Shown one piece after another: positions 1-64,000 of a stretch of DNA of 64,000 bases. Origin of the DNA: Paracoccaceae bacterium (GTDB lineage: Bacteria; Pseudomonadota; Alphaproteobacteria; Rhodobacterales; Rhodobacteraceae). Made by a program: the position numbers and the translations under genes. The stretch is taken from NCBI GenBank assembly GCA_022843025.1, contig JALHOL010000001.1, positions 248,001 through 312,000 on the forward strand, in the 5' to 3' direction. Position 1 is the first letter of the stretch, and the number at the start of each line of letters is the position of its first letter. Under the pieces are notes generated by a model, which saw only the letters and a program-made list of their open reading frames with translations, made no database searches and had not been told where the DNA came from.

Positions 1-2285
1 CGCGGCTGGCCGAGGGGGTGGGGGTGACCCCGGTGGCGAGTGCGCTGCCGATGATGCATCACGGATCGCGGCGGCGGATGGCTGATGTGCTGACGGCAAT
101 CCGGCTGGGGGTGCGGGTGGATGCGCTGGGCCGCCGCGCGCTGCCCCATGCCGAGCAGCGGCTGCGGTCGGAGGCCGAGATGCTGCGCCTGTTTGCGGGC
201 CATGAGGCGGCGGTGCATCGGGCGGGCGAGGTGGCGGCGCGCTTGCGGTTTTCGCTGGATGAGTTGCGCTATGAATACCCGTCCGAGGTGACGGGGGGCG
301 AGACGGCGGCAGAGCGGTTGGCGCGGCTGGCCTGGGCTGGGCTGGACTGGCGCTATCCTGCCGGGGCGTCAGATCGGGTACGGGCGCAGATGGCGCATGA
401 ACTACAGCTCATCGGGAAGCTGAAATACGAGCCCTATTTCCTGACCGTGCATGACATCGTGCAGTTTGCGCGGGGGCGGGGGATTCTGTGCCAGGGGCGG
501 GGATCGGCGGCCAATTCGGTGGTGTGCTATGCGCTGGGGGTGACGTCGGTTTCCCCTGAGATTGGCACCATGGTGTTTGAGCGGTTCGTGTCGGAGGCGC
601 GCAACGAGCCGCCGGACATCGACGTGGATTTCGAGCATGAGCGGCGCGAGGAGGTGATCCAGCACATCTATGCGCGCTACGGCCGGCACCGGGCGGGGCT
701 GTGCGCCACGGTGATCCATTACCGGGGCAAGCGGGCGGTGCGCGAGGTGGGGCGCGCGATGGGGCTGACCGAGGATACGCTGGCGGCGATGTCGAGCCAG
801 ATCTGGGGCTGGGGCGGGCCCGGGCAGATCACGGAGGTGCGGCTGCGCGAGATCGGGCTGGACCCGGCGGATCGGCGGCTGGCGCTGACGATGCAGATCA
901 TCGACGAGATTCAGGGCTTTCCCCGGCATCTGAGCCAGCATGTCGGCGGGTTCATCATCACCGAGGGGCGGCTGGATGAGCTGGTGCCGGTGGAGAATGC
1001 CACGATGGAGGATCGGACCGTCATCTGCTGGGACAAGGATGACATTGATACCTTGGGCATCCTGAAGGTGGATGTGCTGGCGCTGGGGATGCTGACCTGC
1101 ATCCGCAAGGGGTTTGACCTGCTGGGCAAGCATCACCAGCTGCACCATACCCTTGCCAGCCTGCCCGCCGAGGATGCGGCGACCTATGACATGCTGTGCA
1201 AGGCCGATAGTCTGGGTGTGTTTCAGGTGGAAAGCCGGGCGCAGATGAATTTCCTGCCGCGGATGCGGCCGCGGACATTCTACGATCTGGTGATCCAGGT
1301 GGCGATCATCCGGCCTGGGCCGATTCAGGGGGATATGGTGCATCCCTTTCTGCGGCGGCGGAACGGGCAGGAGGTGGTTTCCTTTCCATCTGACGAATTG
1401 GGGCGGGTGCTGGGCAAGACGCTGGGCGTGCCGCTGTTCCAGGAGCAGGCGATGCAGATCGCCATCATCGGGGCAGGCTTCACGCCGACAGAGGCCGACC
1501 GTCTGCGCCGGTCGCTGGCGACGTTCAAGAAGCATGGGTCGGTCAGCGAGTTCCGGGATCGGTTCATGGAGGGGATGCTGGCGAAAGGATATGACGCAGA
1601 CTTTGCCGCGCGCTGTTTCGCGCAGATCGAGGGGTTCGGGAGTTACGGGTTCCCCGAAAGCCACGCGGCGAGTTTCGCGCTGCTGGTCTATGCCAGTGCG
1701 TGGCTGAAGCGGCATCATCCGGGGATTTTCGCCTGCGCGCTGCTGAACAGCCAGCCGATGGGGTTTTATGCGCCGGCCCAGATCGTGCGGGATGCGCGCG
1801 AGCATGGGGTGGTGGTGCGCCCGCCCTGCATCAATGCGAGCCATTGGGACAATGTGATGGAACCCGACGGGCGGGGCGGGTTGGCGCTGCGGCTGGGGCT
1901 GCGGCAGATCAAGGGCATGGCCGAGGATGAGGCGCAGTGGATCGTGGGGGCGCGGGGCAATGGCTATGTGGCGGTGGAGGATGTCTGGCGGCGGGCGGGG
2001 ATCAGCGCGCTGATGCTGGCGCGGCTGGCCGAGGCGGATTGCTTTGCCGCACTGGGCCTTTCGCGCCGGGATGCGCTGTGGGCGGCAAAGGCGCTTGGCG
2101 AGAGCAAGCCACTGCCGTTGTTTGCGGGGGATATGGATGGCGAGGGGATCGTGGAGCCTGCGGTGGTGTTCCGGGCCATGACGGCGGGGGAGCAGGTGGT
2201 GGAGGATTATGTGTCGATGCGGTTGACGCTGCGGGCGCATCCACTGGCGTTGCTGCGGCCCTGGCTGACGCCGGAAGCGGCTTGA
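1..2285 (+). CDS. dnaE2: Error-prone DNA polymerase DnaE2 (ImuC), C-terminal part, cut by the left window edge
   Basis: The reading frame is open from base 3 to the stop at 2283-2285, so the start lies outside the window. About 760 of the usual 1,050-1,100 residues are present; the N-terminal PHP domain is missing. The polymerase palm is complete: the catalytic motif PDIDVDF is encoded from 612, preceded by RGSAANSVVCYALGV, and followed by the finger and helix-hairpin-helix regions. DnaE2 is the translesion polymerase of the SOS mutagenesis cassette imuA-imuB-dnaE2, so imuB is expected just left of the window. The replicative DnaE is longer at the C-terminus, with OB-fold and tau-binding regions. 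This protein ends soon after the HhH region, which favours DnaE2. The family call is firm; the presence of imuAB is inferred. Confidence 0.93.
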   Translation, partial: RLAEGVGVTPVASALPMMHHGSRRRMADVLTAIRLGVRVDALGRRALPHAEQRLRSEAEMLRLFAGHEAAVHRAGEVAARLRFSLDELRYEYPSEVTGGETAAERLARLAWAGLDWRYPAGASDRVRAQMAHELQLIGKLKYEPYFLTVHDIVQFARGRGILCQGRGSAANSVVCYALGVTSVSPEIGTMVFERFVSEARNEPPDIDVDFEHERREEVIQHIYARYGRHRAGLCATVIHYRGKRAVREVGRAMGLTEDTLAAMSSQIWGWGGPGQITEVRLREIGLDPADRRLALTMQIIDEIQGFPRHLSQHVGGFIITEGRLDELVPVENATMEDRTVICWDKDDIDTLGILKVDVLALGMLTCIRKGFDLLGKHHQLHHTLASLPAEDAATYDMLCKADSLGVFQVESRAQMNFLPRMRPRTFYDLVIQVAIIRPGPIQGDMVHPFLRRRNGQEVVSFPSDELGRVLGKTLGVPLFQEQAMQIAIIGAGFTPTEADRLRRSLATFKKHGSVSEFRDRFMEGMLAKGYDADFAARCFAQIEGFGSYGFPESHAASFALLVYASAWLKRHHPGIFACALLNSQPMGFYAPAQIVRDAREHGVVVRPPCINASHWDNVMEPDGRGGLALRLGLRQIKGMAEDEAQWIVGARGNGYVAVEDVWRRAGISALMLARLAEADCFAALGLSRRDALWAAKALGESKPLPLFAGDMDGEGIVEPAVVFRAMTAGEQVVEDYVSMRLTLRAHPLALLRPWLTPEAA

Positions 2286-2334
2286 ACATCGGGGGGTGGC
2301 GGGTCAGGCTGGCCGCAGGACAAGGGAGGCGCGG

Positions 2335-2817
2335 ATGACACCGGAGCGGTTGGCGATTGAGATGGGGCTGGATATCCCGGATTTCGACGTGATGGGCTAT
2401 TACGGGGCGGATTACGGGACGATGAAGCCCTATCATCGGGTGGGGAGCTTGCTGTTCCTGTCGGGCCATGTGGCGCAGATCGGAACGGAGATCACCCATA
2501 AGGGACGGCTGGGGGCGGACCTGACGACGGATCAGGGCTATGCGGCGGCGCGGCGGACGGGGCTGAACGTGCTGGGCGGCATCCGGCAGGCGGTGGGGTC
2601 ACTGGACAAGGTGCGCAGCATCGTGCGGACGCTGAACTTCGTGGTCTGCACGCCGGATTATGAGGATGTGCACAAAGTATCCAGCGGGCTGTCGGACCTG
2701 TTCGTCGAGGTGTTCGGGCGCGAACGGGGCCTTGGCGGGCGGGCGACCATCGGGGTGATGGCGCTGGCGGGGGGCGTGTGTTTCGAGACCTGGGCCACGG
2801 TGGAGGTGGAGGATTAA
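2335..2817 (+). CDS. RidA (YjgF/YER057c/UK114) family protein
   Basis: This 160-residue protein belongs to the RidA superfamily, whose best-known members hydrolyse reactive enamine/imine intermediates released by PLP enzymes. It has the RidA layout: an N-terminal strand with GSLLFLSGHVAQIG, a central block around AARRTGLNVLGGIRQAVGSLDKV, and a C-terminal ATIGVMALAGGVCFE strand. The canonical substrate-binding Arg of true RidA (in an R-x-x-V-E-V-like C-terminal context) is not clearly present, so it may belong to an Rid2-7 type subgroup of unknown substrate. The ATG at 2335 is chosen because a strong aagggagg ribosome site lies just upstream; a longer open frame from 2296 lacks one. It starts about 50 nt after dnaE2 and could be co-transcribed with it. 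A second, different RidA gene lies 2.5 kb away on the other strand. Confidence 0.85.
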   Translation: MTPERLAIEMGLDIPDFDVMGYYGADYGTMKPYHRVGSLLFLSGHVAQIGTEITHKGRLGADLTTDQGYAAARRTGLNVLGGIRQAVGSLDKVRSIVRTLNFVVCTPDYEDVHKVSSGLSDLFVEVFGRERGLGGRATIGVMALAGGVCFETWATVEVED

Positions 2818-2825
2818 TCGCCGCC

Positions 2826-3140
2826 TTAATGCTCGGCCAGATGATCCATCTTGGCTGCGAGTTTGAGGTCCAGCGCGGTCAGCCCGCCCGTATCATGGGT
2901 GGTGAGCGTGACCGTCACCGTCTTGTAGACGTTGGACCAATCGGGGTGGTGATCCCATTTTTCCGCCCAGATCGCGGCGCGGGTCATGAAACCGAAGGCC
3001 TCGACGAAGTTGCGGAAGGTGTAGACCTTGGCGATGGCGCGGCCGCCTTCGATTTTCATCCAGCCATTGGCGAGAAGGGATGTGAGATCGGCTTCGGAGA
3101 GGGTGCTGTCGGCAGGGCGGTCGATCATGGCGGCTTTCAT
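2826..3140 (-). CDS. phhB: 4a-hydroxytetrahydrobiopterin dehydratase (pterin-4a-carbinolamine dehydratase)
   Basis: A 104-residue protein of the PCD/DCoH family, close to the usual 95-105 residues. It dehydrates 4a-hydroxytetrahydropterin, recycling the pterin cofactor of aromatic amino acid hydroxylases. The family signature is visible as [15 protein letters not shown], with the paired catalytic histidines in DHHP, followed by [16 protein letters not shown] near the C-terminus. Its stop faces the stop of the RidA gene at 2817, so the pair is convergent with only 8 nt between them. No phenylalanine hydroxylase is in the window, so the partner is elsewhere or the protein serves another pterin enzyme. 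The ATG at 3138-3140 is used; an in-frame ATG five codons later (MIDRPAD) is also possible. Confidence 0.92.
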
Positions 3141-3159
3141 TCATCAGGTTGGGCAGGGC

Positions 3160-3200
3160 GATTTTTCTGCGAAAAATCCGGGAAGGTTTCTGCGAAACCT
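3160..3200. repeat. Pair of short TGC-loop palindromes
   Basis: Two adjacent perfect palindromes lie just upstream of the pterin dehydratase start. The first has arms gatttttc/gaaaaatc (3160-3167 and 3171-3178) around a TGC loop. The second has arms aggtttc/gaaacct (3184-3190 and 3194-3200), also around TGC. The core TTC-TGC-GAA is the same in both while the outer arm bases differ and stay complementary. The same design recurs at 28127-28166 and 35568-35641. Function unknown. Confidence 0.8.
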
Positions 3201-3264
3201 TTAACGCTTCGTGAAACAACCCTGTGATGGGTGACAGGCGGGCGGGGGAAGGTCAACGCTGCTG

Positions 3265-4437
3265 TCATGGTTCGGCGGTGACCTGCCGGAAGGGGCCGTA
3301 GGCGGTGAGGACCTCGATCTCTTCGTCCACGGCGCGGCGTTCGGCGCGGAGGTATTGCGCGACCGCATCCCGGAAGCCGGGTTCGGCGATCCAATGCAGG
3401 GAATGGACGGGGGTAGGCAGATAGCCACGGGCGAGTTTATGTTCGCCCTGCGCGCCCGCCTCGACCCGGGCGAGGCGATGGGTGATGGCCCAATCGATGG
3501 CCCGATAGTAGCACAGTTCGAAATGCAGGCAGGGGTGATCCTCAATGCAGCCCCAGTAGCGGCCAAAGAGCGTGTGGCGGCCGATGAAGTTGAGCGCGCC
3601 GGCGACGGGGGTGCCGTCGGCGCGTTCGGCCAGAACGAGAAGCATGTCGTCGCGCAGGGTCTCGTGCGCCTGGGTGAAGAAGCGGCGGGTCAGGTAGGGG
3701 GTGCCCCATTTGCGGGCGCCGGTGTCCTGATAGAAGGTCCAGAAGGCATCCCAGTGGCGGGGTTCGATCTGATCGCCGGTCAGCTGGCGGATGGTGAGGC
3801 CAGAGGCATGGGCGGTTTCGCGTTCCTTGCGGATCATCTTGCGCTTGCGCGAGGAGAGGTCGTTCAGGAAATCGTCGAAGGTGGTGTAGCCGCGGTTTTC
3901 CCAATGGAATTGCTGGGTGACGCGGTGCAACAGACCGTGGCGGGCGGCCAGCGTTTCGGCCTCTTCGCCGGTGCAGAAGGTGGCGTGGAGCGAGGAGAGG
4001 TGGTTGGTGCGGGCGAGGTGGATGGCGGCGTCCACCAGCGTGTCGCGGGCATGGGGGGCATCGGGTGCGGCGAGAAAGCGGCGGCCGGTGGCGGGGGTGA
4101 AGGGGACGGCGATCTGAAGTTTGGGGTAGTAGCGCCCGCCCGCACGTTCCAGTGCCTGCGCCCAGCCATGATCGAAGATGTATTCGCCCTGGCTGTGGGA
4201 TTTCACATAAAGGGGGGCGGCGGCGAGCAGGCGGGTATCATCGCGGATCACCAGCGGGCGGGGCTGCCAGCCGGTGCCGGTGCCGGTGGAGCCTGACCTG
4301 TCGAGCGCGGCGAGGAAGCGGTGGGTCGTGAAGGGATCGACCGGGCGGCCACCATCGGCGCATTCCGGGCAGGCCAGCGCGTCCCAATCGGGGGCGGGCA
4401 GATCGGTGACGCTGTCGAGGAGGTCTGTCTGGGTCAT
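3265..4437 (-). CDS. GNAT-fold protein of the COG3146 (peptidogalycan biosynthesis/recognition) family
   Basis: A 390-residue soluble protein resembling the COG3146/DUF482 group, which is predicted to have a duplicated acyl-CoA N-acyltransferase fold related to FemX-like enzymes. Recognisable stretches are FTTHRFLAALDRSGS near the N-terminus, the basic SSRKRKMIRKERE segment, and a C-terminal GALNFIGRHTLFGRYWGC followed by LHFELCYYRAIDWAI, typical of the family. No reaction has been firmly established for this family, so only the fold-level name is given. The ATG at 4435-4437 fits the usual family length. The frame stays open upstream to 4833, but that stretch crosses an intergenic repeat and the downstream part of the next gene. 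Confidence 0.85.
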   Translation of the reverse strand: MTQTDLLDSVTDLPAPDWDALACPECADGGRPVDPFTTHRFLAALDRSGSTGTGTGWQPRPLVIRDDTRLLAAAPLYVKSHSQGEYIFDHGWAQALERAGGRYYPKLQIAVPFTPATGRRFLAAPDAPHARDTLVDAAIHLARTNHLSSLHATFCTGEEAETLAARHGLLHRVTQQFHWENRGYTTFDDFLNDLSSRKRKMIRKERETAHASGLTIRQLTGDQIEPRHWDAFWTFYQDTGARKWGTPYLTRRFFTQAHETLRDDMLLVLAERADGTPVAGALNFIGRHTLFGRYWGCIEDHPCLHFELCYYRAIDWAITHRLARVEAGAQGEHKLARGYLPTPVHSLHWIAEPGFRDAVAQYLRAERRAVDEEIEVLTAYGPFRQVTAEP

Positions 4438-4464
4438 TCCCGGCCGTTGTTTTGCGGAGAGGCC

Positions 4465-4516
4465 GGGGGGCCGTCTGCCCCCCAGACCCCCCGAGGGTAC
4501 TTTTGCCAAGATGAAG
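4465..4516 (-). repeat. Dispersed Rhodobacterales-type intergenic repeat with G-rich hairpin
   Basis: Between the glycerophosphodiesterase stop (4538) and the GNAT-like start (4437) lies a perfect hairpin with arms ggggggc (4465-4471) and gcccccc (4477-4483). It is followed by agacccccc and then the string ttttgccaagatgaa at 4502-4516. From memory, close variants of this combination (a run of C, a short TA-containing box, then TTTTGCCAAGATGAA) are scattered between genes in many Rhodobacterales genomes. I cannot search to confirm that. It may act as a transcription terminator for the gene reading leftward. Confidence 0.55.
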
Positions 4517-4537
4517 GTGGCTTGGCGAAGGGGGGCG

Positions 4538-5320
4538 TCAAGACGGGATCTGGGCCGGGTACTGTTCGAAGGTGATGTTCTGGGCGATGTGCCGGGCCTC
4601 GGATTCAGCCGCGGGAGATTTGATCGTCCAGCAGAGGATGGCGGCGCCCTGCGCTGCGAGGTTGGCCACGCGGGGGCGGGCGAGATCGGCGGCTTCGTGG
4701 CTGATGAAGCTGGCCTGAACGCGGTCGTAATCGGGGATGTCGCGCAAGTGGGCGCAGGTGGCGGCGGGCAGGGGGTGCCAGTCTTCCGGATCATAGGCCG
4801 AGGTGGTGAGTCCGCGCGGCAGGGCGGGGGCAAGGCGGGCCATATGGGCGATGCAATGCGGGTTGAAGGACATCACCGCGACGGGGCCCGTATAGCCCGC
4901 CAGCAGGGCGGCGGTGGCCTGTTCGAGGCGGCCATCGGTATCTGCCATGCGGAGGGTCTGATCCTTGATCTCGATCAGCAAGGGGGTGCGGCCTGCGACG
5001 AGGGTGAGGATTTCGGCAAGGGTCGGAATGCCTTCATCGCCGCCCTTGAGCGGGATGGCGGCGAGTTCGGCGGCGGTGAGGTCACGAAGCCAGCCGTCGC
5101 GCGGGGTGAGGCGTTCGAGGGTTTCATCGTGGAACACCATCGGAACGCCGTCGCGCGACAGTTGCAGGTCAATCTCGATCCCGTAGCCCGCCGCGATGGC
5201 CGCGCGGATGGCGGCGCGGCTGTTCTCCGGGCAGCCCTTTGCCACATCGTGATAGGCGCGGTGGGCGATGGGGGCCTTGAGGAAGGCGGGCGGCAGGCTG
5301 GGGGAGGGGTTGAGGGACAT
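4538..5320 (-). CDS. ugpQ: Glycerophosphodiester phosphodiesterase (GDPD) family protein
   Basis: A 260-residue GDPD, matching the short cytoplasmic UgpQ type. It hydrolyses glycerophosphodiesters from phospholipid turnover to glycerol-3-phosphate and an alcohol. The catalytic HR near the start is seen in IAHRAYHDVAKGCPENS, where the Glu of PENS is a metal ligand. GIEIDLQLSRDGVPMVFHD carries the EID metal ligands and the second catalytic His, and LIEIKDQ carries the later Glu/Lys pair. There is no signal peptide. The start at 5318-5320 is four bases from the stop of the preceding RidA gene (5325), so the two are probably co-transcribed. The symbol is by family; no ugp transport genes are nearby. 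Confidence 0.88.
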   Translation of the reverse strand: MSLNPSPSLPPAFLKAPIAHRAYHDVAKGCPENSRAAIRAAIAAGYGIEIDLQLSRDGVPMVFHDETLERLTPRDGWLRDLTAAELAAIPLKGGDEGIPTLAEILTLVAGRTPLLIEIKDQTLRMADTDGRLEQATAALLAGYTGPVAVMSFNPHCIAHMARLAPALPRGLTTSAYDPEDWHPLPAATCAHLRDIPDYDRVQASFISHEAADLARPRVANLAAQGAAILCWTIKSPAAESEARHIAQNITFEQYPAQIPS

Positions 5321-5324
5321 GGGA

Positions 5325-5783
5325 TCAGCGGATTTCAAAGATGCCTTCGATTTCAACCGCGACGCCAAGCGGCAGCGAGGCGGCGGACACCGCCGAGCGC
5401 GCATGGCGGCCCGCATCGCCCAAAGCGGCGACGAGGAAATCGGATGCGCCGTTGATGACCTTGGGCTGGTCGATGAATTCGGGGGTGGAGTTGACGAAAC
5501 CCGTCAGTTTCACCACGCGGACGAGGCGGGAGAGATCGCCGCCGCAGGCCTTTTTCACCTGGGCGAGCAGGGAGATGGCGCAGGATTTCGCGGCCTCGGC
5601 CCCCTGTTCGATGGCGAGGTCATCGCCGAGGCGGCCTTTGATCAAGCCGTTCACGTTCTGGCTGATCTGGCCCGAGACGTGGACGATGTTGCTCACCACC
5701 ACGAAGGGGACGTAATTCGCCGCCGGGGCGGGGGCATCGGGGAGGGTGACGCCGAGTTCGGCGAGGCGGGCTTCGATGGACAT
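5325..5783 (-). CDS. RidA family protein (second copy)
   Basis: A 152-residue RidA-superfamily protein with the typical blocks YVPFVVVSNIVHVSGQIS, a middle segment ending in LVRVVKLTGFVNSTPEF, and the C-terminal RSAVSAASLPLGVAVEIEG, where the Arg is where RidA proteins bind the substrate carboxylate. Length and pattern fit the group often annotated as an Rid-type endoribonuclease-like or translation-inhibitor homologue. The likely role is detoxifying enamine/imine intermediates, inferred from the family. The ATG at 5781-5783 has a ggaggaacc ribosome site directly upstream; the frame opens six codons earlier without one. It is the upstream partner of the GDPD gene (4-nt gap). Confidence 0.88.
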   Translation of the reverse strand: MSIEARLAELGVTLPDAPAPAANYVPFVVVSNIVHVSGQISQNVNGLIKGRLGDDLAIEQGAEAAKSCAISLLAQVKKACGGDLSRLVRVVKLTGFVNSTPEFIDQPKVINGASDFLVAALGDAGRHARSAVSAASLPLGVAVEIEGIFEIR

Positions 5784-5874
5784 GGTTCCTCCGGGAGTCA
5801 TTTGGCGCGGAGGCTAGCCGGGGGCGGGGGGCGCGGCAAGAGCGGGCGTTGGGGGCGGGCGTAGGGACGCGGTA

Positions 5875-7176
5875 TCAGGATTCGCGGAAGGCCTGCCGGA
5901 AGTAATCGGTGAAGGGTTGCAAGAGATAGGCCATCGGGGTGCGCGTTCCGGTGCGAATGAAGGCGTCGACAGGCATGCCGGGCAGGAGGGTGAGCCCGTC
6001 GAGACGGGCGATTTCCTGCGGCGACAGGGTGATTTCGGCGCGGAAGAAGGGCTGGCCGGTATTCTGATCGGCGAGCGCATCGGCGGAGACGAGCGCGAGG
6101 GTGCCTGCAAGTTCCGGCGTGTCGCGCGCCGAGAGGGCGGGAAAGACCAACCGGACGGATTGGCCGATGCGCACCTCATCGACATTGGCGGGCGGGATGC
6201 GGATGGCAATGACGAGCGGGCGATCCTGCGGGACAAGGTACAGGATCGGATCGGCGGGGCGCAGCACGGCGCGGGGGGTGGTGACCGACAGGCCAAGGAC
6301 GGTGCCGGAAACGGGGGCGCGGATATCCAGCCGGGCGATGCGTTCGGCCAGCGCGCCGCGCCGTTCGGCAAGCTCGCGTTCCGTTGGGCCGATGTCGCGC
6401 AGTTCGGCGGTGGCTTCTTCGCGGCGCAGGGCGGCGAGGCGGAGGGTTTCAAGGTCGATCTCGGTGATCCGGCCTTCGGCCTGAGCGCGGAGGGAGGCAA
6501 GTTCGCCGGTGCGACCTTGCAGGCTGGCGGCTTCGCGTTGCAGGGCGAGGACGCGGGCAGCCTGAGCAAGACCACGATCGAGCAGGGATTGCTGGTCGGT
6601 GAGTTCGCGGGTGATCAGGGCGGTCTGGGTGACAAGGGCGGCGGATTGCGCGTCGATGCCTTCGATCTGGGCGGCGGTCTGGGCCTTGCGGCGGGTGAGT
6701 TGTTCGGATTGGCGGGCGATGGTTTCGAGGCGGGCCATGAACAGGCGGTTCTGACCTTCGAGTTGTTCGGCCACGTCGGGGCGGGTGGCGGCGAGGGCGG
6801 TCAGATCGGGCGGGAAGGTGAGGGCGGGGGCATCGTCACGCTCGGCCTCCAGCCGGGCGCGGCGGGCGCGGATTTCGTGAAGCTGCGCTTCGACGATGCT
6901 GTGTTCCGAGCGCAGGAGCGCGCCGTCGAGCGACAGGAGAAGATCGCCCGCCTGAACCGGTTGGCCTTCGCGCACGGCGATGGTTTCGACAACGCCGCCA
7001 TCGGGGTGCTGGACGATCTGGCGGTTCTGGTCGACCTGGATCTGACCGGGCGCGATGATCGCGCCGTCGAGTTCGGTGCCGCTGCCCCAGAGGCCCAGCA
7101 GGGCGGCAAGGCCGGCGAGGGTGAGCAGGCCCGCGCGGATTTGGCGGCGGGCAGACCAATCGGGGGTGGCGGTCAT
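5875..7176 (-). CDS. Type I secretion membrane fusion protein, HlyD/PrtE family
   Basis: A 433-residue periplasmic adaptor of a type I secretion system, linking the inner-membrane ABC exporter to a TolC-like channel. It has a single N-terminal membrane segment (about residues 13-35). A beta-barrel/lipoyl region follows, with IVQHPDGGVVETIAVREGQPVQAGDLLLSLD split over about residues 55-90. A long alpha-helical hairpin rich in Glu, Arg and Gln comes next, then the second lipoyl half (IDIRAPVSGTVLGLSV-like) and the C-terminal FFRAEITLSPQEIARL barrel strand. The start codon overlaps the stop of the ABC transporter gene as ATGA (7173-7176), so the pair is translationally coupled. No exported substrate with RTX repeats and no tolC are in the window. 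Confidence 0.93.
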   Translation of the reverse strand: MTATPDWSARRQIRAGLLTLAGLAALLGLWGSGTELDGAIIAPGQIQVDQNRQIVQHPDGGVVETIAVREGQPVQAGDLLLSLDGALLRSEHSIVEAQLHEIRARRARLEAERDDAPALTFPPDLTALAATRPDVAEQLEGQNRLFMARLETIARQSEQLTRRKAQTAAQIEGIDAQSAALVTQTALITRELTDQQSLLDRGLAQAARVLALQREAASLQGRTGELASLRAQAEGRITEIDLETLRLAALRREEATAELRDIGPTERELAERRGALAERIARLDIRAPVSGTVLGLSVTTPRAVLRPADPILYLVPQDRPLVIAIRIPPANVDEVRIGQSVRLVFPALSARDTPELAGTLALVSADALADQNTGQPFFRAEITLSPQEIARLDGLTLLPGMPVDAFIRTGTRTPMAYLLQPFTDYFRQAFRES

Positions 7177-8906
7177 CGGATGCCCCCCGGGGCGACCTTG
7201 CCCACGATATCGCCGGCATTCTGGACCATGTCGCGCAGGATCTGATCGCGCGGGCCGAAGGCGCGGCGCAGGCCGTCTTCGAGCACGAGGAGGAGGTCGC
7301 ATTCCTGAATGGCGGCGGGGCGGTGGGCCATGATGAGGGCGGCCCCGCCTGCGGCCTTGTGCGCGCGGATGGCGGCGTTCACGGCGAGCGATCCTTCGTT
7401 GTCGAGGTTGGAATTGGGCTCATCAAGGATGAGCAGGGCCGGTTGGCCATAGAGCGCGCGGGCGAGACCGATGCGCTGTATCTGGCCGCCGGACAGCAGG
7501 CCACCCGTGCTGTCGAGCCGGGTGTCATAGCCGCGCGGCAGGCGCAGGATCATGTCATGGGCGGCGGCGGCCTGTGCGGCGGCGACAATGCGGGCATCAT
7601 CGGTGGGGGCGAGGCGGGCGATGTTTTCGGCGATGGTGCCATCAAACAGGGTGACGCGCTGGGGCAGATAGCCGATCAACGCGCCGAGACGGTCGGGATC
7701 GAATTGATCGAGGCTGGCGCCATCCAAGCGGATGCTGCCCGAGGCTGGGTGCCAGAGGCCGGTGAGCGCGCGGGCGAGGGTGGATTTGCCAGCCCCCGAG
7801 GGGCCGATGACGCCGAGCGCCTGACCGGGTTGCAGGGTAAAGGACAGGCCGCGCAGGGTGGGGGCGGATTGGCCGGGGGGGATGAGGGAGATGTTTGCCA
7901 CTTCGATCTTTGCGGCGGGGCGGGGCAGGGCGGTGCGCGGCGCGGTTGGCGGCACCCGCGACAGCAGATCGGCAAGGCGGGCGCGCGCCTCCATCGTGCG
8001 GGTGAGGATGGGCCATTGCGCCACGGTCTGTTCGATGGGTTGCAGCGCGCGGCCCATGAGGACGGAGGCCGCGATCATGGCGCCGGCGGTCAGTTCGCCC
8101 TGAAGCACGACCCAGGCGGCAAGGCCCAGCATCGCCGATTGCAGGTAAAGGCGGAAGCCGCGCGAGGCGGCGGACCATCCGCCGCCACTGTCGCCCGCAA
8201 TGATGTTTTCCGACAGGGCGGTGCTGCGGGTTTTCTGCCAGCGGTCGAAGGCGGCACCGGTCATGCCGAGGGCGCGGATCGTTTCAGACTCGGCGCGCAT
8301 CCTGTCGGCCATGCGGTCGGCCTGGAGGGTGGTTTCGTTGGCGCGTTGCAGGGCGTGGCGGGTGTTGCGCTGATTGAGCAGCGCCATGCCGAGGATCACG
8401 ACGGCCCCGGCAACCGCGAGCCAGCCGAGAATGGGGTGAAAGATGAAGATGGCGGCGAAATAGAGCGGAGCCCAAGGCATATCGATCAGGGCGGTGACGG
8501 ATTGCGACGACCAGAAGGCGCGGATCGCCTCGACATCGCGCTGGGCGGCGAGGGCGGCGCTGTCGTCGGGGGCGACGGATTGGCGTGTGAGGGCGGCTTT
8601 GAACACGCGCGCGTCTAGTGCGTCCTGCAGGCCCGCGCCGATGCGGGCGAGGATGCGGCCGCGCAGGTGATCAAGCAGGGCCATGATGACGAAAAGCGCG
8701 GTCATCAGCAGGGTCAGCGCGACAAGGGTCGCCTCGGACTGGCTGCCGAGGACGCGATCATAGACCTGCAGCATGTAAAGCGGGCTGGTCAGCATCAGCA
8801 GGTTGACGGCGCTGGAAAAGAGGATGGCGGCGACGAAGAGGCCGCGCTGCGTTTTGAACGCAAGGCGCAGTTCTGCTGCGCCATGGGAGAGTCCGCTTCG
8901 CCACAT
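7173..8906 (-). CDS. Type I secretion system permease/ATPase, PrtD/HlyB-like without peptidase domain
   Basis: A 577-residue ABC exporter half-transporter. A six-helix membrane domain occupies about residues 20-300, beginning right after a short cytoplasmic N-terminus, so there is no C39 peptidase-like domain. This matches the PrtD/AprD type that exports RTX or protease-like proteins with C-terminal signals. The ATPase domain shows Walker [10 protein letters not shown] at 368-376, a Q-loop near 416, the signature LSGGQ at 471-475 and Walker B LLILDEP at 491-497, with the switch His in MAHRP. It precedes and overlaps the membrane fusion protein gene by 4 nt. The natural substrate cannot be told from the neighbourhood. 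Confidence 0.95.
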   Translation of the reverse strand: MWRSGLSHGAAELRLAFKTQRGLFVAAILFSSAVNLLMLTSPLYMLQVYDRVLGSQSEATLVALTLLMTALFVIMALLDHLRGRILARIGAGLQDALDARVFKAALTRQSVAPDDSAALAAQRDVEAIRAFWSSQSVTALIDMPWAPLYFAAIFIFHPILGWLAVAGAVVILGMALLNQRNTRHALQRANETTLQADRMADRMRAESETIRALGMTGAAFDRWQKTRSTALSENIIAGDSGGGWSAASRGFRLYLQSAMLGLAAWVVLQGELTAGAMIAASVLMGRALQPIEQTVAQWPILTRTMEARARLADLLSRVPPTAPRTALPRPAAKIEVANISLIPPGQSAPTLRGLSFTLQPGQALGVIGPSGAGKSTLARALTGLWHPASGSIRLDGASLDQFDPDRLGALIGYLPQRVTLFDGTIAENIARLAPTDDARIVAAAQAAAAHDMILRLPRGYDTRLDSTGGLLSGGQIQRIGLARALYGQPALLILDEPNSNLDNEGSLAVNAAIRAHKAAGGAALIMAHRPAAIQECDLLLVLEDGLRRAFGPRDQILRDMVQNAGDIVGKVAPGGIR

Positions 8907-9221
8907 GCGCCGCGCGTCCTTTTCAACCGATCACTTGTTACCCGGCGGTTGCCCGCCTGCGGAGACGATTAGCATGGCCGCCGGTGCCCTGCCACGGGGA
9001 AGTTGGGATCTAGGTGAAGGGCGGCAGGCCGCTTTCCGCCATTGGGGCGCGGCGGGAAATCTGAACGCGCCCCTGCTGCGTAGGATTGGGGTAGGGTGAG
9101 GCGGGTTTCCGCATTTCGTGACCACGGCGACACGGTCGGGCGGTTGTCATGGGGGGCGGGGCGGCATAAGGCTGGAACCAGACAGGTGCACCGCGGATCG
9201 GGACAGGATTTAGGGAGCAGG
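8907..9221. other. Divergent intergenic region between the type I exporter and mlaA
   Basis: These 315 bases separate two divergently transcribed units and should hold both promoters. I see no convincing gene, no strong hairpin and no recognisable operator. An open frame running into mlaA from 9096 lacks a ribosome site and is not believed. Confidence 0.6.
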
Positions 9222-10016
9222 ATGAATTTGGCGCAAATGACGTTTTCTGGCCGGGCCGCTGGCCGTATCGGGCGGGTGGCCCTGCCTGCGGGCCTGTGCG
9301 CGCTGATGCTGACGGCCTGTGGGCCTGCGCCGATGGCGACCGGGGTGAATGACCCGAACGAGGCGCAGAACCGCGAGATTCACGAATTCAACCGCGGCGT
9401 GGACAAGGTGCTGCTGCGGCCGACGGCCAACACCTATAGCTCGATCCTGCCGGAACCGGTGGAGCAGGGGATTTCGAACTTTGCCACCAATCTGGATGCG
9501 CCGGGGGATGTGCTGAACAACATCCTGCAACTGCGGCTGGGCAAGGCGGCAGAGAACACGCTGCGCTTTGCGATCAATACCACGGTCGGCGTTGGCGGGC
9601 TGTTCGATCCGGCCACGGCTTTGGGTGTGGCGGGCGACCCGACCGATTTCGGCGAGACGCTGCATGTCTGGGGTGCGCCCGAGGGTAAGTATGCCGAAGT
9701 GCCGTTCATGGGGCCGACGACGAGCCGCGATCTGGTGGGCGTGATCGTGGATGTGGCGGCCAACCCGGTGCGGCTGGCATTGCCGCAGCCGGAATCCTAT
9801 TACGCGACGGGAACCAAGGTCGCCTCGCGGCTGAGTGATCGGGCGCGCTATTCAGAAACGGTCGATTCCGTTCTATATGAGAGTGCCGACAGCTATGCGC
9901 AGACGCGCCTGCTGTATTTGCAGAACCGTCGCTTCGCACTGGGGGGTGCGGCTGGTGAGGCGGATGTTGGTTTCGAAGACCCTTATTCAGATTTCGAGGA
10001 CCCCTATGCGGAATGA
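9222..10016 (+). CDS. mlaA: MlaA (VacJ) family lipoprotein
   Basis: A 264-residue outer-membrane lipoprotein of the MlaA family, which removes phospholipids from the outer leaflet and hands them to MlaC for retrograde transport. The lipobox is LTAC with the lipidated Cys at position 33. The family core follows: DPNEAQNREIHEFNRGVDK, then ISNFATNLDAPGDVLNNILQ, then NTTVGVGGLFDPATALG and the DFGETLHVWG/FMGPTTSRD region. The ATG at 9222 is preceded by gggagcagg. The C-terminus has an acidic repeat of the type DPYSDFEDPYAE. The start of mlaC overlaps its last codons by 11 nt. The MlaFED ABC transporter is not in the window. Confidence 0.94.
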   Translation: MNLAQMTFSGRAAGRIGRVALPAGLCALMLTACGPAPMATGVNDPNEAQNREIHEFNRGVDKVLLRPTANTYSSILPEPVEQGISNFATNLDAPGDVLNNILQLRLGKAAENTLRFAINTTVGVGGLFDPATALGVAGDPTDFGETLHVWGAPEGKYAEVPFMGPTTSRDLVGVIVDVAANPVRLALPQPESYYATGTKVASRLSDRARYSETVDSVLYESADSYAQTRLLYLQNRRFALGGAAGEADVGFEDPYSDFEDPYAE

Positions 10017-10623
10017 TCACAACTCGGCCCGGCTGACACGCCGGGGATTCACCTCGATCGCGCTGGCGGCGACGGCGGCCTTTGGCCTGCCCATGCCTGT
10101 CTTTGCGCTGACGGTTGACGATGCGCGCGGGCTGATCGATTCCGCGGTTGCGGATGTGAACCGCATCATCGCATCGGGCAAATCCGAGAACGCGATGTTC
10201 GGGGATTTCGAACGGATGTTCGCGCGCTATGCCGATGTGCCGGTGATTGCGCGGTCGGCGCTGGGGCCTGCGGCGCGGCAGGCAAGCTCGGGGCAGTTGC
10301 AGGCCTTTACCAAGGCCTATCAGGGCTATCTGAGCCGCAAATACGGCCGCCGGTTCCGTGAGTTCATCGGGGGTCGGATCGAGGTGACGGATGCGCGCCC
10401 GATCAAGAGCTATTTCGAGGTGATCTCGGTCGCCTATCTGCAGGGTGAGGCGCCGTTCGATCTGCGCTGGCATGTGTCGGACAAGTCGGGAAAGAACCTG
10501 TTCTTCAACATCATCATCGAAGGGGTCAACATGCTGGCCTCGGAGCGGACGGAGATCGGCGCGCTCTTGGATCGCAACGGCGGCGATATCGACCGGCTGG
10601 TGGCGGAACTGAAAACGATCTGA
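10006..10623 (+). CDS. mlaC: MlaC/Ttg2D family phospholipid-binding protein with Tat-like signal
   Basis: A 205-residue periplasmic lipid carrier of the MlaC (toluene tolerance Ttg2D) family. The N-terminus MRNDHNSARLTRRGF contains a twin arginine at 12-13 followed by a hydrophobic stretch and a probable cleavage after VFA at 32-34, so export through Tat is plausible. The mature part has the family segments FGDFERMFARYADVPVIARSALG (in part), LQAFTKAYQGYLSRKYGRRF and FNIIIEGVNMLASERTEI. The start at 10006 lies inside the end of mlaA (overlap 11 nt), indicating translational coupling. Together they form a lipid-transfer pair between outer membrane and periplasm. Start choice is good because the signal peptide begins there. 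Confidence 0.9.
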   Translation: MRNDHNSARLTRRGFTSIALAATAAFGLPMPVFALTVDDARGLIDSAVADVNRIIASGKSENAMFGDFERMFARYADVPVIARSALGPAARQASSGQLQAFTKAYQGYLSRKYGRRFREFIGGRIEVTDARPIKSYFEVISVAYLQGEAPFDLRWHVSDKSGKNLFFNIIIEGVNMLASERTEIGALLDRNGGDIDRLVAELKTI

Positions 10624-10863
10624 CCCTTTGCAGAGTGTGGAATGCAAAACCCGCCGGGGATGGCCTGACGCATTCTGTTTTGTAGGACAAGGATGAGGCA
10701 AACAGCCTTTGGCCAGAGATTTTCTACGTGGGGCGAGCCTAGTAAGGCCCGCCTCGGCTGTTTTGGGAGAGCGGACCTGAACTCCTGCTGGAGGTGCCAA
10801 TACTGTCAGATATGCAAGGCTCGGCGGTCACAACCGACGGAAAGAAGGCTGCTCTGGAGACAG

Positions 10864-11271
10864 TCACCGCGCCAAGTACAAGCGCCTGAGATAGAACAGC
10901 GTTCCACCAATCCCTACGGTTGCTATGCCAGTGCACAAGCCGACCACCAAACGGTGCAAAGTTGGTGGAGAAAAGGAATCCTCGGCGACAGTGGCTGACG
11001 GAAGGCCCGCGAAATAGCTGGCCTCGATAGCATAGAGATGCAGTGTGGTGAGTATGGTGAAAAGGCCCCAGACCACCAATACCCACTGCAAGACGACAAG
11101 AATGTAGTTCGAAATTCGTCTCATCGGCATCCGCAACCAACTCAATACTTCGTCTTTCTGCGCCAACTCTGGCGGGAGTATGGCATCTGGAGCGTCAAGC
11201 AGAAATTGGTTAGCGCTTTCCGTTGATGATCGTCTTGAGCTGTATGGTCCTATCCAAGTCCTACCAAACAA
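10864..11271 (-). CDS. Possible small two-helix membrane protein, hypothetical
   Basis: Not recognised. The frame could encode up to 135 residues from a TTG at 11269-11271; a shorter version from the ATG for MPMRRISNYIL would give about 88 residues. Two hydrophobic helices are evident: NYILVVLQWVLVVWGLFTIL, and LVVGLCTGIATVGIGGTLFY ending in basic YLRRLYL. The surrounding 10.6-11.3 kb is less GC-rich than the rest of the window and contains no other believable gene, which hints at a more recent origin or weak selection. No clear ribosome site precedes the TTG. The presence of two clean helices is the only support for it being real. Confidence 0.4.
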   Translation of the reverse strand: MFGRTWIGPYSSRRSSTESANQFLLDAPDAILPPELAQKDEVLSWLRMPMRRISNYILVVLQWVLVVWGLFTILTTLHLYAIEASYFAGLPSATVAEDSFSPPTLHRLVVGLCTGIATVGIGGTLFYLRRLYLAR

Positions 11272-11317
11272 AATGCGTCAGGGGATTTCCCCGGCGGGTT
11301 TTTTCATCCGTTGCGGG

Positions 11318-13540
11318 TCAGTAGATGCCCAGCAGATCGCGCAGGAGGGATTCGACGGGGTCTTCTTGTGAGCGGTCGCGTTGCGGCTGTTGCTGGATCT
11401 GGCCTTGGCCGGATTGGTCGGGCAAGGGCTGGGCGTACTCTGGCTGCGGCGGGGTGCGGGGTTCGGGGATTTCCATGGGAAGGGGTTTGACTTCGACCCC
11501 GTCATGGACGCGCATCATCACCTCGTGCCAGATTTCGGCTGGCAGGCCGCCGCCGGTGACGCCGGTCAGCGGTGTGTTGTCATCATATCCCATCCAGACG
11601 CCCGCCACGTAATCGGCGGTGAAGCCCACGAACCATGCGTCGCGGGCGGCTTGGGTGGTGCCGGTCTTGCCTGCGGCGGGGCGGCCGTCGAGTTGGGCGC
11701 GGGTGCCGGTGCCGGTTTCGATGACCTGAGACATCATGTAGGTGAGCAGGCGGGCCGATTGTTCCTGAATGACCCGTTCACCGATGCCGCCTGCGGCGCC
11801 GATCAGCGGTTCCTCTTCGCCCTGAAGGCGGAGTTCGACAAGGCCGTAGGGGGTGACGGAGGAGCCGCCGTTCAGGATGCCTGCGAAAGCGCCGGTCATT
11901 TCGATCAGGGTGGATTCCGAGGCCCCTAGGGCGAGGGCGGGGCCCGCGGCGAGGTCGCTTTGGATGCCGAAATTCGCGGCAACTTCGCGGACGAGGTCGC
12001 GACCGACGGACTCGGACACCTTGACGGCGGGGATGTTGCGGCTTTCGGCAAGGGCCTGGGTGAGGGTGATCAGTCCCTTGAATTCATTGTCGTAATTCTT
12101 GGGTGTCCAGGGGCCGGAGCCGGGGATGTTGAGGGTAAGGGGGGTGTCTTCGACGTAATCTGCCGGGCTCCACCCCAGATCGAGGGCGGCGGCGTAGACA
12201 AAGGGTTTGAAGGTGGAACCGGTCTGGCGCAGGGCCTGCGTCGCGCGGTTGAAGCTGCCCGCCGCTTCGATCTTGCGTCCGCCGACCATCGCGCGGACGG
12301 CCCCATCGGCGGACATGACGACGATGGCGGCCTGTGCGTTGGAGCCTTGCTTGATCTTTGTGTCAAAGACGAAGGCGAGCGCCTCTTCGGCGGCTTTCTG
12401 AAGGCGTTGGTCCAGCGTGGTGCTGATGACCACGTCTTCGGTGGTTTCCGATGTCAGGAAGGCGGGGGCGGTTTCCATCACCCAATCGGCGAAGAAGCCG
12501 CCGGATCGGGAGGCCGCGGCCTCGGACAGGCGGGCGGGGGTGTTGCGCGCCTCATCCGCCTGTTCGGCTGTGAGGTAGCCCTGATCTTCCATCAGCCCGA
12601 CGATGACATTGGCGCGGGCGCGGGCCCGGTCCATGTTGTTGGTGGGGGCGAAGTAGGAGGGGGCTTTCAGCAGGCCCGCGAGCATGGCGGCTTCGGCGGC
12701 GGACACCTCATTCGCGGATTTGCCGAAATAGCGCTGGGCGGCGGCCTCGAACCCGCGCGCGCCCGCGCCGAGATAGGCGCGGTTGAAGTAGATCGTCAGA
12801 ATCTCTTCCTTGGAATACTTCACCTCCATCGCGATGGCGTAGGGGACTTCCTTGATCTTGCGCCAGATGCCGCCACGGCGGCAGTCGGATTCGTAATCCG
12901 CTTCGGATTTCCACTGCGATTGGTCATAGGGGACGCCCAGACACAGGAGTTTGGCGACCTGCTGGGTGATGGTGGAGCCACCGTTGCCTTCGAGCGGGCC
13001 GCGCCCTTCGGCGAGGTTGATGCGGATGGCCGAGGCGATGCCGCGCGGCGAGATGCCGAAATGGCGGTAGAAGCGGCGGTCTTCGGTGGCGACCACGGCA
13101 TCATGCAGGAAGGGCGAGACGGTATCGGCGGTGATCATGCCGCCAAAAGTTTCGCCGCGCCAAGCATAGACCTTGTTTTCCCGGTCGAGGAAGGTGACCG
13201 ACCCGCGCGAGCGGGCATCGACAAGCTGGTCGACGGGGGGAAGTTGGGCGAAGAAGTAGAGAACGGCGGCGGCGAGGACGGAGCCGAGGACAAAGCCCAC
13301 ACGCCAGCCCACGCCCCAGATGATGCGCCAGATCAGGCCGAAGAAGCCAAAGAACAGCGTGCCGATCGGGCCGCGCTTGCGCGGGGGGCGGCCAGAGCCG
13401 CGCGTGGGTTTGCGCGGCGGGGTGCCGCCACCGCCTGTGCCGCCCTTGCCCGCGCCGCTGCTGCGGGCGGGTGCCTGACGCGCAGGTGTATAACGCTTGT
13501 CCGCCACGAGCGACCCGCGCCCCTTGCCCGATACTGCCAT
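11318..13540 (-). CDS. mrcA: Penicillin-binding protein 1A (bifunctional peptidoglycan glycosyltransferase/transpeptidase)
   Basis: A 740-residue class A PBP. A basic, Gly/Pro-rich cytoplasmic tail (1-58) is followed by a membrane segment (about 60-98). The glycosyltransferase domain has EDRRF with the catalytic Glu at 153 and GGSTITQQ at 188-195. The transpeptidase domain has STFK at 442-445 with the acylated Ser442, SRN at 500-502 and KTGT at 625-628. The C-terminal tail (about 685-740) is rich in Pro and Gln. An insertion around 200-224 in the glycosyltransferase domain carries two cysteines (200 and 220). The ATG at 13540 is preferred; the open frame extends 25 codons upstream without support. 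The enzyme polymerises and cross-links the cell wall. Confidence 0.94.
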   Translation of the reverse strand: MAVSGKGRGSLVADKRYTPARQAPARSSGAGKGGTGGGGTPPRKPTRGSGRPPRKRGPIGTLFFGFFGLIWRIIWGVGWRVGFVLGSVLAAAVLYFFAQLPPVDQLVDARSRGSVTFLDRENKVYAWRGETFGGMITADTVSPFLHDAVVATEDRRFYRHFGISPRGIASAIRINLAEGRGPLEGNGGSTITQQVAKLLCLGVPYDQSQWKSEADYESDCRRGGIWRKIKEVPYAIAMEVKYSKEEILTIYFNRAYLGAGARGFEAAAQRYFGKSANEVSAAEAAMLAGLLKAPSYFAPTNNMDRARARANVIVGLMEDQGYLTAEQADEARNTPARLSEAAASRSGGFFADWVMETAPAFLTSETTEDVVISTTLDQRLQKAAEEALAFVFDTKIKQGSNAQAAIVVMSADGAVRAMVGGRKIEAAGSFNRATQALRQTGSTFKPFVYAAALDLGWSPADYVEDTPLTLNIPGSGPWTPKNYDNEFKGLITLTQALAESRNIPAVKVSESVGRDLVREVAANFGIQSDLAAGPALALGASESTLIEMTGAFAGILNGGSSVTPYGLVELRLQGEEEPLIGAAGGIGERVIQEQSARLLTYMMSQVIETGTGTRAQLDGRPAAGKTGTTQAARDAWFVGFTADYVAGVWMGYDDNTPLTGVTGGGLPAEIWHEVMMRVHDGVEVKPLPMEIPEPRTPPQPEYAQPLPDQSGQGQIQQQPQRDRSQEDPVESLLRDLLGIY

Positions 13541-13653
13541 GCCTGTTCTGCCCGTCTTTCGCGCGCTGCTTCCCCGCCAATCTAGCCTGCCATTGCGGGA
13601 ATGTGGAGACGGCATTGCGTTTACGTATCGGCAACGATTCGCTTACATGACAT

Positions 13654-13697
13654 GCACATATTTTAATCATTGGCACATGAAAGTGCAAAAATTGTGC
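13654..13697 (+). promoter_or_regulatory. Cluster of GCAC/GTGC half-sites upstream of glnK (possible NtrC-type operator)
   Basis: The AT-rich stretch ahead of glnK holds GCAC at 13654 and 13673 and GTGC at 13683 and 13694. The central pair reads tggcacatgaaagtgca. NtrC sites have TGCAC and GTGCA half-sites separated by 7 nt, while here the gap between GCAC and GTGC is 6 nt, so the match is imperfect. glnK-amt operons are generally nitrogen-controlled, which makes the location suggestive. A sigma-54 promoter reading of the same bases has wrong spacing. Confidence 0.35.
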
Positions 13698-13814
13698 AAA
13701 TTAGCGGGATTCAGGGGTTGTTGAGCCGTCACCTTGCCTTGTGCCAGCGCAGCATGAGCCGTCTTCATGCCCCCGAGGGCCCAGACGGGCTCCCGCCAAT
13801 GGAAGGGGAACGAC

Positions 13815-14153
13815 GTGAAACTCATCATTGCAGCGATCAAGCCGTTCAAGCTGGAGGAGGTCCGCGAGGCGCTGACCACCATCGGCGTAAGAGGCATGAT
13901 GGTCACCGAGATCAAGGGCTTCGGGTCGCAGTCCGGGCATACGGAAATTTATCGTGGCGCTGAGTATGCGGTGAATTTCGTGCCGAAGGTCCGGCTTGAG
14001 ATCGTGGTCAGCGACAGCCTGGCAGATCAGGTCGTGGAGACCATCCGCGTGACCGCAAAAACCGACAAGATCGGCGACGGCAAGATCTTTGTCGTCGACG
14101 TCGAGCAGGCCGTGCGCGTGCGCACCGGCGAAACCAATGACGATGCGCTTTGA
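13815..14153 (+). CDS. glnK: PII nitrogen regulatory protein GlnK
   Basis: A 112-residue PII signal protein, exactly the usual length. The T-loop carries RGAEYAV with the uridylylated Tyr at position 51, and the B-loop TDKIGDGKIF lies at 83-92. PII proteins sense ATP/ADP, 2-oxoglutarate and, through uridylylation, glutamine; GlnK binds and closes the AmtB channel. The gene sits 28 nt upstream of amt, the standard glnK-amt arrangement. A GTG at 13815 is chosen because it gives the canonical MKLIIAAIKPFKLEEV start and has aaggggaa upstream; a longer frame from 13767 does not match the family. GlnB and GlnK cannot be separated by sequence alone; the context gives GlnK. Confidence 0.95.
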   Translation: MKLIIAAIKPFKLEEVREALTTIGVRGMMVTEIKGFGSQSGHTEIYRGAEYAVNFVPKVRLEIVVSDSLADQVVETIRVTAKTDKIGDGKIFVVDVEQAVRVRTGETNDDAL

Positions 14154-14181
14154 AAGCCGCAGGGAAGGGGAAACCGTAACC

Positions 14182-15660
14182 ATGAAGAGTTTGATGAAAC
14201 TGTCTGGCCTTTCCGCGCTTGTCGCGGCGGCGTCGGCATTGCCAGCGATGGCGCAGGAATTGACGCCTTACGTCTATGAAAAGGTTGTGGACAAGGGTGA
14301 CGTGGCCTGGATGTCGGTGGCCACCATCGTCGTGCTTCTGATGACGATCCCCGGCCTTGCGCTGTTCTATGGCGGCCTTGTGCGCACCAAGAACATGCTT
14401 TCGGTGCTGACGCAGGTCTTTGCGATCACCGCCATCGTCTGTCTGATCTGGGTGACCTACGGCTATTCGCTGGCCTTCTCATACGGCGGGTCGATGGATA
14501 CCTATGTTGGCGGTCTGTCGAAGATGTTCCTGGCGGGCGTGGATTACACGACGCTGGTTCCGACATTCTCGAACGGTATCTGGATGCCGGAATACACGTT
14601 CATTGCCTTCCAGATGACCTTTGCCTGCATCACGCCGGCGCTGATCGTGGGGGCCTTTGCAGAGCGCGTGAAATTCTCGTCGCTGCTGGTTTTCACCGTG
14701 CTTTGGGTAACCTTCATCTACTTCCCGATGGCCCATATGGTCTGGTGGTGGGGTGGTCCGGACTTCCTGGCCGAACAGCAGACCGCGTTGCTGATTGCAG
14801 AGGCTGCCGGTGACACCGCCGCTGCGGAAGCTGCCGCCGCCAATCTGGCTGCGAACGGGCTGATCTGGAACTGGGGCGCGCTGGACTTTGCGGGCGGCAC
14901 CGTTGTTCACATCAACTCGGGCATCACCGCCCTTGTGGGTGCGATCGTTGTCGGCAAGCGGATCGGCTATGGCAAGGAATCGATGGCGCCGCATTCGCTG
15001 ACCATGACCATGATCGGTGGCGCGCTGCTGTGGGTGGGCTGGTTCGGCTTTAACGCCGGGTCCAACCTGGAAGCCAACGCGATCACCTCGCTGGCCATCG
15101 TGAACACCTTCGTGGCGGCTGCTGCGGGCGGTGTGGCGTGGATGTTCGCAGAATGGGCAACCAAGGGCCATCCGTCGCTGCTGGGTCTTGTGTCGGGTGT
15201 TGTGGCCGGTCTGGTCGCGGTGACCCCGGCGGCAGGCTTTGCAGGCCCGATGGGCGCAATCGTGCTGGGTCTGGTGACTGGTGTGATCTGCTTTGTCTTC
15301 GTGGGCTTCATCAAGAACAAGTTCCAGCTGGATGACTCGCTGGATGTGTTCGGGATCCATGGTTTGGGCGGCATCATCGGCGCGCTGGGCACGGGTATTC
15401 TGGTGAACCCGGCGCTGGGCGGGGCCGGTATCCCTGACTATCTGTCGCAGCCGGGCACGCTGCAGGTGGCCGAGTATGTGTTCGCCACGGCGTTCATGGC
15501 GCAGGTCAAGGCCGTTGCCTTCACCATCGTCTTCGTCGGGATCGGTTCGTTCATCCTGTTCAAGCTGATCGACATGACCATGGGTCTGCGCGTGAAGCCG
15601 GAAGTGGAGCGGGAAGGTCTGGACGTCGCCGAGCACGGCGAGCGCGCCTACAACATGTAA
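14182..15660 (+). CDS. amtB: Ammonium transporter Amt
   Basis: A 492-residue ammonium channel with a cleavable signal peptide (about residues 1-25, ending PAMAQ) and eleven predicted membrane helices. The pore twin histidines are His243 in VVHINSG and His393 in FGIHGLGG. Family blocks AGVDYTTLVPTFSNG-like, WFGFNAGSNLEAN and GALGTGIL are present. It conducts ammonium into the cell and is gated by GlnK, encoded immediately upstream. The ATG at 14182 follows a ggaaaccgtaac spacer after the glnK stop, so co-transcription is expected. A perfect 11-bp hairpin and then a strong intrinsic terminator follow the gene. Confidence 0.96.
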   Translation: MKSLMKLSGLSALVAAASALPAMAQELTPYVYEKVVDKGDVAWMSVATIVVLLMTIPGLALFYGGLVRTKNMLSVLTQVFAITAIVCLIWVTYGYSLAFSYGGSMDTYVGGLSKMFLAGVDYTTLVPTFSNGIWMPEYTFIAFQMTFACITPALIVGAFAERVKFSSLLVFTVLWVTFIYFPMAHMVWWWGGPDFLAEQQTALLIAEAAGDTAAAEAAAANLAANGLIWNWGALDFAGGTVVHINSGITALVGAIVVGKRIGYGKESMAPHSLTMTMIGGALLWVGWFGFNAGSNLEANAITSLAIVNTFVAAAAGGVAWMFAEWATKGHPSLLGLVSGVVAGLVAVTPAAGFAGPMGAIVLGLVTGVICFVFVGFIKNKFQLDDSLDVFGIHGLGGIIGALGTGILVNPALGGAGIPDYLSQPGTLQVAEYVFATAFMAQVKAVAFTIVFVGIGSFILFKLIDMTMGLRVKPEVEREGLDVAEHGERAYNM

Positions 15661-15667
15661 GGAACTG

Positions 15668-15694
15668 GACGGGGCCGCGCCAAGCGGCCCCGTC
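15668..15694 (+). repeat. Perfect 11-bp inverted repeat just after amtB
   Basis: Arms gacggggccgc (15668-15678) and gcggccccgtc (15684-15694) surround a 5-nt loop, starting 8 nt after the amtB stop. There is no T-run, so it is not a classical terminator. It may protect the 3' end of the transcript or weaken elongation ahead of the true terminator 50 nt further on. Confidence 0.7.
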
Positions 15695-15740
15695 AACGAC
15701 GCGCCTGGGAACCTCCTCCCTTCCGGGTGTGAAACTGCAA

Positions 15741-15775
15741 CGGCCCGCGGGATCCTCCCCCTGCGGGCCGTTTTT
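15741..15775 (+). terminator. Intrinsic terminator of glnK-amtB
   Basis: Stem cggcccgc (15741-15748) pairs with gcgggccg (15763-15770) and is followed by five T. The loop itself is C-rich. It lies 80 nt downstream of the amtB stop and just before the convergent gene ending at 15789, so it closes the glnK-amtB unit. Confidence 0.85.
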
Positions 15776-15788
15776 CGTTGCGGTGGGG

Positions 15789-16979
15789 TCAGCGTTCGCG
15801 GATGGCGATGATGCGGCAGGGGATGGCGGGGTCGAGGAAGGCCTCGTTCACCTTCCAGTACACCCATGTGCGGCGGGAGTAGTACCAGCACCAGTCGGCG
15901 GCGTCCTGGATTGCGGCATCCACGTTCGCCCTGTCGCTGGACGCCCCCCACACGCCATAGGGGCTGAGGGCGAAGGCGCCGGGCCCCTTGGTCGCCTGCC
16001 AGTGCTGGAAAGCGGAATGGATTTCGGCAGTGACGGGAAGGACGCCTTCCATCTTTTCGACCGGCACGTTCATGTGTGTCACGGTGCAGGGGCCTTCGGA
16101 CGGGCGGCGTTGGGTTTCGCAGAACAGGAGGGCGATGTCGCGCCCCGCCTCGGGCCAGCCGGATTCGCGCACGGTTTCGCCCCCATCGCCGCCGTTGGCG
16201 GCGTAGGTGCCGTGCAAGCCTTTCGGGAGATAGGGTTGCAACCAGAGTTTCGGCCCGCCGGGGAGGCGGATGACTTGTGACCTGGCTGCGGGGGCGATTT
16301 CGGTGAGTTCGATGGTGAAGGGTGCGGGGTAGAGTTGTGGCTTGGGGCGCAGGTCCTCAATCCCGGTCACGCGCAGGACGCGGCAGGGTTCGGAGAGCGG
16401 GGTGTCGGCCAGCGGTTCGGTGGCGCGGCGGGCTTCGCAATCCTCGGCTGCGTCGCGCATGAAAGCGGCATTTCTCCCGCGCCGACCCAAGAGGTCAGCG
16501 CCCCAGGCATTCGCCCCGCCCACGGCAACCGTGCCTTCGCCCAGCATGGAGCGTGCGGCGATGCCCTGTGCCATGGCGCGGGTCAGCACGGGTTCGCTGC
16601 GGGACGGGTCACGGTGGAGAGGCAGGCGTTCGGCCACCACGCGGCAGTCGTTGCCGCAGAGGGCGAGGGCGTAGGCGCGGGCGAGTTCGGGTTTGCGCGC
16701 GCCGGTCCAGACGCCCTGGCGTCCGCCCGGCCCGATGGCGACGGCAGCGAAATAGTCGCTGTCGGCAAGTGCCTTGGCGGCGGCGGCTTGTTCGGCGGCT
16801 GTCGCGCCGGGGGCGGTCAGAGTTTCGCCTTCGGGGCCGTAGTAGAGGTAGGTGCCGCTTGGTTCGTCGGATTGTTCGGGGACGGGGTCGAAATAGCCCA
16901 TCGCGTAGAGGGCAAGGATGCCCGCCACGATGATGGCGAAGAATTGGTGGGGAGGAAGTTTGGCAAGCACACTGTACAT
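15789..16979 (-). CDS. Membrane-anchored periplasmic protein with four degenerate two-cysteine repeats, unknown function
   Basis: Not assigned to a family with certainty. The 396-residue protein has one N-terminal hydrophobic segment (about 12-30) with few positive charges after it, so it is probably anchored with a periplasmic body. The body consists of four loosely similar units at about 76-120, 149-205, 255-305 and 334-394. Each begins with a G/A-rich beta-like stretch containing Trp or Tyr, and each has one pair of cysteines: 108/112, 181/199, 287/298 and 364/388. These eight are the only cysteines in the protein. Three of the pairs end in a PC(R/T)(V/I) motif. The pattern recalls small DUF4189-like cysteine domains, but that is a guess. 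It stands alone, convergent to amtB. Confidence 0.8.
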   Translation of the reverse strand: MYSVLAKLPPHQFFAIIVAGILALYAMGYFDPVPEQSDEPSGTYLYYGPEGETLTAPGATAAEQAAAAKALADSDYFAAVAIGPGGRQGVWTGARKPELARAYALALCGNDCRVVAERLPLHRDPSRSEPVLTRAMAQGIAARSMLGEGTVAVGGANAWGADLLGRRGRNAAFMRDAAEDCEARRATEPLADTPLSEPCRVLRVTGIEDLRPKPQLYPAPFTIELTEIAPAARSQVIRLPGGPKLWLQPYLPKGLHGTYAANGGDGGETVRESGWPEAGRDIALLFCETQRRPSEGPCTVTHMNVPVEKMEGVLPVTAEIHSAFQHWQATKGPGAFALSPYGVWGASSDRANVDAAIQDAADWCWYYSRRTWVYWKVNEAFLDPAIPCRIIAIRER

Positions 16980-17075
16980 GCCGTGGCTGTAGCGCGGATT
17001 TCCGGCGTTTTTCGGGACGGTCGTTGGTTGTTTCGCGGCATCACTGTGGATCGCGCCTGCAATTCTCCGAACGGC

Positions 17076-17105
17076 AAGCGCCCGCCGCAGGGCGCGGCGG
17101 GCGCT
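17076..17105 (-). terminator. Long GC hairpin after the aminotransferase gene
   Basis: A perfect 13-bp stem, arms aagcgcccgccgc (17076-17088) and gcggcgggcgctt (17094-17105 plus one base), lies 22 nt after the stop of the aminotransferase gene. There is no good T-run on the leftward strand, so it may be a weak or Rho-assisted terminator. Confidence 0.5.
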
Positions 17106-17127
17106 TGGCCTTTAGGGAATGTGCCCG

Positions 17128-18309
17128 TCAGCCCGCGACTTGGGCGATGGCGGTGGCGAGGATGGGGACGGTGCGGGCGTTGAGGCCTGCGATGTTGATG
17201 CGCGAGTCGCCCACCATGTAGATGCCGTGTTCGTCGCGGAGCGTGTTCACCTGATCCTCGCTCAGACCAAGGCGGGAGAACATGCCGCGATGGGTGGCCA
17301 CGAAATCGAAGCGGTCGGAATTGGTGGCGCGGCGCAGCTCATCGGCCAGCGACTGGCGCAGGGTGAGCATGTTGAGGCGGACCTCTTCCAGTTCGGCCAT
17401 CCAGTCGGCGCGCAGCGCGGCATCCTCAAGGATCATCGTCACCAGACGCGCGCCGTGATCGGGCGGGAAGCTGTAGTTCTGGCGGTTGAGGAAGTTGAGG
17501 TTGCCTTGCAGCACGCCCTTGCCGCCCTCGGGGCCGATGCCGATGAGGATACCTGTGCGTTCGCGGTAGATGCCGAAGTTCTTTGAGCAGGAGGCTGCGA
17601 TCAGCACTTCGGGGAAGGCGGCGGCGATCTGGCGGGTGGCGGCGGCGTCCTGTTCCAAACCGTCACCAAAGCCCTGATAGGCGATGTCCACGAAGGGGAT
17701 CGCGCCTTTGGCCGACAGCAGGGTAATGACGCCTTCCCACTGGGCAGCATCAAGGTTGGCGCCGGTGGGGTTGTGGCAGCAGCCATGCAGCAAGACGACA
17801 TCGCCCGCCTTGACGGTGGCAAGGTCGGCCATCAGGCCCGGAAAATCGATGCCACGGGTGGCGGCGTCGAAGTAGCGGTATTCGGCCATGTTCATGCCGA
17901 GGTATTTGATGATGGACGGGTGGTTGGGCCATGTCGGGTTGGAAATCCAGACGGTGGCCGAAGGGGTGGCCAGCTTGATCAGTTCCAGCGCCTGCCGGAT
18001 GGCCCCGGTGCCGCCCGGTGTGGCGACCGATGCCACGCGGTCCATCGGGACTGCATTGCCAAGGATCATGCCTGCCAGCGCGGCGTTGAAGGCCGGTTCG
18101 CCCGCAAGGCCGGTATAGGTTTTGGTCGTCTCGGTCTCCCACAGCTTTTTCTCGGCGGCCTTGACGGCGCGCATGACCGGGGTCAGGCCGGTGGCATCCT
18201 TGTAGACGCCGACGCCGAGGTCGATCTTGGTGGGGCGGGGGTCATCGCGATAGAGCGCGATGAGTTGCAGGATCTTGTCCTGTGGCTGGGCCTTGAGCTG
18301 GTCGAACAT
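17128..18309 (-). CDS. tyrB: Aromatic amino acid / aspartate aminotransferase (class I PLP)
   Basis: A 393-residue PLP aminotransferase of subgroup I-alpha (AspC/TyrB). Visible active-site features are TPGGTGA for phosphate contacts near 98-103, NPTG at 180-183, D208 and Y211 in FVDIAYQG, the Schiff-base Lys243 in SCSKNFGIYRERTG, and a C-terminal GDSRINIAGL with the carboxylate-binding Arg. Such enzymes exchange amino groups between aromatic amino acids or aspartate and 2-oxoglutarate. Aspartate versus aromatic preference cannot be decided here; Rhodobacter homologues are usually called aromatic aminotransferases. Its start lies 2 nt from the stop of the sulfurtransferase gene, so the two form an operon. 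Confidence 0.92.
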   Translation of the reverse strand: MFDQLKAQPQDKILQLIALYRDDPRPTKIDLGVGVYKDATGLTPVMRAVKAAEKKLWETETTKTYTGLAGEPAFNAALAGMILGNAVPMDRVASVATPGGTGAIRQALELIKLATPSATVWISNPTWPNHPSIIKYLGMNMAEYRYFDAATRGIDFPGLMADLATVKAGDVVLLHGCCHNPTGANLDAAQWEGVITLLSAKGAIPFVDIAYQGFGDGLEQDAAATRQIAAAFPEVLIAASCSKNFGIYRERTGILIGIGPEGGKGVLQGNLNFLNRQNYSFPPDHGARLVTMILEDAALRADWMAELEEVRLNMLTLRQSLADELRRATNSDRFDFVATHRGMFSRLGLSEDQVNTLRDEHGIYMVGDSRINIAGLNARTVPILATAIAQVAG

Positions 18310-18311
18310 GC

Positions 18312-19175
18312 TTACCTCTTTTCACCGCTTCCTGTTTGAACAGGAAGGTCGTCATACATCCCCCATTCCGACCATGAGCCATCATAAAGCGCATGGTTGC
18401 GGTGGCCGATCCGTTCCAGTGCCAGCGACAGCACGGCGGCGGTGACGCCCGACCCGCAGGTGGTGATCGCGGGTTTGGACAGGTCAACGCCCGCGGCCTC
18501 GAAAGTGGCGCGCAGGTCGGCGGGGGATTTCATGGTGTTATCGCTGTTCAGCAGGGTGCCGAATGGAACGTTCACGGAGCCCGGGATATGGCCTGCGCGC
18601 AGGCCGGGGCGGGGTTCGGGGGCATCGCCCCGGAACCGCGCAGCGGAGCGGGCGTCGATGATTTTCGCCTGCCGCAGTTTCGAAGTATGGGCGACCTGCG
18701 TGACATCCTTCACCAGATGGTTCTGGCGTGACACGGTCATGTGCCGGTCGCGGATCATCGGGGGGAGGTCTTCGACCTCGTGCCCTTCGGCCAGCCATTT
18801 GGGGAAGCCACCGTCAAGAACGGCGACATCGGTCTTGCCCATCAGGCGGAAGGTCCACCAGACGCGGGGGGCAGAGAACATCCCGGCCCCGTCATAGATC
18901 ACGACCTGATGGCCGTCGCCCACGCCCATGGCGCGCATCCGCGACATGAACTTTTCCGTGGGCGGGGCCATGTGAGGGAGGGAGGAACGCTGGTCAGAGA
19001 TTTCGTCGATGTCGAAGAAGCGCGCGCCGGGGATATGGGCGGCGTCATATTCTGCCCGCGCGTTGCGGCCCGCATCGGGAAGATACCAGGAGGCATCAAG
19101 GATGCGCAGATCGGGATCGCGCAGATGGGTGGCGAGCCAGTCCGTGGAAACGAGGGTTTTGGGATCGTCCGTCAC
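18312..19175 (-). CDS. sseA: 3-mercaptopyruvate sulfurtransferase
   Basis: A 287-residue two-domain rhodanese. The catalytic loop is CGSGVTA at 240-246, the loop type of 3-mercaptopyruvate sulfurtransferases rather than the CRKGVT of thiosulfate rhodaneses. The inactive N-terminal domain includes the conserved ILDASWYLP and AHIPGARFFDIDEI. The enzyme moves sulfur from 3-mercaptopyruvate to thiol acceptors. Together with the aminotransferase 2 nt downstream, which could make mercaptopyruvate from cysteine, it suggests a cysteine transamination/desulfuration module (inference). A GTG at 19173-19175 is chosen since a ggaggcgcaa ribosome site precedes it; an upstream ATG at 19205 adds ten unrelated residues. 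Confidence 0.92.
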   Translation of the reverse strand: MTDDPKTLVSTDWLATHLRDPDLRILDASWYLPDAGRNARAEYDAAHIPGARFFDIDEISDQRSSLPHMAPPTEKFMSRMRAMGVGDGHQVVIYDGAGMFSAPRVWWTFRLMGKTDVAVLDGGFPKWLAEGHEVEDLPPMIRDRHMTVSRQNHLVKDVTQVAHTSKLRQAKIIDARSAARFRGDAPEPRPGLRAGHIPGSVNVPFGTLLNSDNTMKSPADLRATFEAAGVDLSKPAITTCGSGVTAAVLSLALERIGHRNHALYDGSWSEWGMYDDLPVQTGSGEKR

Positions 19176-19239
19176 TTGCGCCTCCGGCCATGCGGTCAGG
19201 GGCAAGTAGCCGGATCGGGCCTTTGTGGCAAGGGCGGGG

Positions 19240-19357
19240 CGATTTCTGACGCAGAAATCGCGACGTTTTCTGCACGCAGAAAACGGGGGGCTGGCGTTGC
19301 GGCGGGGGTGCCGATTTCTGTGTCAGAAATCGGTGCATTTTTTGCGTCAAAAAATGC
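19240..19357. repeat. Composite four-palindrome element, copy 1
   Basis: Four perfect palindromes in order. P1: arms cgatttctg/cagaaatcg, loop ACG (19240-19260). P2: cgttttctg/cagaaaacg, loop CACG (19264-19285). A 25-nt G-rich spacer. P3: ccgatttctg/cagaaatcgg, loop TGT (19311-19333). P4: gcattttttg/caaaaaatgc, loop CGT (19335-19357). It fills the space between the smpB stop (19359) and sseA. The order, spacing and part of the spacer are shared with the copies at 25093 and 35657. The likely role (RNA structure, cruciform or protein array) is unknown. Confidence 0.9.
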
Positions 19358-19358
19358 T

Positions 19359-19838
19359 TCAGTCGCGCTTTGACATCTTCAGGAGCCGTGCCTTTTCGCG
19401 TTCCCAGTCACGCTTGGCGCTGGTTTCGCGTTTGTCGGCCAGCTTCTTGCCCTTGGCGATGCCGAGCTTGAGCTTCACCATGCCGCGGTCGTTGAAATAC
19501 ATCTTGATCGGGACGATCGTCATGCCTTCGCGGGCGGTGGCGTTCCACAGGCGCGACAGTTCTTTCTTGCTGACCAGCAGTTTGCGGCGGCGGCGTTCGT
19601 CATGGCCCCAGGTTTTGGCCTGAAGATAGGGGGCGATGTAGCCGTTGATGAGCCACAACTCGCCGCCTTCGACCGAGGCATAGCTTTCGGCGATGTTCGA
19701 TCCGCCTTGGCGGAGGCTTTTCACCTCGGACCCCAGCAGCATGATGCCAGCCTCGAGGTCGCTTTCGATATGGTAATCGAAACGCGCGCGACGGTTTTCG
19801 GCTATCAGTTTGGAATTGGGATCGGACTTGGTGACCAT
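19359..19838 (-). CDS. smpB: SsrA-binding protein SmpB
   Basis: A 159-residue SmpB, the tmRNA-binding protein of trans-translation, which rescues ribosomes stalled on broken mRNA. The family core is complete: [20 protein letters not shown] in part, [32 protein letters not shown], then [12 protein letters not shown], and the positively charged tail starting [14 protein letters not shown], which enters the mRNA channel. It is encoded 48 nt downstream of the EamA transporter in the dapA-transporter-smpB direction; a dapA-smpB neighbourhood is common in alphaproteobacteria. Immediately after its stop comes the first four-palindrome element, whose P4 ends one base from the stop codon. Confidence 0.97.
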
Positions 19839-19886
19839 GATCGGTTGGAGATAGGCGATGCGGTGGGCACTGTCCAGAAGGGGCGG

Positions 19887-20771
19887 TCAGGGTTGCCGTG
19901 AACGGGCGCGGCTGCGCGCGAGGGTGTAAAGGCCGGAGCCTACGACGAGGGCCGAGCCGATGAGGGTATAGGCATCGGGGGTTTCGTTGAAGACGAGGAT
20001 GCCAAGGAGCATCGCAAAGACGAGCCGCGTGTAGCGGAACGGGGTGACGGCCGCGACCTCGCCCGTGCGCATGGCTATGGTCAGGGCGTTATAAGCAAAG
20101 ATGCCAAAGCCCGTCATTCCGGCCAGAAGGGCGAGGGTGCGCGTGTCGGGCAGGGTTGCGCCGCCCGTGACCGCAAGGATGGCCGCCCCGGCAAGGGCGA
20201 GCATGGCCATGCCGATCACGCCAAGTTGGCGGTTGGACAGGGTGAGCGGGGCCGCGCGGGTGGCAAGGTCGCGCCCGGCAAAGCCGATGAGGCCCACCAC
20301 GGTGACAAGCGAGAGGGGGGTGAAGCCATCCAGCCCCGGGCGCAGGATGATGAGGACACCGGCAAAGCCCACGAGAATGGCCGTCCAGCGCCGCCAGCCG
20401 ACACTTTCGCCGAACAGCAGCGCGGCCCCTGCGACCACGACCAGGGGCGTGGCTTGCAGGATGGCCGAGGCGGTGGAAAGGGGCGTGAGCGCGATGGCGA
20501 GGGAGTAGAAGATGCGTCCTGTCACCTCGAACCCCGAACGGAGGAGCAGGGGGCGTGAGAGCATGGCGGGGCTCAGCGCCGCCTCACCCATCTGCCGCGC
20601 GCGGAGGGCGAAGAAAAGGGTGCCAGTAAGGCCGAAAATCAGAAGGGCCTGACCAAGGGGGATATGGGCGGTGACGGCCTTGAGGAACATGTCCTCGATG
20701 GCGAAACCCGCCATGGCCGTCACCATCCAGAGCGCCCCGCGCAGGTTGTTGCGCGGGTTGGTCGCGGTCAC
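19887..20771 (-). CDS. DMT superfamily permease with two EamA domains
   Basis: A 294-residue inner-membrane protein with ten predicted helices arranged as two EamA repeats. The repeat signature is seen near the end of the first half ([20 protein letters not shown] then [16 protein letters not shown]) and again in the second ([21 protein letters not shown]). EamA permeases export or import metabolites such as amino acids or S-adenosylmethionine; the substrate cannot be read from the sequence. The GTG start at 20769-20771 overlaps the dapA stop (GTGA), so translation is coupled to dapA. The protein ends in a basic RSRARSRQP tail. Confidence 0.9.
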
Positions 20772-21640
20772 AGGATGCCCGCGTGTTCCATTGCGGCCTT
20801 GATCTTGGCCTTGGTGCCGTCGGTCAGGCCGACCAGCGGGAGGCGGACCTCATCAGAGCAGCGGCCCAGAAGGGAGAGGCCGTATTTTGCGCCGGCCAGG
20901 CCGGGTTCGATGAAGATCGCCTCATGCAGGGGCATCAGGCGATCCTGGTATTCCAGTGCCTTGCGGTAATCGCCTGCAAGGGTGGCCTGCTGAAACTCGG
21001 CGCAAAGCTTGGGGGCAACGTTGGCGGTGACCGAGATGCAGCCGGTGCCGCCATGGGCGTTGAAGCCGAGGGCTGTGGCATCCTCACCCGACAGCTGGAT
21101 GAAATCCGGCCCGCAGGAGGCGCGCTGCATGGAGACGCGTTCGATTTTGCCGGTGGCATCCTTGACCCCGATGATGCGGGGCAGTTGCGCGAGTTTGCCC
21201 ATGGTTTCGGGCTGCATGTCCACGACCGAGCGGCCGGGGATGTTGTAGATGACGATGGGAAGCGTGCAGCAATCATGCAGCGCGGTGTAATGCGCGATCA
21301 TGCCGGCCTGCGTGGGCTTGTTGTAATAGGGCGTCACGACAAGCGCGGCATCGGCCCCCACGCGTTCGGCGTGCTGGATCAGGCGGATGCCTTCGACAGT
21401 GTTGTTCGACCCCGCGCCCGCGATCACCGGAACGCGGCCTGCGGCGAATTTCACCACGGCCTCGACCACGGCCTCATGCTCTTCGTGGCTGAGGGTGGGG
21501 CTTTCGCCCGTGGTGCCCACGGGAACAAGGCCGGTGGAGCCCTGTTCGATCTGCCAATCGACAAGTTTCTTCAGCGTATCCAGATCAAGTTCGCCGTTCT
21601 TGAACGGCGTAACCAGGGCGGGAATGGACCCTTGGATCAT
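20768..21640 (-). CDS. dapA: 4-hydroxy-tetrahydrodipicolinate synthase
   Basis: A 290-residue class I aldolase-type enzyme that condenses pyruvate with aspartate semialdehyde, the first committed step to diaminopimelate and lysine. Key residues are visible: GTTGE at 42-46 (Thr43/Thr44), Tyr132 in [10 protein letters not shown], and the Schiff-base Lys160 in IIGVKDATG. Product is needed both for lysine and for peptidoglycan cross-links. It leads a short operon with an EamA permease and smpB, and is divergent from the lytic transglycosylase gene at 21810. The ATG at 21638-21640 gives the standard N-terminus [13 protein letters not shown]. Confidence 0.96.
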
Positions 21641-21809
21641 GGCACGCGTCTCCTGTCTTGGGGCGTGAGTCGCCCTGTTGCAAACGCGCCCTTCCTAACG
21701 GTGTGGCAAAGCCTTGCCAAGCGGGGCAGGTGTTGACGCGGTTGTGGGTTGCGGGGGCGGGCGGGGTGCGGCAGAGTCTGGCGTTAAGGATCACGAGCAG
21801 TCAAAAACG

Positions 21810-23765
21810 ATGATCGGGCAGATGATGGCAAGAGCGCGCACCCTTGGGTGGGTTATTTCCCTATTTCTGATGGTGGCACCGGTGCCGGTGCTGGCCGATG
21901 GCGCGGCGGCGCTGCGGCAGGCGATGCGGCTTGCCTCGGCCGGTGATTGGGACGGGGCTGCAGGGGCGGCTCAGGGGGCCGGGCAGGTTGGGGCCGACAT
22001 CATCACCTGGCAGCGGTTGCGTGCCGGGGATGGGCGGCTGGGGGATTATGAGGATTTCATCGCGCGCCGGGCCGATTGGCCGGGCATGGCGCTGCTGAAG
22101 GAAAAGGGCGAAGAGGCGGTCGCACGGTCCACCGATCCGGGCCGGGTGATTGCCTATTTCACCGGGCGCACGCCGGAAACGGCTGAGGGATCGCTGGCGC
22201 TGATTTCGGCGCTGCGCAGTTCGGGGCGGGATGCCGAGGCGGAGGCCGAGGCCTTTCGTGCCTGGACGGAACTGCCCTTTGCGCCGGATCAGGAGCAGGC
22301 CATTCTGGGGCTGTATGGCGATGCTCTGAGGGTTGCGCATGAGGTGCGGCTGGACCGGCTGTTGTGGCAGAACCGGGTGTCCGAGGCGAAGCGGATGCTG
22401 CCGCGCGTGGGGCCGGGATGGCAGGCGCTGGCGCAGGCGCGAATGGCGCTGCGCGGGGATGCGGATGGGGTGAATGCGCTGATCGAGCGGGTGCCTGCGG
22501 ATTTGCAGGCCGATCCGGGGCTGGTTTATGAACGGTTCGACTGGCGGTTCCGCCGGGACCGCGATGACGAGGCGGCGGAGCTGGTGATCGCGCAATCTAA
22601 AAGCGCGGCGGCGCTGGGAGACCCCGAAGCCTGGGCCGAACGGCGGGCGGCGTTGGCGCGGTCGCTGCTGCGGGCGGACAAGGCGCAGGCGGCGTATCGC
22701 GTGGCGGCAAGCCATTTCACGACGGCCGGGTCGGGTTATGCCGATCTGGAGTTTCTGGCGGGGTTCATTGCGCTGCGAAAGCTGGGCGATGCGACCACGG
22801 CCTTGACGCATTTCCGCAATCTGCGCGAGGGGGTGGCGACACCGATTTCTGTAAGCCGGGCGCATTACTGGGCCGGGCGGGCGCTGCTGGCGGCAGGCGA
22901 TCAGGCGGGCGGCACGGCCGAGTTGCAGAAGGCGGCAGAGCATCACAGCGCCTATTACGGGCTGCTGGCGGCCGAGGCGCTGGGACAGTCGCTGGACCCC
23001 GCGCTGTTGAACGATGCGCGGCCTGCGGATTGGCGGGGGGCGTCTTTTGCCAATTCGTCGGTTCTTGAGGCGGCGATGGTGCTGAGCCGGGCGGGGGAGC
23101 GGAACCTTGCGAAGCGGTTCTTCCTGCATCTGGGCGAAAGCCTGAATGGCACCGAGCTGGACCAGCTGGCCGATCTGGCGTTGCAGATGGATGAGCCGCA
23201 TATCGCGCTGGTGGTGGCCAAGCAGGCGGCGGAAAAGGGAGTGATCCTGCCGCGCAGCTATTACCCGGTGCCGTCTTTTGTGCCGGGGGACGGGTTGCCG
23301 GTAAGCCGGGCGCTTGCCTTGGCCATTTCGCGGCGAGAGTCTGAGTTCGATCCCGCAGCGCGGTCGGCGGCGGATGCGCGGGGTTTGATGCAGGTACTGC
23401 CATCGACCGCCAAGCTGGTGGCGCCAAGGGTGGGGCTGTCCTTTGATGCGGGCAAGCTGAACGATCCGGGGTATAACGTGCGGATCGGGACCGGCTATCT
23501 TGCGCAATTGGTTGAGCAATTCGGGCCATCGGTGGCGCTGATCGCGTCGGGTTACAATGCCGGGCCGGGGCGGCCGAAGCGGTGGATCGGGTTGTTTGGC
23601 GATCCGCGCGATCCGAATGTGGATGTGGTGGATTGGGTGGAGATGATCCCGTTTACCGAAACGCGGACCTATGTGATGCGGGTGACGGAGAGCCTTGTGA
23701 TCTATCGCGCCATCCTGCGCGGGTCGGTGGGGCCGGTGGATGTAACGGGGGAGTTGCGGGGGTAG
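21810..23765 (+). CDS. slt: Soluble lytic murein transglycosylase
   Basis: A 651-residue periplasmic enzyme with an N-terminal signal peptide (hydrophobic TLGWVISLFLMVAPVPVLA, cleavage near residue 33). A long alpha-helical superhelical U/L region follows, and a C-terminal goose-type lysozyme domain. The catalytic Glu is Glu510 in ISRRESEFDPAARS; the rest of the domain reads GLMQVLPSTAKLVA and ASGYNAGPGRPKRW. It cleaves peptidoglycan glycan strands with formation of 1,6-anhydromuramic acid. Divergent from dapA, a frequent alphaproteobacterial neighbourhood. The ATG at 21810 is assumed; ATGs at 21822 and 21825 would also keep the signal peptide. Confidence 0.93.
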   Translation: MIGQMMARARTLGWVISLFLMVAPVPVLADGAAALRQAMRLASAGDWDGAAGAAQGAGQVGADIITWQRLRAGDGRLGDYEDFIARRADWPGMALLKEKGEEAVARSTDPGRVIAYFTGRTPETAEGSLALISALRSSGRDAEAEAEAFRAWTELPFAPDQEQAILGLYGDALRVAHEVRLDRLLWQNRVSEAKRMLPRVGPGWQALAQARMALRGDADGVNALIERVPADLQADPGLVYERFDWRFRRDRDDEAAELVIAQSKSAAALGDPEAWAERRAALARSLLRADKAQAAYRVAASHFTTAGSGYADLEFLAGFIALRKLGDATTALTHFRNLREGVATPISVSRAHYWAGRALLAAGDQAGGTAELQKAAEHHSAYYGLLAAEALGQSLDPALLNDARPADWRGASFANSSVLEAAMVLSRAGERNLAKRFFLHLGESLNGTELDQLADLALQMDEPHIALVVAKQAAEKGVILPRSYYPVPSFVPGDGLPVSRALALAISRRESEFDPAARSAADARGLMQVLPSTAKLVAPRVGLSFDAGKLNDPGYNVRIGTGYLAQLVEQFGPSVALIASGYNAGPGRPKRWIGLFGDPRDPNVDVVDWVEMIPFTETRTYVMRVTESLVIYRAILRGSVGPVDVTGELRG

Positions 23766-23851
23766 CGGTTCGTTCCCGACGCCCTTTGTCGCGCGTGATG
23801 CAGACGGGGGTGTGCGGGGAATGCGCTGATTGCACAAATTTGTGACAGATC

Positions 23852-25087
23852 ATGGCCACCCGATACCTTCCCCTTTTCCTGCGGCATAGCCCGACCCCGC
23901 GCGTGCAGAACTTTGCCTTGCTGGCCGGGATCGAGGCGAGCGTGCGCGGGACGCTGATTTCGGCCATGCCATTGACGGTGTATGCCTCGCTTGGCAGCGC
24001 CGAGGCCACGTCGAGCGCCTATTTCTGGGCGGGGATCGTGGCGCTGGTCTGGGGGTTGATGGTGCCGTGGTTCACCCGGCACCTGCCCCGGCGGTGGATG
24101 TATACGTCGGGCTGTCTGCTGTATCTGGTGGGGATGACGCTGGCGGTCATCGGCACGCCGGTGACGGTGCCGCTGGCTTTGATGTGCCTTGCCAGTGCGA
24201 CCGCGACGACATTCGTCTGTTTCAACGCCTATGTTCTTGATTACATAGACCGCACCGATTTGGGGCGCAGCCAATCCACGCAGATGGTCTATTCCGCAGC
24301 GCCCTGGGCGATTGGGCCGATGCTGGGGGTGACGCTGCATGATCTGTGGGCGCCGGCGCCGTTCCTGCTGGCGGGGACGTTTGCGGTGGTGTTGCTGGTG
24401 GTGTTCTGGATCCTGCGGTTGGGGAACGGCAAGCAGATCACGCGGGCGAAGGGACCCGCGCTGAACCCGCTGGCCTATCTGGGGCGGTTCTTTCAGCAAC
24501 CGCGTCTGATTGCCGGGTGGATGTTTGCGGTGATGCGGTCCTGCGGGTGGTGGGTCTATGTGGTGTATCTGCCGATCTTTTGCATCGAAGCGGGCCTCGG
24601 TGACAAGGTGGGGGGCGTGGCGCTGTCGATTTCCAACGCGCTGCTATTCATCTCGCCCCTGATGCTGCGCTATGCGCGGCGGCGGTCGGTGCGGCGGGCG
24701 GTGCGGACGGCGTTCGGGCTGTGCGGATTGTGCTTTGTGACAAGCGCGCTGTTTTCGCCGCTGCCCTGGGTGGCGGTGGTGGCGATGATGGGGGCGTCGG
24801 TCTTTCTGGTGCTGTTGGATGTGGTGGGGGGGTTGCCCTTCCTGATGGCGGTGAAGCCGTCGCAGCGAACGGAAATGTCGGCTGTTTACAGCAGTTTCCG
24901 GGATGTGTCGGGGATCATGACACCGGCGGCGGCGTGGATCGTTCTGGTGCCGTTCGGCGCGCCGCTGGCGGCGTTCTTTGCGGTGACGGGGGCCGGGATG
25001 CTGGGGGCTTTTGCGATTGCGGGGCGGCTGCATCCGCGGTTGGGGACGCTGCGGCCTTCGCATGGGCGGCCTGTGCCGGGGGAGTGA
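23852..25087 (+). CDS. MFS transporter
   Basis: A 411-residue membrane protein with about twelve hydrophobic helices and the even spacing of the major facilitator superfamily. The first half contains WFTRHLPRRWMYTSG, a loop 2-3 segment with the usual positive charges, and the middle loop is basic (NGKQITRAKG). The substrate is not evident; it is a generic drug or sugar transporter-like type. It starts 86 nt after slt on the same strand and may be transcribed with it. The gene is followed directly by the second four-palindrome element and then by the mcd terminator reading the other way. Confidence 0.88.
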   Translation: MATRYLPLFLRHSPTPRVQNFALLAGIEASVRGTLISAMPLTVYASLGSAEATSSAYFWAGIVALVWGLMVPWFTRHLPRRWMYTSGCLLYLVGMTLAVIGTPVTVPLALMCLASATATTFVCFNAYVLDYIDRTDLGRSQSTQMVYSAAPWAIGPMLGVTLHDLWAPAPFLLAGTFAVVLLVVFWILRLGNGKQITRAKGPALNPLAYLGRFFQQPRLIAGWMFAVMRSCGWWVYVVYLPIFCIEAGLGDKVGGVALSISNALLFISPLMLRYARRRSVRRAVRTAFGLCGLCFVTSALFSPLPWVAVVAMMGASVFLVLLDVVGGLPFLMAVKPSQRTEMSAVYSSFRDVSGIMTPAAAWIVLVPFGAPLAAFFAVTGAGMLGAFAIAGRLHPRLGTLRPSHGRPVPGE

Positions 25088-25092
25088 AGCAG

Positions 25093-25208
25093 GCGAATTC
25101 TGACGCAGAATTCGCGGCGTTTTCTGCACGCAGAAAACGGGGTGGCGCTGTCGCTTGGGGGCGATTTCTGTGCGCAGAAATCGTGCCATTTTCTGCGTCG
25201 GAAAATGG
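25093..25208. repeat. Composite four-palindrome element, copy 2
   Basis: Palindromes in the same order as copy 1. P1: gcgaattctg/cagaattcgc, loop ACG (25093-25115). P2: cgttttctg/cagaaaacg, loop CACG (25118-25139), identical to copy 1. A 22-nt spacer similar to that of copy 1. P3: cgatttctg/cagaaatcg, loop TGCG (25162-25183). P4: ccattttctg/cggaaaatgg, loop CGT with one G-T pair (25186-25208). P1 and P4 differ from copy 1 at several arm positions, each matched by a complementary change. It begins 5 nt after the MFS stop. Confidence 0.9.
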
Positions 25209-25251
25209 TTTGGTTAAGGGTTTGTTAACCGCTTTTGAGCTGCGAGACGCA

Positions 25252-25285
25252 AAAGGCGCGGACCGTTCGCACGGTCCGCGCCTTT
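25252..25285 (-). terminator. Strong hairpin terminator of mcd
   Basis: A perfect 15-bp stem (25252-25266 with 25271-25285) and a 4-nt loop lies 30 nt after the mcd stop. On the leftward strand the second arm ends in CCTTT followed by a further T. The symmetrical A/T ends mean it could also stop transcription from the MFS gene. Confidence 0.8.
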
Positions 25286-25314
25286 GCTGTTTCACCCTGA
25301 CGGGGAAAGGTTGA

Positions 25315-26982
25315 TCAATCCAGAAGGCGGCGGGCGATGACCTGGGCCTGAATTTCGGCCGCGCCTTCGAAGATGTTCAGGATGCGCGCGTCACATAGGA
25401 TGCGGCTGATCGTGTATTCCAGCGCAAAGCCGTTGCCGCCGTGGATTTGCAGCGCGTTATCGGCGCTGGCCCATGCGACGCGGGCGCCCAGCAGCTTGGC
25501 CATGCCCGCCTCAAGATCGCAGCGCTTGTCGTGATCCTTTTGCCAGGCGGAGAAATAGGTGAGCTGGCGGGCCACCATGATTTCCACCGCCATCATCGCC
25601 AACTTGCCGGAAACGCGGGGGAATTCGATCAGGGATTTGCCGAATTGCTTGCGATCTTCGGCATATTTCATGCCGACCTCCAGCGCGGATTGTGCCACGC
25701 CCACGGCGCGGGCGGCGGTCTGGATGCGGGCGGATTCGAAGGTTTGCATCAGCTGTTTGAAGCCTTGGCCTTCGACGCCGCCGAGAAGGTTTTCGCCCTT
25801 CACTTTGAAAGCGTCGAAGTTGACGGTGTATTCCTTCATGCCGCGATAGCCGAGAACCTCGATCTCGCCACCCGACAGGCCAGCGTCCACGAAGGGGGTT
25901 TCATCGGTGCCGGGGGTCTTTTCGGCCAGGAACATCGACAGGCCGCGATAATCGGTCGTGCCGTCGATGGTGCGGGCGAGGACGGTCATCACATGGGTGC
26001 GGGCGGCGTGGGTGATCCAGGTCTTGTTGCCGTTGATGACCCAGTCATCACCTTCCTTGCGGCCCTTGGTGCGCAGGGAGCCGAGGTCGGACCCGGTGTT
26101 GGGTTCTGTAAAGACCGCGGTGGGGAGGATTTCGCCGGAGGCGAGTTTGGGGAGCCATTTGGCCTTTTGTTCAGGCGTGCCGCCGCAAAGGATCAGCTCT
26201 GCCGCGATTTCGGAGCGGGTGCCAAGGGAGCCCACGCCGATATAGCCGCGCGACAGTTCTTCGGACACCACGACCATGGAGGCCTTGGACAGGCCGAAGC
26301 CGCCGAATTCTTCAGGGATGGTCAGGCCAAAGACGCCCATTTCGGCAAGGGAATCAATGATTTCCATCGGGATCAGTTCATCGCGCAGGTGCCAGCCTTG
26401 GGCGTGCGGGATGACCTTGTCATCGGCGAAGCGGCGGAATTGATCGCGGATCATTTCCAGTTCTTCATCCAACCCGGAGGCGCCAAAGGTGGCGCGGCCG
26501 TGATTGTCGCGCATCAATTCCACGAGGCGGGTGCGGGCGGCGACGGTATTGCCCTGGGCCATGAGGGCAACCGCCGCCGCGCCGGGTTTGGCCGGGGTGA
26601 GGCCGAGGTCCTGCAAGCGCGCGACCTCTCCCTGGCTCATCGGAATGCCGCCTTGGATCTGCTGGAGGTATTCGCCATAGGCGATCTGGAGGAGCAGCGC
26701 CTCCATTTCCGAGAACTTGCCATCGGCATCGAGGCGCAGCGCCCAGGCCTGCATCTGGCGCAGGCTTTCGGTGTAGGTGGCGAGCCATGCCAGCGCATGG
26801 GCGGCGTATTGGTGTTCTTCCAGTGCAGCGGCAGAGACCTTGCCCGCAACGGTGACCATGCCGCGGAGGTTTTCGCGGGCGGCGATGAAGGTGGCCTCGA
26901 CCTCGGGGAGGGCTTCGGCCGTGAGGCGGAGAAGGTCGGCGAGGAGGGGCGACTGCGTCACGGACTGGCCATCGTGGGGCAT
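25315..26982 (-). CDS. mcd: (2S)-methylsuccinyl-CoA dehydrogenase (ethylmalonyl-CoA pathway acyl-CoA dehydrogenase)
   Basis: A 555-residue acyl-CoA dehydrogenase with an N-terminal extension of about 160 residues before the standard fold. That extension (KVSAALEEHQYAAHALAWLA-like, with AWLATYTESLRQMQAWALRL) is the hallmark of methylsuccinyl-CoA dehydrogenase, which makes mesaconyl-CoA. FAD-binding and substrate motifs FTEPNTGSDLGSLRTKG and QIHGGNGFALEYTISRI are present. Electrons go to ETF, encoded at 37.7-39.4 kb. The pathway converts acetyl-CoA to glyoxylate and succinate equivalents in bacteria without isocitrate lyase. Start: the ATG at 26982 follows aaggtgatcccg; an ATG 18 codons upstream has no ribosome site. 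The family call rests on the extension and overall length. Confidence 0.88.
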   Translation of the reverse strand: MPHDGQSVTQSPLLADLLRLTAEALPEVEATFIAARENLRGMVTVAGKVSAAALEEHQYAAHALAWLATYTESLRQMQAWALRLDADGKFSEMEALLLQIAYGEYLQQIQGGIPMSQGEVARLQDLGLTPAKPGAAAVALMAQGNTVAARTRLVELMRDNHGRATFGASGLDEELEMIRDQFRRFADDKVIPHAQGWHLRDELIPMEIIDSLAEMGVFGLTIPEEFGGFGLSKASMVVVSEELSRGYIGVGSLGTRSEIAAELILCGGTPEQKAKWLPKLASGEILPTAVFTEPNTGSDLGSLRTKGRKEGDDWVINGNKTWITHAARTHVMTVLARTIDGTTDYRGLSMFLAEKTPGTDETPFVDAGLSGGEIEVLGYRGMKEYTVNFDAFKVKGENLLGGVEGQGFKQLMQTFESARIQTAARAVGVAQSALEVGMKYAEDRKQFGKSLIEFPRVSGKLAMMAVEIMVARQLTYFSAWQKDHDKRCDLEAGMAKLLGARVAWASADNALQIHGGNGFALEYTISRILCDARILNIFEGAAEIQAQVIARRLLD

Positions 26983-27352
26983 CGGGATCACCTTGGAAAG
27001 GGCATGCTGCGGTTGCGAGATAGGTAGTGCCTTCATGTGCGCTGAGCAACTTAATTTCGCTGGAAAAACGTCAAGTGAAGGAAAATGTCGCAGCGGAATT
27101 TCTGTGGTCTGTATGCCAAAGCGGTGCGGGTGGCAGCGTTTTGTGGTCTAAGCTCTTGCGGGCGCTGTATTAATGGGCCGGATTGCGGTGCAGCGGCCGG
27201 TGCAGATGCCTGTGCAGACGGGCGTATGCACGCAGCGCACGGTGGTTGGGCGGTTAACCACGTTTGGGATTGGGCTTTGAGGGGTGAGTCGGCCCTTGGC
27301 TTTGCCAAGCCGGGGCGGCATGGTCGCAGCCGACAGGGCGCGGGGGGCTGGA
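26983..27352. other. Divergent intergenic region between mcd and the TauE/SafE gene
   Basis: 370 bases separating two divergent genes. The part next to mcd is relatively AT-rich (around 27040-27120) and probably carries its promoter. No gene, strong hairpin or known operator is evident. The frame open from 27284 into the permease has a weaker start than 27353. Confidence 0.55.
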
Positions 27353-28120
27353 ATGGACGTGGCGATGGCGGGGCTGGAGCCTGCTGCATTCTGGGCAGCG
27401 ATGGCGGTGACGCTGTTTGCCGGGTTCGTGAAGGGGGCAGTGGGCTTTGCCATGCCGCTGATCATGATTTCGGCCTTTAACGGGTTCCTGCCGCCGGAAC
27501 TCGCGGTGGCGGGGCTGATCCTGCCCACGCTGATCACCAATCTGAGCCAGTCCACGCGGCAGGGGATGCCTGCGGCGTGGGAGTCAGTGATTGCCTATCG
27601 GCGGTTCCTGATCGGGACGGTGGTGTTCATCATTCTGTCAGCGCCCCTGCTGACGGTGATCCCGCGCACGGCCTATCTGTTGATCCTAGGGGTGCCGGTG
27701 ACGGCCTTTGCGGGGTTGCAACTGGCGGGGGTGCCGCTGGCGCTGCCCATCCGGCACAGGGCGCGGGCGGAATGGGGGCTGGGCGTTCTGGGCGGGATGT
27801 TCGGGGGAATTTCGGGCATCTGGGGGCCGCCCCTGCTGGTCTATCTGCTGTCGACCGGGGCGGGGAAGCAGGAGACGGTGCGGGTGCAGGGGGTGGTGTT
27901 CCTGATCGGGGCGGTGGCCCTGCTGGCGGCGCATCTGCGGACCGGGGTGGCCAATGTGGCGAGCCTTGGGTTTTCGGCGGCGTTGGTGGTGCCTGCGATG
28001 GTGGGAATGTTCATCGGCTATCGCGTGCAGGACCGGCTGGATCAGGCACAATTCCGGCGCTGGACGCAGGGGTTGCTGGTGCTGACCGGGTTGAACCTGG
28101 TGCGGCAGGCGGTGATGTGA
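27353..28120 (+). CDS. TauE/SafE family sulfite exporter-like permease
   Basis: A 255-residue inner-membrane protein with about eight helices in two related halves, as in the TauE/SafE (TSUP) family. Helix-flanking motifs typical of the family are FVKGAVGFAMPLIMI in the first half and MFGGISGIWGPPLLVYLLS in the second. Members export sulfite, sulfoacetate or other organosulfur anions, or import them; the exact substrate is not evident and no sulfonate genes adjoin it. The ATG at 27353 is preferred because it begins right before the first helix and follows a G-rich ribosome site. It is followed by a palindrome pair and a strong terminator. Confidence 0.88.
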   Translation: MDVAMAGLEPAAFWAAMAVTLFAGFVKGAVGFAMPLIMISAFNGFLPPELAVAGLILPTLITNLSQSTRQGMPAAWESVIAYRRFLIGTVVFIILSAPLLTVIPRTAYLLILGVPVTAFAGLQLAGVPLALPIRHRARAEWGLGVLGGMFGGISGIWGPPLLVYLLSTGAGKQETVRVQGVVFLIGAVALLAAHLRTGVANVASLGFSAALVVPAMVGMFIGYRVQDRLDQAQFRRWTQGLLVLTGLNLVRQAVM

Positions 28121-28126
28121 GGGGGC

Positions 28127-28166
28127 GAATTTTCTGCGAAAATTCTGGATCCTTCTGCGAAGGATC
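28127..28166. repeat. Pair of short TGC-loop palindromes
   Basis: Two perfect 8-bp palindromes with TGC loops: gaattttc/gaaaattc (28127-28145) and gatccttc/gaaggatc (28148-28166), 2 nt apart. They have the same TTC-TGC-GAA core as the pair at 3160-3200 but different outer arms. They begin 7 nt after the TauE/SafE stop and are followed at once by the terminator. Confidence 0.8.
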
Positions 28167-28168
28167 GG

Positions 28169-28203
28169 GGCCGGGACATTTTCAGAAAATGTCCCGGCCT
28201 TTT
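28169..28203 (+). terminator. Intrinsic terminator of the TauE/SafE gene
   Basis: A perfect 14-bp stem (28169-28182 with 28186-28199), a 3-nt CAG loop and four T. It lies 48 nt after the permease stop and 5 nt before the convergent pckA stop, so it insulates the two genes. Confidence 0.88.
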
Positions 28204-28207
28204 GCAA

Positions 28208-29806
28208 TCAGCCGATGGCGGCGGCCTTTACGTCATCGTCGATGAAGGGGACGTATTGGGCGAAGTTCTTGGAGAACATGTCCACCAGTTTCGCGGCCTG
28301 CGCGTCATAAGCGGCCTTGTCGGCCCAGGTGTTGCGCGGGTCGAGAAGTGCGGTGTCCACGCCCGGCACGGCGACCGGCACCTCGAACCCGAAATTCGGG
28401 TCGCGGCGGAATTCCACGGTGCCGAGGGAGCCATCGAGTGCGGCCGAGAGCAGCGCGCGGGTGGCCTTGATCGGCATCCGCTTGCCCGTGCCGAAGGCGC
28501 CGCCGGTCCAGCCGGTGTTGACCAGCCAGCAGGTTGCGCCGTGCTTGGCGATCTTGGCTTGCAGCAGCTTGCCATAGACCTCGGGCCGGCGGGGCATGAA
28601 GGGCGCGCCGAAGCAGGTGGAGAAGGTGGGCTGCGGTTCGGTGACGCCGCGTTCGGTGCCAGCCACCTTGGCGGTGAAGCCGGACAGGAAGTGATACATG
28701 GCCTGCGCGGGCGTCAGCCGCGAGATGGGCGGCAGGACGCCGAAGGCATCGCAGGTGAGCATGATGATGTTCTTGGGGTGCCCGCCAAGGCCGGTGCTGG
28801 AGGCGTTGGAGATGTAGTCCAGCGGATAGGCGCAGCGCGTGTTGGCGGTCAGGCTGTCATCGTTGAAATCAAGTTCCAGCGTTTCGGGATCATAGACCAT
28901 GTTTTCCACCACGGTCGCGAAGCGGTGGGTGGTGGCGTAGATTTCGGGTTCTGCCTCGGGGTCGAGGTTGATGGTCTTGGCGTAGCAGCCGCCCTCAAAA
29001 TTGAAGGAGCCGCGGTCGGACCAGCCGTGTTCATCGTCGCCGATCAGGGTGCGGTCGGGCGATGCGGAAAGCGTGGTCTTGCCCGTGCCGGAGAGGCCAA
29101 AGAAGACCGCCGTGTCGACCGGGTTGCCGATGGCGTGGTTGGCCGAGCAGTGCATCGGCATCACGCCTTTTTCGGGCAGCAGGTAGTTGAGCAGGGTGAA
29201 GACGGACTTTTTGTTTTCGCCCGCATAGGCCGTGTTGGCGATCAGGATCAGCTTCTTGTCGAAGTGGAAGGCGATGACGGTTTCGCTGCGGCAGCCGTGG
29301 CGGGCCGGGTCGGCCTTGAAGCTGGGGCAGTTGATGATGGTCCATTCGGGGACGAAGCTGTCGAGCTCGGCCCGGGCGGGGCGGCGCAGGACGTGGCGGA
29401 TGAAAAGGCCGTGCCAGGCCAGTTCGGTGACGACGCGCACATCGAGGCGATGCACGGGGTCGGCCCCGGCATAGAGATCCTGAACGAAGTAATCGCGGCC
29501 CTGCATATGGGCCAGCATGTCGGCATGGAGGCGATCAAAGCCTTCGGGCGGCATGGCGGCGTTGTTTTCCCACCAGATCGTCTTTTCCACCGACGCGGTG
29601 CGGACGACATGCTTGTCCTTGGGGGAGCGGCCGGTGAACTGACCGGTGGAGCAGAGGAAGGCACCGCCGATGCCAAGCCTGCCTTCGCCCCGGGTGACCG
29701 CAGCTTCGACAAGGGCTGGTTCGGGGAAGTTGTAATAGACGTTCCCGAGGCCGGTGATGCCTTGATGTGCCAATTCCTGCGCGGGGTTCACGCGTCCGTT
29801 CGTCAT
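28208..29806 (-). CDS. pckA: Phosphoenolpyruvate carboxykinase (ATP)
   Basis: A 532-residue ATP-dependent PEPCK, the normal length. It decarboxylates and phosphorylates oxaloacetate to PEP, the entry to gluconeogenesis. Walker A is GLSGTGKT at 237-244, the metal-binding kinase-2 region is IGDDEHGW at 255-262, and TGRSPKDK (58-65) and the C-terminal NTGWTGG are family signatures. It is divergent from chvI, the usual alphaproteobacterial arrangement, in which ChvI homologues control pckA in some species. The ATG at 29806 has an aggag site upstream. It fits the acetyl-CoA-assimilation theme of mcd and etfAB. Confidence 0.97.
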
Positions 29807-30184
29807 CCTGCAAGCTCCTGTGGCCGGGATCGCACCGACCATGTCCATTCCAGTGAAGTCCTGCCCGGGCCAAAGGGCAGATGCCGACGTCCGGGCCAAA
29901 TCGGCCGCGACATAAAATTGCTATAACACGTCGTTTGCCGCATGGAACAGGACGCTTTCGCACAGTTAGCGCAACCATTGCGAGTTTAGCGCAACCAGTG
30001 GATACAATCCTGCCCGCAGGACGGGAATGTGCGGCAATTTGGCCATTTCTGTGGGTTTTCCGCGACGGTTGCGCCCCACAGATGACGTGATTCGCACATA
30101 TCGGTTGATTCCCTGCGATGGAAAATCGATCATGCCCCACAAAACAAAAAATCAATGACACACGGGCAGAGTAGGGAAATCGAT
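29807..30184. promoter_or_regulatory. Divergent pckA-chvI promoter region with repeated TTAGCGCAACCA
   Basis: 378 bases between pckA and chvI. They contain two copies of ttagcgcaacca at 29966-29977 and 29986-29997, exactly 20 nt apart (two helical turns). An inverted core ggttgcgc lies at 30067-30074. OmpR-family regulators such as ChvI typically bind tandem direct repeats, so self-control or pckA control by ChvI is plausible, but this is inference. The half next to chvI is AT-rich. Confidence 0.45.
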
Positions 30185-30886
30185 ATGGCAAGGATCGCGC
30201 TTGTCGACGATGACAGGAATATCCTGACATCCGTCGCAATGACCTTGGAAGCCGAGGGCTTTGAAGTAGAAACGTATAATGACGGTCAATCGGCGCTGGA
30301 CGCCTTTAACCGTCGGCTGCCGGACATGGCGGTTCTGGATATCAAGATGCCGCGGATGGACGGGATGGACCTGTTGCAGCGGCTGCGGCAGAAAACCAGC
30401 ATGCCGGTGATCTTTTTGACATCCAAGGATGACGAGATCGACGAGGTTCTGGGTCTGCGCATGGGCGCGGATGACTATGTGAAGAAGCCGTTCAGCCAGC
30501 GCCTGCTGGTGGAGCGCATCCGGGCGCTGCTGCGCCGGCAGGATGCGATTGCCAGTGGCGAAGTGGCGGTGACGGAAGAGACCAAGATCATGGAGCGGGG
30601 CAACCTGCGCATGGACCCGCTGCGCCATTCGGTGACCTGGAAGGGCAATGATGTGGCGCTGACGGTGACGGAGTTCATGCTGTTGCAGGCGCTGGCCCAG
30701 CGGCCCGGTTTCGTGAAGAGCCGGGATCAGCTGATGGACGTGGCCTATGACGACCAGGTCTATGTGGACGACCGCACCATCGACAGCCACATCAAGCGGC
30801 TGCGTAAAAAAATGCGGGCGGTGGACGACAACTTTTCGGCCATCGAGACGTTATATGGAATCGGCTATCGCTATAACGAAGAGTAA
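30185..30886 (+). CDS. chvI: Two-component response regulator ChvI
   Basis: A 233-residue OmpR/PhoB-type regulator. The receiver domain has acidic residues VDDD at 7-10, the phosphoacceptor Asp52 in [11 protein letters not shown] and the Lys of DDYVKKPFS. The C-terminal winged helix carries [20 protein letters not shown] and [14 protein letters not shown]. It matches ChvI, partner of ChvG, which governs envelope, acid and exopolysaccharide responses in alphaproteobacteria. The stop at 30884-30886 is directly followed by the chvG ATG with no gap. It heads the operon chvI-chvG-hprK-rapZ-manX-hpr. The ATG at 30185 gives the normal [10 protein letters not shown] start. Confidence 0.95.
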
Positions 30887-32578
30887 ATGACCGCAGCACC
30901 GCGCATTGGAAAGGATGGCCGCCCGGCCCGTTCGGGCGAGGTGATCCTTGGGGAAGACTGGACCTCGGGTGAGGGGCTGGTCGATCCTGCCTTGCGCGCA
31001 AGCCGTGACAGGCGGGGGCTGGTGTCGTTGAACCGGTCGCCGCTGGCGCGGAAGATCATCCTGTTCAACCTGCTGGCGCTGCTGGTGCTGGCAGGGGGGG
31101 TGCTGTTTCTGAACCCGTTCCGCGATACGCTGGTGGGCCTGCGCGGTGAGGCGCTGGTGAACGAGGCGGCGCTGGTGTCGGACGTGTTCGAGGCCGTGGC
31201 CGCAGAGGCGCCGGGGCCGATGGATGCGGCGCGGCTGTCGCGGGTGCTGGAAAGCGTGCAGGTGCCGCCGGGGGTTGAGGCCTTTGCGGTGGCGGCGGAT
31301 GGCACGCTGGCAGCGCGACGGATGGGTGCGGACCGCCCGGCGATCGTGACGCGGCCGACGCCGATCGTCGATACGCTGACCGGGGCTTGGAACGGGGTGC
31401 GGAGCCTTGTGTCAGGGGCCGAGCCGGATGCCGCGGCGACGGACGGGTTTGCGCTGGTGCAGACGTTGCTGCCTGCCGCGCTGAAGGGCGAGGGCGTGCG
31501 GATCGACGGTCGCGCGCCGGATGGCGGGCGGCTGTTTGCCGTGGCGCAACCGGTGACGGTGAACGGGCAGGTTCTGGCCGTTGTCGCGCTGAGCGGCGAT
31601 CAGGCCGGGATTGACGTGCTGGTGCGCGGCGAGCGGGAACAGGTTCTGCTGATCTTCATCGCGTCGCTGATGGTGTCCTTTGGCCTGAGCCTTGTGCTGG
31701 CATCGACGATTGCCAATCCGCTGTCTGACCTTGCGGCGGCGGCGGAGTTGGGGCGCGACAGGGATGCGCGCAAGATGGCACCCGGGCGGGTGCGTATCCC
31801 CGATCTGGCGGCGCGACCCGATGAGATCGGGCGGCTGTCGGTGGCGATGCGGGGCATGGTGGCGGCGCTCTATGACCGGATCGACGCAAATGAGCAGTTC
31901 GCGGCGGATGTGGCGCATGAGATCAAGAACCCCCTTGCCAGCCTGAGGTCTGCCGTCGGCACGATGCGGCTGGCCAAGCGGGACGACCAGAAGAACAAGC
32001 TGCTGGACGTGATCGAGCATGACGTGCGGCGGCTGGACCGGCTGGTGAGCGACATTTCCAACGCGTCGCGGCTGGACAGCGAATTGGTGAAGGAGGAGGA
32101 GGAGGAGTTCAACCTTGTCCGCACCCTTTCCAACATCGCGGAGTATCTGGGCCAGCAGGCCAATGAGAAGGGTGTCGAGTTCATCACCGATTTCCCGGGC
32201 GATCCGATCATGATCCGGGGGCTGGAGGCGCGGCTGGCGCAGGTTTTTGTGAACCTGATCACCAATGCGATCAGCTTTTGCGAAGATGGCGATGCGGTGC
32301 GCGTCTGGGCGCGGCGGCGTGAGAACCGGGTGCTGATCGTGGTCGAGGATACTGGGCCGGGGATTCCGGAACAGGCACTGACCAAGGTATTCAAGCGGTT
32401 CTATTCCGAACGTCCGCAGGTTCAGTTCGGCGAACATTCGGGGCTGGGGCTGGCGATTTCCAAGCAGATCGTCGAGGCGCATGGCGGCGTGATCTGGGCC
32501 GAGAACATCCGCCCGACCCATGCGGATGTGACCTCTGATCCGCTGGGCGCACGGTTTGTGGTGGGTCTGCCGGTGTGA
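30887..32578 (+). CDS. chvG: Sensor histidine kinase ChvG
   Basis: A 563-residue membrane kinase: a cytoplasmic N-tail of about 55 residues, a first membrane helix (IILFNLLALLVLAGGVLFL), a periplasmic sensor domain of about 180 residues, and a second helix (LLIFIASLMVSFGLSLVLA). HAMP follows, then the dimerisation domain with phospho-acceptor His344 in DVAHEIKNPLASLRS, and a HATPase with N box LITNAISFCED and G1 VVEDTGPGIPEQ. It pairs with ChvI encoded immediately upstream. In related species the periplasmic regulator ExoR inhibits ChvG; none is in the window. Its end overlaps hprK by GTGA. Confidence 0.95.
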   Translation: MTAAPRIGKDGRPARSGEVILGEDWTSGEGLVDPALRASRDRRGLVSLNRSPLARKIILFNLLALLVLAGGVLFLNPFRDTLVGLRGEALVNEAALVSDVFEAVAAEAPGPMDAARLSRVLESVQVPPGVEAFAVAADGTLAARRMGADRPAIVTRPTPIVDTLTGAWNGVRSLVSGAEPDAAATDGFALVQTLLPAALKGEGVRIDGRAPDGGRLFAVAQPVTVNGQVLAVVALSGDQAGIDVLVRGEREQVLLIFIASLMVSFGLSLVLASTIANPLSDLAAAAELGRDRDARKMAPGRVRIPDLAARPDEIGRLSVAMRGMVAALYDRIDANEQFAADVAHEIKNPLASLRSAVGTMRLAKRDDQKNKLLDVIEHDVRRLDRLVSDISNASRLDSELVKEEEEEFNLVRTLSNIAEYLGQQANEKGVEFITDFPGDPIMIRGLEARLAQVFVNLITNAISFCEDGDAVRVWARRRENRVLIVVEDTGPGIPEQALTKVFKRFYSERPQVQFGEHSGLGLAISKQIVEAHGGVIWAENIRPTHADVTSDPLGARFVVGLPV

Positions 32579-33000
32579 CCGGCGACGGCCTGCTGCTGCA
32601 CGCGACCTGCGTGGCGGTCGAGGGGCGGGGCATTCTGATCATCGGGCCATCGGGGGCGGGCAAATCGGCGCTGGCCTTGCAGCTTATGGCGCTGGGCGCG
32701 CGGCTGGTGGCGGATGATCAGGTGGCGCTTTCGCAGCGCGATGGGGCGCTTTGGGCCGCGTGCCCGCCGACGATCCGGGGAATGATCGAGGCACGGGGGG
32801 TGGGTCTGCTGAATGCCGATCCCGTTGAGGGGGCCGAAGTGGTGCTGGCAGTCGATCTGGGGCAGGGGGAAACGATGCGCCTGCCGCCGCGACGTGAGGT
32901 TTCCTATCTTGGGCGGAGCGTGGACCTTGTGCTGGGAAGCCAAACGCCCCATTTCCCGGCTTCGCTGCTGCTCTATGTCAGTGCAGGACGCAGGGAATGA
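32575..33000 (+). CDS. hprK: HPr kinase/phosphorylase, short alphaproteobacterial form
   Basis: At 141 residues this is only the C-terminal catalytic half of classical HprK (about 310). Alphaproteobacterial HprK proteins generally have this short form. Walker A is GPSGAGKS at 24-31, and [11 protein letters not shown] matches the HprK signature after the P-loop domain. It phosphorylates or dephosphorylates HPr at a serine; the HPr encoded three genes downstream does have Ser46. A GTG start overlaps the chvG stop (GTGA), and the end overlaps rapZ (ATGA), so the operon is tightly coupled. This links ChvG signalling and the PTS relay. Confidence 0.93.
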
Positions 33001-33947
33001 CGGACGTGCCCGTGACGGATGTACCAAACGCACAAGGATCGGTGCCGATGCAGGAGCATCGGCTGGTGCTGGTGACCGGGCCTTCGGGGGCCGGACGGTC
33101 GACCGCGATCGATGCGCTGGAAGATCTGGGTTATGAGGTGATCGACAATCTGCCGCTGAGCCTTGTGCCGCGGCTGATTGAGGGGGCGCCGCTGGGGCGG
33201 CCCATCGCGCTGGGCCTGGATGTGCGCAACCGCGATTTCAACGTGGCGGCGCTGATCGAGTTGATCGATGCGCTGACGCGGGATCCGCGGGTGACGCTGG
33301 AAATGATCTATGTGGATTGCGCGGCATCGGTGCTGATCCAGCGCTACAGCCAGACGCGGCGGCGCCATCCGCTGGCCCCGGCGGAAACGCCTGCCGAAGG
33401 GGTGGCGCGCGAGATTGATCTGTTGGCGCCGATCCGGGCGCGGGCGGATCATCTGATCGACACCAGTGAGATGAGCCCGCATGACCTGAAGGCGGAACTG
33501 GCGCAGTGGTTCGATCCACGGGTGGGCGAGCGGCTGGCGGTATCGTTGCAAAGCTTCAGCTATAAGCGCGGGATGCCGCGCGGTGTGGATATGGTGTTCG
33601 ATTGCCGGTTTCTGCGGAATCCCTATTGGGAACAGGCCTTGCGCGATCTGGACGGGCGCGATGAAGCGGTGGAGGCCTATATCCGCGGCGATGCGCGCTT
33701 TGCAGAATTCTACGGACGGTTGAGCGATCTGATCACCTTTCTGCTTCCGGCTATGGTGGAGGAAGGCAAGGCGCATCTGGCCATCGGCTTTGGCTGCACC
33801 GGCGGGCAGCATCGCAGTGTTGCAGTTGCAGAAATACTGGCCAAAGCGCTTGCAGAGGCGGGCTGGCCGGTGTCAAAACGTCACCGGGAACTGGAACGCA
33901 GGGCGGCATCGCAGCCGCCCTTGGCTACTGGGGTGACAGGCGCGTGA
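32997..33947 (+). CDS. rapZ: RapZ-family nucleotide-binding protein (RNase adapter)
   Basis: A 316-residue RapZ/YvcJ protein. The N-terminal P-loop reads GPSGAGRST at 28-36, with Arg where most P-loops have Lys. [16 protein letters not shown] follows, a family hallmark, and the C-terminal domain ends with the conserved [11 protein letters not shown]. In E. coli RapZ guides RNase E to GlmZ sRNA and binds glucosamine-6-phosphate; the alphaproteobacterial role is less clear, but it is always near hprK and PTS genes, as here. Overlaps hprK by ATGA and the EIIA gene by GTGA. An internal Met at residue 18 ([11 protein letters not shown]) is an alternative start. Confidence 0.92.
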
Positions 33948-34339
33948 TCGGTATCGTGATCGTTGCACATGGCGGGCTGGCGCGGGAATACCTGTCGGCG
34001 GTGGAGCATGTCGTGGGCAAGCAGGATGCGATGCGGGCCATCGCCATCGAGGATGACCATGACCGCAGCGCCAAGCAGGCGGAAATCTGCGCGGCGGCGG
34101 ATTCAGTGGATACCGGGGCGGGCGTAGTGGTGGTGACCGACATGTTCGGTGGATCGCCTTCGAACCTGTCGCTGATGGCGTGCAGCGGGCAGGATCGGCG
34201 CATCGTCTATGGCGCGAACCTGCCCATGCTGATCAAGCTGGCAAAATCGCGCGAGCTGACGGTGACCGAGGCGGTGGCGGCGGCGCTTGACGCGGGGCGC
34301 AAGTATATCAACAGTCTGGACCTTGGCGGCGGGGCGTGA
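33944..34339 (+). CDS. manX: PTS EIIA component, mannose/fructose (Man) family
   Basis: A 131-residue EIIA-Man domain protein. The phosphorylated His is His9 in [10 protein letters not shown], and the core has [17 protein letters not shown], as in ManX EIIA. There is no fused EIIB and no membrane EIIC/EIID nearby, so it is probably a regulatory phosphoacceptor of the HPr relay rather than part of a sugar transporter, as in other alphaproteobacteria. Started by a GTG that overlaps the rapZ stop. The HPr gene follows 10 nt after the stop. Confidence 0.93.
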
Positions 34340-34349
34340 GCTGGGGAAC

Positions 34350-34619
34350 ATGACGGGACGGGTATTGCGGATCATCAATGAAAAGGGCCTGCATGCGCGG
34401 GCGTCGGCCAAGTTTGTGGAAGTGGTGGAAAGCCACGAGGCACAGGCGCGGGTGACCAAGGACGGGATGACCGTTTCAGGGGATTCGATCATGGGTCTGC
34501 TGATGCTGGCCGCATCGCGCGGCACGGCCATCGAGGTGGCGACGCAGGGGGCGGAAGCGGAGAAGCTTGCCGATGCGCTGGAGGCGCTGGTTGCAAACCG
34601 CTTCGGCGAGGACTACTGA
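34350..34619 (+). CDS. ptsH: Phosphocarrier protein HPr
   Basis: An 89-residue HPr. His15 in KGLHARASAKF is the PTS phosphorylation site and Ser46 in SGDSIMGLLML is the site used by HprK, both at the classical positions. It passes phosphate to the EIIA-Man protein encoded just upstream and is controlled by HprK. The ATG at 34350 follows ctgggga. No EI (ptsP or ptsI) gene is in the window. The pair HprK plus Ser46 indicates that a serine-phosphorylation switch on HPr is intact in this organism. Confidence 0.95.
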   Translation: MTGRVLRIINEKGLHARASAKFVEVVESHEAQARVTKDGMTVSGDSIMGLLMLAASRGTAIEVATQGAEAEKLADALEALVANRFGEDY

Positions 34620-34649
34620 GGCGCGTCAGACGCGAAAGGCAAAGCCGCC

Positions 34650-35555
34650 GTGACCGAGACGTCGCAGAGCGAAGATCTCCGCAGCCTTGAGGTGAGCGAA
34701 GAGGAACTTGCCCGCCGCAGGGTGGAGCGGGCGGAACGCCCCTATGACATGCGCCGTCTGTCCTATGCCGGAACGTTCAAGAACCCGGTCAAGGCGAATA
34801 CGATCCGGGTTCTGGAATGGCTGACGGCGAAGGTTACGCTGCTGAAACTGATCCGGGATTTCGAGCGGACGGGGGCGCCGGTGGGCGCGCCGTTCTGGCC
34901 CAAGGCGATCCGTCAGATGGGGATCACCATCCAGACCCCGCCCGAGGAGATTGCGCTGATTCCGAAGACCGGGCCGCTGGTGGTGGTGTCGAACCACCCG
35001 TCGGGATTGGTGGACGGGATGGTTCTGGCGGAACTGGTCACGCGGGTGCGGTCGGATTTCAAGATCCTGACGCGGTCGCTGCTGACGGGGATTCCGGAAG
35101 TGGAACAGTTCATGATCCCGGTGCCCTTTCCGCATGAGGACAATGCGCGCGAATTGGGCCTGCAGATGCGGGACGAGACGATGAAGCATCTGAAGGCGGG
35201 GGGCGTGATCATCCTGTTCCCGGCCGGCAAGGTGGCGATGAGCGAGGGCTGGTGGGGCCCGGCGGTGGAGAGCGAGTGGAACGTCTTTACCCATAAGATC
35301 GTGAAATCCTCGGGCGCGACGATCCTGCCGGTGTATTTCCCCGGCCAGAATTCACGCGCCTTTCTGATCGCCAACAAGATCAGCGACACGGTCCGGCAGG
35401 GGCTGCTGCTGTATGAGATCAAGCGTTGCCTGTTCAAGCCGACGCGGCCCGTGATCGGTGCGCCGATCCCGGCGGAGGAGTTGAAGAAATGGGAAGGGAA
35501 CCCGCGCGGGTTCCTGGCGTGGTTGCGTGAGCATACGCTTTCGCTGAAGAAGTAG
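34650..35555 (+). CDS. PlsC-like lysophospholipid acyltransferase family protein
   Basis: A 301-residue protein with a PlsC-type acyltransferase core. The motif VVVSNHPSGLVDG (His116, Asp122) corresponds to the catalytic HX4D box but with five residues between His and Asp, as in the hemolysin-like/COG3176 subgroup. The later GGVIILFPAGKVAMSEGW is the block III equivalent. A first ~60 residues is polar and probably extends the N-terminus. No membrane helix is clear. It may acylate lysophospholipids or ornithine lipids; the exact acceptor is unknown. GTG start 30 nt after hpr; it may be the last gene of the chvI operon. Followed by repeat elements. Confidence 0.82.
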   Translation: MTETSQSEDLRSLEVSEEELARRRVERAERPYDMRRLSYAGTFKNPVKANTIRVLEWLTAKVTLLKLIRDFERTGAPVGAPFWPKAIRQMGITIQTPPEEIALIPKTGPLVVVSNHPSGLVDGMVLAELVTRVRSDFKILTRSLLTGIPEVEQFMIPVPFPHEDNARELGLQMRDETMKHLKAGGVIILFPAGKVAMSEGWWGPAVESEWNVFTHKIVKSSGATILPVYFPGQNSRAFLIANKISDTVRQGLLLYEIKRCLFKPTRPVIGAPIPAEELKKWEGNPRGFLAWLREHTLSLKK

Positions 35556-35567
35556 AGTGCAGGCCCT

Positions 35568-35641
35568 GATTTTTCGCAGGAAAATCGTGGGGCCTGTGAG
35601 GGGCGCGACGTTCGGCCTCAACGATTTTTCTGCGAAAAATC
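35568..35641. repeat. Two TGC-type palindromes in opposite orientation
   Basis: gatttttc/ggaaaatc with loop GCA (35568-35586) and gatttttc/gaaaaatc with loop TGC (35623-35641). GCA is the reverse complement of TGC, so the first unit is inverted relative to the second. The second is identical in sequence to 3160-3178. They lie just upstream of the third four-palindrome element, so both families meet in one gap between the acyltransferase and hbd. Confidence 0.8.
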
Positions 35642-35656
35642 AGGGGCCTTTGGGGC

Positions 35657-35765
35657 GATTTCTGGCGCAGAAATTGCTGCGGAATTTGACACAAACTCCG
35701 GGATCACGACGTTTGGCACCGATTTCTGCGTCAGAAATCGGCGCGGAAACTGCGTCAGTTTCCGC
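35657..35765. repeat. Composite four-palindrome element, copy 3
   Basis: P1: gatttctg/cagaaatt, loop GCG, one G-T pair (35657-35675). P2: cggaatttg/caaactccg, loop ACA, one mismatch (35680-35700). An 18-nt spacer. P3: ccgatttctg/cagaaatcgg, loop CGT (35719-35741). P4: gcggaaactg/cagtttccgc, loop CGT (35743-35765). The order and inter-palindrome gaps match copies 1 and 2. It ends 4 nt before the hbd stop and lies in a convergent gap. Confidence 0.88.
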
Positions 35766-35768
35766 TTC

Positions 35769-36647
35769 TTAGCGTGTCGGAACCGGGGTTTCGCCGCGAT
35801 AGTCGTAAAAGCCGCGCTGGGTTTTGCGGCCGAGCCACCCCGCCTCCACATACTTTGTCAGCAGGGGGCAGGGGCGGTATTTGGTGTCGGCCAGACCGTC
35901 ATGCAGCACGTTCATGATGGCAAGGCAGGTGTCCAGCCCGATGAAATCGGCCAGTTCCAGCGGGCCCATCGGGTGGTTGGCGCCGAGTTTGAGGGATTCG
36001 TCGATGGATTTGACCGAGCCTACGCCTTCGTAGAGCGTATAGACCGCTTCGTTGATCATGGGCATCAGAATGCGGTTGACGATGAAGGCGGGGAAGTCTT
36101 CGGCGCTGGCGGCGGTCTTGCCCAGTTTGCGGACAACGGCGTGGAGGCTGTCCCAAGTGTCCTGATCGGTGGCGATGCCGCGGATCAGTTCCACCAGTTG
36201 CATCACCGGGACGGGGTTCATGAAGTGGAAGCCCATGAATTTTTCCGGCCGGTCCGTGCGGCTGGCAAGGCGCGTGATGGAGATGGACGAGGTGTTGGAG
36301 GTGAGGATCGTGGAGGGCTTCAGGTGGGGCAGCAGATCCTCGAATATCGCCTGCTTGACGGTTTCGCGTTCGGTTGCGGCTTCGATGATCAGGTCGGAGG
36401 GGCCGAGATCGGCCAGTTTGAGCGTGGTCCGGATGCGGGCCATCGCGGCGGCCTTATCCTCGGCGCTGACCTTGCCCCGGCTGACCTGACGTTCGATGTT
36501 GCGGTCGATGAGCGCGACAGCCTTGTCGAGGCTGTCCTGCGCGATGTCATTGAGCAGCACGTCATAGCCGGCAAGGGCGAAGACATGGGCGATGCCATTG
36601 CCCATCTGACCTGCGCCCACGATGCCGACGGTGCGGATCTCTGCCAT
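35769..36647 (-). CDS. hbd: 3-hydroxybutyryl-CoA dehydrogenase
   Basis: A 292-residue NAD-dependent 3-hydroxyacyl-CoA dehydrogenase of the short, monofunctional type. The Rossmann motif is GIVGAGQMGNGIAHVFALAG in the first 25 residues. SNTSSISITRLAS carries the catalytic-site Ser, FMGFHFMNPVPVMQLVELI carries the catalytic His, and the later ILMPMINEAVYTLYEGV fits the helical domain. It interconverts acetoacetyl-CoA and 3-hydroxybutyryl-CoA, in butyrate metabolism and in the crotonyl-CoA branch of the ethylmalonyl-CoA pathway. The ATG at 36647 has aaggagcacg upstream; the longer frame to 36956 is ignored. Convergent with the acyltransferase, separated by palindromic elements. Confidence 0.93.
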   Translation of the reverse strand: MAEIRTVGIVGAGQMGNGIAHVFALAGYDVLLNDIAQDSLDKAVALIDRNIERQVSRGKVSAEDKAAAMARIRTTLKLADLGPSDLIIEAATERETVKQAIFEDLLPHLKPSTILTSNTSSISITRLASRTDRPEKFMGFHFMNPVPVMQLVELIRGIATDQDTWDSLHAVVRKLGKTAASAEDFPAFIVNRILMPMINEAVYTLYEGVGSVKSIDESLKLGANHPMGPLELADFIGLDTCLAIMNVLHDGLADTKYRPCPLLTKYVEAGWLGRKTQRGFYDYRGETPVPTR

Positions 36648-36820
36648 TTTCGTGCTCCTTCTGTCCGCGGCGACCTTAGGCGTGTGGGGGCCGTGGGCGC
36701 AAGATGGGGTGGGCGGGGAGTGTTGCGGAAAGATTGGTTCGAATTGCGACTTTAGCCCTTTGTTCATCTCTGCGCGGCAGGCTTTGCCCTGGGTGTTGTG
36801 AAAAATTGGGGGTGTGGGCG

Positions 36821-37642
36821 ATGGCCTATGTTTATCCCGGCGACGGGTCGCTGGATTATATGCCGTGCCGGTATGGGCGGTCGCGGTTGCTGTTTCGCGG
36901 GCCGCGGCGCGATTTGGGCGGGCGCTATGCGGTGGTTCTGGGCGGGATCGAGGCATATGGCCGCTATATCCCGCAGCCCTATCCGGCGCTGCTGGAAGCG
37001 GGGCTTGATCTGCCGGTGGTTAATCTGGGCTGCCCCAATGCGGGGCCGGATGCATGGCTGAACGACCCGGCGGTGATGGAGATCGTGTCGCGGGCGGTTG
37101 TGACAGTGGTGCAGGTGCCCGGCGCGGCGGATCTGACGAACCGGCTGTATACGGTACATCAACGGCGCAATGACCGGTTCCTGCGGGCGTCGCCCTTGTT
37201 GCAGGCGATCTATCGCGGGGTGGATTTCACGGATTTCAGCTTTACCCGCCATATGCTGCGGTCGCTGTTCGAGGCGGGTCCAGAGCGGTTTGCGCTGGTG
37301 GCGGATGAGTTGCGGGCGGCGTGGGGGGCGCGGATGGGGGCGTTGCTGGCGGGGATGCGGGGAAAGACGGTGCTGCTTTGGATGGCCGATCAGGCCCCCG
37401 GCCCGCGCCGCGATGTGCCGATGGGAGAGCCGTTGCTGGTGGATGCGGCGATGTTGGAGGCGGCGATGGAGCGGGCGGATGCGTTGGTGACCGTGACGCC
37501 CAGTGTGGCAACGCGGTGGAAGGGGCTAGAGGGGATGGTGTTTCCGGCCTTGGCCGAGCCTGCGGCGCGGGGCCTGCCGGGTGTGGTGGCACATGAGGAT
37601 GTGGCGGCGGCCCTGTTGCCCGTGCTGCGCGGGATGGTGTGA
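36821..37642 (+). CDS. DUF6473 family protein
   Basis: A 273-residue protein typical of Rhodobacterales. It begins with [20 protein letters not shown] and has [34 protein letters not shown] and [21 protein letters not shown], which I recognise as the DUF6473 pattern. Function is unknown; the family often sits near polysaccharide or cell-surface genes. No signal peptide or membrane helix. The ATG at 36821 starts the conserved part; upstream in-frame codons look non-coding. It is convergent with etfA, with a hairpin terminator between them. I recall the family from memory; no domain search was run. Confidence 0.8.
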
Positions 37643-37648
37643 AGCAAA

Positions 37649-37676
37649 AGGGGCGCGGGTTTGCACCCGCGCCCCT
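37649..37676 (-). terminator. Intrinsic terminator of etfBA
   Basis: A 12-bp perfect stem (37649-37660 with 37665-37676) and a 4-nt loop, followed on the leftward strand by TTT directly after the stem's own T. It lies 24 nt after the etfA stop and 6 nt beyond the convergent DUF6473 stop. Confidence 0.82.
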
Positions 37677-37700
37677 GTGCCGATCCGGCCTGCGGCGGGA

Positions 37701-38624
37701 TCAGAGCTTTTCGATCATTTCCGGGACGGCGGTGAAGAGGTCGGCCACGAGGCCGTAATCGGCGACCTGGAAGATCGGTGCCTCTTCGTCCTTGTTGATG
37801 GCGACGATGACCTTGGAGTCCTTCATCCCGGCCAGATGCTGGATCGCACCCGAGATGCCGACGGCCACGTAGAGCGTGGGGGCGACGACCTTGCCGGTTT
37901 GGCCGACCTGCCAATCGTTCGGGGCGTAGCCCGAGTCGACCGCCGCGCGCGAGGCACCGACGGCGGCACCCAGCTTGTCGGCCAGTTGTTCGATCAGGGC
38001 GAAATCGGCCTGAGAGCCGACGCCACGGCCACCAGAGACGACGATGCCTGCGGAGGTGAGTTCCGGGCGGTCAGAGGCGGCGACCTTGTCTTCGACCCAT
38101 TTCGACAGCGAGGCATCGGCGCTGGCGGCGATCTTTTCGACGGCTGCCGCGCCGGTGTTGCCGACAGCGGCGAAAGAGGCCGTGCGGACGGTGAACACCT
38201 TTTTCGCATCCGCCGATTTCACGGTCTGGATGGCGTTGCCGGCGTAGATTGGGCGTTCGAACGTGTCGGCGTCGATGACGGCGGTCACGTCGGAGATCAC
38301 CATCACGTCGAGAAGGGCGGCCACTCGGGGCAGCACGTTCTTGGAAAACGCGGTGGCGGCGGCGGCGATGTGGCTGTAGCCGCCCGCCAGACCCGCGATC
38401 AGGGCGGCGGTGGATTCGGCCATGCCATGATCGAAGGCGGCGTCGTCGGCGTGCAGAACCTTGGCCACGCCGGCGAGCTTGGCGGCCTCGGCCGCTGCTG
38501 CGGCGGAGGTGCCTGCGATCAGGAGATGCACGTCGCCCAGCGAGGCCACGGCGGAGAGGGTCTTTGCCACGGCATCGGTGGCGAGCTGCCCGTCATTCAC
38601 ATCGGCGAGAAGAAGAACGGCCAT
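37701..38624 (-). CDS. etfA: Electron transfer flavoprotein alpha subunit
   Basis: A 307-residue ETF alpha subunit. The FAD-binding C-terminal domain shows [20 protein letters not shown] and [20 protein letters not shown], the family signature. ETF accepts electrons from acyl-CoA dehydrogenases, such as the Mcd encoded at 25.3 kb, and gives them to ETF:quinone oxidoreductase. Its start overlaps the etfB stop by one base (TGATG), and it ends the etfB-etfA operon with the terminator at 37649-37676. The overall length is typical. Confidence 0.97.
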
Positions 38625-39385
38625 CAGATCACCCCTGCTTCGTCTTTGAGTTTCGCGATCAGTTCCTGAATGGAGCCGACCTTGACGCCGGCCTTGCGGC
38701 CTGCGGGTTCCACGGTTTTCACGACCGACAGGCGCGGGGCCACGTCGACGCCGTAATCGGCGGGCGTCTTGGCGGCGAGCGGCTTGGCCTTGGCCTTCAT
38801 GATATTGGGCAGCGAGGCATAGCGCGGCTCGTTCAGGCGCAGGTCGACGGTCACGATGGCGGGCATCTTGACCGCGATGGTTTGCAGGCCGCCGTCGACT
38901 TCGCGCGTGACGGTGGCAGTGTCGCCTTCGATGGCGAGTTCGGAGGCGAAGGTCGCCTGCGACCAGCCCAGCAGGGCCGAAAGCATCTGGCCGGTGGCGT
39001 TCATGTCATTGTCGATCGCCTGCTTGCCGCAGAGGACGAGGCCGGGGCCTTCTTCCTTGACCACGCCTGCCAGCAGTTTGGCGACGGCGAGGGGTTCGAT
39101 GTCGGTGTGGACGTTATCGGTGGCCTCGATCAGGATGGCGCGGTCGGCACCCATGGCGAGCGCGGTGCGCAGGGTTTCCTGCGCCTGCTTCACGCCGATG
39201 GAGACGACGATGATTTCGGTCGCAATGCCCTTTTCCTTTAGACGGATCGCCTCTTCGACGGCGATTTCGTCGAAGGGGTTCATCGACATCTTGACGTTGG
39301 CGAGATCGACGCCCGATCCATCCGCCTTGACGCGGACTTTCACGTTGTAGTCGATCACACGTTTGACGGGCACGAGGACCTTCAT
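38624..39385 (-). CDS. etfB: Electron transfer flavoprotein beta subunit
   Basis: A 253-residue ETF beta subunit that binds AMP and pairs with EtfA. The N-terminus [19 protein letters not shown] and the block [23 protein letters not shown] (in part) are classical, with the later signature LLLGK-like region seen as [20 protein letters not shown]. It leads the operon etfB-etfA. The upstream gap to the adenosyltransferase gene is 137 nt, enough for a promoter; no hbd or acyl-CoA dehydrogenase gene joins it directly. ATG at 39383-39385. Confidence 0.97.
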
Positions 39386-39522
39386 CGCGTATCTCCTTTT
39401 GCAGGCCCGCCGGCGCGGACCTTATCCCAAGCTCTCGATAGGGTAACTAGACCGTCCGACCGGGTTGCAACAGATCAAATACGACAGCAAAGCGCGTCGG
39501 GACGTCGCGTTTTCCCGGCGGG

Positions 39523-40101
39523 TCAGCCTTCGCGGGTCAGTCCCGGCACCCAGAGGACATCATCCTTGCCGTCGTTGTTGGCGATGCGGCCTGCCACGAA
39601 GAACCAGTCGGAGAGGCGGTTGAGGTATTTCACCGACTCGGGGTTGACCGATTCCATGGTGGCGAGTTCCACGGTCAGGCGTTCGGCGCGGCGGCAGACG
39701 GTGCGGCAAAGGTGCAGGTAGGTGGCCAGCGGCGAGCCGCCGGGCAGGATGAAAGACCGCAGCGGTTGCAGTTTGGCGTTCATCACGTCGATTTCCCGCT
39801 CTAGCCGGATGACCTGCGCCTCTTGCATCCGCAGCGGGGTGTAGGGGAGGGTTTCGTCAAGATGCATGTCGGGGGTGCAGAGATCGGCGCCGAGATCGAA
39901 CAGGTCGTTCGAGATCCGGGCAAGGGCGGCGTCCATGTCGGCATCGGCATGAAGGCGGGCAAGGCCGACGGTGGCGTTGGTTTCATCCACGGTGCCATAG
40001 GCCGAGACGCGGGTGGCGTGTTTGGCCACGCGGGCCCCGTTGCCGAGCGCGGTTTCGCCGGCGTCGCCGGTCTTGGTGTAGATCTTGGACAGGACGACCA
40101 T
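39523..40101 (-). CDS. pduO: Cob(I)yrinic acid a,c-diamide adenosyltransferase, PduO type
   Basis: A 192-residue ATP:cob(I)alamin adenosyltransferase of the PduO class. KIYTKTGDAGETALGNG at the start is the ATP-binding signature, and the C-terminal CRRAERLTVELA with SVKYLNRLSDWFFVAGR is the second conserved block. It makes adenosylcobalamin, the cofactor of methylmalonyl-CoA and ethylmalonyl-CoA mutases, which fits the mcd pathway. The upstream HIG1-like gene ends 3 nt before its start, so they form a two-gene operon. No B12 riboswitch is visible upstream. Confidence 0.93.
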   Translation of the reverse strand: MVVLSKIYTKTGDAGETALGNGARVAKHATRVSAYGTVDETNATVGLARLHADADMDAALARISNDLFDLGADLCTPDMHLDETLPYTPLRMQEAQVIRLEREIDVMNAKLQPLRSFILPGGSPLATYLHLCRTVCRRAERLTVELATMESVNPESVKYLNRLSDWFFVAGRIANNDGKDDVLWVPGLTREG

Positions 40102-40104
40102 CGG

Positions 40105-40308
40105 TTACCTCTTGGATTGCAGATAGGCGAAAGCGACGATCAGGGCCACGGCAACAGCCTGCGCGATGATGCGATAACGCATGATGCGGTTGGCGTGTTT
40201 GCGGTTGAAGTCGCCGCCTTTGGCAAAGCCGCCGATGCCGATCATCAGGATGGCCAGCACCGCAAGGGCGGCAATCGCGGCGACGATGAAGAGCGGGTCT
40301 GACAGCAT
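40105..40308 (-). CDS. Twin-transmembrane HIG1-domain-like small protein
   Basis: A 67-residue protein with two membrane helices flanking a conserved loop: LFIVAAIAALAVLAILMIGI, then GGFAKGGDFNRKHANRIMRYR, then IIAQAVAVALIVAFAYL. The loop pattern resembles the HIG1 domain of small respiratory-complex-associated proteins, also called twin-transmembrane proteins in Rhodobacterales. The role is probably linked to respiratory supercomplexes or oxidative conditions, by family analogy only. It is the upstream partner of the adenosyltransferase gene with a 3-nt gap, a common pairing in the order. Confidence 0.85.
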   Translation of the reverse strand: MLSDPLFIVAAIAALAVLAILMIGIGGFAKGGDFNRKHANRIMRYRIIAQAVAVALIVAFAYLQSKR

Positions 40309-40415
40309 GGCGGTTCCCCCTGATGCGCTGCGGGTGATCTAGGGGTGAATGGCGGAAAAGCCAAAGGGCAATTTGCCGGGACGGGGAATTTGCCGCGACT
40401 GGGTGGTTCGTGGGG

Positions 40416-41240
40416 TCAGCCTTTGGCGATGACGCGGTCGAGCAGGCGGGTGGGCAGGATGCGTTTGAAGAAACCCGCAATGTGGGTCGGGGTGGTGACG
40501 TAATAGCGCGCGCGGGGGCGGGGGGATTCGACGGCGTGGATCAGCTTGGCCGTGACGGCGGCGGCGGGGAGTTCCCAGCGGTCTTTCCGCGCATCGGGTT
40601 TGTAGAGCCGGTCGAGGAGGGTGCTGTATTCGTCGCGCCGGGCGGAGTTTTCCCAATCGATCCATTTCTCAAAGTGCGGGATGGCGTTTTCGCGGATGCG
40701 GGTGCCGATGGGGCCGGGTTCAATGAGGATGACGTCGATCCCCGTGCCTTGCATTTCAAGGCGCAGGACATCGGACAGCCCTTCCAGCGCGAATTTGGTG
40801 GAGACATAGGCCCCCCGCCATTTCGCCCCCACAAGGCCGAGGACGGAGGAGCAGTTGACGATACGGCCATGCCCTTGGGCGCGGAAGGTGGGGATCAGGC
40901 GGCGGGTCAGGTCGTGATAGCCGAAGAAGTTGGTTTCAAAGATTTCCCGCAGCGCGCCCCGGGGCAGGTCTTCGACTGCGCCGGGGCAGGCGAAGGCACC
41001 ATTGTTGAACAGGGCGTCAAGTTTGCCATCGGTGCGGTTCAACACCTCGGTCACGGCGGATTCGATGCTGGCTTCGCTGGCGTGGTCAAGGGGGAAGCTT
41101 TCCAGCCCTTCGCTGATCAGCCGATCACAATCGCCCTGTTGGCGGCAGGTGGCAAAGACGCGCCAGCCACGCGCCTTGAGGGCATGCGCGGCGTCGTAGC
41201 CGATGCCCGAGGAGCATCCGGTGATGAGGATGGAACGCAT
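40416..41240 (-). CDS. SDR family NAD(P)-dependent oxidoreductase
   Basis: A 274-residue classical short-chain dehydrogenase. Cofactor motif TGCSSGIG at 7-14; the structural NNAG motif appears as NNGA at 79-82; catalytic Ser at 131 or 132 (NCSSVLG), Tyr145 and Lys149 in AYVSTKFALEG. The C-terminal region has a long extension ending in LPTRLLDRVIAKG, as in the group near human RDH/17-beta-HSD-like proteins. Substrate unknown. It stands alone on the minus strand between the HIG1-like gene and the SH3-protein gene. ATG at 41238-41240. Confidence 0.9.
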   Translation of the reverse strand: MRSILITGCSSGIGYDAAHALKARGWRVFATCRQQGDCDRLISEGLESFPLDHASEASIESAVTEVLNRTDGKLDALFNNGAFACPGAVEDLPRGALREIFETNFFGYHDLTRRLIPTFRAQGHGRIVNCSSVLGLVGAKWRGAYVSTKFALEGLSDVLRLEMQGTGIDVILIEPGPIGTRIRENAIPHFEKWIDWENSARRDEYSTLLDRLYKPDARKDRWELPAAAVTAKLIHAVESPRPRARYYVTTPTHIAGFFKRILPTRLLDRVIAKG

Positions 41241-41320
41241 GTGCCTGCCGCCTGATTTTTGTTCTGCTGCTTTGTCATGGATTTAGCGGCAGCTTGGGCG
41301 ATTTGGCAATGGCGGGGTGG

Positions 41321-41860
41321 TCAGTCGCTGGACGGCCCGAGCGACAGGGTGGAGAGCGAGGGCGCATCGGACGAGATCAGGCGGCGGTGGACGAAGCCAT
41401 CAATGCCATCGCCTTCGATGCGGATATGGACCCAATCGCCGATCTCTTCGACGACCTGAACAATCTCGCCGCGTTCGACACGGTCGATCACCGATCCGGT
41501 GCGGCTGGCAGCGTCGCGGACATTGGCAGCTTCGGCCGTGATGTAGCGCAGGGTGACAGTCGGGTTGTTGAAATCGTTGAAGGCGGGTTCCGGTTCCGCG
41601 CTGGTCAGGCTGGCGGGTTGGATCGTGGCCTGTTCCGGCGCGGGCAGGATGCGCAGCGTGTCGGCCGGGGCGGCGGCGGTTTGCGTTTCGGTTTCCGGTT
41701 GCGGTGCTGGCGCGGGCAGGGCGGGGGCGAGGGCCACGTCATAGGCCCCTTGCAAACCCATACGCTGCTGGCCGCGATCTTCGCCGCCTATCAGAAGGGC
41801 GAGGTAAAAGGTGGCGCCGAAGAAAACGAGGTAGCGAAACATGGTTAATGCCCGACTCAT
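41321..41860 (-). CDS. Membrane-anchored SH3-domain protein
   Basis: A protein of 179 residues if it starts at 41860 (MSRALTMFRYL) or 173 from the next Met. A single N-terminal helix (YLVFFGATFYLALLIGG) is followed by a Pro/Ala/Gln-rich linker. A C-terminal bacterial SH3 domain (SH3b) includes YITAEAANVRDAASRTGSV and IVQVVEEIGDWVHIRIEG. The likely place is the periplasm, binding peptidoglycan or a partner protein; no enzyme domain is visible. It is divergent from parC, whose start lies 153 nt away. The longer frame to 42010 runs into the parC upstream region and is not used. Confidence 0.8.
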   Translation of the reverse strand: MSRALTMFRYLVFFGATFYLALLIGGEDRGQQRMGLQGAYDVALAPALPAPAPQPETETQTAAAPADTLRILPAPEQATIQPASLTSAEPEPAFNDFNNPTVTLRYITAEAANVRDAASRTGSVIDRVERGEIVQVVEEIGDWVHIRIEGDGIDGFVHRRLISSDAPSLSTLSLGPSSD

Positions 41861-42012
41861 ACGCTGGAATGATCTGTGCCATAGCATGGCTTGTGGTTGA
41901 GTCGGTGTGAAAATTTGCACGTTCGACCATTGTCTGATCGGGGTGGGGCCAATGGTTGTTTCGGCGGTGGTTTCGGCTGGACCGATGGCGCGCGGCGAAT
42001 TACACAACATCC

Positions 42013-44316
42013 ATGTCTGACACGCCTGTGAACCCCAAAATCGAGCCTATCGAGCTGTCTGAACCGTTGAGCCGTGCGATCGGCGAGCGGTATTTGACCT
42101 ATGCGCTGTCCACCATCATGCATCGGGCGCTGCCCGATGCGCGGGATGGGTTGAAGCCGGTGCATCGGCGGATTCTGTATGCGATGCGGGAATTGCGGCT
42201 GACGGCGACGGGGGGATTCCGCAAATCGGCCAAGATCAGCGGCGATGTGATGGGGAACTATCACCCGCATGGCGATGCTGCGATCTATGACGCGATGGCG
42301 CGGTTGGCGCAGGATTTCAACGTTCGTTATCCGCTGGTCGATGGGCAAGGGAATTTCGGCAATATCGACGGGGATAACCCGGCCGCCAGCCGATATACCG
42401 AGGCGCGGCTGACGGCGATTGCCGAGACGCTGATGGAAGGGCTGGCCGAGAACGCCGTCGACTTCCGCCCGAATTATGACGGCACGCTGGAAGAACCGGT
42501 GGTGATGCCGGCGGCGTTTCCCAACCTGCTGGCGAATGGATCGTCGGGTATCGCGGTGGGGATGGCCACGAACATTCCGCCGCATAACCTGGATGAGTTG
42601 ATCGGGGCCTGCCATGCGATGCTGGGCAATCCGGGGATCAGTGACGACGAGTTGGTGGCCTTTGTGCCGGGACCGGATTTCCCGACGGGCGGGGTTCTGG
42701 TGGAGCCGCGGGCCAATATCCTGGACGCCTATCGCACGGGGCGGGGGTCGTTCCGGCTGCGCGCGAAATGGGAGGTGGAAGATCTGGGCCGCGGGATGTG
42801 GCAGATCGTTGTGACCGAGATCCCGTATCAGGTGCAGAAATCCAAGCTGATCGAAAAGCTGGCGGAACTGATCCAGACCAAGAAGATCCCGATCCTGGCC
42901 GATGTGCGGGACGAAAGCGCCGATGATGTGCGGATCGTGCTGGAGCCGCGCACGCGGACGGTGGAACCCGACATGCTGATGGGGATGCTGTTCAAGAACA
43001 GCGATCTTGAGATCCGCTTCAGCCTGAACATGAACGTGCTGATTGATGGCAAGGTGCCAAAGGTGTGCAGCCTGAAAGAGGTGCTGCGGGCGTTCCTTGA
43101 CCATCGCCGCGACGTGTTGCAGCGCCGGTCGCTGCACCGGATGGAGAAGATCGACCACCGGCTTGAGGTGTTGGAAGGCTTTATCATCGCTTTCCTCAAC
43201 CTCGATCGGGTGATCGACATCATCCGCTACGACGATGATCCCAAGCGCGCGCTGATGGCCGAGGATTGGTCGAAAGACCACAAACGCGCCATGTCGGAGA
43301 AGGATTATGTCGGCCCCCCGGACGGTGAGGGAGAGCTGACCGAGGTGCAGGCGGAAGCCATCCTGAACATGCGGCTGCGGTCTTTGCGGCGGCTGGAAGA
43401 GATAGAGCTGATCCGCGAGCGCGACGCGCTGATGAAGGAGCGGGCCGATCTGGCGGACCTGCTGGAAAGCGACCGCCGCCAGTGGAAGCAGGTGGGCGTG
43501 GAGCTTGAGGCGATCCGCAAGCAGTTCGGCAAGGACAGCAAGGGTGGCGCGCGGCGCACGGCATTTGCCGAGATGGGCGATGTGGAAGAGGTGCCCTTCG
43601 AGGCGATGATCGAGCGGGAACCGATCACCGTGATCTGTTCCAAGATGGGCTGGATCCGCGCGATGAAGGGGCAGGTCGCGCTGGACACGGAGGTGAAGTT
43701 CAAGGACGGGGATGAAGGACGGTTCCTGTTCCATGCCGAGACGACGGACAAGATCTTGCTCGTCGGGTCGAACGGGCGGTTCTACACGCTGTTGGGCGCG
43801 AACCTGCCCGGTGGGCGGGGGATGGGCGAGCCCGTGCGCCTGATGGTCGATCTGCCGAACGAGGCAGAGATCATCGAGTTGATGATCTATCGCGCGGGCG
43901 AGAAGCTGCTGGTGGCATCGACGGCGGGTGATGGGTTCGTGGTGCCATCGGAAGAGGTGCTGGCGCAAACGCGGGCGGGCAAGCAGGTGCTGACCGTGCG
44001 CGATGGTGTGAAGACCGCGCTGTGCCGCCGGGTGGCCGGGGATACGGTTGCCGTGGTGGGGGATAACCGCAAGCTGCTGGTCTTCCCGCTGGCGGAACTG
44101 CCCGAGATGGCCAAGGGCAAGGGCGTGCGGTTGCAGAAGTACAAGGATGGCGGGTTGTCGGATGCGACGACCTTCACGCTGGCCGAGGGGCTGACGTGGA
44201 AAGACCCGGCCGGGCGGACGCGGACCGAGGCGGATCTGGCCGAATGGGCCGGGCCGCGGGCGGGGGCGGGCAAGATGGCACCGCGGGGTTTCCCGAGGGA
44301 TAACAGATTTAACTGA
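42013..44316 (+). CDS. parC: DNA topoisomerase IV subunit A
   Basis: A 767-residue type IIA topoisomerase A subunit. The active-site Tyr is Tyr128 in [10 protein letters not shown]. The N-terminal DNA-gate shows [19 protein letters not shown] and [20 protein letters not shown]. The C-terminal beta-pinwheel region is shorter than in GyrA, without an obvious GyrA box, and total length matches ParC. With ParE it decatenates daughter chromosomes. The ATG at 42013 gives [15 protein letters not shown]; a longer frame from 41956 is unlikely. Downstream, a YjgN-like gene begins 22 nt after the stop. Confidence 0.95.
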
Positions 44317-44338
44317 GTGAATTTTCAGGACGGTTGCG

Positions 44339-45535
44339 ATGGATTACCCCGCTGGAACGGATGTGCAGGTTCAATATCGGGGGGATGCGGCGAAGCTGTT
44401 TCCGCTGGCGCTGGGCACGGGTGTGCTGGGGCTGGTGACGCTGGGGATTTACCGGTTCTGGGGCAAGGCGCGCATTCGGCGGCATGTCTGGGCCAAGATG
44501 CGTGTGGGCGATGACGCGCTGGAGTTCACCGGGACGGGCCTTGAAATGTTTCTGGGGTTCCTGATGGCGGTGGTGGTGCTGGCCGTCTATCTGGCGATTG
44601 TGCAGTTGATCCTGTTCTCGGTCGGTATCCGGTTCGTGTTCGACCCGCAGTCCGAGGTGGAGGAGATCGCGCAGGGCATTTCCATAGCGCTGTCTTTCCT
44701 TGCCGTGCTGCCTCTGATGATTTTTGCGGCCTATCGGTCGCGCCGATACAAGCTGGCGCGGACGCGGCTGCGGGGCATTCGTTTCACGATGGAGAATGCG
44801 GCAGGCGGCTATGTGATTCGCGCGCTGGGCTATCTGGTGTTGACGGTGGTGTCGCTGGGGCTGTTGTGGCCGCTGATGACGTTCCGGCTGGAAGCCTACA
44901 TGACCGACCGGACATGGTATGGCTCCGCGCGGTTCCGGCAGGGGGGCGTGTGGACGGGGCTGTACCGGGCCTATTTTCACGTGATCGTCGGCATGGGGAT
45001 GATCGTGGCGGCGTTCATCTTTGGGGCGCTGGACGAAAGTTGGATGGCCGGGCTTTTGGGCGTGCTGGGCGTGATCTGGGGTCTGGTGGGGCTGATCCTG
45101 TATCGCGTGCGGGCTTTTGGATACCTGATGTCGCACAAGGTGATGGAGGGAGGCCTTGGCTTTCGTTCCGCGCCGCGGGCGGGGGCTGTGGTGTGGACCT
45201 ATATCAAGGGTGTGCTGATTGTGGGTCTGCTGGGCGGGTTCGCGTCGGCGGTGATCTTTGCGCCGCTGGGGGCCATGATGGTGGGGATCGAAGAGGCGAG
45301 CGAGTTCGTGCAGCTGGAATTCGCCGTGCTGGGGGTGGTGCTGTATCTGCTGGTGCTGACGGTGTTCGGCGCGCTGTCTCTGGTGTTCATCAGCCAGCCG
45401 ATTCTGGCGCATTTTGCCCAAAGCGTGACGGTGACGGGGGTGGCAGCGCTGGATCTGGTGCGGCAGCGGATGGGCGATGGCGGGGCGGATGCCGAGGGTC
45501 TGGCTGATGCGCTGGATATGGGCGGGGCTTTCTGA
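44339..45535 (+). CDS. YjgN (DUF898) family membrane protein
   Basis: A 398-residue polytopic membrane protein with about eight hydrophobic segments. The family pattern is clear: FPLALGTGVLGLVTLGIYRFWGKARIRRH-like in the first helix pair (split here as LGIYRFWGKARIRRHVWA), and again DVPLM-type repeats such as LLWPLMTFRLEAYMTDRTWYG. The function of DUF898 proteins is not established. Its stop overlaps the start of the M48 protease gene as TGATG, so they are translationally coupled, and YjgN-protease pairs recur in proteobacteria. Start ATG at 44339. Confidence 0.87.
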   Translation: MDYPAGTDVQVQYRGDAAKLFPLALGTGVLGLVTLGIYRFWGKARIRRHVWAKMRVGDDALEFTGTGLEMFLGFLMAVVVLAVYLAIVQLILFSVGIRFVFDPQSEVEEIAQGISIALSFLAVLPLMIFAAYRSRRYKLARTRLRGIRFTMENAAGGYVIRALGYLVLTVVSLGLLWPLMTFRLEAYMTDRTWYGSARFRQGGVWTGLYRAYFHVIVGMGMIVAAFIFGALDESWMAGLLGVLGVIWGLVGLILYRVRAFGYLMSHKVMEGGLGFRSAPRAGAVVWTYIKGVLIVGLLGGFASAVIFAPLGAMMVGIEEASEFVQLEFAVLGVVLYLLVLTVFGALSLVFISQPILAHFAQSVTVTGVAALDLVRQRMGDGGADAEGLADALDMGGAF

Positions 45536-46614
45536 TGGGGCCGGGGCCGGAGAACGCGGTCTGGTTTGACGGCCAAAGCGCGCGGCGGCAGGCGGTGATG
45601 GTCGAGGTGGCGCCGGACGGGCGGGCCTTGCGATTTGGCGGGCAGGTCTGGCCGATGGACAGGCTGCGGCAGATCGAAGGCGAGGGGCTGGTTTTGGCGC
45701 TGCTGGTGGAGAGTGGCGATGAGTTGCCGCATGATCCGGCGCGGCTGGTGCTGGCGGATGGCGCGCTGGCGGAATGGGTGCGGGCGCGCGCGCCGCATCT
45801 GGCGCGGCGGGATCTGAAGCAGGGCACGGGCGTGAAGATCGCGGTGCGCGTCGGTCTGGCGGTGGTGGCGCTGGCGGCGATCCTCTTCCTGTTTTTGCCG
45901 CGCATATCCGACCGGCTGGCTGATCAGTTGCCGCTGGAGCAGGAGGTTGCCTTTGGGCAGGCGGTGATCGGGCAGATCGAGGGGTTTCTGGGCGGGGATG
46001 AGCCTTTGGCCTGTTACGCGCCGGAGGGGCTGGCCGCGCTGGAGAAGATGGAGCGGCGGCTGACCGAGGGGCAGGGGCTGCGCTACGACATCGAATTGCG
46101 CGTGTTCGACCATGAGATGCTAAACGCCTTTGCGGCACCGGGGGGGCAGGTTGTCATCATCCGGGGGCTGCTGGACGAGGCGGAAACGGCCGAGGAAGTG
46201 GCGGGCGTGCTGGCGCATGAGATCGGCCATGTGGAGGCGCGCGATCCCACGCGGCTGGCGTTCCGGCAGGCCGGATCGGCGGGTATCTTGGCGCTGGTGC
46301 TGGGGGATGTGACGGGGGGCACGGTGATCGGCCTGCTGGGCGATCACATGCTGAGCGCGTCCTACACCCGCGAGGCCGAGGCGGCGGCGGATGCCTTTGC
46401 CTTTGCGCTGTTGCAGCGGACGGGGATCGGGACCGAGGGGCTGGCGGCATTCTTTGAACGGCTCGAAGGCATGGGCGCGGATGTGCCGGAGATATTGTCG
46501 ACCCATCCGGCAAGCGGCAACCGGGTCGAGGCGGCGCGGGGCGCGGGCGGGGCGGCAGAGCAGCCTGTGCTGAACGATGCGGAATGGCAGGCGTTGAAGG
46601 CCATCTGCGGCTGA
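45535..46614 (+). CDS. M48 family zinc metallopeptidase, membrane-anchored
   Basis: A 359-residue protease. The zinc motif HEIGH has His228, Glu229 and His232 in VLAHEIGHVEARD, and the third ligand is likely the Glu of REAEAAADAF. A central membrane helix (VGLAVVALAAILFLFLP) places the catalytic domain on the outer face, and an N-terminal ~95-residue beta-rich part precedes it. It belongs to the M48 BepA/LoiP-like group acting in the periplasm or outer membrane. It is coupled to the YjgN gene by a 1-nt overlap. A hairpin lies in the gap before the convergent P450. Confidence 0.92.
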   Translation: MGPGPENAVWFDGQSARRQAVMVEVAPDGRALRFGGQVWPMDRLRQIEGEGLVLALLVESGDELPHDPARLVLADGALAEWVRARAPHLARRDLKQGTGVKIAVRVGLAVVALAAILFLFLPRISDRLADQLPLEQEVAFGQAVIGQIEGFLGGDEPLACYAPEGLAALEKMERRLTEGQGLRYDIELRVFDHEMLNAFAAPGGQVVIIRGLLDEAETAEEVAGVLAHEIGHVEARDPTRLAFRQAGSAGILALVLGDVTGGTVIGLLGDHMLSASYTREAEAAADAFAFALLQRTGIGTEGLAAFFERLEGMGADVPEILSTHPASGNRVEAARGAGGAAEQPVLNDAEWQALKAICG

Positions 46615-46644
46615 CGACGCCTTGACCCGCCTTGCGGATCGAAC

Positions 46645-46674
46645 TGTCCGCGACAAGGAACACCGTCGCGGACA
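46645..46674. repeat. Perfect inverted repeat between convergent M48 and P450 genes
   Basis: Arms tgtccgcgac (46645-46654) and gtcgcggaca (46665-46674) with a 10-nt loop, 30 nt after the M48 stop. No T-run follows on either strand. It may be a Rho-type end or an RNA-protecting stem. A second small hairpin, cccatac/gtatggg, is at 46730-46747. Confidence 0.5.
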
Positions 46675-46828
46675 CACTCGTTACTGCACACGAACGGAAG
46701 GTAAGGAAGGCCCTCGCCGCCCCGTTCAACCCATACGTTAGTATGGGAAAAACGCATTTCAACCGATGCGTAGAAGTGTTGCGAAAATGATCTGGGGTCG
46801 TTTCAGCCGTGCCTGTTTGCGCGGCGTT

Positions 46829-48220
46829 TCATGCCTGATCAATACGCAGCCAGATGCCGCCTTCGGGACGCAGGGTAAGGATCATCACGGGTTTTGGTGT
46901 CTTGCCGGGGACGGGGGTGAAGCGGAACCGGGCAAGCAGGGTGGCGAGGATGATGACCGCCTCTTGAATGGCGAAGTTGGCCCCGATGCAGATGCGGGGG
47001 CCGTCGCCGAAGGGCAGGAAAGTGAAGCGGTCGGTCTGGTGGCCGGGGGCGAAGCGTTCGGGATCGAAACGGTCGGGGTCGGTCCAATGGGCGTGATGGC
47101 GGTGCAGGGCGTAGATCGGCAGGATGACCGTATCGCCGCGTTTGACCGCGCGCCCGCAAAGCGTATCGTGTTTCTGCGCGGTGCGCGACAGAAAGGCGGC
47201 AGGCGGATAGAGGCGCAGGGTTTCGTCGATCACCTGCCGGATATAGGGCAGGTTCGGCACATCCGCCGCCGTGGCCGCGCGGGGGCCGAGCAGGGCCTGC
47301 GCCTCGGTTCGGGCGCGGGTCTGAACGGCCGGATCGAAAGCACAAAGATAGAGCGCCCATGACAGGGTGAGGGCGGTGGTTTCATGGCCCGCGACGATGA
47401 AGGTGAGGAGGTTGTCGCGCAATTCCTCGGTCATCATCTTGCGGCCGGATTTCGGGTCTTCGCCCGCCATCAGCAGATCAAGCAGATCCGGGATGCCGGG
47501 GCTGCCGCTGGCGCGGCGGCGGGTGATGGCGGCATCGGCCACGGCTTTCATGTCGCGCAGGCCGGAACCCGCGATCATGCGCGACGGGCGCGGTACCCAG
47601 GGCGGGGCGCCGAGGATATCGAGCAGCGAGACTTTGGCGGTTTGCGAGATATAGGCGTCGATGGCGCGGTGGACGGCATCGCGGTCAAACCCGTCGCCGC
47701 CCGAGAAGGTGACGTCAGAGATCACCTCGAAGGTGGCGGTGACCATTTCATCAAAGGCATCGGCGGCGCGGCCTGTGGCTGTGGCGAAGCGGTCAGAAGC
47801 GCGTTCGGCAGCGGCGGTCATCACCGGGGCAAGGGCGGCGACGTTGCGATGGGAAAAGACCGGCGCGGCGGTGCGGCGTTGCCAGAGCCAATCCTGCCCT
47901 TCGGCAATGAACAGGGATTTGCCGATGCCGGGGCCGAGGATGAGTTTTGTGACATCGGATTTGGGGTAATCCTCGACCCGGTCGCGCAACACGCGGCGCA
48001 GGGCTTCGGGATCCATGATCATGTGCCACCGCTTGCCGCGGGTGTTCGACACGATCGGCGCACGGGTGGCCTGTTCGGGGATCAGTTCCAGAAGGTTGCG
48101 CCGTCCGGCGCGCAGGCTGCCGACGATGCCGAGCGGTTCCGGGGCGAGAGGCACGCGAACAGGCAGCGGGGCGGGCGGGGGGCCAGCTTCGGGATCGGCG
48201 ATCTGGACGCGGGGGGACAT
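46829..48220 (-). CDS. Cytochrome P450
   Basis: A 463-residue P450. The heme-binding loop FGDGPRICIGANFA carries the thiolate Cys411, the I-helix oxygen motif is GHETTAL, the K-helix is ETLRLYPP with the ExxR pair, and the meander region FDPERFAPGH fits. No membrane anchor, so cytoplasmic and probably a class I enzyme served by ferredoxin; no redox partner genes are adjacent. It looks like the CYP102-heme-domain/fatty-acid hydroxylase-like group, but the substrate is unknown. The ATG at 48220 is preceded by aagggaaaaccc. The same frame stays open far upstream through antisense of tuf, which is not coding. Confidence 0.92.
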   Translation of the reverse strand: MSPRVQIADPEAGPPPAPLPVRVPLAPEPLGIVGSLRAGRRNLLELIPEQATRAPIVSNTRGKRWHMIMDPEALRRVLRDRVEDYPKSDVTKLILGPGIGKSLFIAEGQDWLWQRRTAAPVFSHRNVAALAPVMTAAAERASDRFATATGRAADAFDEMVTATFEVISDVTFSGGDGFDRDAVHRAIDAYISQTAKVSLLDILGAPPWVPRPSRMIAGSGLRDMKAVADAAITRRRASGSPGIPDLLDLLMAGEDPKSGRKMMTEELRDNLLTFIVAGHETTALTLSWALYLCAFDPAVQTRARTEAQALLGPRAATAADVPNLPYIRQVIDETLRLYPPAAFLSRTAQKHDTLCGRAVKRGDTVILPIYALHRHHAHWTDPDRFDPERFAPGHQTDRFTFLPFGDGPRICIGANFAIQEAVIILATLLARFRFTPVPGKTPKPVMILTLRPEGGIWLRIDQA

Positions 48221-48352
48221 GGGTTTTCCCTTGCTGGACCCATCACAGATAGGCGACGGGACGCATCGGGCAACGGGCGACCGTTGCGCAGCGGCTTTGC
48301 AACGGTTATCGGGATGGCAATGGCCTGTGGGCCGAGACGGACGGGAGACCCC

Positions 48353-48931
48353 ATGCTGACCCTTCGCCAAGTGGCCTTTTTCATCGGGTTTGCCGTTCTG
48401 GCAGGCTGTGGCAAAAGCGATCTGGAGGAGCCGCCGGTTCCGCTGGGGGATTTTGCGCTGGGGCTGAATATCGTTGTGGCCGACAATGTGCAGAAGGTGC
48501 CGATTTCGCGCGATGCCTCGGTCGAGGAGTGGGAGGCGGTGATGAAGGATGCCGTCGCCAACCGCTTTGGCCGCTATCAGGGGCCAAAACTTTATAACAT
48601 CGGGATTTCCATCGATGGCTATGCGCTGGCCCCGCCCGGTATTCCGGTGGTGGCGGCCCCGAAATCGGTGCTGGTGATCACGGCCAATGTCTGGGACGAC
48701 GCGGCCGAGCAGAAGCTGAATGCCGAAGGGCACCGGATCACCGTGTTCGAAAGCCTGTCGGGCGAGACGGTGATCGGCACCGGTTTGACGCGCAACAAGA
48801 CGGAACAGATGGAAGCGCTGTCCTATAACGCGGTGAAGCGGGTGGAGGAGTGGTTCCTGGAAAACCCGGAATGGTTCGGCCTGCCGCCGAAGCCGCCCGC
48901 ACCCGAGGCAGCCCCTTCCAGCAATCGGTGA
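48353..48931 (+). CDS. Hypothetical lipoprotein
   Basis: Not recognised. A 192-residue protein with a lipoprotein signal: a hydrophobic stretch from residue 6 and lipobox LAGC with Cys19. The mature part is mixed alpha/beta (VLVITANVWDDAAEQKLN, then ETVIGTGLTRNKTEQMEAL) and ends in a Pro/Ala-rich tail. The acidic sequence around SRDASVEEWEAVMKDAV is unusual but without a motif. It lies alone before tuf, facing away from the P450. The ATG at 48353 follows gggagaccc. No homologous neighbours give a function. Confidence 0.8.
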   Translation: MLTLRQVAFFIGFAVLAGCGKSDLEEPPVPLGDFALGLNIVVADNVQKVPISRDASVEEWEAVMKDAVANRFGRYQGPKLYNIGISIDGYALAPPGIPVVAAPKSVLVITANVWDDAAEQKLNAEGHRITVFESLSGETVIGTGLTRNKTEQMEALSYNAVKRVEEWFLENPEWFGLPPKPPAPEAAPSSNR

Positions 48932-49045
48932 CGCATCGGCCAGCAAAGGCTGCCATTCCCGCTTGATTTTCCCACAGCGGCGGCTTAATTCGCCGCGCGA
49001 GTAGCACGGGCCGGGTTCGGCCCCCCAATCCGAAGGCCCGAAGAC

Positions 49046-50221
<1,176 letters not shown>

Positions 50222-50245
50222 TCCGATCCCGTATCGGGTTGAGAG

Positions 50246-50273
50246 ACGCGCGGGGGTGACCCCGCGCGTTTTT
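50246..50273 (+). terminator. Intrinsic terminator of tuf
   Basis: A stem of ten pairs (acgcgcgggg with ccccgcgcgt, 50246-50255 and 50260-50269) and a 4-nt loop, with a T-run that ends at 50273. It begins 25 nt after the tuf stop and separates tuf from the acetyltransferase gene. Confidence 0.88.
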
Positions 50274-50367
50274 CGTTGTATGGTTGCATTGCAATCATGG
50301 GAGGTACCGATGGACCTGACGATCTGACCTGCGTTTTCCTGAAACGACGATCAGCGAGGTTCATTCC

Positions 50368-51018
50368 ATGCCATTTTTGAACGCGGATGCGGTGCATCCC
50401 CTGACCTTTCCCGATGGAACGGTGCACCCCGATATGGTGCATCTGAACCGGGTCATCGACCATCCGAACATCACGGTGGGCGATTACAGCTATGCCAATG
50501 ATTTTGATCCGCCGCGTGAGGCGGGGGGCTGGGCGGCGCGGCTGGCGCCGTATCTTTATCCCGGTGCGCCGGAGCGGTTGGTGATCGGGCGATTCTGCCA
50601 GATCGCGCATGGCGTGCGGTTCATCACGGCATCGGCCAATCATGCGATGGACGGGATCACGACCTATCCGTTCGGCGTGTTCGATCCGGACACTTTGCGA
50701 GCGCTGCGCGATGAGATGGGTCCGCTGCCGGATACGGAAGTGGGGCATGATGTGTGGATCGGGCATGGCGCGCTGATCCTGCCGGGGGCGCGGATCGGCA
50801 GCGGGGCGATCATCGGGGCGGGGGCCGTGGTGGCGGGTCAGGTGCAGCCTTTTTCGGTGGTGGCAGGCAATCCGGCGCGGGTGGTGCGGATGCGGTTTTC
50901 CGAGGCAGAGGTGGCGCGGTTGCTGGCGCTGGGGTGGTGGGACTGGCCGCTGGAGCGTATCCGGGCGGCGCTGCCAGCGTTGCTGGCGGCGGATATCGGG
51001 GCGCTGGAGCGGGGGTAG
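50368..51018 (+). CDS. CatB-related O-acetyltransferase (hexapeptide repeat)
   Basis: A 216-residue left-handed beta-helix acetyltransferase. Hexapeptide repeats are seen as ITVGDYSYAND, LVIGRFCQIAHGVRFI, TEVGHDVWIGHGALILPGAR and GSGAIIGAGAVVAG. The active-site region SANHAMDG includes the His expected in the CatB/VatD family, and FSVVAGNPARVVRMRF is the usual end of the helix. Such enzymes acetylate chloramphenicol, streptogramins or sugars; resistance is not implied by sequence. It sits between tuf and tRNA-Trp, so it interrupts a conserved cluster. ATG at 50368. Start confidence is good. Confidence 0.9.
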   Translation: MPFLNADAVHPLTFPDGTVHPDMVHLNRVIDHPNITVGDYSYANDFDPPREAGGWAARLAPYLYPGAPERLVIGRFCQIAHGVRFITASANHAMDGITTYPFGVFDPDTLRALRDEMGPLPDTEVGHDVWIGHGALILPGARIGSGAIIGAGAVVAGQVQPFSVVAGNPARVVRMRFSEAEVARLLALGWWDWPLERIRAALPALLAADIGALERG

Positions 51019-51114
51019 AGGGTGGCATGTCGGGAAAATCCGTCGGGGTGGTTTTTCGGGGCTGACGCCCCCTTGATTTCCCCCGGCCCATGCCGTAACC
51101 CCCTTCGCAGGCCT

Positions 51115-51190
51115 AGGAGTTTAGCTCAGTTGGTAGAGCATCGGTCTCCAAAACCGAGGGTCGTGGGTTCGAGTCCCCCAACTCCTGCCA
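51115..51190 (+). tRNA. trnW: tRNA-Trp (anticodon CCA)
   Basis: A 76-nt cloverleaf. Acceptor AGGAGTT (51115-51121) pairs with AACTCCT (51180-51186), then discriminator G and an encoded CCA end (51188-51190). The D arm contains AGCTCAGTTGGTAGAGC. The anticodon loop CTCCAAA gives CCA, reading UGG. The T arm contains GTGGGTTCGAGTCCCCCA. tRNA-Trp directly before secE-nusG is standard in alphaproteobacteria. Confidence 0.98.
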
Positions 51191-51326
51191 AGCCTGCCGG
51201 ATGCGTTCCGCGGGCGAACGGCCCCAGAAAAGCCCCGATTTTTCCCTGAACCCGACGTGACATGGCCCCGGCGCTGGCATGGTGCGGGACAAGGATCACG
51301 CGCAGGTTGTCCTGTGGAGTGGGCCT

Positions 51327-52976
51327 ATGTTCCGACTGTTCGCGATGCTGCTGGCTTTGCCTTGGCCGGTGATGGCCTTGTTATCGGCGGGCCTGTTCTG
51401 GCTGGCGCAGGATTCGCATCAAAGGGTGACTGCCTTCGAGGCCGAGAAGGCGCAGGCCTTGCAGGCGGGCGCGCCGGAACCGGTTGCGTTCGACGCGTTC
51501 ACCGAAGCGGATATCCATGCGGCGGATGAGGTGCATGTCGCGGCCTGGCTTGGCACGGATTACAATTACGAATTGACCAAGCAGCGTAAGGGCACCGATA
51601 CGGTGCGGCGCATGTACGTCCTGTTTGGCCCCGGAGATGCAGAGACGAGCAAGGTGGCGCGCCGGATCGTGCTGTTGTCGCCCGGTCAGGTGGATGGCTT
51701 TATCGGGCATTTGTTGAGCCGGATGTATGATCCGCTGGATGCGCGGATGCTGTTTCATCTGAATGGGACTGTGGATACGAGCCCCGAGCTTTCGGACATG
51801 GTCGCGGATGCTTTTGCAGAGCAGGGCCTGACAAAAGCCGAGGATTTTGTCGTGATCGAGCCGTTTCTGGAGGGCCGCGAAGCGGCGCTGGCCCCGGACC
51901 CGGACGCACCGATGCGGGTGGCCACGGTGTTTGGCGGGCTGGGCGCGCTGGCGGCGTTGCTGGCGCTGGGGAAGTTGCTGACGGGCCGCGGGCGGAAGAA
52001 GCGCCGGGAAGATCGGGCGAATGCGGAACTGGAGCGGGCTGTCATGATGGCGACTGCGACGCGCCCGGTGGTGGCCCCATTGCCGACGCACTCAGAGCCG
52101 ACGGACTCTGCGCCAGTTGCCGCGAGCGGGCAGCGCTATGCGACCGTGCCAACGCCCCCGCCTACGGCGTGGTCACCGCTTGAGGCGGTGATGGCGAAGC
52201 AGGCGGCGACGGTGGGGGCGACGCGCAGTGGCGGCTATGGGCTTTCGTCAGGGCTGGCCGCGGGTGCGCCATCCGGGATGGGCGCGGATCAATCCCTGCC
52301 CAAGCGCGATGGGGCCGGGGCGGGGCTGCGGCGCGTGTTTCGGGCGCCGACCAAGGTCGTGGGCGCGCTGGTGTTTTACTTCGCAGTGTATCTTGCCTTT
52401 GGGCATTTGACGCCGCCCACCACCATGAACTCCGTACCGGAGGGCGGTATGGTGGCGAAGGTGATGGAGGGGTTGTTCGGGTTTGCCCCGGCTGAGGCCG
52501 AGGGCGAAGAGGGCGCGGCGACCTTGCCGCAGGGCAATGGTGGGGCGCAGCGGACCTTGCCGCAGGTCGATGACACGCCGCCATCGCCCAAGAATCAGGT
52601 GAGTGAGGATATTGCGGCGGGCATGACGCCTGCGGAGGCGGTGCGCAGAGCGATTGCGGCGGAGTTTCCGGATGAGACGGGGCCATCGGGGCCGGTTTTC
52701 CTGAGCACAGGCGAGGACCAGCCTGCGGCGCAAGCCGGTCTGGTGGAGCAATTGCGCGACCTTGTTCCGCAGGGCTGGGGCGGGTTTGATCCGGCGGTAG
52801 TCTCTGCAGCGGTGATGGGGGGCGGCTTGTGGAAGGGGCCCGCCGGGATTGCGGTTCTGCTGGCGCTGGGTTCGGGCTTTGCCGCCATCGGGTTGGCCGT
52901 CGCGCGCCGGTCGCGACAGCGCGCGACTGCGACGCGGGGCGATCCGTGGGCGCGGATATCCGACCGGCTGCAATAG
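51327..52976 (+). CDS. Hypothetical multi-helix membrane protein
   Basis: Not recognised. A 549-residue protein with four hydrophobic segments at about 4-27, 197-219, 343-360 and 500-526. Between the first two is a soluble domain of about 165 residues containing LGTDYNYELTKQRKGTDTVRR and VRRMYVLFGPGDA. The parts between helices 2-3 and 3-4 are low-complexity, rich in Ala, Pro, Thr and Gly, with a Pro/Asp-rich PQVDDTPPSPKNQ and a TPAEAVRRAIAAEF segment. The ATG at 51327 has ggagtggg just upstream; an ATG 16 codons earlier is weaker. It sits between tRNA-Trp and secE, where no gene is normally found. Confidence 0.8.
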   Translation: MFRLFAMLLALPWPVMALLSAGLFWLAQDSHQRVTAFEAEKAQALQAGAPEPVAFDAFTEADIHAADEVHVAAWLGTDYNYELTKQRKGTDTVRRMYVLFGPGDAETSKVARRIVLLSPGQVDGFIGHLLSRMYDPLDARMLFHLNGTVDTSPELSDMVADAFAEQGLTKAEDFVVIEPFLEGREAALAPDPDAPMRVATVFGGLGALAALLALGKLLTGRGRKKRREDRANAELERAVMMATATRPVVAPLPTHSEPTDSAPVAASGQRYATVPTPPPTAWSPLEAVMAKQAATVGATRSGGYGLSSGLAAGAPSGMGADQSLPKRDGAGAGLRRVFRAPTKVVGALVFYFAVYLAFGHLTPPTTMNSVPEGGMVAKVMEGLFGFAPAEAEGEEGAATLPQGNGGAQRTLPQVDDTPPSPKNQVSEDIAAGMTPAEAVRRAIAAEFPDETGPSGPVFLSTGEDQPAAQAGLVEQLRDLVPQGWGGFDPAVVSAAVMGGGLWKGPAGIAVLLALGSGFAAIGLAVARRSRQRATATRGDPWARISDRLQ

Positions 52977-53062
52977 CGGCGCGGGGCGGGTTTGGCTTTC
53001 CCTTGAAATCCCGGCCCATCCGGCGTATCTGCCCACCAACCCTAATGCGTGGATCTGAGACC

Positions 53063-53251
53063 ATGGCCAAGACGAACCCCATCACCTTTCTTCAGCAGGT
53101 GCGAACCGAAGTCGGCAAGGTCGTCTGGCCGACCCGGCGCGAGGTGGTTCTGACCACGATCATGGTGTTCATCATGGCGGCGCTGACGGCGACATTCTTC
53201 AGCCTTGTCGATCTGGGCATCCGCACGGGACTGCGCGCGATCCTTGGGTGA
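53063..53251 (+). CDS. secE: Preprotein translocase subunit SecE
   Basis: A 62-residue single-helix SecE, the short alphaproteobacterial form. ITFLQQVRTEVGKVVWPTRRE is the conserved amphipathic and WP hinge region, followed by one membrane helix (VVLTTIMVFIMAALTATFF-like). It clamps SecY in the SecYEG channel. It lies 170 nt before nusG. The ATG at 53063 gives the usual MAKTNP start. An in-frame extension upstream is ignored. Confidence 0.95.
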   Translation: MAKTNPITFLQQVRTEVGKVVWPTRREVVLTTIMVFIMAALTATFFSLVDLGIRTGLRAILG

Positions 53252-53420
53252 ACGCGGGCGATTGCCCGGATTTGCCTTGAATTCATTGGGCCGCGCTTGT
53301 ATCTGCGCCCCAGATCAAGGGACACGGGCGCGCAGCGATTCGAGTTGCGCGCTTTGTTGTGTTCCTGAAAGCATAGAAATTTCAGGGGGTTCGCCCCCGC
53401 TGACGTAAGGTGGATGAGGC

Positions 53421-53954
53421 ATGGCGAAGCGCTGGTATTCGGTGAGCGTTCTCTCGAATTTCGAGAAGAAGGTTGCCGAGCAGATCCGGACGGCCGTGAT
53501 CGAAGCCGGGTTGCAGGAAGAAATCGACGAAGTGCTGGTTCCGACGGAAGAAGTTCTGGAGGTTCGGCGCGGCAAGAAGGTTACGAGCGAGCGGCGGTTC
53601 ATGCCCGGCTATGTGCTGGTGCGGATGGAGATGTCGAACAAGGGCTATCACCTGATTTCGTCGATCAACCGGGTCACTGGGTTCCTTGGCCCGCAGGGCA
53701 AGCCGATGCCGATGCGGGATGCGGAAGTGAATGCGATCCTGAACCGGGTCGAAGAGGGCGAGGCTGCACCGCGCAACCTGATCCGCTTCGAGATCGGCGA
53801 GAAGGTGAAGGTCACCGATGGCCCGTTCGAGGGCTTTGACGGGATGGTGGAAGAGGTCGACGAGGACCACAGCCGCCTGAAGGTTTCGGTGTCGATCTTT
53901 GGCCGGGCGACCCCGGTCGAACTGGAATTCACGCAGGTCACCAAAGGGGCCTGA
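53421..53954 (+). CDS. nusG: Transcription termination/antitermination protein NusG
   Basis: A 177-residue NusG. The NGN domain begins MAKRWYSVSVLSNFEKKVA and includes the RNA polymerase-contacting GYVLVRMEMSNKGYHLI. The KOW domain is GEKVKVTDGPFEGFDGMVEEV. NusG binds the RNA polymerase clamp, helps elongation and connects to Rho or ribosome S10. Standard position after secE and before rplK. A 102-nt gap with a small cgcccc/ggggtg hairpin (53976-53989) separates it from rplK and might be the L1 autoregulation site. Confidence 0.97.
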   Translation: MAKRWYSVSVLSNFEKKVAEQIRTAVIEAGLQEEIDEVLVPTEEVLEVRRGKKVTSERRFMPGYVLVRMEMSNKGYHLISSINRVTGFLGPQGKPMPMRDAEVNAILNRVEEGEAAPRNLIRFEIGEKVKVTDGPFEGFDGMVEEVDEDHSRLKVSVSIFGRATPVELEFTQVTKGA

Positions 53955-54056
53955 GTGTATCGCGTGGGAGGCGAGCGCCCCTTGGGGTGACGGACCGAAC
54001 CACTAAACCGCGCCACGCCCAATTCCGGGAGGCGCTGTGACAGAGGAGATGGCCCC

Positions 54057-54509
54057 ATGGCCAAGAAAGTAATCGGCAGCCTCAAGCTGCAAGTGAAGGC
54101 CCAGCAAGCCAACCCGTCGCCGCCAGTTGGCCCGGCTCTGGGTCAGCGCGGGCTGAACATCATGGCCTTCGTGAAGGAATTCAACGCGAAGACCGCCGAA
54201 ATTCCGCCGGGCACCCCGACGCCTGTCGTGATCACCTATTACCAGGACAAGTCGTTCAGCCTTGAGCTGAAGACGGCGCCGGCCTCGTACCTGCTGAAGA
54301 CCGCTGCCGGTCTGCCGCCGGTGGGCAAGCGCAACCGCGCGAAGGGTTCGGCGAAGCCGGGCCGTGAAGTGGCTGGTACGGTGACCGTGGCGCAGGTGCG
54401 CCAGATTGCCGAAACGAAGATGAAGGACCTGAACGCCAATTCCGTGGAAGCTGCGATGCAGATCATCCTCGGCTCGGCGAAGTCCTGCGGCATCGAAGTG
54501 AAGGGCTGA
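54057..54509 (+). CDS. rplK: 50S ribosomal protein L11
   Basis: A 150-residue L11, slightly longer than E. coli L11 (142). The N-terminal 25 residues include the stalk-base motif [20 protein letters not shown], the proline-rich region near the GTPase centre. [14 protein letters not shown] and [20 protein letters not shown] complete the RNA-binding domain. It binds the 23S rRNA GTPase-associated centre. rplA begins 4 nt after the stop, so the two are cotranscribed, as in the usual L1-regulated operon. Confidence 0.97.
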
Positions 54510-54513
54510 GATC

Positions 54514-55212
54514 ATGGCAAAACTCGGTAAGCGCGTTCGCGCAGCACAGGAAGTTTTCGGCACCGCGACCAATGTTTCGGTCGAGGATGCTGTCGCCCTG
54601 ATCAAGAAGGCGGCTTCGGCCAAGTTCGACGAGACGGTTGAAATCGCGATGAACCTGGGGGTTGATCCCCGCCATGCGGACCAGATGGTGCGCGGCGTGG
54701 TGCAACTGCCGAACGGCACGGGCAAGACCGTGCGCGTGGCGGTGTTCGCCCGTGGTGCCAAGGCCGATGAGGCCAAGGCCGCCGGTGCGGATATCGTTGG
54801 TGCGGAAGACCTGATGGAAACCATCATGGGCGGCAAGATCGAGTTCGACCGTTGCATCGCGACGCCGGACCTGATGCCGCTGGTGGGCCGTCTGGGCAAG
54901 ATCCTGGGCCCGCGCAACCTCATGCCGAACCCGAAGGTCGGCACTGTGACGATGGACGTGAAAACGGCTGTCGAAGCGGCGAAGGGCGGCGAAGTGCAGT
55001 TCAAGGTCGAAAAGGCCGGTGTGGTGCATGCAGGCGTTGGCAAGGTGTCGTTCGACGCTGAAAAGCTGGCGCAGAACGTGCGCGCCTTCGTTGACGCGGT
55101 GAGCCGTGCGAAGCCCGCCGGTGCGAAGGGTGCCTATCTGAAGAAGGTGTCGCTGTCTTCGACGATGGGTCCGGGCGTTTCGGTTGATCTGGCCTCGGCC
55201 ACTGCCAACTGA
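54514..55212 (+). CDS. rplA: 50S ribosomal protein L1
   Basis: A 232-residue L1. The conserved [13 protein letters not shown] start, the central domain block [20 protein letters not shown] and [21 protein letters not shown] fit. L1 binds 23S rRNA at the L1 stalk and represses its own rplKA mRNA. A strong terminator (55246-55277) follows, so rplK-rplA form a closed unit here rather than reading into rplJ. Confidence 0.98.
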
Positions 55213-55245
55213 TTGACGTATCGGTCCAAGACCTGATTTACAATG

Positions 55246-55277
55246 CGGACATCCGGAAACGGGTGTCCGTTTTTTTT
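55246..55277 (+). terminator. Strong intrinsic terminator after rplA
   Basis: Stem cggacatcc (55246-55254) with gggtgtccg (55261-55269), containing one G-T pair, a 6-nt loop, and eight T (55270-55277). It starts 33 nt after rplA. An ATG at 55243, which overlaps it, is therefore unlikely to be the start of the next gene. Confidence 0.93.
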
Positions 55278-55317
55278 GGCGCGGCGCGTGTGTCGCCCCG
55301 GTGGGTGGAGAGTGCGG

Positions 55318-56916
55318 GTGGATTTGGCCGAAGACGGTCGGGCGATCGAGATGCTTGTTCCGGACCGGGGCCGGATCGCCGTTTATTCCTGCTATTTCGG
55401 CCAGTATGAACCGTTCCATCGCAATGCCCTGGGGCCGGAGGGCGACTGGGATCGCATCATCTTTACCGATCATGCCGATCTGGATGCGCCGGGTTGCCGG
55501 GTGGTGCGGCTGCCCGAGGGGTTTGAGGGGCTGAGCCCGAAACAGCTGTCGCGGTTGCCGAAGCTGTGGCCGGAGCGGTTTTTGGGGGCCTATGACTGGG
55601 TGATCTATATCGACAACCGGGCGCGGCTGGTGATGCCGCCGGATGAGGTGGTCGCCCGGCTGGATGCCGCACATGGCGGGGTGGCCCCGGCGGGCCGGTT
55701 TCTGGTACGCCACCGAGCGCGGGGCTGTTCATGGCGCGAGGCAGAGGTGTGCCAGCGGCAGGAAAAGCTGGATGCCGAAGAGATGGCCCGTCTACATGCG
55801 TGGTTCCGGGAGGCGGGGCTGCCCCGGAATGCGGGGCTGTTCGTCAATACGGCGCTGGTGCAGAAAATGGGATCACCCGATACCGCGCGGCTGAATGAGG
55901 CGTGGTTCCGCGCCTTTGTCAGCATTGCGGGGCGGGATCAGGTTCTGTTGCCCAATGTGATGCGGGTGACGGGTCTGACGCAGCATGAGATGGGCATGGC
56001 GCTGGCGGAGTTTGCACATTGGCCGGTCTTCGGGTTCAAGATCCGCAACATGTTCCGGCGGGGCATGGCGCTGCCCGTGGGATGGGACAGCCCGAAAGCG
56101 GCTGTTGCAATGGACGAGGATGGGTCGGACGGGGCGATGGCCGGCCGGACGGAACGAAGGAAGCCTGCCGCGAGGGCGGCGTCGAAAGGAGAGATGCAGG
56201 TGCAGGATTTCAAGCGGAAGCGCAAACTGGGCGAGCGGCTTGTGGCAGAGGATGCGGCCCGTCTGGAGCAGGGGAGCGTTGTCCTTGGTGAGGATGACAT
56301 GAAGCTGTACCGCTATGGCGGGGAGGATGGCTTTGATCTGGAGCTGTATCGCAAGGTCCAGACCGAGGCGAACAAGCTGAAGATCAAGAACCAGTTCGTG
56401 CCAGAAGAGCATATCGCGATCCTGTCGCGCTATATGCTGGATCAGGGTGCGAAGCCTGTCACCGGCATCTGCCACGGCACGCGCCGGGGCAATGAGCAGG
56501 TGTGGTTTCGCCAGTATCTGGGCCCGCAGGCCGAGGTGTTCGGGACCGAAATCTCGGACACGGCGACAGAGTTTCCGCACACGATCCAGTGGGATTTCCA
56601 CGAGGTCGATCCGGCATGGCTGGGCAAGATGGACCTAGTCTATTCCAATTCCTGGGATCATGCCCATGATCCGGAGCGGGCCTTTGCGGGGTGGATCAGC
56701 TGCCTGAAACCCGGCGGGTATCTGATGCTGGATCACGGCTGGAACTATCTGCCGGATCGGGTGTCGCCGATGGATCCGTTCGGAATTTCGGAAGCCGGGC
56801 TGGTGAAGATGCTGAACCGGTTGGGGGATGCGACCGGCGAGGTGATCGAGGTGATCGACGGCGGCAAGCACAAGCGCCACCAGATCCGCACTGTGATTTT
56901 CCGCGCCAAGGCGTGA
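55318..56916 (+). CDS. Fused glycosyltransferase-like (DUF616/TOD1-MUCI70) and methyltransferase-like protein
   Basis: A 532-residue, two-domain protein. The first ~255 residues resemble DUF616-type glycosyltransferases, with RIAVYSCYFGQYEPF at the start, IFTDH, LSPKQLSRLPKLWPERFL and the acidic metal-site candidate IYIDNR near residue 100. After a charged linker (about 262-305), the C-terminal part has a Rossmann-type methyltransferase pattern: GICHGTRRGNEQ, FGTEISDTATEFP and LKPGGYLMLDHGW. It could modify a sugar or polymer. The start chosen is GTG at 55318 with ggag 7 nt upstream. It stands inside the ribosomal cluster between rplA and rplJ, which is unusual. Exact reaction unknown. Confidence 0.8.
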   Translation: MDLAEDGRAIEMLVPDRGRIAVYSCYFGQYEPFHRNALGPEGDWDRIIFTDHADLDAPGCRVVRLPEGFEGLSPKQLSRLPKLWPERFLGAYDWVIYIDNRARLVMPPDEVVARLDAAHGGVAPAGRFLVRHRARGCSWREAEVCQRQEKLDAEEMARLHAWFREAGLPRNAGLFVNTALVQKMGSPDTARLNEAWFRAFVSIAGRDQVLLPNVMRVTGLTQHEMGMALAEFAHWPVFGFKIRNMFRRGMALPVGWDSPKAAVAMDEDGSDGAMAGRTERRKPAARAASKGEMQVQDFKRKRKLGERLVAEDAARLEQGSVVLGEDDMKLYRYGGEDGFDLELYRKVQTEANKLKIKNQFVPEEHIAILSRYMLDQGAKPVTGICHGTRRGNEQVWFRQYLGPQAEVFGTEISDTATEFPHTIQWDFHEVDPAWLGKMDLVYSNSWDHAHDPERAFAGWISCLKPGGYLMLDHGWNYLPDRVSPMDPFGISEAGLVKMLNRLGDATGEVIEVIDGGKHKRHQIRTVIFRAKA

Positions 56917-57237
56917 TTTCGCGGTTGGCAGCGGCTTTGAACACGGTAACGGCATGACGGCTGTGCTGACGGGGCTTGGAAAGGGCGGGCGGAATGGATA
57001 TTGACCCGTGATACTCTGCCTGCGTGATTCGTTGCGCAGGTCGCGTATCCTTTGTCCGAGACGGTGGGTGCCCGGCGTGAGCCTGGCTTAATTTCCCTCC
57101 TGAGATGAGAGAACGAGACGGATTTCCGGGGGTTTTCCTCGGGCGATCATAACTCGGGATATCATTCGGACCCGAATGCCCCTGCTTGCAGGGGCTTAAA
57201 TGAGCCGGGGGGAGACCCCCACACTTGGAGTGAAACT
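56917..57237 (+). promoter_or_regulatory. rplJ upstream region with structured leader
   Basis: 321 bases between the fusion gene and rplJ. The last 60 bases hold two stable hairpins: gcccctgc/gcaggggc (57178-57195) and ggggg/ccccc (57208-57220), just before the ribosome site ttggag. rplJL mRNA is commonly repressed by L10-L7/L12 binding to such a leader, so this is a reasonable candidate. No match to a specific leader family has been verified. A promoter is likely earlier in the gap. Confidence 0.55.
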
Positions 57238-57753
57238 GTGGATAGAGCCCAGAAAGAGAAAGTGGTCGATGAACTCGGCCAGATCTTCGAAAGCTCTGGC
57301 GTTGTGGTGGTTGCCCACTACACGGGTATGACGGTTGCACAGATGCAGGACCTGCGCGCGAAAATGCGCGAAGTTGGCGGGTCCGTACGCGTTGCCAAGA
57401 ACAAGCTCGCCAAGATCGCCCTTGAAGGGAAACCCGGCGCACAGATGGGTGACCTGCTTACGGGCATGACCGTGCTTGCCTATTCGGAAGACCCTGTCGC
57501 TGCGGCGAAGGTCACCGAGGCCTATGCCAAGACGAACGAAAAGTTCGTCATTCTTGGCGGGGCCATGGGCGGCTCGATTCTGGACCAGGCCGGTGTCAAG
57601 GCTGTGGCTTCTCTGCCGTCGCGCGAAGAGCTTATCGCTCAGATCGTGTCGTGCATCGGGGCACCCGCTTCGGCAATCGCTGGTGCAATTGGCGCGCCTG
57701 CTTCGAACATCGCAAGCATCCTGTCCACCATCGAGGAAAAGGCTGCGGCCTGA
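57238..57753 (+). CDS. rplJ: 50S ribosomal protein L10
   Basis: A 171-residue L10. The N-terminal RNA-binding domain includes [15 protein letters not shown] and [20 protein letters not shown] with [11 protein letters not shown]. The C-terminal helix ([20 protein letters not shown]) carries the L7/L12 dimer attachment sites. GTG start at 57238 with ggag 8 nt upstream; the initiator is likely read as Met. Followed by rplL after 67 nt. Conserved neighbours make the call firm. Confidence 0.97.
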
Positions 57754-57820
57754 TCCGAGAATACCCGCGTGGTTGACCCCACAGCGTTGGACCCCATCTT
57801 AATAGAACGGAATGAGCAAA

Positions 57821-58195
57821 ATGGCTGATCTGAACAAACTCGCCGAAGACATCGTCGGCCTGACCCTGCTGCAGGCTCAGGAACTGAAGTCCATCCTGAA
57901 GGACAAGTATGGCATCGAGCCGGCCGCCGGTGGCGCCGTCATGATGGCTGCTGGCCCGGCTGCTGCTGCCGCCCCGGTGGAAGAGCAGACCGAATTCGAC
58001 GTCGTCCTGACGGACGCCGGCCCGAACAAGATCAACGTGATCAAAGTCGTGCGCGAAATCACCGGTCTGGGCCTGAAAGAAGCCAAGGACCTGACCGAAG
58101 CCGGTGGCAAGGTCAAGGAAGGCATCTCCAAGGCTGACGCCGAAGCGATGAAGAAGAAGTTCGAAGAGGCTGGCGCCAAGGCCGAACTGAAGTAA
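57821..58195 (+). CDS. rplL: 50S ribosomal protein L7/L12
   Basis: A 124-residue L7/L12. The N-terminal dimerisation helix is [19 protein letters not shown], followed by an Ala/Pro/Gly hinge ([19 protein letters not shown]) and the C-terminal factor-binding domain with [19 protein letters not shown]. It recruits translation GTPases. The ATG at 57821 is preferred because ggaatgagcaaa precedes it; the ATG at 57812 is too close to that site. A long hairpin lies between rplL and rpoB. Confidence 0.97.
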
Positions 58196-58272
58196 TCGGG
58201 CAGGATGCGTTTCGCATTCTGACACTGGTTTTGAGGCTGGGTCGGGGATTTCCCCGGCCCAGCCGAACCTGT

Positions 58273-58324
58273 CTTGAAAGGGGCATCACGGCCCTTTGGC
58301 CCCGATGCGGGTGCCCCTTTCAAG
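58273..58324 (+). other. Long hairpin in the rplL-rpoB gap (possible RNase III site or attenuator)
   Basis: A perfect 13-bp stem, cttgaaaggggca (58273-58285) with tgcccctttcaag (58312-58324), encloses a 26-nt loop that itself contains the ggccctttggcc palindrome. In E. coli the same gap has an attenuator and RNase III cut that lower rpoBC expression relative to ribosomal proteins. There is no T-run after this stem, so an RNase III substrate is likelier than a simple terminator. Confidence 0.6.
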
Positions 58325-58458
58325 GCGTGGTTTTGGGTTCGGGAGCTTTCCGGTGGGACGGAAAGCATGAATGGAACCCTTCCGCCGCATCGCAATAGGC
58401 GCGCGTTCGTGACCCCGACGAACCAGCGCCAGCGACACGAGAAAAGGTGACGACGCAC

Positions 58459-62592
<4,134 letters not shown>

Positions 62593-62598
62593 CCGAAA

Positions 62599-64000
<1,402 letters not shown>

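What the first reader, a model, noticed from the sequence alone, without database searches (positions are those of the whole stretch)
19240..35765. Composite intergenic element with four palindromes in fixed order, three copies
At 19240-19357, 25093-25208 and 35657-35765 the same architecture recurs: P1, gap of 2-4 nt, P2, spacer of 18-25 nt, P3, gap of 1-2 nt, P4. Each palindrome has arms of 8-10 bp and a 3-4 nt loop, with a shared inner core TTCTG-n-CAGAA in most. The whole is 109-118 bp and always lies next to a gene end. This is directly visible and is not explained by ordinary terminators, since no T-runs follow. It may be a mobile REP-like unit, a structured RNA or a protein-binding array. 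I recall no named family with this layout, so it could be undescribed.
Basis: partly seen in the sequence, partly recalled or inferred. Interest (0 to 1): 0.85.

Follow-up and report, generated by a model that had tools for sequence, protein, structure and literature searches.

The report
Four-hairpin repeat locked to gene ends
A short stretch of DNA that can fold into four small hairpins recurs dozens of times in this bacterium, mostly just after a gene's stop signal, and follows its own building rules, so it looks like a new variety of the repeats that many bacteria keep at the ends of their genes.

Summary
Each copy is two hairpin doublets; the left pair carries triloop ACG, the right pair the mirror loop CGT, in a 24-25 bp register. 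A covariance model finds 38 loci in the genome, 30 paired, and matches in 18 of 18 genus genomes. Stems covary by Watson-Crick exchanges. Between two strains of the species stems differ at 1.0%, loops 5.0%, spacers 5.4%, coding flanks 2.3%. 96 of 120 composites lie within 15 nt of a facing stop codon (44 expected). Stem types alternate (16 of 28 own copies, 2.7 expected; mirrored order 0). No Rfam family, GTAG/CGTC tag, target duplication, or RAYT over cut-off in 19 genomes. Best reading: a new untagged REP/BIME-like family, a 3'-UTR hairpin array, perhaps once mobile. RNA or DNA action is not settled: wobble pairs show no strand bias (18 vs 12). Composites of the same design with another core occur in a second genus.

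The parts
19239..19261 (.). copy 1 P1: 10-bp stem, loop ACG
19264..19285 (.). copy 1 P2: 9-bp stem, loop CACG
19286..19310 (.). copy 1 spacer, no sequence common with other spacers seen by eye
19311..19333 (.). copy 1 P3: 10-bp stem, mirror loop TGT (variant of CGT)
19335..19357 (.). copy 1 P4: 10-bp stem, loop CGT; ends 1 nt before the smpB stop codon
25093..25115 (.). copy 2 P1: 10-bp stem, loop ACG; 5 nt after the stop codon of the MFS gene
25118..25139 (.). copy 2 P2: 9-bp stem, loop CACG
25162..25183 (.). copy 2 P3: 9-bp stem, loop TGCG
25186..25208 (.). copy 2 P4: loop CGT, one mismatch in the own strain, perfect in G061
25252..25285 (.). separate terminator-like hairpin (15-bp arms) after copy 2; a similar hairpin stands at the same place in the six relatives aligned (by eye)
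35655..35677 (.). copy 3 P1: loop GCG, one mismatch
35680..35700 (.). copy 3 P2: loop ACA, one mismatch
35719..35741 (.). copy 3 P3: 10-bp stem, loop CGT
35743..35765 (.). copy 3 P4: 10-bp stem, loop CGT; ends 3 nt before the stop codon of the 3-hydroxyacyl-CoA dehydrogenase gene
19359..19838 (-). smpB (flanking gene, ends at copy 1)
   Evidence: PF01668
18312..19175 (-). rhodanese-domain gene downstream of smpB and copy 1
   Evidence: PF00581
23852..25087 (+). MFS transporter gene ending 5 nt before copy 2
25315..27036 (-). acyl-CoA dehydrogenase gene, converges on copy 2
34650..35555 (+). acyltransferase gene upstream of copy 3
35769..36647 (-). 3-hydroxyacyl-CoA dehydrogenase gene ending at copy 3

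Best explanation
It is an untagged REP/BIME-like family of intergenic repeats. The unit is about 110-150 bp: a purine-rich end, hairpin H1, 1-2 nt, hairpin H2, a variable spacer, then the mirror image in loops and order (H2', H1'). It sits mostly right after stop codons, that is in the 3' UTR. Most likely working mode (inferred): transcripts that run past the stop codon fold it into a row of local hairpins that shield the mRNA 3' end from exonucleases and limit interference between neighbouring transcripts. Mirrored loops let it serve genes arriving from either side. Alternating stem types keep each hairpin folding on itself and not with its neighbour. Shown: copy number, anatomy, covariation, stem constraint, stop-codon locking, alternation. 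Inferred: transcription, folding in the cell, effect on mRNA. Its spread was probably by an old mobilisation that is now inactive or not identified (inferred).
For: 38 loci, 30 as pairs. Stem covariation: 207 cells of 988 changed on both sides, 67.3 in shuffles, 0 of 500 as high. Between two strains stems differ at 24 of 2304 positions, loops 20 of 398, other element bases 61 of 1133 (35 loci). 96 of 120 composites lie within 15 nt of, or overlap, a facing stop; 44.2 expected, largest of 5000 simulations 56; in 59 tandem gaps 49 hug the upstream stop and 5 the downstream start, median 4 versus 85 nt (orthologous copies of the two strains both count where they differ). In the own genome alone 29 of 38 loci are within 15 nt of a facing stop (my count of the rows). 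At the smpB stop 12 of 16 readable genus genomes keep a hairpin doublet: 6 this composite (two of them the same species), 1 a mix, 5 a doublet of another sequence class. Stem types alternate in 16 of 28 own composites, 2.7 expected. RNA folds of both strands of the three copies have z from -6.3 to -8.9.
Against: No transcript data. G-U pairs are hardly commoner than A-C mismatches when halves are oriented by loop (18 vs 12), so selection on the sense RNA is not visible. 13 of 120 composites lie between divergent genes, and the 3 own divergent copies keep 11 of 12 stems perfect. In tandem gaps the distal half looks no worse than the stop-proximal half (by eye). The minimum-energy RNA folds do not show four local hairpins but one long P1:P3 or P2:P4 stem plus one or two hairpins. 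The purine tract is present also at ends that face gene starts, which suits a DNA element with fixed ends. Avoidance of identical neighbours could also come from loss of repeats by slippage.
Confidence: 0.45

Rival explanations
1. A REPIN-like mobile or once-mobile DNA element: hairpins form in single-stranded DNA, are recognised by an unknown nuclease or transposase, and gene ends are merely tolerated landing places.
Against: Y1 transposase over cut-off in 0 of 19 genus genomes, one weak hit below it; no target duplication (5 of 126 with 2 or more equal bases, about 4.2 expected); 35 of 38 sites shared by two strains; arms and spacers differ between copies, unlike fresh transposition; the tight peak next to stops and the stem constraint point to function.
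Confidence: 0.27
2. A chromosome-level DNA element: tandem cruciforms, or binding sites for gyrase or a nucleoid protein, placed where transcription builds up supercoils.
For: Few wobble pairs of either kind; palindromes with A/T-rich inner stems and G/C at the base; enriched at gene 3' ends; 24-25 bp register.
Against: Tandem gaps (59 of 120) outnumber convergent ones (48); doublets of other sequence replace it at the same place, so no fixed protein site is kept. Nothing about DNA binding was tested.
Confidence: 0.15
3. A bidirectional transcription terminator or Rho-blocking structure.
For: Lies between stop codon and the next gene's 5' region; some spacers or edges carry a G+C-rich hairpin with A/T borders (own loci 13 and 26); in copies 1 and 2 the loose scan counts five or six element sites as terminator-like on the + strand, among them its top three, because the next hairpin's arm supplies T's.
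Against: The T's come only from T-rich next arms, and such arms alternate with A-rich ones, so a T-tract is not a kept feature; the scan finds no more sites than shuffles (15 vs 13.9); at copy 2 a separate terminator-like hairpin follows.
Confidence: 0.13

Closest known systems
REP sequences and BIMEs; GTAG- and CGTC-tagged REP super-families (Di Nocera 2013, PMC3733652; parts 1-2 of 8 and passages seen)
   Same: Short palindromes in many copies, often inverted dimers with variable spacers, close (<20 bp) to the 3' ends of convergent genes and of the upstream gene in tandem pairs, complementary stem variants, and a preference for unequal partners that the authors leave unexplained.
   Different: Here each half is itself a doublet in 24-25 bp register; no GTAG or CGTC tag; triloops; alternating stem types. 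The paper's main text has no occurrence of Rhodobacter or Paracoccus.
REPINs with RAYT transposases (PMC3116915; listing and start of abstract only)
   Same: Two inverted hairpin units as one composite with defined ends (REPIN layout recalled).
   Different: No RAYT over cut-off in 19 genomes; arms and spacers diverse; no recent movement seen.
Sinorhizobium RIME and A/B/C palindromic mosaics (recalled; search listing only)
   Same: Alphaproteobacterial intergenic composites of palindromes (recalled).
   Different: Sequence relation not tested.

Membership tests
REP/BIME (broad sense) | short palindromes, many intergenic copies | tested here: met
   38 loci in the own genome
REP/BIME (broad sense) | placed downstream of genes | tested here: met
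   96 of 120 composites within 15 nt of a facing stop, 44.2 expected
REP/BIME (broad sense) | units in inverted orientation | tested here: met
   126 of 135 neighbouring doublet pairs are + then -; the rest 5 - -, 3 + +, 1 unclear; 34 of 34 paired loci in G061
GTAG or CGTC REP super-families | unpaired GTAG or CGTC tag at one end | tested here: not met
   within 8 nt outside 252 ends: GTAG 3, CTAC 0, CGTC 1, GACG 8
REPIN/RAYT system | RAYT (Y1_Tnp) gene in the genome | tested here: not met
   0 of 19 genus genomes over cut-off; one hit below it in G008
MITE | target-site duplication | tested here: not met
   5 of 126 with 2 or more equal bases, about 4.2 expected by re-pairing flanks
Intrinsic terminator | G+C-rich stem followed by a U-tract | tested here: inconclusive
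   stems are A/T-rich inside; several hairpins of copies 1 and 2 pass a loose scan through the T-rich arm of the next hairpin; region total equals shuffles
Any Rfam family | match to a covariance model | tested here: not met
   none at the three copies at gathering level; none up to E=1 in 19200-25300 (copy 3 not included)
REP/BIME (broad sense) | transcribed and affects mRNA stability or translation | not testable with these tools
   no RNA data

The most novel reading that the evidence does not exclude
The design, not the sequence, is what is kept: in Rhodobacteraceae, 3' gene ends carry exchangeable hairpin-doublet cassettes of unrelated core sequence (TGACGCA, TTCGAA, TTCTGCGAA here; CCG-GCG-CGG in another genus) that obey one grammar. 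Neighbouring hairpins must not be able to pair with each other, loops mirror around the centre, and cassettes replace one another at the same stop codon.
Probability: 0.3. Interest if true: 0.75.

Novelty: new variant of a known kind. Interest (0 to 1): 0.55.

Why it matters
Why REP pairs prefer unequal partners was called without obvious explanation (PMC3733652, passage). Here such a preference is measured as an alternation of stem types under mirrored loops, which makes the idea that neighbours must not cross-pair directly testable by swapping stems. The replacement of one doublet class by another at the same gap, even between two strains of one species, gives a natural experiment on whether 3'-UTR hairpins are under selection for structure alone.

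Tried and rejected
Rfam: no family at the element. Viral contigs: 0 matches to one strict doublet pattern. Plasmids: no match to copy 1. RAYT: none over cut-off in 19 genomes. Target duplications and REP tags: none. Long-range P1:P3 stem as a selected feature: P1=P3 is in excess over all copies (28 of 126, 12.9 expected; 12.4 expected if neighbours must differ), but within one stem class three of four tests show no excess and one is weak (P 0.0245). Sample bias: 80 loci were fetched by one 21-mer, which could by itself push P2 and P3 apart; tests were repeated on own-genome copies and without those 80 loci, and alternation held (16 of 28, 2.7 expected; 38 of 71, 7.0 expected). In the own genome alone the rule that neighbours are never identical is only weakly supported (P1=P2 0, 2.6 expected, P 0.045; P3=P4 0, 1.8 expected, P 0.13; P2=P3 1, 4.4 expected, P 0.03). 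Generic doublet scan in 80 kb each of three other family genera (0, 1, 0) and two other families (0, 0): dense doublets are not general. One search printed nine of 16 loci at the wrong end; those nine were not read. The first hairpin parser had a bug (redone) and one script crashed (redone). An earlier count said that 8 genomes carry the composite at smpB; the correct count is 6 plus 1 mixed.
Full report
What is there. The three reported copies are real. The core pattern scan of the window gives 7 matches, 0.73 expected and none of 100 shuffles as high. A model of 11 doublets from the first copies found and searched over the whole own genome gives 141 matches, many of them the two strands of one place. 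Taking the better strand they fall into 38 loci, 30 of them two doublets 7-60 nt apart. Only 150 of 3151 first-look candidates were scored, so weaker copies may be missing. The sequences show one design: outer hairpin H1 with a 9-10 bp stem, 1-2 nt, inner hairpin H2, a spacer of 18-61 nt in which I see no common sequence (28 composites), then the mirror half. Start-to-start distance within a doublet is 24 bp in 59 of 64 doublets and 25 in the other 5, which have a 4-nt loop in the first hairpin. Loops are ACG or variants in the left half and CGT or variants in the right half: 58 of 64 doublets have both loops of one kind and 6 have one unassigned loop. In the conspecific genome G061 all 34 paired loci of 39 read + then -.

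Stems. In 53 oriented doublets (52 distinct) 98.8% of 988 stem cells pair; 207 cells differ on both sides from the commonest pair, against 67 in shuffles. Nearly all exchange one Watson-Crick pair for another. Over 326 oriented doublets from the loci held at that point (330 after removal of exact duplicates, 4 without clear orientation dropped; detection required a TG..CA core and at least 15 of 18 pairs, which inflates pairing; orthologous copies that differ by a base count separately) there are 18 G-U, 12 A-C and 16 other mismatches in 5868 cells. Had only the sense RNA mattered, G-U should clearly exceed A-C; it does not.

Constraint. 35 of 38 own loci align over essentially their whole length with an element-bearing locus of G061. 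Over those 35, stems differ at 24 of 2304 positions, loops 20 of 398, other element bases 61 of 1133, flanking coding 1107 of 48285, other intergenic 164 of 7584. 'Other element bases' include the gaps, the tenth pair and unparsed hairpins, and one badly aligned spacer (locus 18) adds to them. All 24 stem differences are one-sided. Across species, orthologous copies show compensating changes: at smpB the stop-proximal stem reads GCATTTTTTG in own, G061 and G008, GCATTTTCTG in G006 and G014, GCATTTTCCG in G002, each with its matching partner arm. At the 25.1-kb locus the composite is recognisable in the 7 genomes shown (own and 6 others; G007 could not be read), with P4 lost in G014 and G002.

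Place. With a home-made codon-usage gene caller the 38 own loci are 15 convergent, 20 tandem, 3 divergent, and 29 of 38 lie within 15 nt of a facing stop (my count). Over 120 composites with enough flank (126 less 6 at contig edges) the contexts are 48, 59 and 13; 96 lie within 15 nt of a facing stop or overlap it, 44.2 expected for uniform placement in the same gaps, maximum 56 in 5000 simulations; tandem copies hug the upstream stop (49 of 59) and not the downstream start (5 of 59). Some genes end on the TGA that the ACG loop carries (two examples printed). A purine-rich tract of about 6 nt stands outside both ends, also at ends that face gene starts.

Grammar. Adjacent hairpins of a doublet never have the same arm: 0 of 326, 31 expected. 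In 126 composites P2=P3 occurs 4 times, 26 expected; P1=P4 6, 13 expected; P1=P3 28, 12.9 expected; P2=P4 20, 10.6 expected. Sorting arms by bases 4-5 (purines R, pyrimidines Y) shows alternation: RYRY 28 and YRYR 26 of 110 distinct composites, 5.6 and 5.0 expected, while mirrored RYYR and YRRY occur once each, 4.3 and 6.6 expected. Because 80 loci had been fetched by one hairpin sequence, the test was repeated on the own genome alone: 16 of 28 alternate, 2.7 expected, none of 5000 shuffles as high, none mirrored (2.8 expected); and without those 80 loci: 38 of 71, 7.0 expected, none mirrored. With 28 copies the ban on identical neighbours itself is only weakly supported in the own genome. So loops are mirror-symmetric while stem types are translational, the opposite of what simple inverted duplication would leave. 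The plain reading is that neighbours are kept from pairing with each other; loss of identical neighbours by slippage fits part of it.

Turnover. Of 18 genus genomes with smpB (19 searched), 16 could be read at its stop codon: 6 carry this composite, 1 a mixture, 5 a doublet of another sequence class (TTCGAA core), 4 none. In G005 that other doublet stands in place of the proximal half while a decayed distal half remains. At own locus 36 the own strain has the composite, and G061, of the same species, as well as G001 and G012, has a TTCGAA doublet in the same gap; four others read there had no doublet and nine were not read. At the 35.6-kb locus own, G061 and G002 have the composite and G014, G005 and G008 do not. 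The own genome gives 16 pattern matches at 11 places for the TTCGAA class and 6 for the TTCTGCGAA class.

Spread. Matches in 18 of 18 genus genomes (2 to 101 each, 101 being the cap), 3 of 19 other genera of the family, 0 of 24 genomes of other families; 8 of 198 in a wider family sample at E<=1e-6, two of them in the genus. Nine weak hits of three other genera were read by eye: both from G026 are four-palindrome composites with mirrored triloops (GCG, GCG | CGC, CGT and GCG, GCG | CGC, CGC) and another core; the seven from G019 and G022 are single doublets with other cores.

Folding and termination. Both strands of the three copies fold far better than shuffles (z -6.3 to -8.9), but the minimum-energy folds hold one long P1:P3 or P2:P4 stem plus one or two hairpins, not four local hairpins. 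A loose terminator scan of 18900-36000 finds 15 sites, 13.9 expected; several of them are hairpins of copies 1 and 2 that borrow T's from the next arm.

Comparison. Di Nocera and colleagues (PMC3733652; parts 1-2 of 8 and passages seen) describe REP dimers of two tagged super-families at the same kind of places. Placement, inverted pairing and unequal partners agree; the tags do not, RAYTs are not found, and the doublet register and alternation are not in the parts I saw. RepRanger (PMC12306157) was searched by term only. Searches for a prior description; none of the rows listed (20 of 47, 20 of 63, 10 of 64, 8 of 9, 5 of 5, 15 of 141) names this element. Only an open-licence library was searched, so this is no proof of absence.

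Verdict. A real, abundant, structurally constrained repeat family, a new variant of the REP/BIME kind. A 3'-UTR role is the best single reading at 0.45; a REPIN-like DNA element is the main rival.

Noticed in passing
window 3160-3201, 28127-28166, 35623-35641: A second class of hairpins with core TTCTGCGAA, the first two as doublets; 6 doublet pattern matches genome-wide.
   Followed up: partly
L230-L245 (own genome): A third class: zero-gap doublets of 22-bp palindromes with core TTCGAA, 11 places; some lie 2-10 nt after a stop codon, others do not by my gene caller.
   Followed up: partly
L308 and L309 (G061) versus L052 (own): G061 has two decayed copies about 1.9 kb apart; the own genome has a single fused remnant there, as if recombination had removed or brought in the segment.
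   Followed up: partly
L094 and L353 (G026): Four-palindrome composites of the same design with CCG-GCG-CGG cores in another genus.
   Followed up: partly
window 58336-58430 and 15662-15775: Rfam matches: Rhodo-rpoB and ar14.
   Followed up: no
window 25118-25183 versus G006, G008, G014: The stems of P2 and P3 are exchanged between the own lineage and these relatives (TTTT/ATTT against ATTT/TTTT) while the spacer does not look inverted (by eye).
   Followed up: no
L008 / L056 (G000:C3:244410): A composite sits next to the end of a gene whose C-terminus, translated by eye, resembles that of single-stranded DNA-binding protein (name recalled, not searched).
   Followed up: no
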